Shown here: piece by piece, positions 1 through 64,000 of the stretch
How positions within the stretch are numbered: position 1 is the stretch's first letter
Layout of the letters: every line of letters begins with the position of its first letter
Assembly (NCBI GenBank): GCA_029237695.1
Contig: CM055265.1
Span: 40,045,840 to 40,109,839 of the forward strand
Origin: Conchocele bisecta
Lineage: Eukaryota > Mollusca > Bivalvia > Lucinida > Thyasiridae
Length of the DNA: 64,000 bases
Direction: 5' to 3'
Notes under the pieces: generated by a model
Seen by the model: the letters and a program-made list of their open reading frames with translations, nothing else
Database searches by the model: none
What the model was told of the DNA's origin: nothing
Made by a program: the position numbers and the translations under genes

Positions 1-346
1 ATTGGAGCCAGGAAAATACATTCTTAAAACATTATTTGAAAACTGTGAATGTGGATTTCCTAAAAGCTTAAAGTGTTGTTTTTTTTCGGCGGGTTGCACT
101 GTAGTAAACAGTTTGATACGGTGTAACAACTGGATATATTAGGTGTACATGTATGTGGTTTTTAAATACATGAAAATGTTGTACACCCAAGGTGTGGGTG
201 AAACATTTGTTGATAGCAGGCAGCTATGGAGATATCATTGATAGCGACAGCTGATGTACAGAATGTGTACCACATGAACTGGTGGGTGAAGAAGAAGAAC
301 TTGCACATCCCGCCTCCAAGGACACTGCTGTTAAATCCAGTGGAAT
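1..346. other. Unassigned sequence at window start
   Basis: I see no recognisable gene. The longest readable stretch is a short open frame around 257-365, ending in a donor-like CCAAGTAAGT. The same segment recurs at about 610-636, so the donor belongs to a repeat and I do not call an exon. Confidence 0.3.
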
Positions 347-682
347 CCTGAGTGTAGATACCAAGTAAGTTTATTTATGAAGTAAAACAAATGAATAATT
401 TGTATTCAATATTAACGGTTTTATGAATAAATAATACTTACTTGGTATCATAATTTCCCACCCAGCCAGGCCCCTCATGGCAAGTTCCTGCAGGCGTCTA
501 CAAGCGCCGAAAGGAAACTGAATTGAGGCATGGCCTTTCCGGAAGTGGTACCGGTGTATGGGTATTTTTCACTTCCAGTTAAGAGCGGGTTAAATTCCGA
601 GCCGAACACGAATCCTGAGTGTAGATACCAAGTAAGTATTATTTATTCATAAAACCGTAATATTGAATACAAATTATTCAAT
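347..682. repeat. Hairpin repeat plus inverted partial copy
   Basis: The arm at 357-388 (starting GATACCAAGTAAGT) pairs with 417-449 (ending ACTTACTTGGTATC) around a loop of about 28 bp. A second copy at 610-682 carries the same start, followed by the complement of the right arm. This is the structure of a small palindromic transposon remnant. Its family is not identified. Confidence 0.6.
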
Positions 683-760
683 TTTGTGACACAGAATTGA
701 ATTCTGTGGCACAAAAGTGAATTTTGTGACACAGAATTGAATTTTGATTGACAAAATTGA
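681..760. repeat. Tandem repeat, 4 x 20 bp
   Basis: There are four exact-length 20 bp units (681-700, 701-720, 721-740, 741-760). The consensus is close to ATTTTGTGACACAGAATTGA, with a few substitutions in units 2 and 4. Confidence 0.8.
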
Positions 761-828
761 GCCATGTCCCACATGGCGCCCCGTACATACGAGGAGAACA
801 ATACGTTCAACATTAAATTACATTACAA

Positions 829-1113
829 CTAGAGCACAGTCGATGGCGCGCCATCGCAATATACCCACGTTTCCCAAATGCGAAGTTGAAAAGGGGGAGA
901 TAATTCATGACCGGGGTTCGAATAAAAAATCAAAATTCACTGCGCATCTACACACCATAAGGAAGGCACACACCAAGTTTCAAGACCCTACCTATTACGG
1001 TTAAACAGTTTTACTTCTTACACGAAACATGACGGACGGACAGACGGACGGGCACCCGTGACGAAAACAATATACCCATTTAATTAGTTTTTTAAAAAGA
1101 AGTGGGTATAAAT
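829..1113 (-). mobile_element. RC-1 Helentron-like element, short copy
   Basis: On the minus strand it begins near 1113 with TATACCCACTT, whose complement follows closely, and then a GTCCGTCC-rich stretch. It ends with AAGTTTGGG-like and GGGTATATTG sequence, the hairpin CGATGGCGCGCCATCG (841-856) and a terminal CTAG at 829-832. The core holds about one unit of the roughly 170 bp repeat that is tandem in the copies at 49.4 and 54.9 kb. It has no coding capacity. The rolling-circle assignment is inferred from architecture alone. Confidence 0.6.
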
Positions 1114-2990
1114 AACTGTTTGCTCTGAAAGGCAGTATTCTTGTCTGATGACAGGCACCCTTACAGTACTGTCATGTGTTACGCACTATGTACACAATCA
1201 CTGGAATAGCGTGAGAGCAAAAGCCTGCATCGCTTGCGTGTTATTTCTACTGCATCGCAGTCTCTCATTCGCCTACTAGGAGACCACATTCAAGGGTAGC
1301 GAGTGGAAGTCTGCCACATGGCCAAACTGGCTATGGTAACATATTTGAGACAGTTGTTACCTCAGCTTGTGATCAGCTTGTCCTACCACCCACTTGTGTT
1401 TGTTTTGGGAGTGTGACGCTAGCAGTTTGTCTTTTGAAGACTCGACTCAAAATACGGGGGTTCCAAAGTACGAAGAAATGAGAGGGGAGGAGAGATAAAA
1501 TAATAACAATACCCGCAAGTCAAGAGATCCTTGATAATCGTCGAACAACACTAGAAGAACCATATCAATTGCTAGTGCACACAGTCTTATTGTATTTGTG
1601 TCACGACTTGACAATCCTTGAAATATCATCCCACAGTTACTGTGTCTAGTTCTTGACTTTTTGTATTATTATAGTTGGTGTAAACAGTATTTATTTCAAG
1701 AGAGATATGTGATATTATTGTAGTTGTACGTGTCACATGTCCCAAACATGTTGCCTTGAAATATCATCCCACCGTATTTCTTATATTAACATGACACACA
1801 TGTTAGCGTGCATTCAGATTGAAGCTTTTCATATTCAGACAACAGAAACGTCGAATGTTCGCGACATCGTCCCGCTTACAGTTGTACTTTGACCACATTG
1901 TGAAAAAAAAAACCGGACCTTACAATATCTGCAATAAATGTACGATAGGCGACCCATATCATGTCGGTGATCGAGAAAGGATCACCCAGTGAGTGAATGG
2001 CGAACATCGTATGTTCTGATCAGACGGCGCATATGCACATATGAGACTGATCTGTCGCTATACTAATCGTAACATCCATGGCTTTGTTGGTTTTTTTTAT
2101 TTATTTCTTAAAATCGGTAAAGGTTGAGCTAATTTTTAATTTTAAACATTGTATTAGAAAGAAAGAATTGATCAATAGACTGAAAATTTGCTTCGATTTA
2201 ACCAGATCTGAAACGTATAGTTGTGCGGGAAACCGGGCCCAGGCTACATAGGTCTACAAATATGATACCGATTATTTGTATGTATATGTAAATAAAACAT
2301 GTAGCTTACACGAGAGTTTTCACCTGTAAATGGTGGTCGATAACAGTTAACGTGGACAGTTAGCTGTAAACTGTGTCAAAGAAACTATTATGTGAAAATA
2401 AAGGAACATAAAAAACACACGTCAACAGACAAACATTTTTATATGATACCAATAGCAAAATAATAAAAGAAAATTACCCTTAACGGCTTTACGCCATTAT
2501 TGTTAATAAAAACATATAGATATGCCTGTTTCGAATAAAAATCGAGGTACGTTGTTGTTCTGTTCGTTAGATAACTTTGAACACCACGGAAAACCAAACC
2601 TAACATGGCGGTCTGACAAACGTCGATAATTGGAAATCTCGGCGGAAATTATGTCCGCTAAGTTCACGGCGTCATATCTTGTGACGTCGTCAGATTCCCG
2701 AAGACAGGTTTTCTCGCGACGCGGCTCATAGCATCCGCGATATTCAAAGAATAATATTTATAACAGTCTTGTGTTTTTTAGTAAATGATGACATGTTGCA
2801 ATATGCTTTGAAAGTGTCATAAATATTCGTTGTCATGTACGGAAGAAAATCATAAATTATGTAAATATTTTTCATGAACTATGACAACTGTGGAAATGTA
2901 TCAAATTACTTACATGGTTGGTCTCATAACGGATCACTGTGTACATAGTATACGCATATACAAATATAAGGCCAAATATTATAATTTGCA
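1114..2990. other. No gene recognised
   Basis: This is AT-rich sequence with only short, unconvincing open frames. A CpG-richer patch at about 2540-2730 holds a CRE-like TGACGTCGTCA and an ATGGCGG motif. It could be promoter-type DNA, but no exon can be tied to it. Confidence 0.4.
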
Positions 2991-3900
2991 AAGCGTTTTC
3001 CTGGTATCATTAATGTTACTCCTTCAAAAAAACTTTAGCCCTGATCAGACTGCGCGGACTTGAGATTGATACAGATCGAGCTCCGTGTCAGGTGCATGAT
3101 TTGGTGGCGAAATTCTTATTTCTCAATAAATGAAAGATAGCAAGTTAGGAGTCCTTTAGAATCGTCTCATTGAGATCATTGAGACTACTGCCCAATTGCC
3201 ATTTTTTTGGTGCAGAAATTTGTTGTTATCCAGAATTGATAAAATACTCACCTTAGCTTGAGCTCTGTTGATAGTTTATAAAACTTTTCTAATCAAACGT
3301 TTTAACTGTCATTCATTCAGTATCAAATAAACTGACTGCGTCTGTAGTTGTACTCTTGACCAAAGTTTGATGACCTGTTTATACACACTATCCCCAATTT
3401 ATTCCAACATGGAATGGGTGGTAGGAGGGAGCATGTGATGGGTAATTTAACGATCGTGTGTGTTCATCCTTCCCGGAATGCCGACCTACATGGTTTGGTC
3501 TTCTTGTATATTTTTGTTTTGCCCCCCCCCCCCCTCGGTACTTGAGAGCTGAATCACGTTATGCTCCAGTAAGAAATAATAAGCTTATCATAGCCCACAA
3601 CTTGCCATTTTTGGTGAAGAAATAACAAAATCCTACCTCAAATTTATCAAATTACGCACCTTGACTGAAGCTCTGTTGATAGTTTATAAAACTTTTGCAA
3701 TCGCCAACTTGGACTCAAAACATATTTCCTTTTGCACACGCACTAAGTACGATTCAAGTCGAGGCGTTTTGCTGGTATCATTATTGTTACTACTTCGATG
3801 AAAACAAAACACGACAAATATAGGCCCTGGTCAGACTGCACGGATGCGCTGGTTGATCTGGGGCTACACTGTCGCATTGGTTTTGAAGATTGAAGTAAGG
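2990..3900. repeat. Duplicated dispersed-repeat segments
   Basis: Two stretches recur as diverged copies. GCGTTTT(C/G)CTGGTATCATTA occurs at 2992 and 3764, both times followed by a CAGACTGC(G/A)CGGA motif. CTCTGTTGATAGTTTATAAA occurs at about 3262 and 3671. The CAGACTGCGCGGA segment belongs to the same dispersed family as 9695-9810, 35905-36030 and 56272-56390. Confidence 0.5.
3396..3536 (+). repeat. SINE-like repeat, 5' fragment with C13 tract
   Basis: It shares the ATTTAACGATC...GTTCATCCTT...TTTGGTCTTCTTGTAT succession with the fuller copies at 10388-10762 and 50878-51274. It ends in a run of 13 C at 3522-3534. Confidence 0.5.
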
Positions 3901-4526
3901 TTTTGCAATGAAGATATTTATTTCTGCAAGGTGTATGTAACATAACATATGCTACATGTAATTATGTATCAACAGCACATTTTAATTTGTAACTTGCTAG
4001 TGTGCTGGTCAGTTTGAACCCCAGATATATCTACACTGGTTAGAAGACTAGTGTGTTCTTGTATCATCAGCTTATAGCTGTTAGAACAAGCAATTCTCCC
4101 AGCATTATTGTAAATCAACACACACATGTTGTAGGCTACCAAGAGAGCATGGAACAAGATCAGGGTTGCTAATCCATTCAGACAATGATGAATCCAGTCG
4201 GTAACAGTCTAGATCCTGATGTGACTGCTCATTCTGATCTGAACCTAAGCTGCAAAGATTACGGTCATAATAGTCGCTGGTGGTAATAAAACTCACCTGT
4301 ACATATTCTCATGCACTATGGTCGAGTCTGGCTGTTACTGGAGACTCCAGCTGCAGCCACAGACGGACTAATGGGCAGTGAAAGTAGTTCAGCATGCTTT
4401 GTTATCTCATTAGCTGACCCCATAGTGCAATACAAAATCATTAACAGGAACATTAGCCTGTCAGAATCAGCTTGGCATTTGGCTGTTCGTTTTCTATGGG
4501 ACTGTACACATAATGTTGAAAGTTGT

Positions 4527-4923
4527 TAAAATGGTGACCCCGGGGTAAAAAATGGGCGTGGCCCGTGGGGTCAAATTGGGGTCAAATTTTATTTTTGACT
4601 GATTATGGTCATGTCATATATAACATTGAATGTATCAATGAGGCGATCACTCTGGTGCAATATTTGTCGGAATCGGATGATTATGTCATCCATGATGGCC
4701 ACCAAAAGGTCCATTTATTCAAGATTGTTAACGTCTTTTTCTCAGGAACCACATGGCCGATGCTGTGTGAAGCATTTTCAGATTTTGTAAAATGAGAGTC
4801 ATCGCTTAATCCAAGATGACCGCCATCTAAAAATAGCACAATTTTCACATGAACTCAATGTCACATTCTCCTCTGGTGTTCATGGAGTCAGGTGAGCGAA
4901 TTAGGGCCATCATGGCCCTCTTG
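4527..4923 (+). mobile_element. RC-6 Helentron-like element, 3' part
   Basis: This is one core unit (about 400 bp, containing GTGACCCCGGGGT and AAGATGACCGCC) and the intact 3' end. The 3' end has the subterminal motif TCAGGTGAGCG, the hairpin AGGGCCATCATGGCCCT and CTTG at 4920-4923 followed by T. The 5' end is missing here; it is present at 12527. Confidence 0.6.
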
Positions 4924-4927
4924 TTTC

Positions 4928-4990
4928 AAACTACTTGTGTATCTGGGGAGGGGGATACACATGCGCTTGTCGACAAGCGTCCATTTCTAG
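4928..4990 (+). mobile_element. RC-2 3' terminus fragment
   Basis: Subterminal GGGGGATAC, the perfect hairpin CGCTTGTCGACAAGCG and terminal CTAG (4987-4990) are nearly identical to 45630-45692. It lies directly after the end of an RC-6 copy, so the two elements abut. Confidence 0.65.
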
Positions 4991-5100
4991 TTACAATGTA
5001 GCTATCGTCAATTATCGATAGTTGGCAGTGTATCGCGATACATGTATCGTGAAGATATGTACCTCGATCTAGCGATGCTTCGATACTATCGGTCCACCAC

Positions 5101-6205
5101 TATTAATTCCCCTTAGTTAAGGTTTTTAGTCAAGCTTGTAGATGGAATACTGCTGCCCCTACATCCACCATACTTGGACAACTTCATCTCCTAGTGATGT
5201 ACATCAACAACCCCTGATCTATATTTGACCTTCACCTACATTTAACCTTGAATTACTTACTTAATTCCCCTTTGTTAACGTTTTTAGTCAACCTTGGTTA
5301 AGGTTTTTAGTCAAGCTTGTACATGGAAAACTATTGGGCATACAGACACCATACTTGGACAACCTTTTCTCATAGGGATCTACATCAATAACCCCTGATC
5401 TATACTTGACATTGACCTACATTTCCTCTTGAATTACTTACTTAATTCCCCTTGGTAAGGTTTTTAGTCAAGCTTGTAGATGGGATACTCCTGGCCCTAC
5501 ACCCACCATACTTGGATAACTTCATATCCTAGTGATGTACATCAAAAACCCCTGACCTATATTTGACCTTGACCTACATTTAACCTTGAATTACTTAGTT
5601 AATTCCCCTTGGTTAAGGTTTTTAGTCAACCTTGGTTACGGTTTTTAGTCAAGCTTGTAGATGGAATACTATTGTGCATACAGACACCATACTTAGATAA
5701 CTTTTTCTCATAGAGATGTACATCAATAACCCCTGACCTATATTTTACCTTGACCTACATTTAACCTTGACCTACATTTAACCTTGAATTACTTAATTAT
5801 TTCCTCTTGGTTAAGGTTTGTACTCAAACTTGGTTAAGGTTTATAGTCGAGCTTGTATATGGAATACTCCTGGGCCTACAGCAACCATACTTGGACAACT
5901 TCATCTCCTAGTGATGTACATCAATAATCCCTGACCTAAATTTGACCTTGACCCACTTTTACCCTTGGATTACTTAGTTAATTCCCCTTGGTTAAGGTTT
6001 TTAGTCAAGCTTGTAGATGGAATACTCCTGGCCCTACACCAACCATACTTGGAAAACTTCATCTTCTAGTGATGTACATAAAAAAAAACCTGACCTATAT
6101 CTGACATTGACCTACATTTAACCTTGAATTACTTAATTAATTTCCCTTGGTTAAAGTTTTTAGTCAACCTTGGTTAAGGTTTTTATGCGGGCCGCGGCCA
6201 CCTTC
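5101..6205 (+). repeat. Tandem repeat, about 6 units of 160-197 bp
   Basis: Units recur with GGTTTTTAGTCAAGCTTGTA, CCATACTTGGACAACTT and GACCTTGACCTACATTTAAC. The CTTGGA(C/T)AACT landmark sits near 5173, 5353, 5512, 5693, 5890 and 6050. The array ends in GCGGGCCGCGGCCACCTT (6187-6204), which resembles the 3' hairpin of RC-9 at 7389. This suggests it is the core and end of a related element. A related core lies at 21866-22225. Confidence 0.7.
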
Positions 6206-6480
6206 TTTGTCAAGCTATGTGTACATCGACAACCCTTGTAGTCGAGCTATGCTGTTCTCCTACAGCTCTTGTTATTTTTCACACTCTGTATTCTTGTTGG
6301 TATCCTTGTGACCTTCGGCACTCTTGTTTGTTCTTCAATCAATCATTTTAATCAATTTAAATTGCCTCATTCCTGATTGAACAGGCCAGCAAATAATGTT
6401 GGACATTCAATATCAGATCTTATAGTTCACCCTACTTTCTAACCCAATCGCTGGGCAGCATTTTGCTCCAATTATTTCAC

Positions 6481-6564
6481 ATATCGATGGTCTAGTAACA
6501 TAAGGTCGTAACTGCTATGCTTTAGCATTGCAGTTACGACCTTATGTTACTAGACCATCGATAT
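6481..6564. repeat. 84 bp near-perfect palindrome
   Basis: The 35 bp arm 6481-6515 is complementary to 6530-6564, and the loop itself pairs (ATGCT/AGCAT) except for a T/T mismatch. Half of this palindrome (CTAGTAGCATAAGGTCGTAA) recurs at about 43095 and 43698. It is probably a MITE-type element. Confidence 0.8.
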
Positions 6565-6805
6565 TGCAACGTGTAACCCCAATGAGTTAATGATTAACTG
6601 TTCAACAGGAAAGGGAAAATCAATAGTCAGATGGGACATGTCATTGTACACTTGGCTGAACTATAAGTATGTTAATTGGTTTTTCCCATATTGGATTTTC
6701 CCCTTAACAATACAATATGGGAACAATAACTTTTAATCCTTACAATGTATTTTGATATCACATTTATCAGGTAAGGCTAGGAAATTCCGAGGATTGCCGA
6801 GGAAT

Positions 6806-6873
6806 TGCCGCAAGCTAGTCGCAAGCTTGCCGCAAGCTAGTCGCAAGCTTGCCGCAAGCTAGTCGCAAGCTTG
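6806..6873. repeat. Short tandem repeat, 3 x about 24 bp
   Basis: Units read TTGCCGCAAGCTAGTCGCAAGC and are nearly identical. Related single units occur at 9575-9610, next to another SINE-like repeat. Confidence 0.7.
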
Positions 6874-6949
6874 CCTTATATGGCATGAATCGGGGTTATA
6901 TGGAAAGAATCGGGATTGCTTGATTTTATTGGACGGGTTAGACTATCCT

Positions 6950-7085
6950 GTATTTAACCTGTTCATAATGAGGGAAATTCCCAAAATCAGAACTGAATAT
7001 TTACACAAAAATATATATTCAGCCCTGAAATTGGAATATCCTGACCTGGTGCCAGGTCCATTCCACATCAGAGTCATTTAAGAAT
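6950..7085 (-). repeat. SINE-like repeat, 3' part
   Basis: Read on the minus strand it matches the shared segment CCTGGCACCAGGTCAGG, then ATTTCAGGGCTGAATAT and the TTTGGGAATTTCCC region found at 10650-10745, 23440-23530 and 27290-27390. Confidence 0.6.
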
Positions 7086-7388
7086 AGGGGTAGAACATCC
7101 ATTAGATAATGAGGTAATGTACAAAGCTGTTACTGGGAAGATGCAATAATTAATAACTAAAACAATACAATATTGCATGTGATGTATTAATGTCTTCAGA
7201 TGTAATATATTTAAGTCATCGGTGTATACTTAACAAATGGAGAGCTAGATTGTTGTTTTTCAGAGAAAAACATATGCCCACACAAACACTGCATGTCATC
7301 GGGCCTTGTAAAATTGGAATTTAAGGCAACAACAGCATATATGTAGCTACATTGTACCTTGTTTTTCTGCGCAAGGTAACAAAATAAA

Positions 7389-7796
7389 CCAGATGGCCGC
7401 GGCCCGCATGTCGAGCCCGCCGAGGCATTTGATGGTCTCAGAGTGTATTTATTTGAAGTTTGATGCCCAATAAGCATACAAAGTTTCAAGCAAATCTGAC
7501 TTACGGTTACAGAGATAGTAGGTATGTGAAAACTTTAACGCAAATTTTGACAGAAACTTTAACGCAAACTTCAAGTCATTTGACCTTGACATAGGGGCAC
7601 AGGGTCCGCATGAGTGGGATACAGCATGAATGTATGGATCATGACTAATAAGCATATGAAGTTTCAAGTCAATGTGACTTAGGACTGCAGAGATATAAGG
7701 TATTTAAAAACTTTAACACAGATTTCGGACGGACGGACGCCCGGACGTCATTGTGATCACTATGTCTCACTTTCCGCAAGCGGGCTTGACACAAAA
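7389..7796 (-). mobile_element. RC-9 Helentron-like element
   Basis: On the minus strand the 5' end (near 7796) reads TGTCAAGCCCGCTTGCGG and is followed by a GTCC-rich run. The 3' end shows GGCGGGCTCGACA, the hairpin GGCCGCGGCC and ATCTGG. The interior holds about two units of about 190 bp with AAGTTTCAAG and CAGAGATA motifs. It has no coding capacity. The terminal base pattern CTGG departs slightly from the CTAG seen in other families. Confidence 0.5.
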
Positions 7797-8510
7797 TGAC
7801 CAATGGCAATAACTCGGCCAATACTACACGAATCCGCATCAAAAAACCCAGGTGCACAACTGCACATAGTGACAAACATTCCTGTAAAATTTCGCAACTC
7901 TTAACTAACATGCGCGACACAAATTTGTGGTGGACAAAATAGCCAATTTTCTCGAAGTCAAGGGTCATAACTCCATCCTTACTGGATGATTCCGCAAACA
8001 AAATCACACATGCACAACTATACATGCTGATTAACATTCCTATATAGTTTCATGCTTCAGTTACCGGCAACACAAGTTAAAAAAAATCAGCAATTTTCAC
8101 TAAGTCGAGGGCCATAACTCCACCCATACTCTATGAATCCACATCAAACTCGCATGATGCAGAACTCCACATGTTGATAAACATTCCTATAATGTTTCAT
8201 GACTGTAGCACAAATAGTTTTTCAGTTATGTGCGGCACAAGTTGAAAAGCGCCACTTTTCACTGAGTCAAGAGCCATAACTCTGAATTCTGGATGAAACC
8301 GCAGCTAAAACCCCAGATGCGCAACTTGAAATGATAACAAATACATGTATTCCTAAAAGGTTTCATGACTGTAGCTCAAATAGTTTTTCAGTTATGCTGG
8401 ACACGAGTTGAAAATCGCCACTTTTCAATAAGTCAAGGACCATAACTCTGCGACACAAGTTGAAAATCGTCACGTTTCTCTAAGTCAAGGACCATAACTC
8501 TGCTAATACT
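7797..8510 (+). repeat. Tandem repeat, about 5 units of about 160 bp
   Basis: Repeated landmarks are AAGTCAAGG(G/A)CCATAACTC, CACAACT..ACAT and ACATTCCTATA. They recur near 7806, 7966, 8111, 8272 and 8447. It is probably the core of another tandem-cored dispersed element whose ends are degraded. Confidence 0.6.
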
Positions 8511-8514
8511 GGAT

Positions 8515-8930
8515 TCTTGGATACTTGTTTGGATACTTGTTTGTGTACTTGTTTGTGCATTCTCGACGATGCGTGTCTGTCTGTACGACCGTCTTTTTAC
8601 GTTTACGTTAAAAAGTTTGTAATAGTTACTCCATCATGTAATATCTTCAATATTACTTGAAGAATTGCTTCAATATTTAGGTACATGCTCCACCTGAATG
8701 TGTGCAACACACTCCCACCCCCATTGACATGATCTTGACCTTCGGAATGTCGCTGTAACACTCTATAATACATGCTATTTTTTTTGCATCAAAATGTTTC
8801 TCCCATCATATTATATCTTCAGCTAGTTTGCATGATTAGGCTAATGGTCAAAAGAGACCCAAGTAAAATAATAAAGCATTGTAGTACTTGTGAAAATGAA
8901 CAAATATAACCATTTACTATCAGTGGACCA
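8515..8930. other. Low-complexity and unassigned sequence
   Basis: It begins with three copies of GGATACTTGTTT-like sequence, then a GTCTGTCTGTACGACCGTC stretch typical of the RC-element 5' zone. No gene or clear boundary is seen. Confidence 0.35.
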
Positions 8931-9300
8931 TAGAAAATGACCAAAGTACAACACTGTGCTATTAATGTACAAGGTACCCGTCATAATGCACAAAGTCCAT
9001 CAATGTACTATCGGCGTACCAGTAAAGAAGTCCAACACTTTACTATTAATGTACCAGTGACACAGAACGAAGTCCAACAATGTCACTATCAGTGTATCAG
9101 TGAAAAGGAACAAAGTCTGATACTGTACTATTAGTGTACCCATGGTTAACAAAGAATCATCACTGTACCAATGGTGTACTCGTGGTGTACGGTGACCAGT
9201 CGGCTAGAAAGTACACCATTAGTATAGTGTCTAATGTGGAACTATTGATGTACTGTATCAATGTACCAAATAGTATACTGTTGGTACTTTATTGGTTCCA
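8930..9300. repeat. Degenerate tandem repeat around GTAC motifs
   Basis: Units of roughly 55-65 bp contain AAAGTCCAACA.TGTACTAT and AATGTACCAGTG in imperfect succession. The open frames crossing it have no recognisable protein similarity. Confidence 0.5.
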
Positions 9301-9370
9301 TGTTAGTATAGTGATAGATATTATGTTTGTCTGTGTGGAAATGTGGTGTATCAAGACTATTATGTAACAG

Positions 9371-9610
9371 TGGGTGGTTTGTTGGGGAGCACATGTCCCT
9401 GGTTTGGCCCTCGGGTACATTTTTGGCTTTCTTGCTAACTGAGACTTGACTACGGTTATACCCATTAAACAAGTAGTAAGATTAGTGCTGATCCTATTAT
9501 ATTACTTTCAAGTGAAGTCTGGGATTTTACCCTGTTAACCAGGCATAACAGTTAGCTTGCGATCAGCTTGTTAACTTGCGGCAACCTTGTCGCAAGCTTG
9601 CCGCAAGCTA
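9371..9610 (+). repeat. SINE-like repeat fragment
   Basis: It carries GGGTGGTTTG, CCCTGGTTTGGCCCTCGGGT and the AGTAAGATTAGTGCTGATCC segment in the same order as the copy at 27055. It is followed by AAGCTTGCCGCAAGCTAG, related to the 24 bp repeat at 6806. Confidence 0.5.
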
Positions 9611-9694
9611 GTATTTTGGTTTGGGTAAGCTCCTGATCAAATAGCGCACTCCTGTACTTGACCTGTGTTGCTTGTTAGAAGCGTGACTGATGTT

Positions 9695-9810
9695 TCATTG
9701 ATGGAATGGCGAACAGTGCAGATCCTGATCAGACTGTGCGGATGCACAGGCTGATCTGGATCTACACTGGTCGCAAAACCCATAAGCCCCATTTCGCCAC
9801 AGTCTCAGTC
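9695..9810 (+). repeat. Dispersed repeat, GATCCTGATCAGACTGTGCGG family
   Basis: The succession AACAGTGCAGATCCTGATCA, CTGATCTGGATCTACACTGG and GCAAAACCCATAAGCCCC recurs at 35930-36020 and 56285-56375. The short open frames through it are by-products. Confidence 0.65.
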
Positions 9811-10105
9811 ACAAATGGTGAAGGATTACAGCTCGGTCAGCTAGGTATTGTCAGATATGCTACTCGTTGGATCATGTTTGTATATTAACAAATTAAACCC
9901 AGCCATACGCACAATTGAAGTTCAGTTGTGAGCGTTGCACCAGATATTGACACTCGGAAGTATTTCCTGCTTCAGTAACATGGAAGGTACATGTATAACC
10001 GTATTTTTTGTCAAGTGGCCTATTTTATGATACATTATAATCTAAATGGCATTCAAATTATAAGGTATCATAATAGGCAAGTTAGTTTCTTTAAACAATA
10101 TTGAT

Positions 10106-10352
10106 TAACCATTAGACCGCTACTCACAACAATTGTCGTTTGCTGTTGCTTTTATATCTTGCTTTATTTCTCAATAAAAACATGGTTTGACAGCACTTCA
10201 GAATCATTTCCAATGTGGAGTGATTCTGAAGTACTGTCAAATCATGTTGTAAATTATTCTAAAGTGCTGTCAAAGCATGTTTTTGATGATAAAAATGGAA
10301 AATAGAAAATAAACAGCAGACGACAAAAAAATTAAGATAACGATCTAAGGGT
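10106..10352. mobile_element. MITE with long inverted arms (TTAACC family)
   Basis: The left arm from 10106 (TTAACCATTAGACCGCT, then TGTCGTTTGCTGTT) is matched in inverse at the right end (ACAGCAGACGACA, then ATCTAAGGGTTAA). A central hairpin at 10191-10247 has arms ACATGGTTTGACAGCACTTC and its complement. Further members are 10783-10975, 37012-37146 (fragment) and 50250-50340 (one arm). Confidence 0.7.
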
Positions 10353-10387
10353 TAAGTAATAATGTTATAGTTAAATACAATTGCATG

Positions 10388-10762
10388 TCAATAATTCATG
10401 GGAATCGGGGTTCATTCTTACCGGAATCCGGACTGGAGACCTGGCATTTTGTATGTGACAGTTGAAAATATGAATTTAACGATCGGGGTTCATCCTTACC
10501 GGAATCCCGACTGGAGACCTGGTTTGGCCCTCACATACGTCTTTGGCATTTTGTATGTGACAGTTGAATCTGGATATACCCCTTATGTGAGTATTACGAT
10601 TATTCGTAATCCTATTTTAGGGGAAGGGGCCAAGTGACTTTGGTGTGGTATGGGCCTGGCACCAGGTCAGGTTATTCTAATTTCAGAGCTTAATATATTT
10701 TTTCTCGATGTAAATATTTTGTTTTGAATTTGGGATTTTCCCCGCAATGCAACAGGTTAATT
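10388..10762 (+). repeat. SINE-like repeat with duplicated 5' segment
   Basis: The segment ATCGGGGTTCAT(T/C)CTTACCGG...GACTGGAGACCTGG occurs twice (10401 and 10483). The rest of the repeat follows once: TTTGGCCCTCACATACGTC, CCTGGCACCAGGTCAGG, TTTGGGATTTTCCCC. No RNA polymerase III box could be assigned securely. Confidence 0.6.
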
Positions 10763-10782
10763 AGTGTAATAGTCGCATAATG

Positions 10783-10975
10783 TCAACCCTCACTATGTGG
10801 GAGATGAAAATTGTCATCTGCTGTTTTTCATTTTTGCCTTAATTCTTAACAAAAACCCTGTTTTGGCAGCACATGAGATTCTCATTCGCTGTCAAAACAG
10901 GTTTTTATCAAGAAATATTGAAAATAAAACATTTCAAGCAGACGACAAAATTTAATTCAGCATAGTAAGGGTTAA
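10783..10975. mobile_element. MITE, second copy of the TTAACC family
   Basis: Terminal arms are TCAACCCTCACTATG at the left and CATAGTAAGGGTTAA at the right. Central arms CCCTGTTTTGGCAGC and GCTGTCAAAACAGG surround a 17 bp loop. Its subterminal TTGTCATCTGCTGTTTTTCA matches the 10106 copy. Confidence 0.7.
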
Positions 10976-11218
10976 TATAATATGGTTATAGGGTTCAATT
11001 TACATGTACATTTGTATATTGAAAATGCCGCCAAGGGGGAGTTTCATGTTGATTGAAATAATAATGCTTGTGGCACTATTGCCACGTTATTTTACCTTTC
11101 ACCCCTGAGTGGACTATTTCATGTTAAGTTTAAAACTTCCATTGTGCAAAAAAGGCGGTCATTTTGTAAAAATATAAAAATATTCACGAATAGGGCAGAT
11201 CGTACTCGTTTGCAAATA

Positions 11219-11702
11219 TTAAAGGAACATGCCCACTCAGTAGGCGAAATGTTCTTTATATCAGAGACATTTTCTGGCAAAAGAAACATTCATTCATCAT
11301 TACCCCACGTATTGATTGGCATTATTATACATTTTATATCAGATGTAAGTTTCCACACTGATATCCGTGTTTCTTTAAAATATTAACAGACATTACTATT
11401 TATTCTCTGTATTTGTTTTTTGATGCGCAATGATCATACTTTATAATCTGTCGACAATAACAAAAATTTCAGGTGACACATTTAATTAGTATAAATCATT
11501 AAAAAAAATAGCATGCCTCATTTGCATATGAAAATAGCCTGACACTGCAAGTCACTATCAGTAAAATCAATATTACTAAATTATTATATCTGTATAGCGG
11601 GCACTTGTAATTTTTAGAACTGGTGGAATAGTGACACAATTATACACATATTTAATTCCAATAAAGAACATATTGTACCTACTGAGTGGGCATGTACCTT
11701 TA
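11219..11702. mobile_element. TIR element with 25 bp inverted ends
   Basis: The left end TTAAAGGAACATGCCCACTC continues into AGTAGG. The right end CCTACTGAGTGGGCATGTAC finishes in CTTTA. These are near-perfect inverses 484 bp apart. It encodes nothing. A truncated inverse-oriented relative lies at 39401-39677. It is probably a non-autonomous DNA transposon; the superfamily is not assigned. Confidence 0.75.
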
Positions 11703-11756
11703 AGAAACAGGGGATAAAATGTTCATAAGTGCAAAATTATGATAGTCTGTAAATTT

Positions 11757-11902
11757 CACATTAACAATGTTTTCTTGTAAACAATTATTGGATTTACATT
11801 TATTGAGCATAGGCTGCATAATCCATCAATTGAAATTTACAGACGATCCTAAATTCACACTTACGAACATTTTAGTCGTACGACGTTTAGTGAAACGCAC
11901 CC
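11757..11902. mobile_element. MITE, palindrome-collapsed copy
   Basis: It shares both flanks (ACAATGTTTTCTTGTAAA... and ...GTTTAGTGAAACG) with 58526-58690. It keeps only one arm of that element's palindrome, ending at GGCTGCATAATCC. Confidence 0.65.
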
Positions 11903-12526
11903 CAGGTCTCTATTGTCGAAAGGGTTAATAATAAGTATTGTCAGTATGCACGACAGTTACATCAGGCTTGAATTAGTCGGGGGGGCAATTGCTCCGAATC
12001 CGGCACCTCGTGTTAATTTTTCTTTGTTAGTGTTTTTGTATTCGTCTTGGATCCCACTTTCCGAAAAATCCGTGTGCCATTTTTTTCGGACACTTTCAAG
12101 GTCATTCAAAATCAAGAAAAATGTTTTGGTATTTATGCCTTAAAACCGAGGAATTGGTTCCTTTGAAGTGTCGGTATCTTCGGTGGTATGCATCACAATA
12201 ATTAAAAATCAACTACAATCAAGACATCTAACAACAGCTATCAAGGTCAAGGTCACAATACTATATCTTCAAGGTCACCGAAGGAAAACGGCAATGCTTT
12301 CTTCTTTGTAGTACTGATATAACAGTATGGTGTACTTATATCGTTGAATTATTATCTTAGAAAATATATCTCTAGAGATCTGTCAGAACTTAAAAAAAAA
12401 TTCTTACCATTGGAGCTCATGATGGGCTGTACATTAATGCACCCTGGTATGAACATAACGTCATTATTGTTTGGGGGTAATCGCAACGAATGCGGCACAT
12501 CGTGTTAATCTTTCTTCTTGTGGTTG

Positions 12527-14503
12527 TTAGCTCACCTGAGCGAAGCTCGTGAGCTATTGTTACCGCAATGTGTCCGTCCGTCATCCGTCTGTGAACATTT
12601 TCAAACGCCTTCTCCTCGGTAACCATTGGGCCTATAGTCACCAAACTTCATGGTCATGGTCCTTAGGTAGGGGGATTACAAAATTGTTAAACTGACGTCA
12701 ATATGTAATCCTAGATGGCCGCCGTCTAAAAAATAGACAAATTCTTCAAAAATCTTCTTCTCAAGAACCGCCTACCGGATTTCGACAAAACTTGGTTGGA
12801 ATGATCGATGTACAATGCTCTTTCAAAGTTGTTAAAATGGTGACCCCAGGGTCAAAAATGGGTGTGGCCCGTGGGGTCAAATTTTATTTTTGACCAAATA
12901 TGGTCATGTCATATATCAAATCGAAGGTATCAACGAGGCGATGACTGGTGAATTTTTTGTCGAAATTGGATGGTTATGTCATCCAAGATGGACGCCGAAA
13001 GGTCAATAGGTCGTTCTTTTATTAGAGATTTCAAAATTCTTCTTCACACAAACCGCTTGGCCCATGGTGGCCAAACTTCACAGTTATGGTCCATGGCTGA
13101 AATCTTTTCAGATTTGTTAAAATGGAGGTCATCGCTAATCCAAGATGGCCGCCGTCTAAAAATAGCATAAATTCTTAAAAAATCTTCTTCTCATGAACAG
13201 ATAGCCGGATTTCGACAAAACTTGGTAGGAATGATCAATGTACAATGCTATTTCAAATTTGTTAAAATGGTGACCCCGGGGTCAAAAATGGGCGTGGCCC
13301 GTCGGGTCAAATTGGGGTCAAATTTAATTTTTTACCGAATGGTCATTTCATATATCAAATCGAAGGTATCAATGAGGCGATGACTCTGGTGAATTTTTTG
13401 TCGAAATCGGATGGTTATGTCATCCAAGATGGCCGCATTAGAGATTTCAAAATTCTTCTCCACATGAACCGCTTGGCCCATGGTAGCCAAACTTAAAAGT
13501 TATGGTCCATGGGTGAAGCCTTTTCAGATTTGTTGAAATGGAGGTCATCGCTAATCGAAGATGGCCACCGTCTAAAAATAGCATAAATTCTTAAAAAATC
13601 TTCTTCTCTTGAACCGCCAGCCGGATTTCAACGAAACTTGGTAGGAATAATTGATGTACAATGCTCTTTCAACGTTGTTAAAATAGTGACCCTGGGGTAA
13701 AAAATGGGCGTAGCCCGTGGGGGTCAAATTGGTGTCAAATTTTATTTTTGACCGAATATGGTCATGTCATATATCAGATTGACGGTATCAACGAGGCGAT
13801 CACTCTGGTACATTTTTTGTCGAAATTGGATGGTTATGTCATCCAAGATGGCCGCCGAAAGGTCAAATGGTTGTTCTTTTATTAGAGATTTCAAAATTCT
13901 TCTTCACACGAACCGCTTGGCCCATGGTGGCCAAACTTCAGTTATGGTCCATGGGTGAAGCCTTTTCAGATTTGTTAAAATGGAGATCATCGCTAATCCA
14001 AGATGGCCGCCGTCTAAAAATAGCATAAATTCTTAAAAAATCTTCTTCTCATGAACCGCTCGCCGGATTTCAACGAAACTTGGTAGGAATGATTGATGTA
14101 CAATGCTCTTTCAAAGGTTGTTAAAATGGTGACCCCGGGATCAAAAATGGGCGTGGCCCGTGGGGTCAAATTTTATTTTTGACCGAATATGGTCATGTCA
14201 TATCAAATTGAAGGTATCAGCGAGGCGATCGCTCTGGTGAATTATTTGCCTAAATCAGATAGTTACGTCATCCATGATTGCCGCCAAAAGGTCCATTTAT
14301 TCAAGATTTTGAACGTCTTTTTCTCAGGAACCACATGGCTGATGCTGGCCAAACTTCATAGTAAGTTAAGATCCTTGGGTGAAGCATTTTCAGATTTGGT
14401 AAAATGAGAGTCATCGCTTAATCCAACATGACCACCATTTAAAACACATATGAACTCAATGTCATATTCTCCTCTGGTGTTCATGGAGTCATGTGGAGTC
14501 TTG
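12527..14503 (+). mobile_element. RC-6 Helentron-like element, long copy
   Basis: The 5' end TTAGCTCACCTGAGCG folds with the following CTCGTGAGCT and leads into GTCCGTCCGTCATCCGTC. The core consists of four units of about 415-450 bp; the landmark GTGACCC(C/T)(A/G)GG recurs near 12836, 13266, 13680 and 14127. The 3' end is eroded: the GGGCCATCATGGCCC hairpin of other copies is missing, but CTTG at 14500-14503 followed by TTT remains. Open frames inside are repeat shadows. It is non-coding and non-autonomous. Confidence 0.65.
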
Positions 14504-14838
14504 TTTTATATTATAACCTTATACCTTATAGGGTTCAGCATTCAGAAATTAACGGTGCCATTTCTTTACAATTAAGTTCAATGTCATTTCAATGTCATTG
14601 AACTTCAAGACGATTTTGATGCTATATATGCTTTTAAAAAAGATTCATCAAAGCATTTGGCATACAAAAATTGTCAATATTTTCATTGATATTGATAATA
14701 AATTTATTTGTGAAGTAGAAAAGCAGTCATCAAATGTCAATTTCATAGTAGGTCGCGGATGTTGATACCTTTAAATTCAACAATCAAAATGCACATGTTT
14801 CGTATTCTTTGTCATAATTCCACATTTATTAATCTTAA
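14504..14838. other. No gene recognised
   Basis: This is AT-rich sequence with a short self-complementary stretch around AATGTCATTTCAATGTCATT. No feature is supported. Confidence 0.35.
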
Positions 14839-14940
14839 GTAAGCTTTCCACAATAATACGGTATGTTGAACAATTCTGCAGTAACCTGGTTCCTGGCTAC
14901 TGCAGAATTCTTCAACATATATTTATTGCGGAACGCTTAC
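14839..14940. repeat. 102 bp hairpin (MITE-like)
   Basis: The left arm GTAAGCTTTCCACAATAA...ATTCTGCAGTA is the imperfect inverse of the right arm TACTGCAGAATTC...TTATTGCGGAACGCTTAC, around the short loop ACCTGGTTCCTGGC. Confidence 0.75.
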
Positions 14941-15080
14941 TATCATGACTAAACCAGAACCCAGGGAATTGAAGCTTAGAAGATCTGGTGAGAGAGATGT
15001 GAAGGAGTGGAAGAGTAGGTTCATTGTTACTGTATTAATCTAAAGACATGCATTTCTAAAGAAAAAGATCTTCAGAAATG

Positions 15081-15290
15081 TATTTATACCCCCTATACGA
15101 TAGCATATTGTGTTGCTCTTGAGGTTCCGTAAGTCCGTGCGCCCGTCCATTCGCCCGTCTATCTGTCCGTCCGTTCGTCCGTGTATATTTTCGTGGAAAA
15201 GTCGAAAAGTTTGAAAGCATTTCTCCAGGTAGAGTCCAGTATGCCACGGGTGCATATCCATGTTTTACAACATAATGCCTAGTTATGTAT
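15081..15290 (+). repeat. Degenerate RC-type 5' zone
   Basis: TTATACCCCCTATACG is followed by a long CGTCC-rich stretch and a core-like GTCGAAAAGTTTGAAAGC. It resembles the 5' section of the RC elements. No 3' terminus was found. Confidence 0.4.
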
Positions 15291-15694
15291 GGTATTTGTA
15301 TTTACTTTTGTTAAGTTGAATGCCAGTTCAAGGTCGTGGAAAATTAAGAATAATGTATTGTATTTATCAAAATAACAAAAAAACATGATAACTACCATAT
15401 AATGGTCATCTACTGAATATGTGTGCCAAGTTTCATTAATTAAAAAACAAAACTATTAAAGCACAGGTCTTAGGAAATGATAATTTCAATGTCATGCTTC
15501 ATAACTTTTATAATTACTGATTGCTACCTGTTAATTGCTAGTGAATGCATATTCGAACGCAGTTCATCATGACTTGTGCACGGCTATAGGCGATAGTTAA
15601 TGTGTACGTGTGTCATGCTGCTACCCATAGAGTATACCAGGCTATGTTTTCATGGGTTCATCGGTCTCCTCTCTGTATCTACTTTCTATTCTGG

Positions 15695-15942
15695 TTAACT
15701 CTGCATGCTGGGAAACTTGTGGGCTATAAATAGTTCAAAACTAGCGGACAATAATTCATCATATTTTCTTGTATTTCTCCCCGTAAATATCATGAATATG
15801 TCTTGGAATTTCATTAGAATTGAGTCCTGCGGACTCAATTCTAATGAAATTTCAAGACATATTTACAGAGAGAAATAAAACATATACATGTACTCCTAAT
15901 TCGTTTGGCGGATATTTTCGCCGCTAGCATGCAAAGAGTTAA
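15695..15942. mobile_element. MITE with intact central palindrome
   Basis: Inverted ends are TTAACTCTGCATGCTGG and the complement-like CTAGCATGCAAAGAGTTAA. The central hairpin AATATGTCTTGGAATTTCATT...GAGTCC / GGACTC...AAGACATATTT spans about 15797-15867. A sibling at 52683-52900 has lost most of one hairpin arm. Confidence 0.75.
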
Positions 15943-16222
15943 GATTGAAAATCTAACCATACATGTATATGTATTACTTCCATACAGGACTCGCATTGAG
16001 ATAGCATCTCCACCATAATTTATAACCGTGTATAATCTTTCCGAGTAAAAGGATATATACAAAATCCAAATGAGGCTGGATTCACTGTTAACCAGACACC
16101 ATACTATATTAGGATCTAAATAGTCAGATTCTTTTATGTAATACTAAATAATATCACCAACTTATTATTAAAATAGCAACTTTCACATAAGATATGACAG
16201 AAACAATGCATTACAAATCATA
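15943..16222. other. No gene recognised
   Basis: AT-rich flank of the LTR retrotransposon. No feature supported. Confidence 0.4.
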
Positions 16223-16227
16223 CAGGT

Positions 16228-17519
16228 TGTCACAAAATTGTGTAACCGAAATCACACAATTGTGAGACAGGTTCTTTTAATATAGATCTGGTGTGGCTGT
16301 ACATAGGCATAGACAAATAGTCAAAGTCAATTTACACATTTTTAATCAGTCAATGATAACTATTGCACTATTTATCCAGCAAAACACAAGTTACAGTATC
16401 TTCTAAACGTTCCACATAGCTAAGTTTCCCTGTGAATGCATGAGTCCTAGGTTGTCACTGAATACACAAAATGTTCATAGATGCACAACAAATATTCACC
16501 CCCATGGTATGTCCACGAGACTAAATAATATGAATTGAGAATCCTAACATTCAAAATGGTACACTAAGGTGTCACACTGGTGTCGTGGAGGACAGTAAAC
16601 CACATGTAGTACGATGTCACAAAGATGTCCACTAAGAAAAAATATACCACGAAGATGTCCAATATGGATAATATGTCACTAAGATGCCACGAAGAATTCC
16701 ACTCAGGATTGCATACCCACAAAGATGTCCACTAAGGACAATATGTCACTAAGATTCACACGTGTTCACTCCACCGACAATCTGTCATAAGGGTGATAAT
16801 ACCCCAGTAATGTTAGTCTATCTCATCAATGTTCACATCAGTTCACTCCCAAAGGATACAATATTTCTCATTCACACAAATGACATCGCCTCATGTCATT
16901 CTCGGTTATTTCCATCTATGGAAATATCAGTCTCGACCCGCCATATGCTGCTCAGGAATGGCAATGCCCGTGCCGTGGAATGGAAAGGAATCCCCCAGAG
17001 GATGGACACCCAGGAATCGCCCCATCAACATAAGCCACCTGCAATTAAGTGGTCATTACCACTAACTAACTACCAGTGTCGTTTGAAGAGAATTCACCAA
17101 ATTCCACGCGATTTAAATGGCTAAAATTGCATTACAATTCACAAACTCCACCTTGGTTAAATATGGGGTAAAATAACTTACAGTGTCTGGAATCCACAGA
17201 TCTAGCTCACATATACAGGAATAAAATTGTACAAAACGTTCTCCACACAAAGCACTAATAGGTCTTCCCACAATCAGATCTCTCTAAGCAATGACCACAC
17301 ATGCATGCCCAGTGAACTATTCACATAAAAATGCTCAATACTTGTCCAGCTATGACTGACCACTGTATGTGATATCCACTACCAGTAATTGTTAACAATG
17401 CAGCTCACCTGTAAAATGCACCTGGGTACAACTTACCTGTGCAATCAATAGTACAGGTATGTATACTGCACGCAAAATTAGACACAATCTATACTGAGCA
17501 ACTGCACAATTTTGTGACA
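16228..17519 (-). repeat. LTR, 3' copy (left)
   Basis: It begins TGTCACAAAATTGTG and ends CACAATTTTGTGACA, so its ends are perfect 15 bp inverses with canonical TG/CA borders. It contains a loose internal repetition of CCACGAAGATGTCC-like sequence. The open frames inside are identical in both LTRs and are not genes. Confidence 0.9.
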
Positions 17520-17689
17520 TACCTCCGTTTCCAAGATGAAAAACATGTTTTTCACTCCTAATCACAAATTAAAAATAAAAATCGGCTTAAAACAAATGAA
17601 AACAAAAATCTGTTGATCTCCTCTAGCTCGAGCTTACCTGCCTTGATCTTCAAACACTGTGGCTACATGAATATTCTCTACCTACACAT

Positions 17690-18408
17690 GACGACTGAGA
17701 AAATCTGCTCCGACATTCTCTGATCCTTTGATCGCTACAATGCGAAACCGGTTTCCCTTCTCTGTAGGAGGATGTATAGGACCAATCAAATCTACTGCAA
17801 CTCTGGCAAATGGAGTGTCTATCAGTGATGATAACTCACCAACGGGTACTTCCTGACCTTACCTTTAGAAAATGTCTTCTGACATAAATCACAGGAACGA
17901 CAGTACCTATTAATGTCCCCTTGTACACCGGGCCAATAAAACTGTGCCAGAATTTTGCTAGTCATCTTTCTGACCCTAAATGGCCTGCTAAAATGGAATC
18001 ATGTGCCAACTTCAAAACATGTTCTCTCAAATGTTTTGGAACCAACCGCTGCTTAAACACCTTTCCGCATCTACCCTCTCGGATTGGAAACGTCTGTAAA
18101 TCAAACCATTTTGTTTCTCAAACCAATGAACACCTCCGCCTTTTGCTACCTTCTTCTCACCTGTAACAACACGCTCCTTTGCAATGTGCAATGTATCATC
18201 AGTCTCCTGACCAGTTCTAACTCATTCATGTCGATGCTGCACAAATTGGATTCGTCACATTAAGTGGTTTAAACTTACCTTCATTAGCAACTTGAGATCT
18301 GGTTTGTACTGCACTCACTTCACATTGACATCATCACTGGTTTGACAGGACCAAAATTTATCTGGATTACCAGGATCTCTGGCATTTGGGATATTACCTA
18401 CGATGAGT
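17690..18408 (-). pseudogene. pol remnant: protease end, integrase start, RNase H end
   Basis: Read on the minus strand from 18408 this continues the protease domain (GNIPNARDPG motif) after a one-base shift. A linker with SAVQTRSQ follows. Next is the integrase zinc-binding domain, seen as AHDSILAGHLG, FYWPGV and the CRSCDLCQ cysteines, and then the integrase core start with its first catalytic aspartate (VDLIGP). At about 17745-17755 the frame passes directly into IKGSENVGADFLSR, normally the end of RNase H. Everything between, including reverse transcriptase, is missing. Several frame breaks are present. It is a fossil only. Confidence 0.75.
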
Positions 18409-19230
18409 TCAAAAAACAGGATTCTCCGCACATAGGGCCTCTACATCACCTGTAAAAAATGGTGTGTGTCTATGTGAATCATTGCTATGGGAAGCTGCCT
18501 CACTGTACCGTCTAATAGCATACAGCCCTTGGAATTCCCAGTCAACTGATTTGCTTGTACTAAATCTCTCCGAACTAACGACGCCAGAACAACCTGTATC
18601 TCTTAGTACCTTGACCTTCATTCTATTGACGAAACCATAATGTACTGGTAGATTGTCAACCTTCAAATCTTTGGAAGTACTCTTACAAGCCGCCGTCATT
18701 ACAGGAAACTCATGCCCGCACTGTAATGTAACTCTACTGTTGCTCACACAACACTCTTCAAACTGACCCAAGTCCTCCTCAATACCACAACTAACAACTG
18801 TCTTCACCTCAGTATCTTCATCAGAACGATGATCTGAGCCCATTGAATTCAACCCTCTTGTGAAACCACCTCTACCTCTATAACCACCTCTATTATGGTG
18901 TTGTGTACCGCGACCTCTAGCCTGGTCTTGAGCATGATCTGTCAAACATGCTGCTTTGAAGGAAGGACCACGCCCGAAATTTCCCTTCTTTGGACAATCT
19001 TTAATGAAATGGGTATTGGATTTGCAATGGTAACAAATTCGTTCTCTTACCTTTGCATCTGAACTGAACGACTTAGACTGTGATGACTGATCAAAACATT
19101 CAAAATTGCCTTTTGAGTCTGGTTTTTGACGGATTGTCTCATTTACACCATGTGCCTCCTGATACTGTTCTGCGAGTTCCGCCATTTCTGTAACTGAACT
19201 AATTTTTCTCTCCTTGAGAAATACCTGCAA
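18409..19230 (-). pseudogene. Retrotransposon gag (C-terminal) and protease, broken
   Basis: The 273-codon frame contains a CCHC zinc knuckle (CYHCKSNTHFIKDC, about residues 65-78), a glycine/arginine-rich stretch, and an aspartic protease active site RDTGCSG. It ends at a frameshift in the protease C-terminal part (GDVEALCAENPV). The N-terminal gag part lies at 19232-19955, separated by a stop and a frameshift. Products would be the nucleocapsid region, which binds element RNA, and the maturation protease. The assignment to Ty3/gypsy type is from family motifs. Confidence 0.8.
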
Positions 19231-19231
19231 T

Positions 19232-19955
19232 TCTTGCTGGATGTCTGCATGAACTGCTCACGGATAATCACATCTCGCAAACCCTCAAAAGACTTCTGGG
19301 TGCCTTAGCCAATTCCATCCAACTTTGCCAAGTAATCTGTCAACCTAACAATGAACTGAGGGACGGTTTCACCGACCTCTTGTCTGCTATTCCTAAAGTT
19401 ATGTCGAAACCCGTCTTCCGTCAGCTGAAACCGTTTTAACAATGCTTCCTTCAATATATCATAGTCCAATGCATCAGATGGGGATAAACGTGAATACACG
19501 TCTAGTGCCTTCCCTTGGACAAGAGCACTTAAATTAGTAGCCCAATCAGTTCTATCCCAACCCGCGTTTTCAGCAAACCTCTCAAACCGTTTCAAATATG
19601 CATCCATTTTATCTTGCCGTTCATTAAAAGCAGGTAATTTGGGCGATTTTGCTTTTACGTGACTAACACCTGAACTGAAACTAACATGGGAGCCATCAAT
19701 CTTCCTCAGCTTCTCCATCTCTACTTCCATCTGAAGCATTTTAACTTTTGCCTCAGTCTCTTTCTTAGCCAATTCAAACTCGTGCTCTCTCTCTTTCGCC
19801 TCTTTCTCCAACTTCAACTTATGCATTTCTCTTTCACTAGCCCTTTCCTCTCTATCTAATCTTTCTGCCTCTTTCTTCTCAACAAATGCTAACAGTGTCT
19901 CTCCCTGTAAGCCTAATGCCTTCCCACAGTCAATTAATTTCTCATAACTAGCCAT
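19232..19955 (-). pseudogene. Retrotransposon gag (N-terminal and capsid part), broken
   Basis: The start ATG at 19953-19955 opens a 216-codon frame ending in TAA near 19302-19304. The same frame continues as gag-like sequence (FEGLRDVIIREQ) before shifting near 19240. The first 90 residues form a highly charged coiled coil rich in Glu, Lys and Arg. A retrotransposon gag domain follows: KLPAFNERQDKMDAYLKRFE, WATNLSALVQGKALDVYSRL, LKRFQLTEDGFR. This matches the long-N-terminus gag of mollusc Ty3/gypsy elements. It is non-functional as it stands. Confidence 0.8.
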
Positions 19956-20030
19956 GTTCCTAAATGTTTTTTTTGTTATTGGTCAGACTAAGACTTTAAT
20001 ATGCATGCACTATGCAAAGCGATTTTCCAA

Positions 20031-20049
20031 GATCCTGCCGGGATCGCCA
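20031..20049 (-). other. Primer-binding site of the LTR element
   Basis: On the minus strand, two bases (TA) after the 5' LTR, the sequence starts TGGCGATCCCGGCAGGATC. TGG complements the CCA end of a tRNA, as in standard primer-binding sites. I cannot name the tRNA from the sequence alone. Confidence 0.7.
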
Positions 20050-20051
20050 TA

Positions 20052-21334
20052 TGTCACAAAATTGTGTAACCGAAATCACACAATTGTGAGACAGGTTCTT
20101 TTAATATAGATCTGGTGTGGCTGTACATAGGCATAGACAAATAGTCAAAGTCAATTTACACATTTTTAATCAGTCAATGATAACTATTGCACTATTTATC
20201 CAGCAAAACACAAGTTACAGTATCTTAAACTTAACGTTCCACATAGCTAAGTTTCCCTGTGAATGCATGAGTCCTAGGTTGTCACTGAATACACAAATGT
20301 TCATAGATGCACAACAAATATTCACCCCCATGGTATGTCACGAGACTAAATAATATGAATTGAGAATCCTAACATTCAAAATGGTACACTAAGGTGTCAC
20401 ACTGGTGTCATGGAGGACAGTACATGTAGTACGATGTCACAAAGATGTCCACTAAGAAAAAATATACCACGAAGATGTCCAATATGGATAATATGTCACT
20501 AAGATGCCACGAAGAATTCCACTCAGGATTGCATACCCACAAAGATGTCCACTAAGGACAATATGTCACTAAGATTCACACGTGTTCACTCCACCGACAA
20601 TCTGTCATAAGGGTGATAATACCCCAGTAATGTTAGTCTATCTCATCAATGTTCACATCAGTTCACTCCCAAAGGATACAATATTTCTCATTCACACAAA
20701 TGACATCGCCTCATGTCATTCTCGGTTATTTCCATCTATGGAAATATCAGTCTCGACCCGCCATATGCTGCTCAGGAATGGCAATGCCCGTGCCGTGGAA
20801 TGGAAAGGAATCCCCCAGAGGATGGACACCCAGGAATCGCCCCATCAACATAAGCCACCTGCAATTAAGTGGTCATTACCACTAACTAACTACCAGTGTC
20901 GTTTGAAGAGAATTCACCAAATTCCACGCGATTTAAATGGCTAAAATTGCATTACAATTCACAAACTCCACCTTGGTTAAATATGGGGTAAAATAACTTA
21001 CAGTGTCTGGAATCCACAGATCTAGCTCACATATACAGGAATAAAATTGTACAACGTTCTCCACACAAAGCACTAATAGGTCTTCCCACAATCAGATCTC
21101 TCTAAGCAATGACCACACATGCATGCCCAGTGAACTATTCACATAAAAATGCTCAATACTTGTCCAGCATGACTGACCACTGTATGTGATATCCACTACC
21201 AGTAATTGTTAACAATGCAGCTCACCTGTAAAATGCACCTGGGTACAACTTACCTGTGCAATCAATAGTACAGGTATGTATACTGCACAAAATTAGACAC
21301 AATCTATACTGAGCAACTGCACAATTTTGTGACA
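20052..21334 (-). repeat. LTR, 5' copy (right)
   Basis: 1283 bp against 1292 bp for the other LTR. Comparing them by eye shows about one substitution (GTGTCGTGG/GTGTCATGG) and roughly eight small indels. It has the same TGTCACA...TGTGACA ends. Confidence 0.9.
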
Positions 21335-21339
21335 CAGGT

Positions 21340-21790
21340 CAACACGTATCCTCAATCATCTTAGCTTTCATAAGCATAATTATATCCAATCATGTATAAT
21401 GACTACCAGCAGTCTGTTGTGCCATCCGACTGCACAATGATAGTTTATTGCATAAAGCATAAACCATGCTGGCTCTTGATAAAAACAGACAATCAATTTC
21501 AAAATACAAGCATGAAGACAGATAATCGACACGATTAGCACATGATATGACATATTAGCATGCACAGTATCAGAGGTCTCCGTAAAATTGAGAGTTAAGT
21601 CGGCTTTTTTTTAAAAAGTAGCCAGCTATATCAACTTCCACGCAGCTTCAGTTAGGGGGGTTTGGTGGCATCTGGTGAGTTTTATGGTGCATATATTTGT
21701 AGTTGTTTAAGACAATTTCTGCATATATTGTTGCAAAAATTTTAAAATGTGTTGATAGCAGGACAAATCTGAAGTTGTTGTGCTCCCGGA
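21340..21790. other. No gene recognised
   Basis: Mixed sequence to the right of the LTR element. No open frame with recognisable similarity. Confidence 0.35.
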
Positions 21791-21792
21791 TA

Positions 21793-22225
21793 AATTTTTT
21801 CGGGGCGGCATATTGTTGCCGCTTTGTCCGTCCATCTGGCGTCCGCGTCGGCGTCGCACTTCGGTTAAGATTTTTAGTCAAGTCCATATCTTCAATACTA
21901 TTAGGCCTAGAGACATCAAACTTGCACACATTAATCACCTTGCAATGTACATCTATAACCACTATCAAATCTGTGACCTTGGCCCACTTTTCCACTTAAA
22001 TTACTTTGTTATTTGGTTAAGGTTTTTAGTCAAGTCTCTATCTTCAATATTATTAGGGCTAGAGCCACCAAACTTGCACACATTGATCGCCTTGCAGTGT
22101 ACATCAATAACCACTGTCACATCTGTGACCCTCATGTGACCTTGACCCACTTTTCCTCTTAAATTACTTAGTTATTTCCCCTTGGTTAAGGTTTTTAGTC
22201 GAGTCTCTATCTTCAATATTATTGG
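21793..22225 (+). mobile_element. RC-like element, 5' part with tandem core
   Basis: GGGGCGGCATATTGTTGCCGC forms a short hairpin and is followed by TTGTCCGTCCATCTGGCGTCC. The core comprises about 2.5 units of about 165 bp with GGTTAAGGTTTTTAGTCAAG and TTCAATA(C/T)TATTAGG, the unit family of 5101-6205. No 3' terminus was found, as G-rich DNA follows directly. Confidence 0.5.
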
Positions 22226-22243
22226 GGTGGGGTGGGGTGGGGG
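22224..22243 (+). other. G-quadruplex-forming motif
   Basis: Four G-tracts separated by single T (GGGGTGGGGTGGGGTGGGGG). This is an ideal parallel G-quadruplex pattern. A second G-rich stretch lies at about 22335-22368. Confidence 0.8.
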
Positions 22244-22394
22244 TACGAATGAAAAAAAAAAAGTCGACACGCAAGAACATTTTGACCAGAGAAGGTGGGA
22301 TAAAATGTGTTTTTGTTATTTTGTCCAGTACCATGGGGTCTGGGTGAGGTGGGGGTGGGGGAGGGTACGAGGGAAAATAAATTAACAGAGTAAG

Positions 22395-22562
22395 AGCATA
22401 GCAATAACCCAATTCAACTCCCAGGTAACTAAAGAGCTAAAGATAAAAACGTACCTGAGGGCCAAACCAGGCAAATCGTGATTCCTATGAGGAGGAACCC
22501 ATACCGTTAATTTACACTGTCTCATTCGCCTGACCACCACCCACCCGTGTTTTGTAAAAAAA
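22395..22562 (-). repeat. SINE-like repeat, 5' part
   Basis: Read on the minus strand: CGGGTGGGTGGTGGTCAGGC, GTGTAAATTAACGGTA, GATTTGCCTGGTTTGGCCCT and GGTACGTTTTTATCTTTAGC. This is the same order as the start of the copy at 27055. Confidence 0.65.
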
Positions 22563-23159
22563 ATAAATAAAAAAATGTTCTTTTACGACATGAATTGTAG
22601 CCGGCGCCAACTGAGCGAGTAGCGAGTAGTCGGCTAAATCGCTGCCGGCGCTTACGGAGAGCTCTGACAGTATACATTCGTCACTGTAACGGATATCATC
22701 CGTTTCAACTCGAACTGGCTAACTGAGCATAGGATATGCAAATAACATTCTTGGCATTGCTTTACTTTTCTGAATGCAGTGTATGTATCAGATTCAGCTT
22801 AACACAAATATTAATTTCACATTATGGAAAACATTATATCGTTGTAACTACATATTCTATTGTTTTATATAAACGATACATTGTATTGTTGAAAACTAAT
22901 TTAGTCCATGCATGTGCCGTGAATATCATCACCTTCAAAATTGCTATATAACTCTACATGTCATTCATATAACACATAAGCAGAGCTGTTTAACCAAAAT
23001 ATTAGTCCCTGGTATGGGGTACCCCTGAGTTCGCTATAAACCTATTTAATGTATGTGAACACCTAGTCAAGTCAAGTGAGCAACTCCTTATAACCACGAT
23101 GACAATTAGTTAAGTATGTTAGAAAATCTGTGTCTATTCCATTAAATCCTTGTGCAGCA
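22563..23159. other. No gene recognised
   Basis: A short GC-richer patch (about 22600-22680, with GCCGGCGCC and GCCGGCGC) is followed by AT-rich DNA. No supported feature. Confidence 0.35.
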
Positions 23160-23652
23160 TGTTCACAAATTAAGGAGCCCCGTACAGGCACCGGGGCGGG
23201 ATCAACTGATCCTGAGAATAGTGCTGCAGTAGCCATTGCTTGTCGTAAAAGGCGACTAAACTGGCTTAACGATTGGGTTCATACTTTCCGGAACCCACTA
23301 TACCGGATTTGGCCCTCATGTACATTTTTGGCTTTCTTGTATGTGAGAGTTGAGTCGGGCTATGCCCCATATATAAAAGTAAGATTAGCGCTAATCCTAT
23401 TACTTTTAAGGGGATGGGATAAATGATGCTGGTGTGGCGAGGGCCTGGCACCAGATCAGGTTGTTCTAATTTCAGGACTGAATATATATTTTGATTGTAA
23501 ATATTGAGTTCTGAAGTTGGGATTTACCCCCCTCGGACAGGTGGATACGGGACTCGACCCCGTTGACCCGTCTGCGTGTAGACTCCCTGAGGCTTGTACC
23601 TCTATGTCAGAAAAGCGGACGTTAAACCCTATTCACTCACTCACTCACTCAC
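23160..23652 (+). repeat. SINE-like repeat, long copy with (ACTC)n tail
   Basis: In order: CACCGGGGCGGGATCAACTG, CTTGTCGTAAAAGGCGACTA, the shared TTTGGCCCTC...CTTGTATGTGAGAG, CCTGGCACCAGATCAGG, TTGGGATTTACCCCCC, GTTAAACCC and a terminal ACTC run (23637-23652). A 3' tail of short tandem repeats is typical of SINEs mobilised by LINE machinery. Confidence 0.6.
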
Positions 23653-23724
23653 AAATTAAGGAGCATACATGTATATACATGTATAGTAAAACCTCATCGA
23701 GTATGTGACATAATTTGATATGTT

Positions 23725-24125
23725 CAGAGCTCCAGATAAGCTGCGTATTTGCATAAATACCCAATTAAAATTGCCAAAAACCCAATTGAAATCAGTAGTA
23801 GTGAGTATCAAAAAGCAATGAAAAAATTGTTCTATCTTTATCATGCTACAGAAAACGATAAACAGACCACAAATATAGCATATTTTCTTATTTTTCCATG
23901 AAAACTCATCTTGATTATTCATTAGAATTGTCTCCAAGGAGACAATTCTAATGAAATACCAAGATGTGTTTTCATTTAGAAGCAAACTATTCAATAATTG
24001 CGGTCTGTTGATGTGTAAACAGTAGTGTGATTTTATTTTGCCCAATTAAAATTTTAAAATACCCAATTGCTTCAGAAATGATGGAGTGACAATACTCAAT
24101 TACTAATTCCTTAACTGGAGCCCTG
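23725..24125. mobile_element. hAT-like MITE, copy 1
   Basis: Inverted ends are CAGAGCTCCAGATAAG and CTTAACTGGAGCCCTG. The central palindrome is ATTAGAATTGTCTCC / GGAGACAATTCTAAT. Flanks share TATGTT on both sides (possible target duplication). Other copies are 36425-36804, 37476-37856 and 59321-59675. CAGGG-type ends and 6-8 bp duplications suggest a hAT relative (inference). Confidence 0.7.
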
Positions 24126-24237
24126 TATGTTACTTCGCACCGTGAGTGCTGGATTCTTTGATGCTGAATATGTGGGTATAGACACAGCTAGTATGTTCGA
24201 ACAAATGTGTATAATTCCAGCACAAAAATATTTACAC

Positions 24238-25324
24238 AATTCCCTAACATTTGTTGTTGTTGAATACTTTATTACATGTATATAGGCCACCGGCCCAAAG
24301 TACACAATACATATTAATATACAAACACATATTCAGGAACCAATTGTGGAAAGTAACAGTGGAAAAGAAAAAAGACAACATACATACACATTTTCGTATT
24401 TTTCAAGGTCAAAGGGACATTGGCAAACACAAACCCAGTCTATTCTAACAATAATAATAAATTTGTATGTGCCAATAGCTCCGCGTCCACGATTTCAACT
24501 GTAGTACATGTACTAACTTAGATCAAGTGAGGGTGCATGTAAGTATCAGTTTATTTCTAAGAGTCTGTGCTTTTGCATACATTTAAATATGAACTCACTT
24601 AACCGTAGCAAATATTCTGTGTCTGTTCTTTTCATGCTATTATAGACATGCTCTTCATTTCTGAAAATAATGTTATGTTGTTGTCTTATTTCATTATAAT
24701 ATGGACAGTTCATTAACACATGCAACTCATCTTCGATAATTTCTACATCATTAGTTAAACAGAATAAGCAGAATCTTTAATTTCGAGATATTGCTCTATA
24801 TCGTCCGGTTTCAATAGCAATTGATGACAAATAGCGTTCGGGGTCTAAAAGAGTTTTGAAATGCAAATAAAATTGCAATTTAGGTGAGTCGGAAATAAAA
24901 GCAGACCAGTTCTGGTAAGAAACATCTTTTAACCTTTGAAAGAAGAGCGACAAAAATAAATCTTCATTTCCAATATCCTGGGATATCCATGCATACCCAA
25001 AGCCATACGCATACAACATATTCTTAATCTTTGAGGCCCAGTTTGTCCGTCCGACTACATCATGGTCAAACAACATATTATAGCATGACTTTGGATATCT
25101 ATGTATGTCCATTCTAAGCAAACGAACCCAATATTTAACTATTCGATTTTTATAATACACTGACATAGGCAATCTACCCAATTCTCCTAAGATGCCAGCG
25201 CTTGGTGCTGAATTACCGAGGTTTAGGATTTTCTTACAGAATTTAAGCTGCACTCTGTCAATATCACAATCCTCATACCCCCATAATTAACTCAGCTCCG
25301 TAACACAAAATTCCCTAACATTTG
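24238..25324 (-). mobile_element. 5'-truncated non-LTR retrotransposon (LINE) insertion
   Basis: The element (24254-25308) lies between a perfect 16 bp target-site duplication AATTCCCTAACATTTG (24238-24253 and 25309-25324). On the minus strand its 3' end has AATAAA (24268-24273) followed by a (CAA)n-like tail, and its 5' end is cut inside the ORF. All this is as expected from target-primed reverse transcription. Confidence 0.88.
24546..25308 (-). pseudogene. LINE ORF2-like C-terminal remnant
   Basis: Translation on the minus strand gives the conserved tail of LINE polyproteins downstream of the reverse transcriptase. It starts LLCYGAE-like, then after a one-base shift near 25285 YEDCDIDRVQLKFCKKIL, ELGRLPM, IVKYWVRLL, LDPERYLSSIAIETGRYR, and a final zinc-binding-like motif C-x2-C...H-x4-C (CLFC...HVLMNC). 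One in-frame stop interrupts it at 24777-24779. The frame ends naturally at 24546-24548. It is dead: 5' truncated, shifted and stopped. The clade is not assigned. Confidence 0.8.
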
Positions 25325-27054
25325 ATTGGCTCGTAGCAAGTCTCTGTGCAAAATGTATATCCCAGTAAACTCCCACGCCGAACTACTTTCCGTAAGGTGC
25401 AGTTAAAATAATTCTTAAGAAAACGGAAAATAAACACATTTTCTTGATGAATTTATTTCAAATGCTGGAATTATAAGGAATGAATGGCCTTTTTGTGGAA
25501 TTTATCGGGGATATAAACTTGGAAAAGTGGCGGGAATACTGGGCGTTATGCCCTGGTCAAATAGCTTGGGTTGTCACAAACAATGAATGCAGGATCTCTG
25601 TTGCAATTATTAATTGTTGTCTGCAATTGTTATTGTGCAATTCATATAATCATGTAATAACTCTTTTGAGACTGAACATAGACGACTAGTATTTGAGCTA
25701 CACTGAGTCAAAACATAATACTATAACATGTAGTTGTTTACAGTCGTTTGCATATTACAGATGGTTCCAAATATGATTCAGAAGACAGTCTGATGTCTAA
25801 ATTGACTTTGATATTCGTATTAAAAGCCAATTTAGACATAGTTCTAATTTCCTTTCGTTATTGATATTTGCTGTGTGTATGTAGATGAATGGATGAAATG
25901 TGCATGTAAAATATTTAAGGTTTGCATTCAATGAGTAATTAATTATAGCAATTTGAATTGTGTTGAACAAACACAGTTCTCAGGAAAAGTCTGCATTGTG
26001 TGCATTTCATGACGAGTGGTCAGGTGCTTTCTATAAGGTCCGCGTTGCCAAGTATAAAGGCCATTGTTTGGGTTGCCAGGGAGCTCTTGGGAATATTACA
26101 TTATAGAATCAACATGTGTCTTTGTCTTTTCATCTTTCGATCAAATTGAGCCGCATTCCCAAATTCAAAATAACAGTTTAGAAACAGAAAGTAATTAATA
26201 AATATATAAATATAACCACCACTCGTTGTAACAGCTGCCTAAAACACGCCTGGCTGCATGGGCCTACAGACACTACATTTAAATATATAACATGGGCTTG
26301 TGATAATGTACAGTGTGTATTTATGATGTTTATAGTGTTTGTGTAAAGAACTGGTCAGGAACAAACTAATTTCACAATGTTACAGTTATTTTGAGTCGAT
26401 ATATATATAATATAATACCTTTCAAAAGTGTCTGATGTGCATTGCCAAATAACATGCGCTTGCATATAGCAATACTACCTTCAATCATGTCACTATATAT
26501 ACAAAATCAGTTCTTAATATAGTAGCTTCATCGGTTAATGAAATAAAACACATAGTGACATTACAATTGCATGTGCTACAGATATATATGACGTTACACC
26601 AAATTCGGCAGAGGGGCTACAGACACTACACATGTTATTATATCTGATAATGCCCATTTTTACCACAATTCATTGTGTGCAATTAACTTGGTTATGATTT
26701 ATTTCATGCACAGGTAGTAAGGTAGTTATTAAGCAGTGAACAAGCAATTACCTGACAAACATGTCTTATTTATGTTTTCTAACATCTGTTACTTGGACAA
26801 AATTGTCAATTATATGTGTTCCCAAATGACAGTAATTGGCTAAAGTAAGTCAGTCAGTGTCAGAGGTATAGAACTTCAATATCATTGTATTATTAAGCTA
26901 ATCATCTTTCTTATATGATAGTGAAAATGACAAGTAATGCCATTTTGTGAAATCACATTATGGGGCTACAGACACTACCAATTGTACATGTAAGTACATG
27001 TGGTGCGGTATGGTACAACTATGCTATTATATAACATTTTTGTACACTAAATTG
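25325..27054. other. Gene-free, mostly low-copy-looking sequence
   Basis: No exon is recognised. A 69-codon open frame at 25480-25689 has no recognisable similarity. The 17 bp motif GGGGCTACAGACACTAC occurs at 26613 and 26962, with a variant at 26261 (see findings). Confidence 0.4.
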
Positions 27055-27520
27055 TCACAGATACATCGGGCCACGTGGGTGGTGGTCGGGCAAACGAGAC
27101 GGTGTAAATTAACGGTAGGGGTTCCTTCTTAATAGGAAACACGATTTGCCTGGTTTGGCCCTCAGGTACGTTTTTATCTTTGGCTCTTTAGTTACCTGGG
27201 AGTTGAATTGGGTTATTGTCCATTATAAAAGTAGTAAGATTATTACTGATACTACTGCTTTTGGGAGGGCCAAATGACTCTGGTGTGGCGAGGACCTGGC
27301 ATCAGATCAGGATTATTCTGATTTCAGGGCTGAATATATAGTTTTGTTAATGTAAATATTCAGTTCTGATTTTGGAATTTCCCCCCCCATTTGTATATGT
27401 ACTTGAACATGTACATGTACTTGTACAGGTAATATATGGGATTTAGTACTAAACCCATTGACCCGGCCTTAAATGACCTTAGCTGTTGATAGGCAGTTAA
27501 ACCCCAACAAACAAACAAAC
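27055..27520 (+). repeat. SINE-like repeat, long copy with (AAAC)n tail
   Basis: It starts with CACGTGGGTGGTGGTCGGGC and GTGTAAATTAACGGTA. It runs through TTTGGCCCTCAGGTACG, CTGGCATCAGATCAGG, TTGGAATTTCCCCCCC and CCTTAAATGACCTTAGCTGT. It ends GTTAAACCCCAACAAACAAA (27497-27520). It is one of the most complete copies in the window. Confidence 0.65.
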
Positions 27521-30073
27521 ATTGGGCCACACATACACTCCACCTTTCTGGGCCATAAACAAAAGTTTAACTTCGTTGGTTTCTGTGTCCAGGTCAACAA
27601 CCTGCGCATAGAAAAGTGTATATTATGCAGTGCTTCTTGTGAACAATAGATCATTACATCATACATGTATTATACATGATGCAGATGGGAGTGTGCAAGA
27701 TAATCAAGAGCTATATCGGTCAACAACACCAATTGGTCCCTTTGTGTCATGGTGCGTCAGTCATATACATTAATTACTTCAAAAGAACATGTACTATCAT
27801 GATTATGTTGTATTATTTTGATACGATACTGTTTTGGTATGTGGTTTTCTATAGTACCTGAGCGACACATTTCTCTTAGCTACTTGACTTCTAACCGCTG
27901 AGGCTGACTGAGACGTATCCATTTAACTTTCTTTATTAGACTGGTAAGAGCGTCTGCCTTCAATGTAACATTGCAACATATTTGGCAGAGGCGGACTTGG
28001 ATTGGTTTAAGTTTCCAAAAACCTGTAAGTCCCAATTTCACGTCTGTGTTTTGTAACATGAATGTTTTAGACCATGAGCCAGCAATACATTATTTAGAAT
28101 ACATTTTACATTTAATTACATCCGTAAATGGCAATATATTTCAAAATGGCTGCCGAAATAGGCTGTTTTACAATATATTTCTGCGAGTCGTGTGTTGTTA
28201 CGAACACATACAGACATTCATTAAGTTGAAACACACATACATTGCTTTTCCTCACAAATAAATGGAAAATACAGGAGATAGTTATGCAATAGCCTTCCAC
28301 AATTGTCAGAACAGTCAAAATGCCCGCCAAAATGTTCTTGTTTTGTTCTATTCTTTACTGTATGAGTTGTTATAAACAGCATTTCATGCACCTATTACAT
28401 GTATACATACCAGTTTGAGGTATACAAATCAAATCATTTGATAACATATACATATCCAGGCATACAATGCTAGAATATATTTTCAAAATGGCCGCCAAAA
28501 TGATCAGATGTTCAATAATATTGATGCAGTTTTCAATAATTGAACAACACTAACATTGTTATGTATAGAGTGTGATATTCTGCCTATTTTCAAAGACAAA
28601 AACGGATGTATTTCAATCAGTTTGAGTATTGAAGAACTGTTTCAAAGTGTGTCCACAATGGATTGAATGTTGACAAGGAATACAATGTTATTATCGTTAA
28701 CGAGCACACTTCTGACAATTAAGCGAGCATGATGATCATTGGCCAAGGCAGTATGTAGTATGGTATGATGAATGGCATGGGTATGCTTATTGCAAACATG
28801 CATAGCTTTCACCCACATTAAGCATCCCGCATATGTCTTCACATGTGACAATAATTTAAATTAACCCTTGGTCGCGAGTTGGATTGGTAAATAAATACAA
28901 TACATGGTAACGATATGTAAGTCATGCAGTCACTGATGTAATCAGTTCTACATTAACCACTACATGTGCTGTATTCATTCTTCTAATTAAACATTATTGA
29001 AACTAATACACCAAATTGTACATGTAGTTGAAAACACAACACTGTTTAAGTACCTGATGTCAATTAAGTATTGTCACTGTTCTAATTTACCTACAAATAT
29101 ATATACATTTGTATATAATTTGCCCTGCCTCGTGGGCCTTTGTAAATTGGTAGTGTCTGTAGCCCCTGTCACACTTGGTTAGAACATGATCATGTTCAGC
29201 CATTTAAATGTGTAAACAGTTAATCCTATCACAGTTATTTAACAATAGACTGCTTATGGAAGACTTTAAGCCATTAATATCCGCTTTGTATGTACACTAA
29301 CGGATAATACGGTGATGATTTTGAATGATTTCAATTGTGCAAAATCATGGAATTACTGATTTTTCTTCTTTCAAATGCTTTGATAACTAATTCTGGTTGT
29401 TTATTGACAGTGGGGCATGATTTCAAGATGTAAACATGTGAAGACTGTGTTCATAAGGTCCAAATGGCTTTAATATACTGGGTATTAGGTAGGGGCTACA
29501 GACACTACAAGCTACCTAGATAAATATTGATGGAATTGCTGCCACATGTCTGCTCCATAATCTAAGTTGGCTAGATGCTTGCATATCTGTTGTTCTTGTA
29601 GATCAGAAAAATGAAGCCAAATGATAGTCATGAACTAAAATATAAAAAATAGCCCTAATTGCAAATGGGGGCTACAGACACTACGGAATACACATGTTCA
29701 GAATATTTTTGACATTTTATATGCAGAATATTTGGATGTATTTAAGTTAACATTTTGAAAGTATTATATATGTCAGAATTGTAGTATATCATTTTTGACT
29801 GCATTCTCACCGTTAAATTGTCAGTATGGGTATGCTAAAATATGTGAATAAAAATTGCAAAAATATAACAAAGACCTATTTTGAGGAAGTTATGACTATG
29901 TTGTGGCTTTGCTATATAGTGAGGAAAAAAATCGAATAAACTACAGAGTACATACCTCATTACCAATACAGACATATATATTCGTGATAAATTATGTATA
30001 TATCCAATAATAGCTCAGTAAAGTTTAGGTAAATTTAAATGACACAATATGACGATGAAAAAATGCCATTTTT
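27521..30073. other. Gene-free sequence with weak ~170 bp periodicity
   Basis: CAAAATGGC(T/C)GCC-like motifs recur at 28142, 28315 (variant) and 28483. Their upstream contexts are also alike (CCAG.CATACA.T...AGAATA.ATTTT), suggesting a decayed tandem array. GGGGCTACAGACACTAC occurs at 29492 and 29668, and inverted at 29150. No exon is recognised. Confidence 0.4.
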
Positions 30074-30769
30074 AGCCAGGTTTTTTGAAAAAAAATCCAG
30101 GCTATTGGATTGGCGAAAGCCGGGCGGGCGGGCGGCGGGCGGCGTCCACAATCACTGTTAAGTTTTCGTGTTTGAGTCCATTTCTTTGTTACTGTACCAC
30201 CTAGGACCACCAAACTTTCACAGCTTCATAATCAATGGGTGCCCACCACATATCACTATCCAACATGTTACTTTTTTTTTATCTTGACCCATTTTTTCCG
30301 CGTAGTCGACTTAGCCATTTTCAATGTTAAGTTTTCGCGTTTTACAATGTTAAGTTTTCGTGTTTAAGTCCATTTCTTTGGTACTGTACCACCTAGGACC
30401 ACCAAACTTTCACAGATTCATAATCAAGAGGTGCCACCACATATCACATCCAACATGTTACATTTTTTTTTAACTTCACCCATTTTTTTTTTTTTCCGCG
30501 CAGAGTCGACTTAGCCATTTTCAATGTTAATGTTTTCGCGTTTACAATGTTAAGTTTTCGTGTTTAAGTCCATTCTTTGGTACTGTACCACCTAGGACCA
30601 CCAAACTTTCACAGCTTCATAACCAAGGGGTGCCTACCACATACAACTATCCAACATGTGACCATTTTTTTACCTTCACCTATTATTTCTACGTAATTGA
30701 CTTAGCCATTTTCAACGTTAACTTTTTAACGTACGTCTGGTTAAAGTTTTTTGGTTAAAACTTTTTCGT

Positions 30770-33700
30770 TATACTATATCTCTGCAACTGCTTCACCCAT
30801 TACCTTGAAACTTCACATGGGTGTTTATCATCATCCATATTTTCATTCTAACCCCCAACCGTGCGGCCCCTGTGCCCAATGTCAAGGTCAAATTACTTTG
30901 AATTTTTTTGTTAAAGTTTTTTCGTGTACTATGTCTCTGCAACTGCTTCACCAATCACCTTGATACTTCACATGGGTGTTTATCATCATTGTCGCACCTG
31001 CTTGCGGAAAGCGCGATCCTGTGCCCAATGTCAAGGTCAAATTACTTTGAAATTTTTTTGTTAAAGTTTTTTTCGTGTACTATATCTCTGCAACTGCTTC
31101 ACCCAATACCTTGATACTCACATGGGTGTTTATCATCATTGTCGCACCTGCTTGCGGAAAGCGCGATCCTGTGCCCAATGTCAAGGTCAAATTACTTTGA
31201 ATTTTTTTTGTTAAAGTTTTTTCGTGTACTATATCTCTGCAACTGCTTCACCCAATACCTTGATACTTCACATGGGTGTTTATCATCATTGTCGCACCTG
31301 CTTGCGGAAAGCGCGATCCTGTGCCCAATGTCAAGGTCAAATTACTTTGAATTTTTTTGTTAAAGTTTTTTCGTGTACTATATCTCTGCAACTGCTTCAC
31401 CCAATACCTTGTTACTCACATGGGTGTTTATCATCATTGTCGCACCTGCTTGCGGAAAGCGCGATCCTGTGCCCAATGTCAAGGTCAAATTACTTTGAAT
31501 TTTTTTTGTTAAAAAGTTTTTTCGTGTACTATATCTCTGCAACTGCTTCACCCAATACCTTGATACTTCACATGGGTGTTTATCATCATTGTCGCACCTG
31601 CTTGCGGAAGCGCGATCCTGTGCCCAATGTCAAGGTCAAATTACTTTGAATTTTTTTGTTAAAGTTTTTTCGTGTACTATATCTCTGCAACTGCTTCACC
31701 CAATACCTTCATACTTCACATGGGTGTTTATCATCATTGTCGCACCTGCTTGCGGAAAGCTCGATCCTGTGCCCAATGTCAAGGTCAAATTCTGAATTTT
31801 TTTGTTAAAGTTTTTTTGTGTACTATATCTCTGCAACTGCTTCACCCAATACCTTGATACTTCACATGGGTGTTTATCATCATTGTCGCACCTGCTTGCG
31901 GAAAGCGCGATCCTGTGCCCAATGTCAAGGTCAAATTACTTTGAATTTTTTTGTTAAAGTTTTTTCGTGTACTATATCTCTGCAACTGCTTCACCCAATA
32001 CCTTGATACTTCACATGGGTGTTTATCATCATTGTCGCACCTGCTTGCGGAAAGCGCGATCCTGTGCCCAATGTCAAGGTCAAATTACTTGAATTTTTTT
32101 GTTGTAAAGTTTTTTCGTGTACAATATCTCTGCAACTGCTTCACCCAATACCTTGATACTTCACATGGGTGTTTATCATCATTGTCGCACCTGCTTGCGA
32201 AAAGCGCGATCCTGTGCCCAATGTCAAGGTCAAATTACTTGAATAATTTTTGTTAAAGTTTTTTTCGTGTACTATATCTCTGCAACTGCTTCACCCAATA
32301 CCTTCATACTTCACATGGGTGTTTATCATCTTGGCGCACCGCTTGCGGAAACTCGATCCTGTGCCCAATGTCAAGGTCAAATCAATGAAATTTTTTGTAG
32401 TTTTTTTGTACTTATATCTCTGCACCTGCTTCAAACTCCAAGAATAAACTTTGAATAAACTTTTTTCACATGTGTTTTATCATCATGTCGCACCTCTTGC
32501 GGAAAGCGCGAATCAAGTGCCCATGTCAAGTCATACTTGAATGTTGTCCGTGGTTACTAATTTTTTTATCTCTGCAACTGCTTCACCATACATCTACTTC
32601 ACATGTGTCTCAAACAATTGTCGCACTGCTTGCGGGAAAGCTCGATCCTGTGCCCAATGTCAAGGTCAAATTCTGAATTTTTTTGTTAAAGTTTTTTTGT
32701 GTACTATATCTCTGCAACTGCTTCACCCAATACCTTGATACTTCACATGGGTATACATCATTGTCGCACCTGCTTGCGGAAAGCGCGATCCTGTGCCCAA
32801 TCTCAAGTCAAATTACTTTGAATTTTTTTGTTAAAGTTTTTTCGGTGTACTATATCTCTGCAACTGCTTCACATACCTTGATACTTCACATGGGTGTTTA
32901 TCATCATTGTCGCACCTGCTTGCGGAAAGCGCGATCCTGTGCCCAATGTCAAGGTCAAATTACTTTGAATTTTTTTGTTAAAGTTTTTTCGTGTACTATA
33001 TCTCTGCAACTGCTTCACCCAATACCTTGATACTTCACATGGGTGTTTATCATCATTGTCGCACCTGCTTGCGGAAACGCGATCCTGTGCCCAATGTCAA
33101 GTTCAAATTACTTTGAATTTTTTTGTTAAAGTTTTTTTCGTGTACTATATCTCTGCAACTGCTTCACCCAATCCTTCCATATCATATTACTTCACATGGG
33201 TGTAATCAAATTCATTGTTCGCACTGCTTGCGAAAGCTCGATCCTGTGCAATGTTCGGAAAGTCGATCTGAATGTCCAAGGTAAATTCTGAATTTTTTTG
33301 TTAAAGTTTTTTTGTGTACTATATCTCTGCAACTGCTTCACTCAATACCTTGATACTTCACATGGGTGTTTATCATCATTGTCGCACCTGCTTGCGGAAA
33401 GCGCGATCCTGTGCCCAATGTCAAGGTCAAATTACTTTGAATTTTTTTGTTAAAGTTTTTTCGTGTACTATATCTCTGCAACTGCTTCACCCAATACCTT
33501 GATACTTCACATGGGTGTTTTATCATCATTGTCGCACCTGCTTGCGGAAAGCGCGATCCTGTGCCCAATGTCGAAGTTTTTTTCAAAGGTTACTTTATAC
33601 TCTGAATATTGTTAAAGTTTTTTGTTTCGTGTACATCCCCATATCTCTGCAACTCTCGCTTGCTTCAACCCAATACTTCTACTTCACATGGGTGTTTTAT

Positions 33701-35402
33701 CATCATTGTCGCACCTGCTTGCCAGGAAAGTCGCGATCCTGTGCCCAATGTCAAGGTCAAATTCTTTGAATTTTTTTGTTTAAAGTTTTTTTTTTGTTCG
33801 TACTATATCTCTGCAACTGCTTCACCCAATACCTTGATACTTCACATGGGTGTTTATCATCATTGTCGCACCTGCTTGCGGAAAGCGCGATCCTGTGCCC
33901 AATGTCAAGGTCTATTTACTTTGAATTTTTTTGTTAAAGTTTTTTCGTGTACTATATCTCTGCAACTGCTTCACCCAATACCTTCATACTTCACATGGGT
34001 GTTTATCATCATTGTCGCACCTGCTTGCGGAAAGCTCGATCCTGTGCCCAATGTCAAGGTCAAATTCTGAATTTTTTTGTTAAAGTTTTTTTGTGTACTA
34101 TATCTCTGCAACTGCTTCACCCAATACCTTGATACTTCACATGGGTGTTTATCATCATTGTCGCACCACTGCTTGCGGAATGCGCGATCCTGTGCCTACA
34201 TGTGTTTACAAGGTCAAATACTTTGAATTTTTTTGTTAAAGGTATTTTTTTGTTAGTCGTGTACTATATCTCTGCTAACTGCTTCACCCACCTACCTGAT
34301 ACTTCACAATGGGTGTTTTATCATCATTGTCGCACCTGCTTGCGGAAAGCGCGATCCTGTGCCCAATGTCAAGGTCAAATTACTTTGTAATTTTTTTGTT
34401 AAAGTTTTTTTCGTGTCTAATATCTGCAGCTTCACCCAATACCTTTGATACTTCCACATGGGTGTTTATCATCATTGTCGCACCTGCTTGCGGAAAGCTC
34501 GATCCTGTGCCCAATGTCAAGGTCAAATTCTGAATTTTTTTGTTAAAGTTTTTTTGTGTACTATATCTCTGCAACTGCTTCACTCAATACCTTGATACTT
34601 CACATGGGTGTTTATCATCATTGTCGCACCTGCTTGCGGAAAGCGCGATCCTGTGCCCAATGTCAAGGTCAAATTACTTTGAATTTTTTTGTTAAAGTTT
34701 TTTCGTGTTACTATATCTCTGCAACTGCTTCACCCAATACCTTCATACTTTCACATGGTGTTTATCATCATTGTCGCACCTGCTTGCGGAAAGCTCGATC
34801 CTGGCCCAATGACAAGGTCAAATTCTGATTTTTTTGTTTAAAGTTTTTTTTGTGTACTAATAATCTCTGCAACTGCTTCACCCAATACCTTGATACTTCA
34901 CATGGGTTGTTTATCATCATTGTCCCCCGCACCTGCTTGCGGAAAGCCGCGACCTGTTGCCCAATGTCAAGGTCAAATTACTTTGAATTTTTTTGTTAAA
35001 GTTTTTCTGTACTATATCTCTGCAACTGCTTCACCCAATACCTTGATACTTCACATGGGTGTATTATCATCATTGTTGCACCTGATTGCGGAAAGCGCGA
35101 TCCTGTGCCCAATGTCAAGGTCAAATTACTTTGAATTTTTTTGTTAAAGTTTTTTCGTGTACTATATCTCTGCAACTGCTTCACCCAATACCTTGATACT
35201 TCACATGGGTGTTTATCATCATTGTCGCACCTGCTTGCGGAAAGCGCGATCCTGTGCCCTATGTCAAGTTCAAATTACTTTGAATTTTTTTGTTTAAAGT
35301 TTTTTCGTGTACTATATCTCTGCAACTGCTTCACCCAATACCTTGATACTTCACATGGGTGTTTATCATCATTGTCACACCTGCTTGCGGAAAGCGCGAT
35401 AT
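30770..35402 (+). repeat. Satellite-like array, about 31 units of ~150 bp
   Basis: Each unit reads through ATATCTCTGCAACTGCTTCA, CACATGGGTGTTTATCATCA, TTGTCGCACCTGCTTGCGG, AAAGCGCGATCCTGTGCCCA and ATGTCAAGGTCAAATTACTT, then a T-rich spacer. CTCTGC lies at 31234, 31384 and 31534, giving a 150 bp period that is a multiple of three. Open frames therefore run through the array on both strands without being genes. Blocks at about 32360-32660, 33170-33300, 33580-33800 and 34180-34460 are unusually rich in small indels. Confidence 0.92.
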
Positions 35403-35545
35403 CGTCGGCATTTTGGCATACGTCCGTCCGTTCATCCGTGTGTCCGGTTAAAGTTTTTTGGTTAAAGTTTTTCCATCTACTATATCTATTTTTTTAGTGT
35501 CCATGCCTCGCCCCAAGGCGCGACATGCAGGCCACGGCCATCTAG
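35380..35545 (+). mobile_element. RC-7 Helentron-like element nested in RC-8
   Basis: It starts TTGTCACACCTGCTTGCGG with the complement AAAGCGCGAT, then ATCGTCGGCATTTTGGCATA and CGTCCGTCCG. It ends with AAGGCGCGACATGCAGG, the GGCCACGGCC hairpin and CTAG (35542-35545). The 49054-49228 copy has the same two ends. Confidence 0.6.
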
Positions 35546-35904
35546 TCTACAAAAAGTGGGTATAATTATGTTATCCAAGTGTCTATGCTTGGAAAAAACC
35601 TGGCCTTCGTGGCTTTGCCTCGTTTCTTGTTCAACATTATAATTATTCCTGTGTCAAAACCGCTCAAAGTACAGAACATTATTATATATCGTTAGAAAGC
35701 TTTCACCGAGTTCTATTCAGATAAAATATATACAAAGACTCACACACACAAATTAACATGTATTTAATACATAAACTGGAGAAATCCTGTTTTCCCTATA
35801 TAACTGTGAAACATCCCATATGTAGCAATGACAGGAGAAATGGCGCTTTATTTGTGACAAGTGTGGCACTTGATCAAATAGCACCCACCTGTAGCCTGAT
35901 AATG

Positions 35905-36030
35905 ATCTAAATTGCTTGTTGGAAGCATAATAGGTGTTTCGTTGGTGAAAAGACCAACAGTACAGATCCTGATCAGTCTGATCTGGACCTACACTGGTCG
36001 CAAAACCCATAATCCCAATTTCCTCAGTCA
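35905..36030 (+). repeat. Dispersed repeat just upstream of SAMHD1 exon 1
   Basis: The succession ACAGATCCTGATCAGTCTGA, TCTGGACCTACACTGGTCGC and AAAACCCATAATCCCAATTT is that of 9695-9810. The long open frame entering exon 1 from 35912 is therefore repeat-derived upstream of 36044. Confidence 0.6.
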
Positions 36031-36043
36031 CAGCCACATAAAC

Positions 36044-36305
36044 ATGATTACAGGCCAGAGTAAGATGCTGTGGGGAGCAGATCTTCCGGAGATCAGCATT
36101 CCCAGCTCGCAGGAATCGGGTGAATGTGAATACGCGTGCAGCCCTCCGCCGAAACGTTTCCGCGCGGCCGTGGGAGACGACTCAGTCATGGACCTGAGCC
36201 AGGGCAACACAGTCGTAGGCAGGGAATGGGAGAAGTGGGACAGCGACACCGTGGCACAGAAGCTGACCGAAGCTGGGTATCCGGATGTCGCCGAGAAATT
36301 CAAAG
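36044..36305 (+). CDS. SAMHD1: SAMHD1 orthologue, coding exon 1
   Basis: SAMHD1 is a nuclear dNTP triphosphohydrolase that splits dNTPs into deoxynucleosides and triphosphate. It controls dNTP supply and restricts retroelements and viruses. This exon encodes the disordered N-terminus and the first half of the SAM domain. PPPKRFR resembles the basic nuclear-localisation patch of vertebrate SAMHD1. WEKWDSDTVAQKLTEAGYPD and VAEKFK open the SAM fold. Start candidates are ATG 36044 and ATG 36065, both with A at -3; I use the outer one. An acceptor-like TTACAG at 36048-36053 leaves open an upstream exon. The donor is AAAG|GTACAA and the exon ends in phase 1. Upstream codons are repeat-derived. Identity is strong because the four exons splice exactly in phase into SAMHD1 order; the true N-terminus is less sure. 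Confidence 0.85.
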
Positions 36306-36424
36306 GTACAACTTTGTTCTCATGGTTAAGAATTTATGTGGACTGCGATTGGTAGAACACTACGGAACAGTTGGCAGTGATGTTTGTTGGTGAAAACATC
36401 GGTTTTAGTAAAGACCAGCGAGTC

Positions 36425-36804
36425 CCGGAGCTCCGGATAAGGAATTAGTGATTGAGTATTGTCACTCCATCATTTCTGAAGCAATTGGGTATTTCAACAT
36501 TTTAATTTAGTGAAATAAAATCACACTATCATAAGACGGCAATTATTGAATAGTTTGCTTCGAAATGAAAATATGTCTTGGCATTTCATTAGAATTGTCT
36601 CCTTGGAGACAATTCTAATGAAATACCAAGATGTGTTTTCATGGAAAGTAAGAAAAATATGCTACATTTGTGGTCTTCTGCAGCATGATAAAGGTAAAAC
36701 AAATTTTTTAGTGCTTTTTGATACTCGCTACTTCTGATCGCAATTGGGTTTTTGGCAATTTTAATTGGGTATTTAAGCAAATATGCAGCTTATCTGGAGC
36801 TCTG
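36425..36804. mobile_element. hAT-like MITE, copy 2 (intron 1)
   Basis: Inverted ends are CGGAGCTCCGGATAAG and CTTATCTGGAGCTCTG. The central palindrome TTAGAATTGTCTCC / GGAGACAATTCTAAT is intact (about 36588-36622). Flanks GAGTCC and GAGTCT may be the target duplication. Orientation is opposite to copy 1. Confidence 0.7.
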
Positions 36805-37011
36805 GAGTCTGTATCCAGTGTGCCGGTCTTTTGTGTTAGCTGGTTGGGCGTGAGTCTTTGTTCCTATTCGTCCAAGTGGGGGATCTTGTTCCTCTTCTTC
36901 CGTGAACTCGTGGCGTAGCTGCTCGCTGGCTGCCCCGGCTGGCTTGTTATACGTGTTTCATCTAATAGTAACGAGTAACAAGTGAAACCTGCAACGTTGT
37001 TCGTATTTACT

Positions 37012-37146
37012 TAATTGGTTAACCAATTGGCATCTTCCGTTGTTTTATATTTTGTAGTGGTTCTCATTAAAAACACAGTTTTCTACACTTCAGAATCATT
37101 TCCGTTTGTTGGAAATGATTCTAAAGTTCTGTCATAAGTGGGTTTA
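37012..37146. mobile_element. MITE fragment, TTAACC family
   Basis: It keeps the central hairpin CACTTCAGAATCATTTCC / GGAAATGATTCTAAAG and the AAAAACACAGTTTTCTA arm found at 10180-10260. Confidence 0.55.
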
Positions 37147-38155
37147 TGTCTAGACATAGCGGTCACGTAGCCAAATTTCCCATATCTCTTGACCCGTTAG
37201 TCGGATGATTACCAAATGTCACCAATAGCTTTCTCACATTGATGGCTATCCACCTTCTGTCATTCGAGTGGCCTTGACCTTCACCTTGGTGACCTTAACC
37301 TTTGTTGGATGCAAATTTTGGATGTAACTAAATTTTCCCTATCTCTTGAAACTGTTAGTCGGATCATTACCAAATTTCATAAATAGTTTTCTCACCATTG
37401 ATGGCTATCAACCCACTATACTATTATTCGGGTGACCTTGACCTTCACCTTGGGGACCTTAACGTTTGTGTCAATCAGGGCTCGAGATAAGGAATTAGTA
37501 ATTGAGTATTGTCACTCCATCATTTCTGAAGCAATTAGGTAATTCAAAATTTTAACACTACTGTTTACACATCAACAGACAGCAATTATTGAATAGTTTG
37601 CTTCAAAATGAACACATCTTGGCATAGAATTGTCTCCTTGGAGACAATTCTAATGAAATACCAAGATGTGTTTTCATGGAAAATAAGAAAAATATGCTAC
37701 CGGTATATTTGTGGTCTGTTTATTGTGTTTTCTGCAGCATTATAATTGTACCACAATTTTTTATTGCTTTTTGATACTCGCTACTTCTGATTTCAATTGG
37801 GTTTTTGGCAATTTTCATTGGATATTTAAGCAAATACGCAGCTTATCTGGAGCTCTGTGTCAATAATTGTGTGCATACATCCAAATGTTGAATCTGCTGA
37901 CGCTGATCCGTTTGACAGATCCTTTACCAAACTTCCTCAATTGACGACTATCCACCCAGTGTCTCATTCGGGTGACAGTGACCATGGTGACCTTGAACTT
38001 CATGACAATAAGTGTGGACGTACATCCAAACGTTGAATATCTCTTGATGTGTTAGTCGGATCATCTCCAAACTTCATCAATAGCTTCTTCACACAGATGG
38101 ATATCTACCAGTGTAATTCGGCTGACCTTGACCTTGAAAAATCAATAATACATTT
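37147..38155 (+). repeat. Tandem repeat of ~170 bp units, interrupted by a MITE
   Basis: Units contain TCTCTTGA.(A/C)C(T/G)GTTAGTCGGAT, TTACCAAA(T/C)TTCAT and GACCTTGACCTTCACCTTGG. About two units precede and two follow the MITE at 37476-37856. No element ends were located. Confidence 0.6.
37476..37856. mobile_element. hAT-like MITE, copy 3, inside a tandem array
   Basis: Ends are CAGGGCTCGAGATAAG and CTTATCTGGAGCTCTG. The flanks repeat TGTCAAT on both sides (GTGTCAAT if the ambiguous G is counted), and the host array resumes after it. One arm of the central palindrome has a small deletion at its base. Confidence 0.78.
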
Positions 38156-38316
38156 GATAAAGTAAATTTGAAATCTGGGGGTATGATACTCTTTAGATAC
38201 CAACTTATCTAGAGATCTGTCCAATTATGGTTTTCAGCAATCTATGTCTATCAGAGCTCAAGATAAGCTTTGTGTCTAAAGCATACTATACCCACTGATT
38301 TCAAAATCATTGCATA

Positions 38317-38747
38317 TTTATGCCCCCGCTACCGAAAGGTACGGGGGCATATAGTGTTACCAGCGTCCGTCCGTACGTCCGTCCCGTACGTCCCGTACGT
38401 CCTCCTGTCCGTCCCGTACGTCCGTCCTGTCCGTCCGTACGTCCCGATATTATATTCTTTAGTAACTTCTACATGGCTTCACATATTATGTCAATATTTA
38501 TACACGTGATACATATGAACATCCCTTACACACTCCACCCCCCAGTACTTCGACCTTCACCTTTGGCCTTGACCTTTTCCACTTTAATGTTTGCTTGGCA
38601 CTTTTGGGACAAATCTACGTGCACGTTTCTCAATCCTACAATAACTTCTCAATTACTTTTGCCAATCGCTTAAATATTTATACACATGATACATATGAAC
38701 ATGCCCTACACACTCCACCACCCAGTACTTCGACCTTGACCTTCACC
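38317..38747 (+). mobile_element. RC-4 Helentron-like element, 5' part and core
   Basis: The 5' end TTTATGCCCCCGCTACC folds with GGTACGGGGGCAT and leads to TAGTGTTACCAGCGTCC and a long CGTACGTCC run. About two core units of about 190 bp follow (ATACATATGAACAT.CC, CACTCCACC.CCCAGTACTT). It is cut short by the start of the next RC-4 copy at 38748. Confidence 0.6.
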
Positions 38748-38896
38748 TTTTTATGCCCCCGCAACCGAATGGTGAGTGGGGCATATAGTGTTACCGGCGT
38801 CCGTCCGTAATCGGGTAAATGGCTTGTAATCAAATATGCCTCATTTTCTTTGGCTGCCAGCGGGGGCATTCGTGTGCCGACAGGCCACATTTCTAG
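38748..38896 (+). mobile_element. RC-4 minimal element, 149 bp, both ends present
   Basis: 5' TTTTTATGCCCCCGCAACCG with a nearby GGGGCAT, a short CGTCCGTCCG zone, then 3' GCGGGGGCAT, GTGCCGACAGGCCACA and TTTCTAG ending at 38896. The tandem core is absent. This compact copy shows which parts are shared by all family members. Confidence 0.65.
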
Positions 38897-38929
38897 TTTA
38901 CAAATAGATTATTGATTTTTGTGCCGCCT

Positions 38930-38948
38930 GCTTTAGCAGAATTGGGAC

Positions 38949-38979
<31 letters not shown>

Positions 38980-39395
38980 TCGGCGTCAGTGTAGGTGGAG
39001 TCAACATTTCACATTAAACTTTTGCGTTCAGCTCAATTTCCTTCAACCTCCATACTTGGTTTACATCAACACTGTGGTGTAACCATGTCACACAGAGGGA
39101 GCCCATGGGACCTTGACCTTGTTTTCATGGTTCATTGACCTACTTTTCACATGCATTCAACGTTAAGTGTTTGCATTTAGCTCTGTTTCTAAAACTTAAC
39201 GCTCAGGTTTATTCATTGTAACTACTGTTTCGGCCACAGACCTGAAACTTGGTATGTAGCTTCCTTATGATGAGTAGATGCACAAAGTTTATTTTGATTG
39301 TTTTATTTGACACCCAGGTCATGGATTATCTCCCCTTTTGCCTCGTTTATTATCAAAGCGATATGTGGGGCATCCATTTTCTATGAACACATTTT
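38930..39395 (+). repeat. Mosaic RC-type repeat with (GTCGGT)n tract
   Basis: GTGCCGCCTGCTTTAGCAG is followed by a hexamer GTCGGT/GTCGGC run (38948-38990). The sequence ends with the RC-3 style terminus GTGGGGCATCC...CTATGAACACATTTTC, but the final CTAG is mutated to CAGG. It looks like two elements fused. Confidence 0.5.
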
Positions 39396-39400
39396 CAGGT

Positions 39401-39677
39401 TTAATTATTTATACTACTGTAATTAAATATTTTTGACAGATTATAAAGTATGATCATTGCACATCAAAAAACAAATACAGAGAATAAATAGTAATGTCTG
39501 TTAACATTTTAAGGAAATACGGTTATCGCCCCTGATATCAGTGATATAAAATGTATAATAATGCCAATCAATGCGTTGGATAATGGTAAATGAATGTTTA
39601 TTTTGCCAGAAATTGTCTCGGATAATGTCTCTGATATAAAGAACATGTTTTGCCTACTGAGTGAGCATGTGCCTTTA
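39401..39677 (-). mobile_element. Truncated relative of the 11219-11702 TIR element
   Basis: In inverse orientation it carries the same ATACAGAGAATAAATAGTAA and TGCCTACTGAGTGAGCATGT end, finishing CCTTTAATAA. The other terminus is missing. Confidence 0.65.
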
Positions 39678-39879
39678 ATAAATTATCAAATGTAAACCAA
39701 ACAGACGTAAAACATTTGAGAAAAAATAAGTTGTTGACAGATGTTCTTAAATCATGGTGCAAGCTAATCTTCTGCGATAATCCAGAAACAATATCAAAGC
39801 AAATTTTATGGAACAATTCGAAAATAAAAGGTAATGGAAGAATGTTTTACTACAAGGAATGGGCTAATAAGGGGATTAC

Positions 39880-40107
39880 ATATGGGCCGTGTCATGCGAA
39901 AACCGGGCTTAATGACAAACATTTCATTTTTCACTTTTTTGCATATTCTGAATAGCGCATCTTTTAAAACTCATATACCACAAACAGTATCAATGTATCT
40001 CAATTATTTTTCATGTTACATGTATTTTTGTAACACGTGGTAGAAGCGCAAACGACGTTTTAACTCAATGACGTCGCAATTACGACGTTAACATTAACGG
40101 GCGACTT
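39880..40107 (+). repeat. Direct repeat, left copy (GGGCCGTGTCATGCG family)
   Basis: ATGCGAAAACCGGGCTTAAT, then TATTCTGAATAGCGCATC, ACACGTGGTAGAAGC and AATGACGTCGCAATTACGAC. It is repeated in the same orientation at 41499-41727, and inverted in part at about 46680-46780. Confidence 0.7.
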
Positions 40108-41350
40108 CAACGTCAATAAGAACGTTGAAGCGTAATGGAGTAGTAAACGAATAGGCCTGCCATGTAGGTTGATTTTAAGTACAGTGCAGTCTGTGTTTTT
40201 GTTCCACCATAGACAACACTTGCAAATTCAACGCGAACGCAACGCGAACGCAACGGTTTGCTGTAGCGTTGTATACGTTGTTTAAACGTATAATACGGTT
40301 CGTACACGTGTAATACACATTGTCAAACCGTTTAGTTTAAAAGCGTTGTATACGTTGTTTAAACTTATAATAAGGTTCGTACACGTGTAATACACATTGT
40401 CAAACCGTTTAGTTTTAAAGCGTGTACTACGTTTAGCTTCAAGGCGTATAACACGCTTTGGCGTATACATATGTAGCGAGGTGAAAGCGTTGAAACGTGT
40501 ACAACGCTTTACCTGGAAGCGTGTAGCTATATGAAAGCGTTGAAACGTGTACAACGGTTACACGTTTTAACGCGAATACCTGTTCGGCCCCGATCGCTTC
40601 GAGGCGGCCTTGTTTCGTCCCTTTTAAAATATCGCGAATACATGTACCAGTTCGACCCGGATCGTTTAGAACAAGAGACGTGATCGACAGAATTTATAAA
40701 CAATAAATACTCCTTTGAACACGTAGCGAATCACTTTATTATCCAACCGTATTCATCAAATAAAACTTTTTTGAAATAGAAAGAGAAAGACACCGCATAC
40801 TCTAGAAGTATATATACACACACGAAGAACGATCTGAGCATGCGCATTCTACGCGATACACGGTTGGCATACCAAAACGTGTAATGCGTTAAAAGCCGTG
40901 GAAACGTGTTATACGTACGGTGCTGTGTACATGTAGAAGCGTGTAACCGTTCGTCAAAGAAAGCGTTAAACCGCTTAAACGGTTTACCTTAGCGTTGTAT
41001 ACGTTTACAACCGTTGTATACGTTTACAACCGTTGCACACGGATTACAGTGTTTTGAAACTCAATGCGTTGCTTACAACCGTTGTATACGTTTACAACCG
41101 TTGTACACGGATTACACGCTTTTGAAACAGGAATGCGTGTTTACACCGTGTACACGTTTACAACCGTTGTACACGGATTACACGCTTTTGAAACTCAATG
41201 CGTTGAACTGGTTTGTTCGACTTTTGCGCATGCGCAAGAGTGGGGAAACGCAACGCATGGCCGAAAACGTATTACATGTAGACGACACACGGTTTGAAAC
41301 GCAACTAACGGAAACTCCACGGATACACAACGCACAACACTTTGTACACG
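40108..41350. repeat. CpG-rich block of ACGTTT/ACACG repeats
   Basis: A 78 bp unit (GTTGTATACGTTGTTTAAAC...GTACACGTGTAATACACATT) occurs twice in tandem (about 40264 and 40342). Inverted-type units GTATACGTTTACAACCGTTG with TTTGAAACTCAATGCGTTG recur at 40990-41210. The motif is CpG-dense in an AT-rich region and lies between the direct repeats at 39880 and 41499. Open frames inside are compositional by-products. Confidence 0.7.
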
Positions 41351-41498
41351 TATAAACCCGGAACATTTTGACAGAAACGACTGTAGTGTATGTGTCAGTT
41401 TATACTATTAGTGAAGAATTGACAAACGACACGTAACCTTGGGTAAAGTTAACATTATCTTGTGTGTACTTTTTGCACAACTACGAATGCCAAAAATA

Positions 41499-41727
41499 TA
41501 TGAGCCGCGCCGTGCGAAAACCGGGCTTAATGACAACATTTTCAGTTTTTACTTTTTCGCTTATTCTGAATTGTACATCTTTTAAAAGCCATATGCCGCC
41601 AAAATTATCAATGTATCCCAATTATGTTTCATTTTATAAGTAGTTTATGACGCGTGGTAAAAACTTATATGACGTTTTAGATCAATGACGTCGAAATTAC
41701 GACGTTTTTATCAACGGCGTATACAAG
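41499..41727 (+). repeat. Direct repeat, right copy
   Basis: It matches 39880-40107 through GTGCGAAAACCGGGCTTAAT, TTATTCTGAATTGTACATCT and AATGACGTCGAAATTACGAC. Confidence 0.7.
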
Positions 41728-41928
41728 GGGTGTTGATCCGGACAAGTCCTATAGATTTGTCATCTTTTATCGCATGTCAACCAAATTTGGATATCTCGTA
41801 GCCTGGCCAAGTGTCTCCCATTAGGCCAAGACAAAGTATAACAATAATGTGTATGGCTCGTGTTGCAGTTGCTAATGTAACGTCATGTTTTGGATTGCGG
41901 CCCAAGTAACGTAATTTCGTATGAATAA

Positions 41929-42640
41929 TTGTATCCCCCGGACTCCGTCGGGGGATACTATGGATTTGACAGCTCGCCGCGTCCGCGTCCGCGTCCGCCG
42001 CAGACACTTCTTGTCCGGAGCATAACTCGAACACCCTTTGGAATATTTTCATGAAACTTCACACATGCATAGACCACGACCCGAAGGTGTGTCACGCACA
42101 AGAATGACAACTCTTGCATAGCTAATTTTTTAGTTATCTCCCTTTTTTGTTTCTCACTGATTTCGTGTCCGGAGCATAACTCCACCACCCTTTGGAATAT
42201 TTTCATGAAACTTCACACATGCATAGACCACGACCCGAAGGTGTGTCGCGCAGAAGAATACAACTCTTGCATAGCTAATTTTTTTAGTTATCTCCCTTTT
42301 TTGTTTCGCGCACTGATTGACCATAACTCACCACCCTTTGGAATATTTTTATGAAACTTAACACATTCAATTAGACCACGAACCGAAGGTGTGTCGTAGC
42401 ACAAGAAAGACAACTCTTTGCATAGTAATTTATGAGTTATCTCCCCTTTTTTGTTTTTCCGCGCACTGATTTTCCTGTCCGGCAGCATAACTCGACCACC
42501 CTTTGGAAATTTTATTTTCATGAAACTTCACACATGCCATAGACCACGAACCGGAGTGTGGTCACGCACAAGAAATGGAACAACTCTTGCGTTAGCTAAT
42601 TTTTTAGGTTTATCTCCCTTTTTTTGGTTTTTTGCGCAAT
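41929..42640 (+). mobile_element. RC-2 Helentron-like element, 5' part and core
   Basis: The 5' hairpin GTATCCCCCGGACTCCG / CGGGGGATAC is followed by GTCCGCGTCCGCGTCCGCC. About four units of about 150-165 bp follow (CCGGAGCATAACTC, CACCCTTTGGAATATTTTCA, GAAACTTCACACATGCATAG, TTAGTTATCTCCCTTTTTTG). The last units have many extra single bases. Confidence 0.65.
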
Positions 42641-42799
42641 CTCACAAACTTGGACAATAATGCATGAAGACCCGTTTTCCTCGTCAGGCTCTGTCAAAAC
42701 CTTTTCTCGTGTGCTCTGTAAACCTTAACCGAAAAGAGAACAATAGAGACAGGAGAACCTTGTGATAGCCATGGGTCTGCATGTGCAAATGTCCAGTGC

Positions 42800-43745
42800 T
42801 TGACCACTGCTGACCACAGGTAATTTATACAGGTAAATTACTACATTGGGTACTGTGTTGAAAATATTGTGGCATTATGTGACCTGTGCAATAGATATAT
42901 GTAGATAAATATATGGACTATTAAAAAAAATCTGGGCTCCAGTAGCAAGCATTATTATTTTTTAACTTTTTTTTTCCATTTTTTCTTTTTCATTTTTTTT
43001 TTTTTTTCATTTTTTTTTTCATTCTTTTTTTTCCAATTTTTTTTTTTCTTTTTTTTTTTCATTTTTTTTTTTCAAATTATTTTTAAATTTTTGTCTAGTA
43101 GCATAAGGTCGTAAGTGCTATATACAGACTATTCACCCGTGCATGTGCTAGCATGTGCAACTGACCACTGACCACTTACAGGTAATTTATACAGGTAAAT
43201 GATTATATTACATTTCCGTAAACTGTGTTGAAAATATTGTGGCAATATGTGGACCTGTATATATATATATGTAGATAAATATAGGACTATTAAAAAACAT
43301 TCTGGGCTCCAGTAGGGAGCATTATTCTCTTCTTTTTTTTTTTTAATTTTTTTTTTCATTTTTTTTTTTTCCATTTTTTTTTTTACATTCTTTTTCAATT
43401 TTTTAACTGACCACTAACTTATTACAGGTAATTTATACAGGTACATTATTACATTTCCGTAACTATTAACAAAAATTCTGGGCTGCAGTAGCAAGCATTA
43501 TTATTATTATTTTTTTTGTATATTACATTTCCGTAAACTGTGTTGAAAATATTGTGGAATTATGTGGACCTGTGCAGATATATGTAGATAAATATAGGAC
43601 TATTAAAAAAAAATCTGGGCTCCAGTAGCAAGCATTATTATTTTTAATTTTTAAAAAAAAAAATCATTTTTTTTTTTCAAATTCTTTTTCTATTTTTGTC
43701 TAGTAGCATAAGGTCGTAAGTGCTATATACAGACTATTATCATAT
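42800..43745. repeat. T-rich tandem repeat, 3-4 copies
   Basis: Each copy has CAGGTAATTTATACAGGTA, TGTGTTGAAAATATTGTGG, ATATGTAGATAAATATA and TCTGGGCTCCAGTAG, then a long T-rich run. Copies start near 42810, 43160, 43420 (deleted) and 43515. CTAGTAGCATAAGGTCGTAA at 43095 and 43698 links it to the 6481 palindrome. Confidence 0.65.
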
Positions 43746-43751
43746 AATAAA

Positions 43752-43817
43752 ACAATTATTGACTAGTGAGCCATAGAATATAATCTGATATTCTATGGCT
43801 CACTAGTCAATAATTGT
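43752..43817. repeat. 66 bp perfect hairpin
   Basis: Two 30 bp arms (ACAATTATTGACTAGTGAGC... and its exact complement) surround the loop AATCTG. Confidence 0.92.
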
Positions 43818-43983
43818 ATAATATATTCGGCCAGTGAAAATTGCTTTCGGGCCCAGGCTCGAGGTCAAGGCGGGACAAGGCGAGGCATCTGATTCCGCGG
43901 AATTCTTGTTTACTTATCTCCCTTTGTTGTTTCGTGCTCTGATTTTGTATCCAGAGCATAACTCGAACACCCTTTGGAATATT

Positions 43984-45322
43984 TTTATGCCCCACCACGA
44001 TAGTGGAGGGGGCATTTAGTGTTATCCTCGTCAGTCCGTCCGTCCGTCCGCACACACGAATGGGTACTTGTTGTAAGCGTACGGGGATCTTATTGGGTAG
44101 GGTTAGGATAGTGTTAGGTACTCTTGTTGGGTATTTTTATACAGTAAAAACCCAACAAGTATTCATTCGTAGGAACATGCGTCCCGTCCTCCCGTCCGTC
44201 CGTCCGTCACAAAACTTTAACACTCGGGTAAATGTCTCATAATTTCTTCATCCTTCGACCGATCTGCTTCATATTTCATATACACATTGCTCTGATGGTT
44301 CACTACCGCCCTGTGCCAAATCCACGTTCGTCCTGCACCCGGCAAGCCCAGGGTCAAGGTCACATACTTGGTGCTTCAAAAACTTTAACTCTCAGGTTAA
44401 TATCTTATAATTTCTGTTTTCTTTCACGGATCAGCTTCATACTTCATATACGCATTGCTCTAATGGTCCTCTACCGCCCTGTGCCAAATCCACATTCGTC
44501 CTGCCTCCGCCAAGCCCAGGGTCAAGGTTACATACTTGGTGCTTCAAAAATAACGTCCGTCGGGTAAATATCTTATAATTTCTGTTTTCTTTCACGGATC
44601 AGCTTCATATTTCATATACGCATTGCTCTAATGGTCCTCTACCGCCCTGTGCCAAATCCACGTTCGTTCTACCCCCGCCAAGCCCAGGGTCAAGGTCACA
44701 TACTTAATGCTTCAAAAACTTTAACGCTCGGGTAAATATCTTATACTTTCTGTTTTCTTTCATGGATCATCTTCATATTTCATATACGCATTGCTCTAAT
44801 GGTCCTCTACCGCCCTGTGCCAAATCCACGTTCGTCCTGCCCCGCCAATCCCAGGGTCAAGGTCACATACTTGGTGCTTCAAAAACTTTAACGCTCGGGT
44901 AAATATCTTATAATTTTTCTTTCCACTCACGGATCAACTTCATATTTCATATATGCGTTGCTCTAATGGTCCTCTACCGCCCTGTGCCAAATCCACGTTC
45001 ATCCTGCCCCCGCCAAGCCCAGTGTTAACATCACATACTTAGTGCTTCAAAAACTTTAACGCTCAGGTAAATATCTTATAATTTCTGTTTTCTTTTACGG
45101 ATCAGCTTCATATTTCATATATGCATTGCTATAATGATCCTCTACCGCCCTGTGCCAAATCCACGTTTGTCCTGCCCCCGCCAAGCCCAGGGTCAAGGTC
45201 ACATACTTGGTGCTTCAAAAACTTTAACTCTCGGGTAAAAGAAAATTTTGTCTTGGAATTTGGCCTCATTTATTATCAAAGCGACATGTGGGACATCCGT
45301 GTTCTATGAACACATTTTCTAG
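43984..45322 (+). mobile_element. RC-3 Helentron-like element, complete, nested in RC-2
   Basis: 5' TTTATGCCCCACCACG with a nearby GGGGGCAT, then GTCCGTCCGTCCGTCC. The core has six units of about 168 bp (44211-45240: ATTGCTCTAATGGTCCTCTA, CCGCCCTGTGCCAAATCCAC, AGCCCAGGGTCAAGGTCACA). The 3' end is a diverged subterminal GTGGGACATCC, the hairpin GTGTTCTATGAACAC and CTAG (45319-45322). It is inserted between two T residues of an RC-2 unit without target duplication. Confidence 0.78.
44055..44172. mobile_element. Small MITE within the RC-3 GTCC zone
   Basis: ACGAATGGGTACTTGTTG and CAACAAGTATTCATTCGT are near-perfect inverted ends 118 bp apart. They interrupt the CGTCCGTCC run, which resumes on the right. 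Confidence 0.65.
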
Positions 45323-45692
45323 TTTATTAAACTTCACATATGCATAGAAGACGACCCAAAGGTGTGTCGCACGTAAGAATGACAACTCTTGCGTCGTTAA
45401 TTTCTTAGTTATCTCCCTTTGTTGTTTCGTGCACTGATTTCGTGTCTGGAGCATAACTCGAACACCCTTTGGAATATTTTCATGAAACTTCACACATGCA
45501 TAGACCACAACCCTAAAGGTGTGTCACGCAAGAATGACAACTCTTGCATCACTAATTTTTTAGTTATCTCCCTTTGTTTTTTCTGTCACTGATTTTGTCT
45601 CCGGAGCATAACTCGAACACCCTTTTTTCAAACTACTTGTGTAACTGGGGAGGGGGATACACATGCGCTTGTCGACAAGCGTCCATTTCTAG

Positions 45693-46679
45693 TTTTCAAA
45701 TAAGGCAGAGTGAGGCGTTTCCCTGTTGTTTGCTGCTGTCTGAACTAATTTTGGGGAATAATAGCGACATAATTTAACATTTCGTATGCGACGACATATT
45801 TTAAAGTAGGCAGTAGGCCGCTTATAACATTAACTTTGTGACAAAGCACGATACCGGGCAAATTTGATAGCGTGATACATTATAATTGTCGCCGTGTGTC
45901 TTTCTTGAGGATTGCATTACCATCGCCTGATATACATTATTACGCTGTCAAGTGATAAACTGATGATTTGATACTACACTTGCACTTTCGACTACAAAAG
46001 CAAGTTTATGAACATCACATTTCCATTAATATGTTGATGCATTTATTTTAAATTCAATACAAATCCCGGATATTTATGTCATTATATAGCTGCGTGTCTA
46101 CCTCCATTTATGATAAAATGAATGGCATTAAATGGCATATCATTCGCGAAGTACTGGATATAATTGTTCAAAAGTCTCAATTTACCAAGATAATAGATGG
46201 TAATATCGTTGGCATACACTAGGTTGTTCATATTTAAGATTATTTAGGAATCAAAGTGCAATGTAAGAGAAGACTTCGCTGATATGTAGCCAGTTAAATT
46301 ATGCGTTCACCATTTTGAATTCGTAAGGACAACCGACAAAAAAGAGTAAAAATGTCAAAGAACGACAGTTAGGCGACAATATACAGCGCCTGAAGCATTT
46401 CTAAGTCATTGATGCTGCGAGGAACTCGTGCAAGTATCCTTGCTATAATATTTTGTCACGACACCATGGCCATAACGTCAAACATTTATTCACATTCAAT
46501 GACGTCACAAGTACGTGACATCAAGTCATGATGTCATAATATGTGTACCGAGGTACAAGGTATCGCGTCTCATATTAGTGAAAGTTTCAGTAAGTTATCA
46601 TTTTCCGATTTCTGTTCACACGTAATGTTAACTGACACCAGTAAACGTAAATGGGAGGGCAAACTGTGAACTTTTACGG
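45693..46679. other. No gene recognised (intron 1)
   Basis: Low-copy-looking AT-rich DNA with several ACGTCA and GACGTCAC motifs (46480-46530). No exon is supported. Confidence 0.35.
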
Positions 46680-46780
46680 CGACGCTAGACAATTTGAAAC
46701 GTCGTTTTTTCCGACGTCGTTTACCGCTTTTCATGACGTTGTCATTAAGCCCAGTTTTCGTATGGCGCGGCCCATATTTA
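46680..46780 (-). repeat. Inverted copy of the ATGCGAAAACCGGGC repeat
   Basis: On the minus strand it reads GGGCCGCGCCATACGAAAAC, TGGGCTTAATGACAACG and AACGACGTCGGAAAA, related to 39880 and 41499. Confidence 0.6.
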
Positions 46781-47195
46781 GAACAACTATACAATTATAG
46801 AACTACATCATCCTTTAATTTTACAGAAATAAAATAACTATTTAATGTTAGTAATAACGATTAGGCCTATCAAAAAAAATTGTTTGTTTCGGGGCACCCG
46901 ACCCTACCTGCTATTGTATTAACGTGCCGACCCTATTTTTTTTCTCCACATTTCAGAAGAAAAAAAAATGTTTTTGTCTATTTTGTTAATTTTGTTAATT
47001 TTTATCCCTCTCCTTGTGACTTTTGTCTCACAAAATATCATGCAACTTTGTTGGTAAATAACATTTTAATACCCGATGTATTAAACAACCCATCTTTGTT
47101 TACACTCGCGACCGTCTTACGACTCTAGATGCGGCGAAAACAAAGCGCCGGGACAAGCATTGCGATAACTGCAGAGGTTATCTGAATATACAATT
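46781..47195. other. No gene recognised
   Basis: T-rich sequence followed by a CpG-richer patch around 47100-47160. The open frame at 46880-47128 has no recognisable similarity. Confidence 0.35.
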
Positions 47196-47973
47196 GTGTC
47201 CGGTGATTTCGCGCGTGCGGTGATTTTGCGCACCTCTTTAATTCGCATTGTCAACCTCTAGCTGCCTGTTGTCGGTATATTAGAAGTCAACCTTTTCATA
47301 AACTATACAACTTCTGACAATATTTGGCCAGTCTAAGTATATTTGGTGAGTACAATTTTTTTGTGTCAGTTTTACTCTTCGTATCCTAATATATGCATAC
47401 GTTTTATTTCTCAAAAACAGATCACATTTTGCAGAAGACATAGTCTGTCAAAACCATGTTTACTTCTATTTTGTGAATGAAATAGTTGGCCCCCCGGATC
47501 GAATATATTAAAACATACAAATGACGTCATTGGGGAAACTACTACAAAATTTTCAATGTATGGAAGCCCAAATTTGTTAGAATATTTTTTTTTGTATTTT
47601 GAGTACTTGCATTAATCTGGGTATTAATCTATGCTGGATGTGTTACACTGTCATTAATTTGTTCCCTGACTGTAATTGATCACATACTGACTTATTGACC
47701 CCCTTCCCTGAATGTAGAAATGACAGTCATGTTGGCGTGTATTGTCCACCATAGACAAATATAATTAACTGACGTCACTAAAATCGCACTGCGCAAGTAC
47801 ACCGGACATCCAGATTTTCGGGGAATACCCAACGTGAGTTCACAAATGGCGGCCGTTTACATTGATGCGAAATGGCGAGTTATTATGCATATAAAGTTGT
47901 AGGTCTGAATATGCGATATTTATAGATCGGTTACGTTATTGTTTCCTTAGCTGCGCGAAATCACCGGACAGCA
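47196..47973. mobile_element. Candidate TIR element (GTCCGGTGATTTCGCGC ends)
   Basis: GTGTCCGGTGATTTCGCGC at the left and GCGCGAAATCACCGGACAGC at the right are inverted ends about 778 bp apart. CACCGGACATCC also occurs internally (47802). The interior has no transposase-like frame. Confidence 0.5.
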
Positions 47974-48187
47974 CCGTAAGCATACAATCAACAACAACAG
48001 AAATTGCCAATTGGCACGATGGCTGGGATTTCGTCTAGCGGGACTCGCATCTTGTTACGTATAAACATAGATGTATGCCAACATTCTCCAGAAAGACGAA
48101 CATTTGACATTTTCCCTATAGCTAGTTCATCAGTGTTTGCGGACATGATACCATTGTATTGCGAGCAGTGTTCACGTGTAGAAATCA

Positions 48188-48345
48188 GGCATCAAATCAG
48201 GATTATTCTGATTTCAGGGCTGAATATATAGTTTTCTTATTGTAAATATTCAGTTCTGATTTTGGGACCCCCCCCCCCCCCACCCCACCATTTGTACAGG
48301 CAATATATGGGATTTACTACTAACTAAACCCATTGACCCGGCCTT
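48188..48345 (+). repeat. SINE-like repeat, 3' part
   Basis: GGCATCAAATCAGGATTATT, ATTTCAGGGCTGAATATATA, a C-run after TTTTGGGA, and CATTGACCCGGCCTTAA follow the order of the 27055 copy. Confidence 0.6.
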
Positions 48346-48503
48346 AACCCTTTCAACATCACAGATCTCTATAGAGACAATGTTTGCAAACAGTGCAGAT
48401 CCAGATGAGCCGGCTCGTAACGAGCCGCCATCTCGTCAGGATCTCCACTGTTTGTTAATAATTTTAAACGTCGTACAGATTACCCTTTTAGAAGAATGGG
48501 ATA
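48346..48503. mobile_element. MITE remnant, AACAGTG/GAGCCGGCTCG family
   Basis: CCCTTTCAACATCACA, then GCAAACAGTGCAGATCCAGA, the hairpin TGAGCCGGCTCG / CGAGCCGCC and the inverse arm ending CACTGTTTG. Relatives lie at 57822-58047 and 58246-58490. Confidence 0.6.
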
Positions 48504-49312
48504 ATTTGAATGAACATATCACTATTCAACATGTTACTTTTTTTTTAACTTCACCCATTTTTTCCGCGTAGTCGACTTAGCCATTTTCAATGTTAAGTTT
48601 TCGCGTTTACAATGTTAAGTTTTCGTGTAAGTCCATTTCTTTGGTACTGTACCACCTAGGACCACCAAACTTTCACAGCTTCATAACCAAGGGGTGCCTA
48701 TCACATACAACTATCCAACATGTGACCATTTTTTTACCTTCACCTATTATTTCTACGTAATTGACTTAGCCATTTTCAACGTTAACTTTTTAACGTACGT
48801 CTGGTTAAAGTTTTTTGGTTAAAGCTTTTTCGTTATACTATATCTCTGCAACTGCTTCGCCCATTACCTTGAAACTTCACATGGGTGTTTATCATCATCC
48901 ATATTTTCATTCTAACCCCCAACCGTGCGGCCCTTGTGCCCAATGTCAAGGTCAAATTACTTTGAATATTTTTGTTAAAGTTTTTTCGTGTACTATATCT
49001 CTGCAACTGCTTCACCCATTACCTTGATACTTCACATGGGTGTCTATCATCATTGTCGCACCCGCTTGCGGAAAGCGCGATATCGTCGGCATTTTGGCAT
49101 ACGTCCTTCCGTCCGTACGTCCGTGTCCGGTTAAAGTTTTTTTGTTAAAGTTTTTCCATCTACTATATCTATTTTTTAAGTGTCCATGCCTCACCCCAAG
49201 GCGCGACATGCAGGCCACGGCCATCTAGTCTACAAAAAGTGGGTATAATTATGTTATCCAAGTGTCTATGCTTGGAAAAAACCTGGCCTTCGTGGCTTTG
49301 CCTCGTTTCTTG
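48504..49312 (+). mobile_element. RC-8 element copy with unexpanded core
   Basis: It matches RC-8 at 30074 but starts internally (TATCACTATTCAACATGTTA). It has the GTACCACCTAGGACCACC unit and only about 1.5 of the 150 bp units (48838-49075). It contains the RC-7 copy 49054-49228 and ends AAAAAACCTGGCC...TTTCTTG at 49312. Confidence 0.65.
49054..49228 (+). mobile_element. RC-7 Helentron-like element, complete copy
   Basis: 5' TGTCGCACCCGCTTGCGG with AAAGCGCGAT, then CGTCCTTCCGTCCGTACG. 3' AAGGCGCGACATGCAGG, GGCCACGGCC and CTAG (49225-49228). It is about 175 bp long with no tandem core. Confidence 0.65.
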
Positions 49313-49427
49313 TTATTCACTAAACCTATTTCACCATATCTCATTTTCAACTCTATTCTCTCATCTACATAACATTCTTAAATAAATCCAACCTAACCAT
49401 GTATGAACAATACGTTATAATCTATAA

Positions 49428-50013
49428 CTAGAAAAAGTCGATGGCGCGCCATCGCAATATACCCACTTTCCCCAAATGCTAAGTCCGAAAGGGGGAGGTA
49501 ATCCATGATGGAGGGTCGGATAAAAAATCCGAATTCACTTTGCGCATCAGCACATCAAAACGAAGCTACGAACCAAATATCAGACGCGTAGGTATTAAGG
49601 TGAAAAAGTTTTTCGACCTACGAGGAAAAATAGTGAAATTCTAAGTCCGAAAGGGGGAGATAATCCATGATGGAAGGTCGGATGAAAAATCCGAATTCAC
49701 TTTGCGCATCATAACGAAGCTACATATCAAATATCAAAAATGTAGGTATTAAGGTGAGAAAGTTTTTCGACTTACAATGAAAAATAGGGAAATTCTGAGT
49801 CCGAAAGGGGGAGATAATCCATGATGGAGGGTCGGATCAAAAATCCGAATTCACTTTGCGCATCTGCACATGATAACGAAGCTACATAGCAAATATCAGG
49901 CGAGTAGGTATGAAGGTGAAAAAGTTTTTCGAGTTACAAGGAAAAAATGGGAAATTTTGAGTCCGAAAGGGGGAGATAATCCATGATGGAGGGTTCCAAA
50001 AAAGTGGGTATAA
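49428..50013 (-). mobile_element. RC-1 Helentron-like element (intron 1)
   Basis: Minus-strand 3' end: hairpin CGATGGCGCGCCATCG, ACTTTTT, CTAG (49428-49431). The core has about 3.2 units of about 170 bp (CCTCCATCATGGATTATCTC, GATGCGCAAAGTGAATTCGG complements). The 5' end near 50013 reads TATACCCACTTTTTT but lacks the GTCC zone. It is highly similar to, and inverted relative to, 54838-55768. Confidence 0.7.
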
Positions 50014-50250
50014 TTATTTACAATACATGTACTCATAGTTGATTGTAAACAAGGAGTGTAACCTATAAATGCATGTTGTTAAACTGCTTGTAACTTATGT
50101 ATTGTTTGTATATGACTATGTATGGAAATAAAAACTTAAAACTGACAAAATATTCCTTAGAATTTGTTTACATCGGTTTATGTATCTGTCATTCAATGTA
50201 AAAGGCAAAAATTGTAAAAAAAAAAAACAAACATTTTAGGATGATATGAT
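50014..50250. other. Unassigned intron sequence
   Basis: AT-rich, with an A11 run at 50217-50227. No feature supported. Confidence 0.4.
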
Positions 50251-50345
50251 TATTAACCCTTCGAAAGCGGGAAACAAAAATTGCCGTCTACTGTTGTTTC
50301 ATATTTTCCTCTGCTAAAATAAGGGCGTAAAATACGCCAATACGC
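50251..50345. mobile_element. MITE arm, TTAACC family
   Basis: TTAACCCTTCGAAAGCGGG, TTGCCGTCTACTGTTGTTTC and TATTTTCCTC match one arm of 10106-10352. The other arm is missing. Confidence 0.5.
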
Positions 50346-50500
50346 ACCTTATCTGGAGCTCTGATCTATTGTACCAGTTGGTTGAGACACCATGTGACCC
50401 CATACCCTGAAAGAGAAGCATTGACACTTGAGAGATTAATTGTACTGTGGAACAACGCTGAACTCTGTAATAGTAATATTCGTTACTTTGATCATTACAG

Positions 50501-50567
50501 AGCAGGAGATTGTTGGACGTGTGCTACCGAGTATTACAGAAGGCCATCTCGCCACGATGGGCATCGA
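50501..50567 (+). CDS. SAMHD1: SAMHD1 orthologue, coding exon 2
   Basis: A 67 nt exon behind the acceptor ATCATTACAG. Its first two bases complete the Glu codon begun in exon 1. It encodes EQEIVGRVLPSITEGHLATM and GI, the middle helices of the SAM domain, corresponding to the ENEITGALLP region of vertebrate SAMHD1. The donor is ATCGA|GTATGT and the exon ends in phase 2. Because 67 is not a multiple of three, skipping it would shift the frame and destroy both domains. A 300 bp CA-rich repeat starts only 9 bases after the splice site, and inverted RC-1 copies lie in both flanking introns. Too short for a gene finder working by length, it is assigned by phase and by alignment to the SAM fold. 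Confidence 0.82.
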
Positions 50568-50576
50568 GTATGTATT

Positions 50577-50876
50577 GCACACACATACACACACATGCAC
50601 ACATTGTCACACACATACGCACACATGCACACACTGTCACACATCTCACATTGTCACACACATGCACACACTGTCACACCTGTCACACAGCACACTGCAC
50701 ACACATGCACACCACGTCCACACTGTCACACACATACACACACATGCACACACTCACACACAGTCACACACACACACTGCACACACACACACTACTGTCA
50801 CACACATACACACACATGCACACACATTCACACACTGTCACACACATACGCACACATGCACACATTGTCACACACA
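50577..50876 (+). repeat. CA-rich compound microsatellite
   Basis: CACACATACACACACATGCA and CACATTGTCACACACATACG alternate in a loose higher-order pattern of about 36-40 bp. It starts right after the exon 2 donor. The three long open frames across it are composition artefacts. Confidence 0.92.
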
Positions 50877-50877
50877 G

Positions 50878-51274
50878 GTGGGTGGTTGGTGGGAGCATGC
50901 ATTGGATAATTTAACGATCAGGGTTCATCCTTACGGAATCCCGACCAGAGAACTGGTTTGGCCCGTACGTCTTTGGTTTTCTTGTATTTGAGAGTTGAAT
51001 CTGGTTATACCCCTTATAAGAGTAATGCTACTGGTATAACTTTTAAGGGAAGGGGCCAAGTGACTTTGGTGTGTTGTGGACCTGGCACCAGGTCAGGTTA
51101 TTTTAATTTCAGAGCTGAATATATATTTATCTATATGTTCCGTTCTGATTTTGGGATTTTCCCTCCAATGCAGCAAGTTAAATACGAGATCGAACCCGTT
51201 CGCCCGGCCTTAAATGACCTTAGCTGTTGATAAGCTGTTAAACTCCAATAAACAAACAAACACACACACACACA
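50878..51274 (+). repeat. SINE-like repeat with (AAAC)n tail
   Basis: In order: ATTTAACGATCAGGGTTCAT, GAACTGGTTTGGCCCGTACG, CCTGGCACCAGGTCAGG, TTTTGGGATTTTCCCTCC, CCTTAAATGACCTTAGCTGT, and GTTAAACTCCAATAAACAAA ending in CA repeats. It is nearly full length. Confidence 0.65.
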
Positions 51275-51327
51275 GTCCATTCCCCATTATAAGTCTATTC
51301 GAGATTCTTCTATATATATTTTGAGGG

Positions 51328-51518
51328 ACATGGGCAGTTTGAGGTGAAAATACAGTGCGGTCAGCGTGTAAGTGCACACACGAACAAGCACGACAGGTTG
51401 ATTCCAACCTGTGTTCGTTCGTGTGTGCACTTACACGCTGACCCCACTGTATGTGCACTGTGCTCGCTCTTGGTGGGTGTATCACACACAGACGCACGTA
51501 CACAAACACTGCCCATGT
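51328..51518. mobile_element. MITE with 103 bp hairpin core
   Basis: Outer inverted ends are GACATGGGCAGTTTG and CAAACACTGCCCATGTC. The inner hairpin 51350-51452 has arms of about 50 bp (ATACAGTGCGGTCAGCGTGT...) around ATTC. Part of the right side carries an extra stretch (ATGTGCACTGTGCTCGCTCT). Confidence 0.7.
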
Positions 51519-52682
51519 CGACCCCGCTCGCTATAATTGAGTGGCCATCTGAGAAAATGAACCTTTCAGCAATAGCAACAGTTGGTGATCCTGATCCCAG
51601 TGCTTCAGTTGAGCTGCAAAAGGCAAACAGAATTTGTTTTATTTTTCATCATTTGTTCCCTATTTAATAAGGAAGAAAATCAATAATACATTTGTGAAAG
51701 TTTAATACGCATTGAATTTGAAATATGGAGGCATAATACTCTTTAGATACAAAACTTATCTGGAGCTCTGTGATCCTATTCCAAGCTCTAAATTACTGTC
51801 TGTTCCACGTTTTGCTGCCAACAAACTTTTGACCATTAAGCACATTAAATCCAAAAATATTTAAACTTAAGTACTTTTTCATCAATGATAAAAATGTCAC
51901 CGTCCCCAATTTTTTTTATTTGATGAAATTCTGTCAAATATTGATTTTATTTCGAAAAAAAATAGGAATTTAACATGAGGGCTAAAAATAGATTTTTTAT
52001 AAATAATTTTTCATTTGTGGACCGATTTTCAAAATCTAACTTGTTTTCTTAGTTACATCATTTCCAAGCTATCTAGCCGGGTTTCGGAGTCGATTTCCAT
52101 TTTTGTTTGTTTTTTTGACTCCTCCCAAACCTCTTATCTCCCATGTTAAATTCCCATAGAATTTTATTTGTTTCGCTATTAAATCAATATTTGATGGAAT
52201 TTCATCAAATGCTCACAAAATTGAAGAGTAAAATGGGTGTGTTGAACAAGAAAGTGTGGCCCTTCAGCACACAATTCTTCGTATATTCTCGGAACGATTG
52301 ATAATCAAAATCTGTGGTTATAATACTGTCTGACCTCAATTTATGCTCAAAATCAGGCAGTGTGATGGGCAGAGAATGAGAACCTCAACCAATCAAAGGT
52401 GTAAAGCTCGGCATCGACCAATCAAACTAACTGAGTTTGAGCATGAGAGCCGATTACATGCTAAGCAGGTTTAAGTTTTATTAATTATTTTTCCTGAAAT
52501 GCATTATTTCATATACAGATGATTCTCATTTCTCTTCGTCGAACAGACCGGAAAATTTGAACTCGCCCCGCAGTTCCGAATACATTCATATACAAATAAT
52601 TAAAGATTTTACCTCCAACTCGAACTACGGCAAATTCGAACTCTCGAACCAAAGGTGTGGTCCCTTGGGCAGTCGAACAACG
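51519..52682. other. No gene recognised (intron 2)
   Basis: AT-rich DNA with a TTATCTGGAGCTCTG hAT-like end fragment at 51759-51773. No exon or complete element is supported. Confidence 0.4.
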
Positions 52683-52900
52683 TGAACTCTTTGCATGCTG
52701 GGAAACGTGTGGGCTATAAATAGTTCAAAACTAGCGGACAAAAATTAATCATATTTTCTTGTATTTGCTTTGTAAATATCCCAATATGTCTTGGAATTTC
52801 ATTAGAATTGAGTCCTCAAGACATATTTACAGCGAGAAATAAAACATATACTCCTAATTCGTTTGGCGGATATTTTCGCCGCTAGCATGCAAAGAGTTAA
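52683..52900. mobile_element. MITE with collapsed palindrome
   Basis: It matches 15695-15942 at both ends (ACTCTTTGCATGCTGG and CTAGCATGCAAAGAGTTAA). The second hairpin arm is deleted: AGAATTGAGTCC joins directly to TCAAGACATATT. Confidence 0.75.
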
Positions 52901-53600
52901 TTGCTATCAATATAACTCATACAGATAAATCCATTGTTGATTGATTTGTTTGCCCAATGAGGTGTGAATTTCGCGATTGATGTTCTCTTTGAATTGTTTT
53001 CCTAATTGAGTAATGACAAAACACAAATTTAATAATTATTTAAAGTCTTGTTAACTCAGCATTTTAAGATAACCACATGAATACATTAATTGGAACAACA
53101 TTCAAAGTGAATTGGATATGTTTGCATTCATGACTGACAAATGTTTTGAAAAAAATATTCCACATTTGCTGTAAACTTTTCGACGTCACTTAAGAAAGTT
53201 GTACACTTTTTCTGAAACATACAGTGGCAAATATTTAAAAACAAGCAATTTCGTTCAAATTTTATTTGTACATTTTCTATATTTAATAAACCACTCAGCT
53301 ATTTATAGACACATTCTTGGAATATGACGTTTCGCACATGTCTAGTTTCGGTTTATTGGATGTTATTTTATGACGATCTTGTGCCACGATAAAACACTTT
53401 ACTGTTTGTGTATACAAATGATCAGTGATAAGAATGCATTCACTAGCAATGACCTGTTTCATGGTTGTAGTTGTGTTAGCTTCATATAGACTAGTAAAGT
53501 AAACATACTTACAATGTCAAGACGGTGTGTATATTCATGTCTCCAGTGTATTTGTTTACATATTGATATTCATACATATACATATTGAAATAAAAGAAAA
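52901..53600. other. No gene recognised (intron 2)
   Basis: AT-rich DNA without recognisable repeat ends or exons. Confidence 0.4.
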
Positions 53601-54046
53601 CTAGAAATGTGGCCTGTCGGCACACGAATACCCCCACTGGCAGCCAAAGAAAACGAGGCATTTTTGATTATAAGCCATTTAGCCGAGCGTTAAGGTTTCA
53701 AACGCATCAAGTCTGTGACCTTGACCCTGGGCATAGTGTGATAATCCATGCATCGGTGTAGAAGATATAGAGCGGAAGGGAATTTCAATAGGTTTGACCT
53801 TTGACCTTCAACTGTGACCTTGACCTTGGACGTAGGTGCGTGGTTATTGATCGCGACACACCTTCTCATCATGAGAAACATTTGTGCCAAGCCATTTGAT
53901 AATCCATGCATGGGTGTAGAAGATATAGAGCGGAAGGGAATTTCCAACAGACCGACCGACATCGACCGACACCGACCGACCGACCGACCGACCGACAAGC
54001 TGACTCCTATATACCCCCTCAAACTTTGTTTGTAGGGGTATAATAA
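53601..54046 (-). mobile_element. RC-5 Helentron-like element
   Basis: Minus-strand 5' end TTATACCCCTACAAAC with the complement GAGGGGGTATA nearby, then a GTCGGTCGG run (53958-53999). The core has about two units (TCTATATCTTCTACACC, complement of GGTGTAGAAGATATAGA, at 53756 and 53909). 3' end GTGGGGGTATTCG, GTGCCGACAGGCCACATTT and CTAG (53601-53604). Its 3' end is almost that of RC-4, but the subterminal motif is changed to match its own 5' end. Confidence 0.65.
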
Positions 54047-54106
54047 TTAAATAATTGTACATGGTGTTTATTTGATGTTTCTTCCAGAAGACATCACAGA
54101 CGCCAA

Positions 54107-54814
54107 ACGGTGGGGGCAATCCTACAAACAGTGGGGGCAATCCTACAAACATCCTACAAACAGTGGGGGCAATCCTACAAACAGTGGGGGCAATCCTACA
54201 AACAGTGGGGGAAACAATCCTACAAACAGTGGTAAATCCTACAAACAGTGGGGGCAATCCTACAAACAGTGGGGGCAATCCTACAAACAGTGGTGGCAAT
54301 CCTACAAACAGTGGGGACAATCCTACAAACAGTGGTGGCAATCCAGTGGGGGCAATCCTACAAACAGTGGTGGCAATCCTACAAACAGTGGGGGCAATCC
54401 TACAAACAGTGAGGCAATCCTACAAACATTGGGGGCAATCCTACAAACAGTGGTGGCAATCCTACAAACAGTGGGGACAATCCTACAAACAGTGGTGGCA
54501 ATCCAGTGGGGGCAATCCTACAAACAGTGGTGGCAATCCTACAAACAGTGGGGGCAATCCTACAAACAGTGAGGCAATCCTACAAACATTGGGGGCAATC
54601 CTACAAACAGTGGGGGCAATCCTACAAACAGTGGGGCAATCCTACAAACAGTGGGGCAATCCTACAAACAGTGGGGGCAATCCTACAAACAGTGGGGGCA
54701 ATCCTACCTACAAACAGTGGGGGCAATCCTACAAACAGTGGGGGCAATCCTACAAACAGTGGGGGCAATCCTACAATCAGTGGTGGCAATCCTACAAACA
54801 GTGGGGGCAATCCT
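54107..54814 (+). repeat. 21 bp minisatellite, about 33 units
   Basis: The unit contains CAGTGGGGGCAATCCTACAA, with GTGGTGG, GTGGGGA and GTGAGG variants and some 20 bp units. A 160 bp block (from 54291) is repeated at 54451 with the same order of variants, a higher-order duplication. Frames stay open through it on both strands because 21 is divisible by three; it is not a gene. Confidence 0.92.
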
Positions 54815-54837
54815 AGATGAAATCAAATCCTTCATTA

Positions 54838-55768
54838 TTATACCCATTTTTTTTGTAAAAAAAAGTGGGATATTGTTTTCGTCACGGGTGTCCGTCCGTA
54901 CGTCCGTCCGTACGTCCGTCACGTTTCTTGTAACTCGAAAAACTTTTTCACCTTCATACCTACGTGCCTGATATTTGGTATGTAGCTTCGTTATCATGTG
55001 CAGATGCGCAAAGTGAATTCGGATTTTTGATCCGACCCTCCATCATGGATTATCTCCCCTTTACTCAGAATTTCCCATTTTTTCTTTGTAACTCGAAAAA
55101 CTTTTTCACCTTCATACCTACGCGCCTCATATTTGCTATGTAGCTTCGTTATCATGTGCAGATGCGTAAAGTGAATTCGGATTTTTGATCCGACCCTCCA
55201 TCATGGATTATCTCCCCCTTTCGGACTCAGAATTTCCCATTTTTTCCTTGTAACTCGAAAAACTTTTTCACCTTCATACCTACGCGCCTGATATTTGGTA
55301 TGTAGCTTCGTTATCATGTGCAGATGCGCAAAGTGAATTCGGATTTTTTATCCGACCCTCCATCATGGATTATCTCCCCCTTTCGGACTCAGAATTTCCC
55401 ATTTTTTCTTTGTAACTCGAAAAACTTTTTCACCTTCATACCTACGCGCCTCATATTTGCTATGTAGCTTCGTTATCATGTGCAGATGCGTAAAGTGAAT
55501 TCGGATTTTTGATCCGACCCTCCATCATGGATTATCTCCCCCTTTCGGACTCAGAATTTCCCATTTTTTCCTTCTAACTCGAAAAACTTTTTCACCTTCA
55601 TACCTACGCGCCTCATATTTGCTATGTAGCTTCGTTATCATGTGCAGATGCGCAAAGTGAATTCGGATTTTTGATCCGACCCTCCATCATGGATTATCTC
55701 CCCCTTTCGGACTTAGCATTTGGGGAAAGTGGGTATATTGCGATGGCACGCCATCGACTTTTTGACTA
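54838..55768 (+). mobile_element. RC-1 Helentron-like element, long copy (intron 2)
   Basis: 5' end TTATACCCATTTTTTTTG with the complement AAAAGTGGGATA, then GTCCGTCCGTACGTCCGTCC. About five core units of about 165-170 bp follow (ACTCGAAAAACTTTTTCACC, ATGTAGCTTCGTTATCATGT, GATGCGCAAAGTGAATTCGG, CATCATGGATTATCTCCCCC). 3' end AAGTGGGTATATTG and the hairpin CGATGGCACGCCATCG; the final CTAG is mutated (TTTTTGACT). Confidence 0.72.
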
Positions 55769-55844
55769 TTGCCATTTCGAGAGATGAAACTTCTACAGTA
55801 GAACTAACAACTGCATAATATTTGATGATTAAAAGTATGCAGAA

Positions 55845-55914
55845 TTATTATACTGAATTTATTACATTATCACAGCCAAAGTGGCTGTGATAATGTAATT
55901 AATTTAGTATAATA
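55845..55914. repeat. 70 bp hairpin
   Basis: The arm TTATTATACTGAATTTATTA...CACAGCCA pairs with TGGCTGTG...TAGTATAATAA, with one or two mismatches and the loop AAG. Confidence 0.85.
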
Positions 55915-56054
55915 AAAATTAATAAATTTATCCTTAAATTGAAAATTTCTCCTCAAATTGTACATAGCAAGATAAGTATACTTGGCAATTTTGGTGAAAT
56001 CAGCTACAGGTCATCTGTGTGCCCGTTACAAGCAAACACGCCATACCATTTCAG

Positions 56055-56142
56055 GACAATAGGACGACAGCTGTTGGTACAGAAGTTTATACAAGAAACA
56101 ACACAGATGGTCCCGCTCAAAAATGTCAACGATTCCAAAAAG
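56055..56142 (+). CDS. SAMHD1: SAMHD1 orthologue, coding exon 3
   Basis: An 88 nt exon behind the acceptor CATTTCAG. Its first base completes a Glu codon with the two bases left by exon 2. It encodes TIGRQLLVQKFIQE, the final SAM-domain helix (compare LGERKKLLSYIQ in vertebrates), and then the linker TTQMVPLKNVNDSKK. The closing Lys sits where vertebrate SAMHD1 has Lys116 of the GTP-binding allosteric site. The donor is AAAAG|GTATTC and the exon ends in phase 0, as exon 4 requires. Reading the exons in order gives a SAM domain of normal length with no gap. The open frame runs further in both directions, but splice signals and homology set these borders. Confidence 0.83.
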
Positions 56143-56271
56143 GTATTCATAAATATTCATGCATTCAGGGTATGGATTACGTTGTTTTCATGGCCAAGTT
56201 ATGACAAGACCTTTCAAATAATTTTATTGATAAATATAGAAAATAAAAATAAAATGTTAGAAGCATGACAG

Positions 56272-56390
56272 GTGTTCATTAATGGAATGGCAAACAGTGC
56301 AGATCCTGATCAGGCTGTGCTGATGCATAGGCTGATCTGGATATACACTGGCAGCAAAAGCCATAAGCCCCATTTCTCCAGCTACATTTG
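56272..56390 (+). repeat. Dispersed repeat, GATCCTGATCAGGCTGTG family
   Basis: ATGGCAAACAGTGCAGATCC, GCTGATCTGGATATACACTG and AAAGCCATAAGCCCCATTTC recapitulate 9706-9800. Confidence 0.65.
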
Positions 56391-56441
56391 TGGAAAGACG
56401 AAATCTGTGCATGTGTGTGTCTGCCCGAAATCTGTGTTAAA

Positions 56442-57378
56442 TTTTTATGCCCCACCACGATAGTGGAGCAGTCATGTAGTGTTACCTCGTCCATCCGTCC
56501 GTCCGGGCAAACATTGGGGTGTTTAGGGGCTAGGGGGAGGAGCCTAAGACAAAAGAATACAATAGACTTATTCCGTATAGCCCCTAAGCCTTTGTAGTTT
56601 AGGGGCTATTCCTTTGATCTTGTAAAGAACAAATAGCCCATAAACCCAAAATGTTAGTCTGTCCGTCCGAGCAAACAAGGGTGTAGAAGGGGCCATGGGG
56701 CGGAGCCTAACACAAAAGAATCCTTTGATTTATTCCATATGGCCCCTTATTCTATTCATTACAAGGGGCCATCTCTTTGATATAAGAAACAATGGAAATG
56801 GCCCCTTCTTCACTATTGGTGGGCCGTCTGTCCGTCTGTCCGTCACCAACCTTGTAACTGGTAAAACTTTTAAACCTTACTAGCTACAGACCTAAAAGTT
56901 GGTATGTAGCTTCCTTATGATGAGTAGATGCGCAAAGTTTATTTTGATTTTTGATTCGACCCCCGGATCATGGATTATCTCCCCCTTTTCGACATTTCCC
57001 AATTTTGCTTTGTAACTCGTAAAACATTTAAACCCTAATAGCTACAGACCTAATACTTAGTATGTAACTTCCTTATGATGAATAGATGCACAAAGTTTAT
57101 TTTGATTTTTTATTCGAACCCCGGGTCATTGATTATCTTCCCCTTTTCAACTTAGAATTTCCCAATTTTGCTTTGTAACTCGTAAAACTTTTAAACCGTC
57201 ATAGCTACAGACCTGAATCTTGGTATGTAGCTTCCTTATGATGAATAGATGCGCAAAGTTTATTTTTGATACAACCCCTGGGTCATGGATTATCCACCCC
57301 TTTTGGACTGAGAATTTTGCCTTGTTTACTATCAAAGCGGTATGTGGGGCATCCGTGTTCTATGAACACATTTTCTAG
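56442..57378 (+). mobile_element. RC-3-type Helentron-like element with a different core
   Basis: 5' TTTTTATGCCCCACCACG followed by GTCCGTCCGTCCGGGC. Two units of about 160 bp follow (GGGGCTA...GGAGCCTAA(G/C)ACAAAAGAAT at 56525 and 56690), then about three units of about 150 bp (CTACAGACCT.A.ACTTGGTAT). 3' GTGGGGCATCC, hairpin GTGTTCTATGAACAC and CTAG (57375-57378). Both ends equal RC-3 at 43984, but the core is unrelated. That points to core exchange between families. Confidence 0.7.
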
Positions 57379-57705
57379 ATAATTATCAATCTCTGCAACC
57401 ATAAGTTGAATTGATTTAAAACTTCATATGCATGTTTATCATCATCTATAGATTTACCCCACCCATCTGGCCCACATGCCCAGTGTCAAGGTCAATTGAC
57501 TGTGGCAATGGTTTTACAAGATTAGTATTAGTAGTGTCTTATGTCTCTATACCAATAATGCAGTATGGCATACATTTTTATAAGCTTGTTTATCATCATC
57601 TATATTTACATTTTGTGGCACAGCATGGCATGTCACCCACATGCCCAAGGTCATGGACAAATGCCTTGTCAGGCTCTTCATGCGTACTACTGCCATGTGG
57701 GCCCG
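57379..57705. repeat. Degenerate tandem repeat (ATGTTTATCATCATCTAT)
   Basis: Two diverged units share GTTTATCATCATCTATA and CACATGCCCA.(T)GTCA (57437-57500 and 57590-57655). They are distantly similar to the 150 bp unit at 30.7 kb. Confidence 0.45.
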
Positions 57706-57800
57706 GTTGCTCAAAGCTTCTGTTAGCTTAACAGACTGTTAAATCCTTAGCATTGCTAAATATTTAACAGTCTGTTAAGCTAACAGAGGTTTTGAGCAAC
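57706..57800. repeat. 95 bp hairpin (MITE-like)
   Basis: The arm GTTGCTCAAAGCTTCTGTTA... is the inverse of ...TAACAGAGGTTTTGAGCAAC, including TTAACAGACTGTTAAAT / ATTTAACAGTCTGTTAA, around a 16 bp loop. Confidence 0.82.
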
Positions 57801-57821
57801 TGAGCCGCCGGCCTTTGACCC

Positions 57822-58047
57822 TTTCACCCTTATGTAATTGGAATGGATTTTGATCTGTTAATTTTGCAACCAATCCAATGGTACAAAAATGATTTTCTGA
57901 CTAGTCCATTTATGAAAAGGGGGTGTTTTTGAAAACTACTTGCAAACAGTGTACATCCAGCTGAGCCGGCTCGCCGCGAGCCGGCTCAGCTGGATGTACG
58001 CTGTTTGCCAATACCACTAAACAGGCCTGTGGTGTTGAAAGGGTTAA
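57822..58047 (+). mobile_element. MITE with GC palindrome, copy 1 (intron 3)
   Basis: CCCTTTCACCC, then ATGGATTTTGATCTGTTAAT and ACTAGTCCATTTATGAAAAG. The palindrome 57941-58009 (TGCAAACAGTGTACATCCAG...GCCGGCTCG / CGAGCCGGC...) follows, and GTTGAAAGGGTTA at the end. It faces the copy at 58246-58490 in opposite orientation. Confidence 0.7.
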
Positions 58048-58245
58048 AACAATTTTTATGTACCCCATAAAGTTGCCACCCTGTCCGTCCGTCTGAGATT
58101 TGCATTTAAGTTTTTGGGTACCTGCTACCTCTGTAGCTGTAAATCGGATTGGCTTGAAACTTCATATGCTTATTTGTCATCATCCTTATTTTCATTCTGT
58201 GGCCCAATGCCCAAAGTCAGGATCAAATGACTTGGTTTCTTTAAA
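58048..58245 (+). repeat. RC-like 5' zone and core fragment
   Basis: TATGTACCCCATAAAGTTGC, GTCCGTCCGTCTGA, then a core stretch (GCTTGAAACTTCATATGC, GTCATCATCCTTATTTTCAT) related to the 150 bp unit family. No terminus on the right. Confidence 0.45.
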
Positions 58246-58490
58246 GGGTTTTCAACCCTTTCAACACCACATAGTGGAATTGGCAAACAGTGTAGATTCA
58301 GATGAGCCGGCTCGTGACGAGCCGTCTCATAAGGATCTGCACTTTTTGCAAGTAATTTTCATAATTTTTGGAGCTAAAACACCCCTTTTTCATAAATGGA
58401 CTAGTCTGAAGATCATTTTGTGATGATTGGATTGGTTGCAAAATTAACATATCAAAATCCATTGCAGTTACTTAGGGGTGAAAGGACTAA
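58246..58490 (-). mobile_element. MITE with GC palindrome, copy 2 (intron 3)
   Basis: It holds GCCGGCTCGTGACGAGCC and, inverted relative to copy 1, TTTTCATAAATGGACTAGTC, GGATTGGTTGCAAAATTAAC and ATATCAAAATCCATTGCAGT, ending GGGGTGAAAGG. Confidence 0.7.
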
Positions 58491-58525
58491 CACATGTTTG
58501 AGGGGTACATCCATCAGTGTTACTG

Positions 58526-58690
58526 GAGGCTGTTTCACTAACAATGTTTTCTTGTAAATAATTATTGGATTTACATTTATTGAGCATAGGCTGCATATGC
58601 AGCCTATGCTCAATAAATGTAAATCTATAAATTGACATTTACAGACGATCTTAAACATTTTAGTCGTAAGAAGTTTAGTGAAACGGGCCC
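58526..58690. mobile_element. MITE with perfect 58 bp palindrome
   Basis: Inverted ends are GTTTCACTAA and TTTAGTGAAAC. At 58568-58625 a perfect palindrome is centred on TGCATATGCA (arms GATTTACATTTATTGAGCAT...). It ends about 30 bp before SAMHD1 exon 4. The copy at 11757-11902 lacks one arm. Confidence 0.82.
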
Positions 58691-58721
58691 CTGATTTCTT
58701 GCTATCACTCGGTAATTGCAG

Positions 58722-58882
58722 GTATTCAACGACCCGATTCATGGCCACATAGAGTTACACCCGCTGTGTGTGGAGATTATCGACACACCCCAGTTCCAGC
58801 GATTGCGCTTTATACGACAGCTTGGCAACTGCTTCTTTGTTTATTATGGCGCCACACACAGTCGATTTGAACATTCTATTGG
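58722..58882 (+). CDS. SAMHD1: SAMHD1 orthologue, coding exon 4 (start of HD domain)
   Basis: A 161 nt exon behind the acceptor TAATTGCAG, in phase 0. It encodes [31 protein letters not shown] and [10 protein letters not shown]. The spacing is identical to vertebrate SAMHD1, so residues map by count. Asp160, Gln165 and Arg168 of the assembled product correspond to the guanine-contacting Asp137, Gln142 and Arg145. Gln172 and Leu173 match Gln149 and Leu150. Arg187 and His190 match catalytic Arg164 and the metal ligand His167. All are conserved, so nothing here suggests loss of activity. The donor is ATTGG|GTATGT and the exon ends in phase 2. The remaining HD domain, with the other His/Asp ligands, is not in the window. 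The four exons give 192 complete codons plus 2 nt. Confidence 0.92.
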
Positions 58883-59320
58883 GTATGTTGGGCATCAGAT
58901 TTTCTTGGCAGCTTAACTATCCAACGACTTTTCCATGCAAAGTTTTTGCCTATTCTATTAATGAGAAAAATGTAGATTTTTATCATGCCCGCTTGTTATC
59001 AGTGCAAAACCGAATATTATTTTGTTCTAATTTTATTAGCAATGATCTTTGATCTTCGATGATTTTAATAATCAAATTTGTTTTGTTTAAATATAATATT
59101 ATTGCTTAAAATTGGTTTTCACAGTGCAATAACACAGTTTACTGAAAATCATAATATGCAAGTGAAACCTCCACTCGAAACTCGTTAGGTGACCAGTACA
59201 AATTCAGGATATGATGCTGTGCAATACATAAAATCTAACATTTGTATTGATTTAATATAATATTTAGTTTGTTTAATAAATTTCATATTAAATCATTACT
59301 AATGTTAGATCCTCTATAGA
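58883..59320. other. Start of SAMHD1 intron 4, no feature
   Basis: AT-rich sequence. The exon 4 frame continues briefly past the donor but loses similarity at once. Confidence 0.5.
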
Positions 59321-59675
59321 CAGGGCTCCAGATAAGCTGTGTATTTGCTTAAATACCCAATTAAAATTGCCAAAAACCCAATTGAAATCAGAAGTAGCGA
59401 GTATCAAAAAGCAATACAGATTTTGTGGTACCTTTATCATGCTGCAGAAAACAATAAACAGACCACAAATATAGCATATTTTTCTTATTTTCCATGAAAA
59501 CACATCTTGGTATTTCATTAGAATTGTTTGAAGGAAACTATTCAATAATTGCTGTCTGTTGATGTGTAAACAGTTGTGTGATTTTATTTTACCCAATTAA
59601 AATTTTGGAATACCCAATTGCTTCAGAAATGATGGAGTGACAATACTCAATTACTAATTCCTTATCTGGAGCCCT
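59321..59675. mobile_element. hAT-like MITE, copy 4 (intron 4)
   Basis: Ends are CAGGGCTCCAGATAAG and CTTATCTGGAGCCCTG, the cleanest inverted pair of the four copies. The central palindrome is largely deleted (CATTAGAATTGTTTGAAGG). Confidence 0.75.
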
Positions 59676-61576
59676 GTATATAGTAAATGCATGGTTAGTG
59701 CCGTCTAATATAAAATATAGTAGGTTGAGCCTTAGACAGCTTTATTGGGCCGAAAGCAAATATAATTTATATTCGACCTCACTATCTATGTATTTATTAT
59801 TTTATGACTCGCATATTTAAAAACACAATAACACATCAGATTGAATCACTTGATTTATCTTCACCATAAAACACATTGTATTTTAGTTACAACATCAAAA
59901 TGATATTGGAATGTATGTGGCCGCTAATTAGCCCCGCTAGGTAATGCCAATAAATTGGCACCGTGACTGAGGCAATGGGAAAATGCCATTGTAAATGATA
60001 TTGGATTAGTTAGGCACTGAATGTTATATACATATAAATACACACACATACACACATATGTATATAATATCTGAAACACACACAGAAAGTGCCTGATGTT
60101 CAGCCATTTGATTGAGATAGGAACACACGCAGGAAACACTGATGGCTGACATTTATGATGTAATAGCCAAAATGGGAACACACGGCAATGCAGTGCCAGG
60201 ACACGATAGAGCATAAGCCTGGTCCCCAGACCTGCAATTGTCTCTTCCTTTCCTAGGTACTTCATTAAGAACCGTTTTAAAAGGGAGATGCAACTGCAAG
60301 TTTTAAATGGACAAAAATCCTTTTTGATTTATTTGTCTTATCTAAAATAAATAAATAAGTCATTTATTTCAAATAAGACTATTGCAAATGGATGAAAGTG
60401 AATTAATCGACCCCCGGCCCCTAGAATTTTCCGCTCTCTTTAGCGACTGTGGTTGCAGAATTGTATATATTGTATGTAACTATCTGGTCACTTAGTTCCA
60501 TGTCCTGTGGTGGTATCAGGTTGCTCGCAGGTATCCACGTGCCACTTCTGTTCTTGCCAAGCATGCCCTGTGTAGTGTGATGTCTGGTTCCCTTCGGCCT
60601 GGCTGCAGTCGTAGTTGGCTTATAGTCTGGCTCAAGTACCAACCTGTAGTTTAGACATAGCCAGCAGTAATATGTTCTGACAGATAGCATAGGCCCTCAT
60701 GTCTCTTGCAGACCTCTCGGGTAGATTTGCAAATTCAAGAAACGTATGTAACTAAAAATAGGGGGTGTGGTGGGCCGGTAAATGTTGTTTCTTTGCTTGC
60801 TTTGAAAAGCTGCCACATGGAAAAGAAAAGCCTTGACCTTTATTACCCATAATGCCCTTTCCCCCCGAAATAGAATTGTAAGGGGGGCAGCTGTGTGTTA
60901 ACATTTGACCAATCCCCTGTTTGAGTTATTGCTCTTCCTCACTTAGCCAGTAGCACTATCCTGTGTAAACTATGAGCAGTTTAACAACAGCATGAATTAA
61001 GGTTGCAAAATAATTATTGTTATTTCTAAAGCAATAATCTGTATTATACTGCATCTTGAACTTATTTGCTTGAACATACGTGACCTCATGTTTTGACGGC
61101 ATTCGCTAGTCAAGCGTCAAAAATCAAGCGACGTCATGCAATAGAAAATGGCGATGTTCATGGAGGTCAAATCGGTTTTGTGTCTGATTAAATTTCCCAT
61201 TTATTTACAATGAGCTTCAATATTCGCTGGCTTTAGACCTCACAGTTGTCATAATAAGCATTACAATCAAAACGGACATGTCTTTGTCGTTACTTCACAT
61301 ATACTAAAATGAACAAATTTCAGCGGAATCAACAGTGATTTATATTTTAAAATCTGCCGCCATCTTGAATTTGCTGTTGAGACAGTGGCCGCGATTTAAT
61401 AGGGTAAAATATGAAAAAATAAAGTAAAAAACGGCACTTCAGGTTTATTTAGTTACTTCAGATATGAATAGCATTTATTCAGCTCCCGTTATTATGTTAC
61501 ATGGAGCAATGGTTGTGGTATATATAATATATACCAGTAGCCTATTTCACCAAAATTTTAGGATAAATTTATTAAT
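59676..61576. other. Intron 4, no gene recognised
   Basis: It includes a CA/TA simple stretch at about 60003-60070. A minus-strand open frame at 60421-60690 (PDYKPTTTAARPKGTRHHTT...) has no family I recognise. ATGGCG and GCCGCCATCTT motifs lie near 61150 and 61358. No SAMHD1 exon is found. Confidence 0.4.
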
Positions 61577-62404
61577 TTTTAGCCAGGTTTTTTTTTACCC
61601 AGGCTATTGGATTGGCAAAGGGCGGGCGGGCGGCGTCCACAATCAATGTTAAGTTTTCATGTTTTCGTCCATTTCTTTGTTACTGTACCACATAGGACCA
61701 ACAAACTTTCACAGCTTCATAACCAAGGGGTGCCCACCACATATCACTATTCAACATGTTACCTTTTTATGAACTTAACCCATTTTTTCAGCACAGTCGA
61801 CTTAGCCATTTTCAATGTTAACTTTTCGCGTTTACAATGTTAAGTTTTCGTGTTTTAAGTCCATTTCTTTGGTACTGTACCACCTAGGACCACCAAACTT
61901 TCACAGCTTCATAACCAAGGGGTGCCCACCACATACAACTATCCAACATGTGACCATTTTTTTTACCTTCACCTATTATTTCTACGTAATTGACTTAGCC
62001 ATTTTCAACGTTAACTTTTTAACGTACGTCTGGTTAAAATCTTTTGGTTAAAGTTTTTTGTTATACTATATCTCTACAACTGCTTCGCCCATTACCTTGA
62101 AACTTCACATGGGTGTTTATCATCATCCATATTTTCATTGTACCCCCCAACCGTGCGGCCCCTGTGCCCAATGTCAAGGTCAAATTACTTTGAATTTTTT
62201 TTTTTTAAAGTTTTTTCGTGTACTATATCTCTGCAACTGCTTCACCCAATACCTTGATACTTCACGTGGGTGTTTATCATCATTGTCGCGCCCGCTTGCG
62301 GAAAGCGCGATATAGTCGGCATTTTGGCATACGTCCGTCCGTCCGTACATCCGTGTGTCCGGTTAAAGTTTTTTGGTTAAATTTTTTCCATCTACTATAT
62401 CTCT
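61577..62404 (+). mobile_element. RC-8 element copy, 3' end replaced
   Basis: 5' TTTTTAGCCAGGTTTTTTTT with CCAGGCTATTGG and GGCGGGCGGGCGGCGTCC. Two GTACCAC.TAGGACCA units and about 1.5 of the 150 bp units follow (62060-62300). The 5' end of RC-7 (TGTCGCGCCCGCTTGCGG at 62284) comes next. It breaks off where RC-6 begins at 62405. Confidence 0.65.
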
Positions 62405-62529
62405 TTTTAGCTCACCTGAGCGAAGCTCATGTGAGCTATTGTTACCGCAATGTGTCCGTCGTCGTCCGTGAACATTTTCAAACGTCTTCTCCTCGGTAAC
62501 CATTGGGCCTATAGTCACCAAACTTCATG
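62405..62529 (+). mobile_element. RC-6 5' end fragment
   Basis: TTTTAGCTCACCTGAGCG with CTCATGTGAGCT, then GTCCGTCGTCGTCCGTG and CGGTAACCATTGGGCCTATA, as at 12527-12660. It is cut at 62529. Confidence 0.65.
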
Positions 62530-62967
62530 CAGGGGTTGAAATTTCACTCGCCCAGCTCGCCATGGCGAGTGCTTTTTGTGGCGGTCGAGTACTTTCTGAA
62601 GAAATTGCCAATTAATTCCATCGATAACGGCCAACAAATGGTATTAATTCAGCGACCATTTGTTGTTTACAGTTTACGTCAATTTGCGTGAAGTAAGATT
62701 CAAGCAGTGTCTATGTACACGGTTACGGGTAGAATCGCTAGCGATTTTGAACGCGCTCTATATCGGGCAAGTTTAATTCACGGATTATTTGTCGGCTGTA
62801 CGCGGCCGGGCTAGCAAATAATATGACTGCGAGTATAGACTAGTGTATACACGGCCACATATATCGTCTCGTATACAGTTGGGTTAACGCGCATTTCAGA
62901 CGCCGAACATAACGGCTTGGGACGAAACAGTTGGCGCCGGGTCCGAAACCATTGAATTTGGTAATTA
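62530..62967. other. Unassigned sequence with short hairpin
   Basis: CAGGGGTTGAAATTTCACTC and the hairpin ACTCGCC...GGCGAGT (about 62547-62572) suggest a DNA-transposon end. The rest is unassigned and CpG-richer than its surroundings. Confidence 0.4.
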
Positions 62968-63612
62968 AGGTTACCCTTGTCCGTCCGTCCGTCCCGTCCG
63001 TCGCGAAACATTAATGCTCGGGTAAATGTCTCATAATTTCTTCATCCTTTGACCGATCTGCTTCATATTTCATATACACATTGCTCTAATGGTCCTCTAC
63101 CGCCCTGTACCTAATCCACGTTCATCCTGCCCCCGCCAAGCCCAGGGTCAAGGTCACATACTTGGTGCTTCAAAAACTTTAACACTCGGGTAAATATCTT
63201 ATAATTTCTGTTTCCTTCCATGGATCAGCTTCATACTTCATATACACATTGCTCTAATGGTCCTCTACTGTCCTGTGCCAAATCCATGTTCGTCCTGCCC
63301 CCGCCAAGCCCAGGGTCAAGGTCACATACTTAGTGCTTCAAAAACTTTAACGCTCAGGTAAATATCGTATAATTTCTGTTTTCTTTCACGGATCAGCTTC
63401 ATACTTCATATACGCATTGCTCTAATGGTCCTCTACCGCCCTGTGCCAAATCCACGTTCGTCCTGCCCCCGCCAAGCCCAGGGTCAAGGTCACATAATTG
63501 GTGCTTCAAAAACTTTAACGCTCAGGTAAATATCTTATAAATTTCTGTTCCCTTTCACGGATCAGCTTCATCCTTCATATACGCATTGCTCTAATGGTCC
63601 TCTACTGTCCTG
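62968..63612 (+). repeat. RC-3 core array, about 3.8 units of ~168 bp
   Basis: After a TTGTCCGTCCGTCCGTCCCG run, the units repeat ATTGCTCTAATGGTCCTCTA, CCCCGCCAAGCCCAGGGTCA and CTTCAAAAACTTTAACGCTC, the unit of 44211-45240. The last unit is fused to RC-6 sequence at TGTCCTGTGTCCTGTCC. Confidence 0.75.
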
Positions 63613-63983
63613 TGTCCTGTCCAAAAATGGGCGTGGCCCGTGGGGTCAAATTTTATTTTTGACCGAATATGCTCATGTCATATATCAAATTGAAGGTATC
63701 GATGAGGCGATTGCTCTGGTGCAATATTTGTCAGAATCGGATCATTATGTCATCCATGAAGGCTGCCAAAAAGGTCCATTTATTCAAGATTTTAAACGTC
63801 TTTTTCTCAGGAACCACATGGCCGATGCTGGCCAAACTTCATAGTAAGTTAAGATCCTTGGGTGAAGCATTTCAGATTTGGTAAAATGATAGTCCTCGCT
63901 TAAAACACATGAACTCAATGTCACATTTTCCTCTGGTGTTCATGGAGTGAGGTGAGCGAATTAGGGCCATCATGGCCCTCTTG
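63613..63983 (+). mobile_element. RC-6 Helentron-like element, 3' part
   Basis: One core unit (GGCGTGGCCCGTGGGGTCAA, TTATGTCATCCATGAAGG), then GAGGTGAGCG, the hairpin AGGGCCATCATGGCCCT and CTTG (63980-63983). It is nearly identical to 4527-4923. Confidence 0.65.
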
Positions 63984-64000
63984 TTTTAGTGTATATGCCT

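Follow-up and report, generated by a model that had tools for sequence, protein, structure and literature searches.

The window analysed here, a stretch of 64,000 nt at its full length, contains members of several repeat families (RC-1 to RC-8) whose ends appear to follow a common plan, and it raises the question of whether these families belong to one mechanistic class and, if so, which proteins might move them. The original prediction had placed them in one class of Helentron type, and this assignment is well supported by the termini of RC-2, by empty sites in T runs and by gene-carrying partners with RC-1 or RC-6 ends. From sequence comparisons, we consider it very probable that they are HINEs, non-autonomous elements of Helentron (Helitron2) type in a bivalve-like genome, probably that of a clam, and that they would be moved in trans by the Rep/helicase/endonuclease proteins of Helentrons, which would recognise the shared ends. 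The elements of the window are listed below, with subTIR denoting a subterminal inverted repeat.

829..1112, minus strand: RC-1a, a HINE with the 5' subTIR TATACCCACTT at its 1112 end, a 5' inverted copy, a GTCC zone and a partial 162-bp core; on the 3' side, at 829, the 3' subTIR, the palindrome GCGATGGCGCGCCATCG and CTAG.
4516..4923, plus strand: RC-6c, a 3' part; its terminal 52 bp match those of the Rep/helicase element at locus L057 at every position.
4924..4990, plus strand: RC-2b, a 3' end alone, with an RC-6 copy's 3' part adjoining it on the left.
7389..7791, minus strand: a member of an RC-7-like family with both ends, ending CTGG before TTT.
12528..14503, plus strand: RC-6a, a HINE with a 416-bp core; 3' subTIR and hairpin lost.
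30074..35629, plus strand: RC-8a, a HINE containing arrays of 200-bp and of 149-bp repeats (the latter in about 31 units), as well as an RC-7 3' end at 35517-35545.
38319..38444, plus strand: RC-4a, a 5' module, whose hairpin has -14.9 kcal/mol when folded as DNA, followed by a GTCC microsatellite.
38752..38896, plus strand: RC-4b, a short element with both ends present.
39233..39399, plus strand: RC-3c, the 3' end of a copy, its terminal CTAG mutated to CAGG.
41930..45692, plus strand: RC-2a, a HINE with a 154-bp core; a composite containing RC-3a, with an empty site at L036:236-315.
43986..45322, plus strand: RC-3a, a HINE inside the RC-2 core, with a 168-bp core and a mutated 3' subTIR (GTGGGACAT).
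48514..49312, plus strand: RC-8b, 5'-truncated, with an RC-7 3' end at 49200-49228.
49428..50012, minus strand: RC-1b, a HINE without GTCC zone or 5' inverted copy.
53601..54042, minus strand: RC-5, a HINE whose 3' module is 93% identical to that of RC-4b.
54839..55768, plus strand: RC-1c, a HINE with the 162-bp core and a mutated terminal CTAG, matching both ends of the gene-carrying Helentron on contig C3.
56446..57378, plus strand: RC-3b, a HINE with a 158-bp core related to the RC-1 core; CTAG is followed by A.
61581..64000, plus strand: RC-8c, split by RC-6b and continuing past the window edge.
62408..63983, plus strand: RC-6b, a HINE inside RC-8c that contains the 168-bp core; its empty sites are in RC-8a and RC-8b.

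The minus-strand placement of RC-1a, RC-1b and RC-5 corrects the earlier reading. By our own estimate from this list, a HINE 3' end occurs roughly every 8 kb on a strand.

The terminal design as such is real, with some amendment of its details. All eight predicted pairs of subTIR motifs are present in the window and seven are exact reverse complements, but the RC-6 pair matches in 10 of 11 letters. Both members of an exact pair lie inside one element in six families (RC-1, 2, 3, 4, 5 and 8), one near the 5' end and the other just before the 3' hairpin, while the RC-6 and RC-7 pairs had been assembled from different copies: the pair within RC-6b has one mismatch, and the RC-7 pair, seen in the window only across copies, takes its 5' letters from RC-8c and its 3' letters from RC-8a and RC-8b. 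The predicted order of 3' motif, hairpin, CTAG or CTTG and then T can be seen directly in RC-1, 2, 3, 4, 5, 6 and 8, but RC-3b is followed by A and the end letters have been lost from RC-1c, RC-3c and RC-6a; CTAG and CTTG are moreover not the only ends, as is evident from the CTGG of the additional RC-7-like family. An automated search that required every part of the design (a subTIR pair with at most one mismatch, a 5' inverted copy, a GTCC-type zone, a hairpin and CT[AT]GT) recovered three elements of the window, RC-1a, RC-2a and RC-6b, compared to a total of two hits in 60 dinucleotide shuffles and one in the reversed sequence; the remaining families escaped it because of mutated letters, bulges and nesting. 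A looser scan, which asked for a perfect 9-letter subTIR pair but did not require the 5' inverted copy, gave eight hits against one to seven in each of 20 shuffles and eight in the reversed sequence, numbers so similar that this form of the test is uninformative, whereas the 9-letter scan with the inverted copy required gave two hits against none in 20 shuffles and none in reverse. The pairing of each 5' motif with that of its own family was the best of 40,320 permutations, and highest in seven of eight rows, but this matrix is circular and carries no weight, since the pairs had been chosen by complementarity. Among ten frames of the window searched with Pfam, one matched above the cut-off, to Retrotrans_gag, and three matched weakly below it, including a zinc knuckle; the gag protein had 85 database hits, of which one, from the crinoid Antedon, bore an organism name; seven Rep/helicase protein pieces used as tblastn queries found no hit in the window at 0.01, and the RC-3/4 end had no match in the viral collection.

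The hairpins give a similarly graded picture. The 3' hairpin expected of Helentron/HINE (Helitron2) elements is present at strengths that differ by family: when the eight 3' modules were folded as single-stranded DNA, RC-2, 3 and 6 did better than shuffled sequences (z -2.0 to -2.7), RC-1, 4, 5 and 8 folded the predicted hairpin but without any advantage over shuffles (z -0.6 to -1.0), and the window copy of RC-7 did not form one (z +0.86). The 5' hairpin, in which the subTIR pairs with its inverted copy, was formed by all nine 5' modules folded (z -2.0 to -6.2); RC-1b, which lacks the inverted copy, was not among them. At one position where the 5' subTIR faces its inverted copy, the genome-wide count of pairings was 5,839 for G/C, 2,625 for A/T, 163 for G/T and 131 for A/C, and the two mispaired variants are each repeated many times in the genome; as a wobble test for which strand folds, G/T and A/C are too close to equal for use. 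In RC-5, the 3' subTIR is altered in step with its own 5' subTIR and 5' inverted copy.

Comparison of genomic copies fixed the termini of RC-2, as the original prediction had proposed. Of 30 loci (one of them the window's own copy), 28 have the RC-2 3' module, which ends in CTAG in 26 cases and in CTTG and CTAT in one each, and T follows directly in 27 of the 28. Both modules were present in 16 of the 20 longer loci; the left flank ends in T in all 16, and most of the flanks differ from one another, although L041 and L043 resemble each other on the right side. Paralogous empty sites, available for RC-2, RC-3a and RC-6b, indicate for these three an insertion into T runs with no other target duplication: the filled site has one extra T for RC-2a and also for the L037 copy (empty sites L036:222-294 and window 41876-41929), there are two to three extra T at RC-6b within RC-8c, and the RC-3a insertion site in RC-2a shows no duplication beyond T. 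The ends are abundant: exact matches in the genome number 7,153 for the 37 letters of the RC-6 end with TTT and 2,219 for the 42 letters of the RC-1 end, with none for either when read backwards as a control.

A search of the same genome for Rep/helicase elements with the same ends, also suggested originally, gave 77 Rep matches, of which six were read downstream in full. RC-1 ends were found on both sides at two loci and on the 3' side at a third. The element at C3:111895902-111911046 has both RC-1 ends and carries frames of 2046 and 818 aa with Helitron_like_N, PIF1, Exo_endo_phos and OTU domains; its helicase is divided between the two frames and its 3' hairpin is cut, and therefore no intact copy has been demonstrated. 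The copy at C1:92493488-92505697, read in its outer parts, has both RC-1 ends with a Rep match between them, as well as RC-1 sequences in opposite orientation on both sides. In the C3 and C1 elements, the genes stand between two arrays of the 162-bp RC-1 repeat. At the C2 locus, a perfect RC-1 end lies about 8 kb behind the Rep match. Two window copies are close to the C3 element: the 3' side of RC-1b is 97.5% identical to it over 553 bp, and RC-1c aligns both with the 5' part of the C3 element (94% over 884 nt) and with the 3' part of that element (92% over 655 nt). A second Rep/helicase family shares the RC-6 3' end at two loci, L056 and L057; its 5' end was not found within the 3 kb searched near L057 (C13:550300-553300). 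Partners with Rep, PIF1 helicase, endonuclease and the same ends thus exist for two of the eight families (RC-1 with both ends, RC-6 with the 3' end), and the other six are without one among the loci read. Two of the six Rep/helicase loci had no known module in the 9.5-9.9 kb read, and a candidate partner for RC-4 (L055) was rejected, the sequence before its RC-4 3' end matching other repeats in many places.

The RC-1 loci might instead be other Helentrons that had by chance inserted into an RC-1 array, so that the shared ends would be meaningless. The density of HINE 3' ends noted above favours this, and means that finding a module behind a Rep gene is by itself weak evidence; RC-2 composites do adjoin the Rep genes in L056 and L057, and the C2 copy has no 3' array, retaining only the last 98 bp of RC-1. 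We nevertheless regard chance insertion as very unlikely. Nearly the whole 3' UTR is common to C3 and C1, and its first part to C2 as well; all three run into the RC-1 end with differing flanks beyond, and C3 and C1 share their 5' side from the very start of the RC-1 5' module. When the inner borders of the C3 arrays were inspected by eye, no ends belonging to a second element were seen there, and the phase of the array, worked out by hand, is discontinuous across the C3 genes. The same argument holds for RC-6, where the similarity of L056 and L057 extends through coding region and UTR to the very last base (95.7% identity over 4,756 bp, coding frames included; 97.4% in the final 233 bp up to CTTGTTT) and the two diverge after it.

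As for the kind of element, canonical Helitrons (Helitron1), with a 5' TC, a 3' hairpin with a CTRR end and insertion between A and T, would accommodate CTAG and CTGG and the 3' hairpin itself. They would not account for CTTG in RC-6 and RC-8, for 5' ends that read TGTATCC, TATGCCC, TAGCTC and AGCCAGG in place of TC, for the 5' hairpin and subterminal inverted repeats, for insertion in T runs and not at an A/T junction, or for the endonuclease domain of the partner, all of which makes them a most improbable explanation. Even less credible are MITEs or other cut-and-paste elements with short inverted ends: the repeats are gene-less, with short inverted repeats near both ends and an AT-rich target, but the inverted repeats are asymmetric with CTNG at one end only, the empty sites read show no target duplication beyond T, and the matching gene-carrying elements encode Rep/helicase, with a DDE transposase in none of 13 frames searched.

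We thus return to Helentron proteins that would act in trans on the end design shared by the HINEs. The Rep domain contains the motif FQQRGSPHIHG, which we take to be of the HUH type, and from this and from what is established for the family we infer rolling-circle transposition. The anatomy of the elements and published work suggest that single-strand transfer would begin at the 5' end, and that the 5' subTIR, held in its local hairpin, might re-pair with the 3' subTIR at termination. A pairing switch at termination was proposed for Helitron2 in PMC3627910, where a 5' ATIR likewise lies in a 5' hairpin and a 3' ATIR before a 3' hairpin; the compensatory changes described there come from two Culex elements, whereas here a single position is matched in 8,464 of 8,758 copies, of which only a small number can have arisen independently.

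Such elements are already known as a kind; what is new here is the link of HINEs to gene-carrying Helentrons, together with the two-sided arrays. In PMC4067079, Helentrons and HINEs of mite, Culex and Drosophila (including DINE-1) have subTIRs and a 3' stem-loop common to HINE and Rep/helicase/endonuclease partner and leave a T-rich target unmodified, as here, and a figure legend names OTU-like proteases among Helentron-carried domains; our sequences are new, and in two of our gene-carrying copies the HINE satellite array flanks the genes on either side. A close likeness is to Cg_HINE of Crassostrea gigas (PMC7492417), with its 5' subTIR, IR, GTCC microsatellite, 3' subTIR and palindrome, satellite-like core of 140-180 bp, T-rich target without TSD, and both related and unrelated combinations of flank and core. 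It is reported that the HINEs of the Pacific oyster could not be related to any autonomous Helentron (PMC7492417), in contrast to RC-1 and RC-6, and that autonomous elements were not detected and the family was taken as inactive (PMC7992393). Shared arrays in oyster are mentioned in a later review (PMC12628747). The Pearl elements CvA, CvE and CvG of oysters and MgE of mussel, as described in PMC7492417 and PMC11136912, have central repeats of about 160 bp between conserved flanks. The presence in one genome of exact ends common to HINEs and Rep/helicase elements makes their partnership directly testable, and likewise the origin of Helentron-carried satellites.

The two-sided arrays offer a concrete path from coding element to satellite carrier. 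The RC-1 HINEs might be internal-deletion derivatives that lost the genes between two flanking 162-bp repeat arrays, and it is conceivable, though we hold it with some doubt because the C2 copy has no 3' array, that the satellite-like core of HINEs was inherited from such a Helentron and not captured from a host satellite, with end modules and array then spreading, nesting and exchanging cores at GTCC microsatellites. The families are in any case not all unrelated, as had been claimed, since several share modules or cores: RC-3 and RC-4 have a common 5' module, RC-4 and RC-5 have the similar 3' modules listed above, and the RC-1 core is about 77% alike to that of RC-3b. The 168-bp core is common to RC-3a and RC-6b at 91% and thus lies between both RC-3 and RC-6 termini, whereas for Cg_HINE a given core is reported to be tied to one flank pair (PMC7492417). 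HINEs inserted in one another might then move on their outer ends; RC-7 ends are found inside RC-8 in the window, and the composites of RC-3 in RC-2 and of RC-7 in RC-8 have been duplicated as units.

Gene-carrying elements with the ends of RC-1, one of eight repeat families of non-autonomous Helentrons (HINEs) in the window, exist in the same genome, where the original prediction had proposed a search for them: both ends occur on sequences C3 and C1, and the 3' end on C2. The Rep domain Helitron_like_N (PF14214) was matched at at least 77 places in this 1.89-Gb genome (G000) and in none of 14 control genomes. Downstream sequence was read at length for six Rep matches; a known RC module followed on the same strand at four (L051, L055, L056 and L057), and none was seen in the 9.5-9.9 kb downstream of L052 and L054. 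Since modules are dense, a downstream module alone is weak evidence, and the comparison of copies decides.

The C3 element (C3:111895902-111911046) has the order RC-1 5' module, GTCC zone, 162-bp array, genes, 162-bp array, RC-1 3' module. Its frames of 2,046 and 818 aa encode Helitron_like_N, PIF1, endonuclease and OTU domains, with the helicase split between the frames and the 3' hairpin cut. Near Rep matches, its 3' UTR is found again at C1, over 516 of 541 letters (100%), and partially at C2, over the first 178 letters (99%); at both places it runs into a perfect RC-1 end, CTAG before TT, with differing flanks. An array precedes this end at C1, whereas no more than the final 98 bp of RC-1 are present at C2. 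The C1 copy, which was read outside 92496001-92504649, also carries an array and the RC-1 5' module, at which its likeness to C3 begins. Opposite-orientation RC-1 sequences lie ~100 bp ahead of the C1 copy and 1 kb past it (L058:2040-2451; L060 near 1889), and the 3' end at C2 is present twice in tandem, 590 bp apart (L059:200-900). Window copy RC-1c (54839-55768, +) can be aligned to two portions of the C3 element, 884 nt on its 5' side and 655 nt on its 3' side, a pattern that loss of the genes from between the two flanking arrays would give. We infer that an RC-1 HINE might arise by such a loss, on the basis of a single family that has arrays on both sides in two copies but not in the C2 copy. 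A 21-bp tandem array (CAAACAGTGGGGGCAATCCTA) adjoins RC-1c at 54104-54815.

For RC-6, a Rep/helicase partner with the same 3' end was found. Across 4,756 bp the identity of L056 and L057 is 95.7%; both encode Rep and helicase domains, and an endonuclease was called in L057. Over the last 233 bp to CTTGTTT they are 97.4% identical, and then they diverge. Window copy RC-6c (4516-4923, +) is 100% identical to this end over 52 bp. No 5' end of either element was seen, one 3-kb stretch near L057 having been searched. The Rep regions of the RC-1 and RC-6 partners share 38% identity over 441 residues, so the partners belong to at least two Helentron lineages. A candidate coding partner for RC-4 failed.

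RC-1 and RC-6 HINEs have ends in common with their partners, insertion is into T-runs, and the partners carry a Rep of the rolling-circle type, with a HUH-type motif. Rep would nick at the 5' end, the nicked strand would be peeled off up to the 3' hairpin, and the HINEs would use the same proteins in trans. The window repeats resemble bivalve HINEs, and the design itself is already in print. Oyster HINEs built with GTCC microsatellites and satellite cores have been described (PMC7492417), as have Helentron partners in other animals (PMC4067079), Helitron2 hairpins (PMC3627910) and composites formed by self-insertion (PMC5148889). For oyster, one study could not relate the HINEs to a coding partner (PMC7492417) and another detected no such partner (PMC7992393). 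No bivalve HINE linked to its coding element was found in searches of open-licence papers.

Termini and insertion sites were compared for RC-2. A 67-letter query spanning an RC-3 end and its RC-2 flank gave at least 40 scored places, 30 of which were cut out, the window's own copy (RC-2a, 41930-45692, +) included. The RC-2 3' module is present in 28 (L015 and L019 are without it), ending in CTAG in 26, CTTG in one and CTAT in one, with T as the next base in 27. The 5' module is also present in 16 of 20 longer stretches, with a left flank ending in T in all 16. Flanks mostly differ, except for the similar right flanks of L041 and L043. Joined flanks were used to find unfilled paralogues. RC-2a and the copy in L037 occupy the same host repeat; the former site is unfilled in L036:236-315, the latter in L036:222-294 and at 41876-41929 of the window, and each filled site has one T more than the empty one. 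The two copies were inserted ~15 bp apart in paralogues of this repeat, the left flank of RC-2a being the empty site of the L037 copy. The insertion of RC-6b (62408-63983, +) in RC-8c (61581-64000, +) has two to three extra T relative to the empty RC-8a (30074-35629, +) and RC-8b (48514-49312, +), and that of RC-3a (43986-45322, +) in the RC-2 core, three other units of which are empty, has small right-side differences. No target duplication beyond T was found at any of these sites. By eye, a palindromic MITE-like repeat at 43742-43826 has the same letters as the left flank of the RC-2 copy in L043.

The elements, defined by self-comparison of the window and direct reading, consist of a T-run, a 5' subterminal inverted repeat (subTIR), an inverted copy with which this repeat folds, in most cases a GTCC-type microsatellite, a body or tandem core, the 3' subTIR, a hairpin, CTNG and T. 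Folded as single-stranded DNA, all nine 5' modules formed the 5' hairpin (z -2.0 to -6.2). A 3' hairpin had been claimed for every family; among the eight 3' modules folded, those of RC-2, 3 and 6 outfold their shuffles (z -2.0 to -2.7), those of RC-1, 4, 5 and 8 have the hairpin at shuffle level (z -0.6 to -1.0), and the RC-7 window copy fails to form one (z +0.86). A further family ends in CTGG at three loci with differing flanks, with changed hairpin letters at one (L039). Another hairpin-like 5' stretch with a GTCC zone, at 21826-22240, precedes an array related to that of 157-181 bp at 5111-6172, and is possibly a further HINE family.

An automatic search for the complete design gave three matches in the window; 60 local dinucleotide shuffles together gave two, and the reversed sequence one. 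When the GTCC condition was dropped there were nine, four of them at described ends, against 0-8 in the shuffles (more than four in 3 of 60) and two in the reversed sequence. Genome copy counts are the better test: there are 7,153 exact occurrences of the RC-6 end plus TTT (37 letters) and 2,219 of the RC-1 end (42 letters), each with a backwards control of 0.

The families are not unrelated, contrary to the original prediction; modules, cores and nesting link RC-1/3, RC-3/4/5, RC-3/6, RC-2/3 and RC-7/8. The features concerned, together with one unrelated element, are as follows.

Composite and repeated features of the window
44186-44819 (+), RC-3a: 168-bp core and GTCC zone, as in RC-6b with different element ends
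62979-63614 (+), RC-6b: the same core and zone
30747-35400 (+), RC-8a: 149-bp array of ~31 units, 14 matches to the RC-7 5' end pattern, an early unit without
16228-21334 (frames on -): LTR retroelement, two 1.29-kb direct repeats, 98.7% identical by self-comparison

The likeness between the cores of RC-3a and RC-6b is 91% and starts in a GTCC zone. A second such zone lies at the junction in each of them, as it does in RC-3b (56446-57378, +), whose core is 77% like that of RC-1. RC-3a, inside RC-2, has a damaged subTIR, and the same damaged letters (TGGGACAT) recur in 27 of the 30 loci. The RC-3 end in all 30 is expected from the query, which contained it; the RC-2 terminus also ends 28 of them, which argues that the composite spreads on RC-2 ends. 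Within RC-8, the RC-7 3' end is found in L019 as well as in two copies from the window, and the RC-7 5' module recurs in the 149-bp units, whose 14 matches provide one element with many potential start sites. Outside RC-8 the RC-7 end was seen at three loci, all in one context, with a perfect palindrome in two; those in L033 and L047 each sit between the ends of an RC-2 composite.

RC-3 and RC-4 have a 5' module with TAGTGTTA in common, and that of RC-5 is different. The 3' modules of RC-4b (38752-38896, +) and RC-5 (53601-54042, -) are 93% identical, yet their subTIRs differ (GCGGGGGCAT and GTGGGGGTAT), with corresponding differences in the 5' subTIR and its inverted copy. At one position of the 5' hairpin in the RC-3/4/5 group, genome counts, which are of copies and not events, are G/C 5,839, A/T 2,625, G/T 163 and A/C 131 (backwards controls all 0), with matching forms in 8,464 of 8,758. 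Compensatory change, with a pairing switch at termination, was proposed by Bao and Jurka (PMC3627910). A handful of family-level switches could have produced these counts, and among the matches listed there are many repeats of two mismatched variants. A protein reading both sites could likewise keep the letters matched, so that the matched counts are no proof of pairing.

The retroelement has gag-type frames on the minus strand, with Retrotrans_gag above the cut-off and a zinc knuckle below it.
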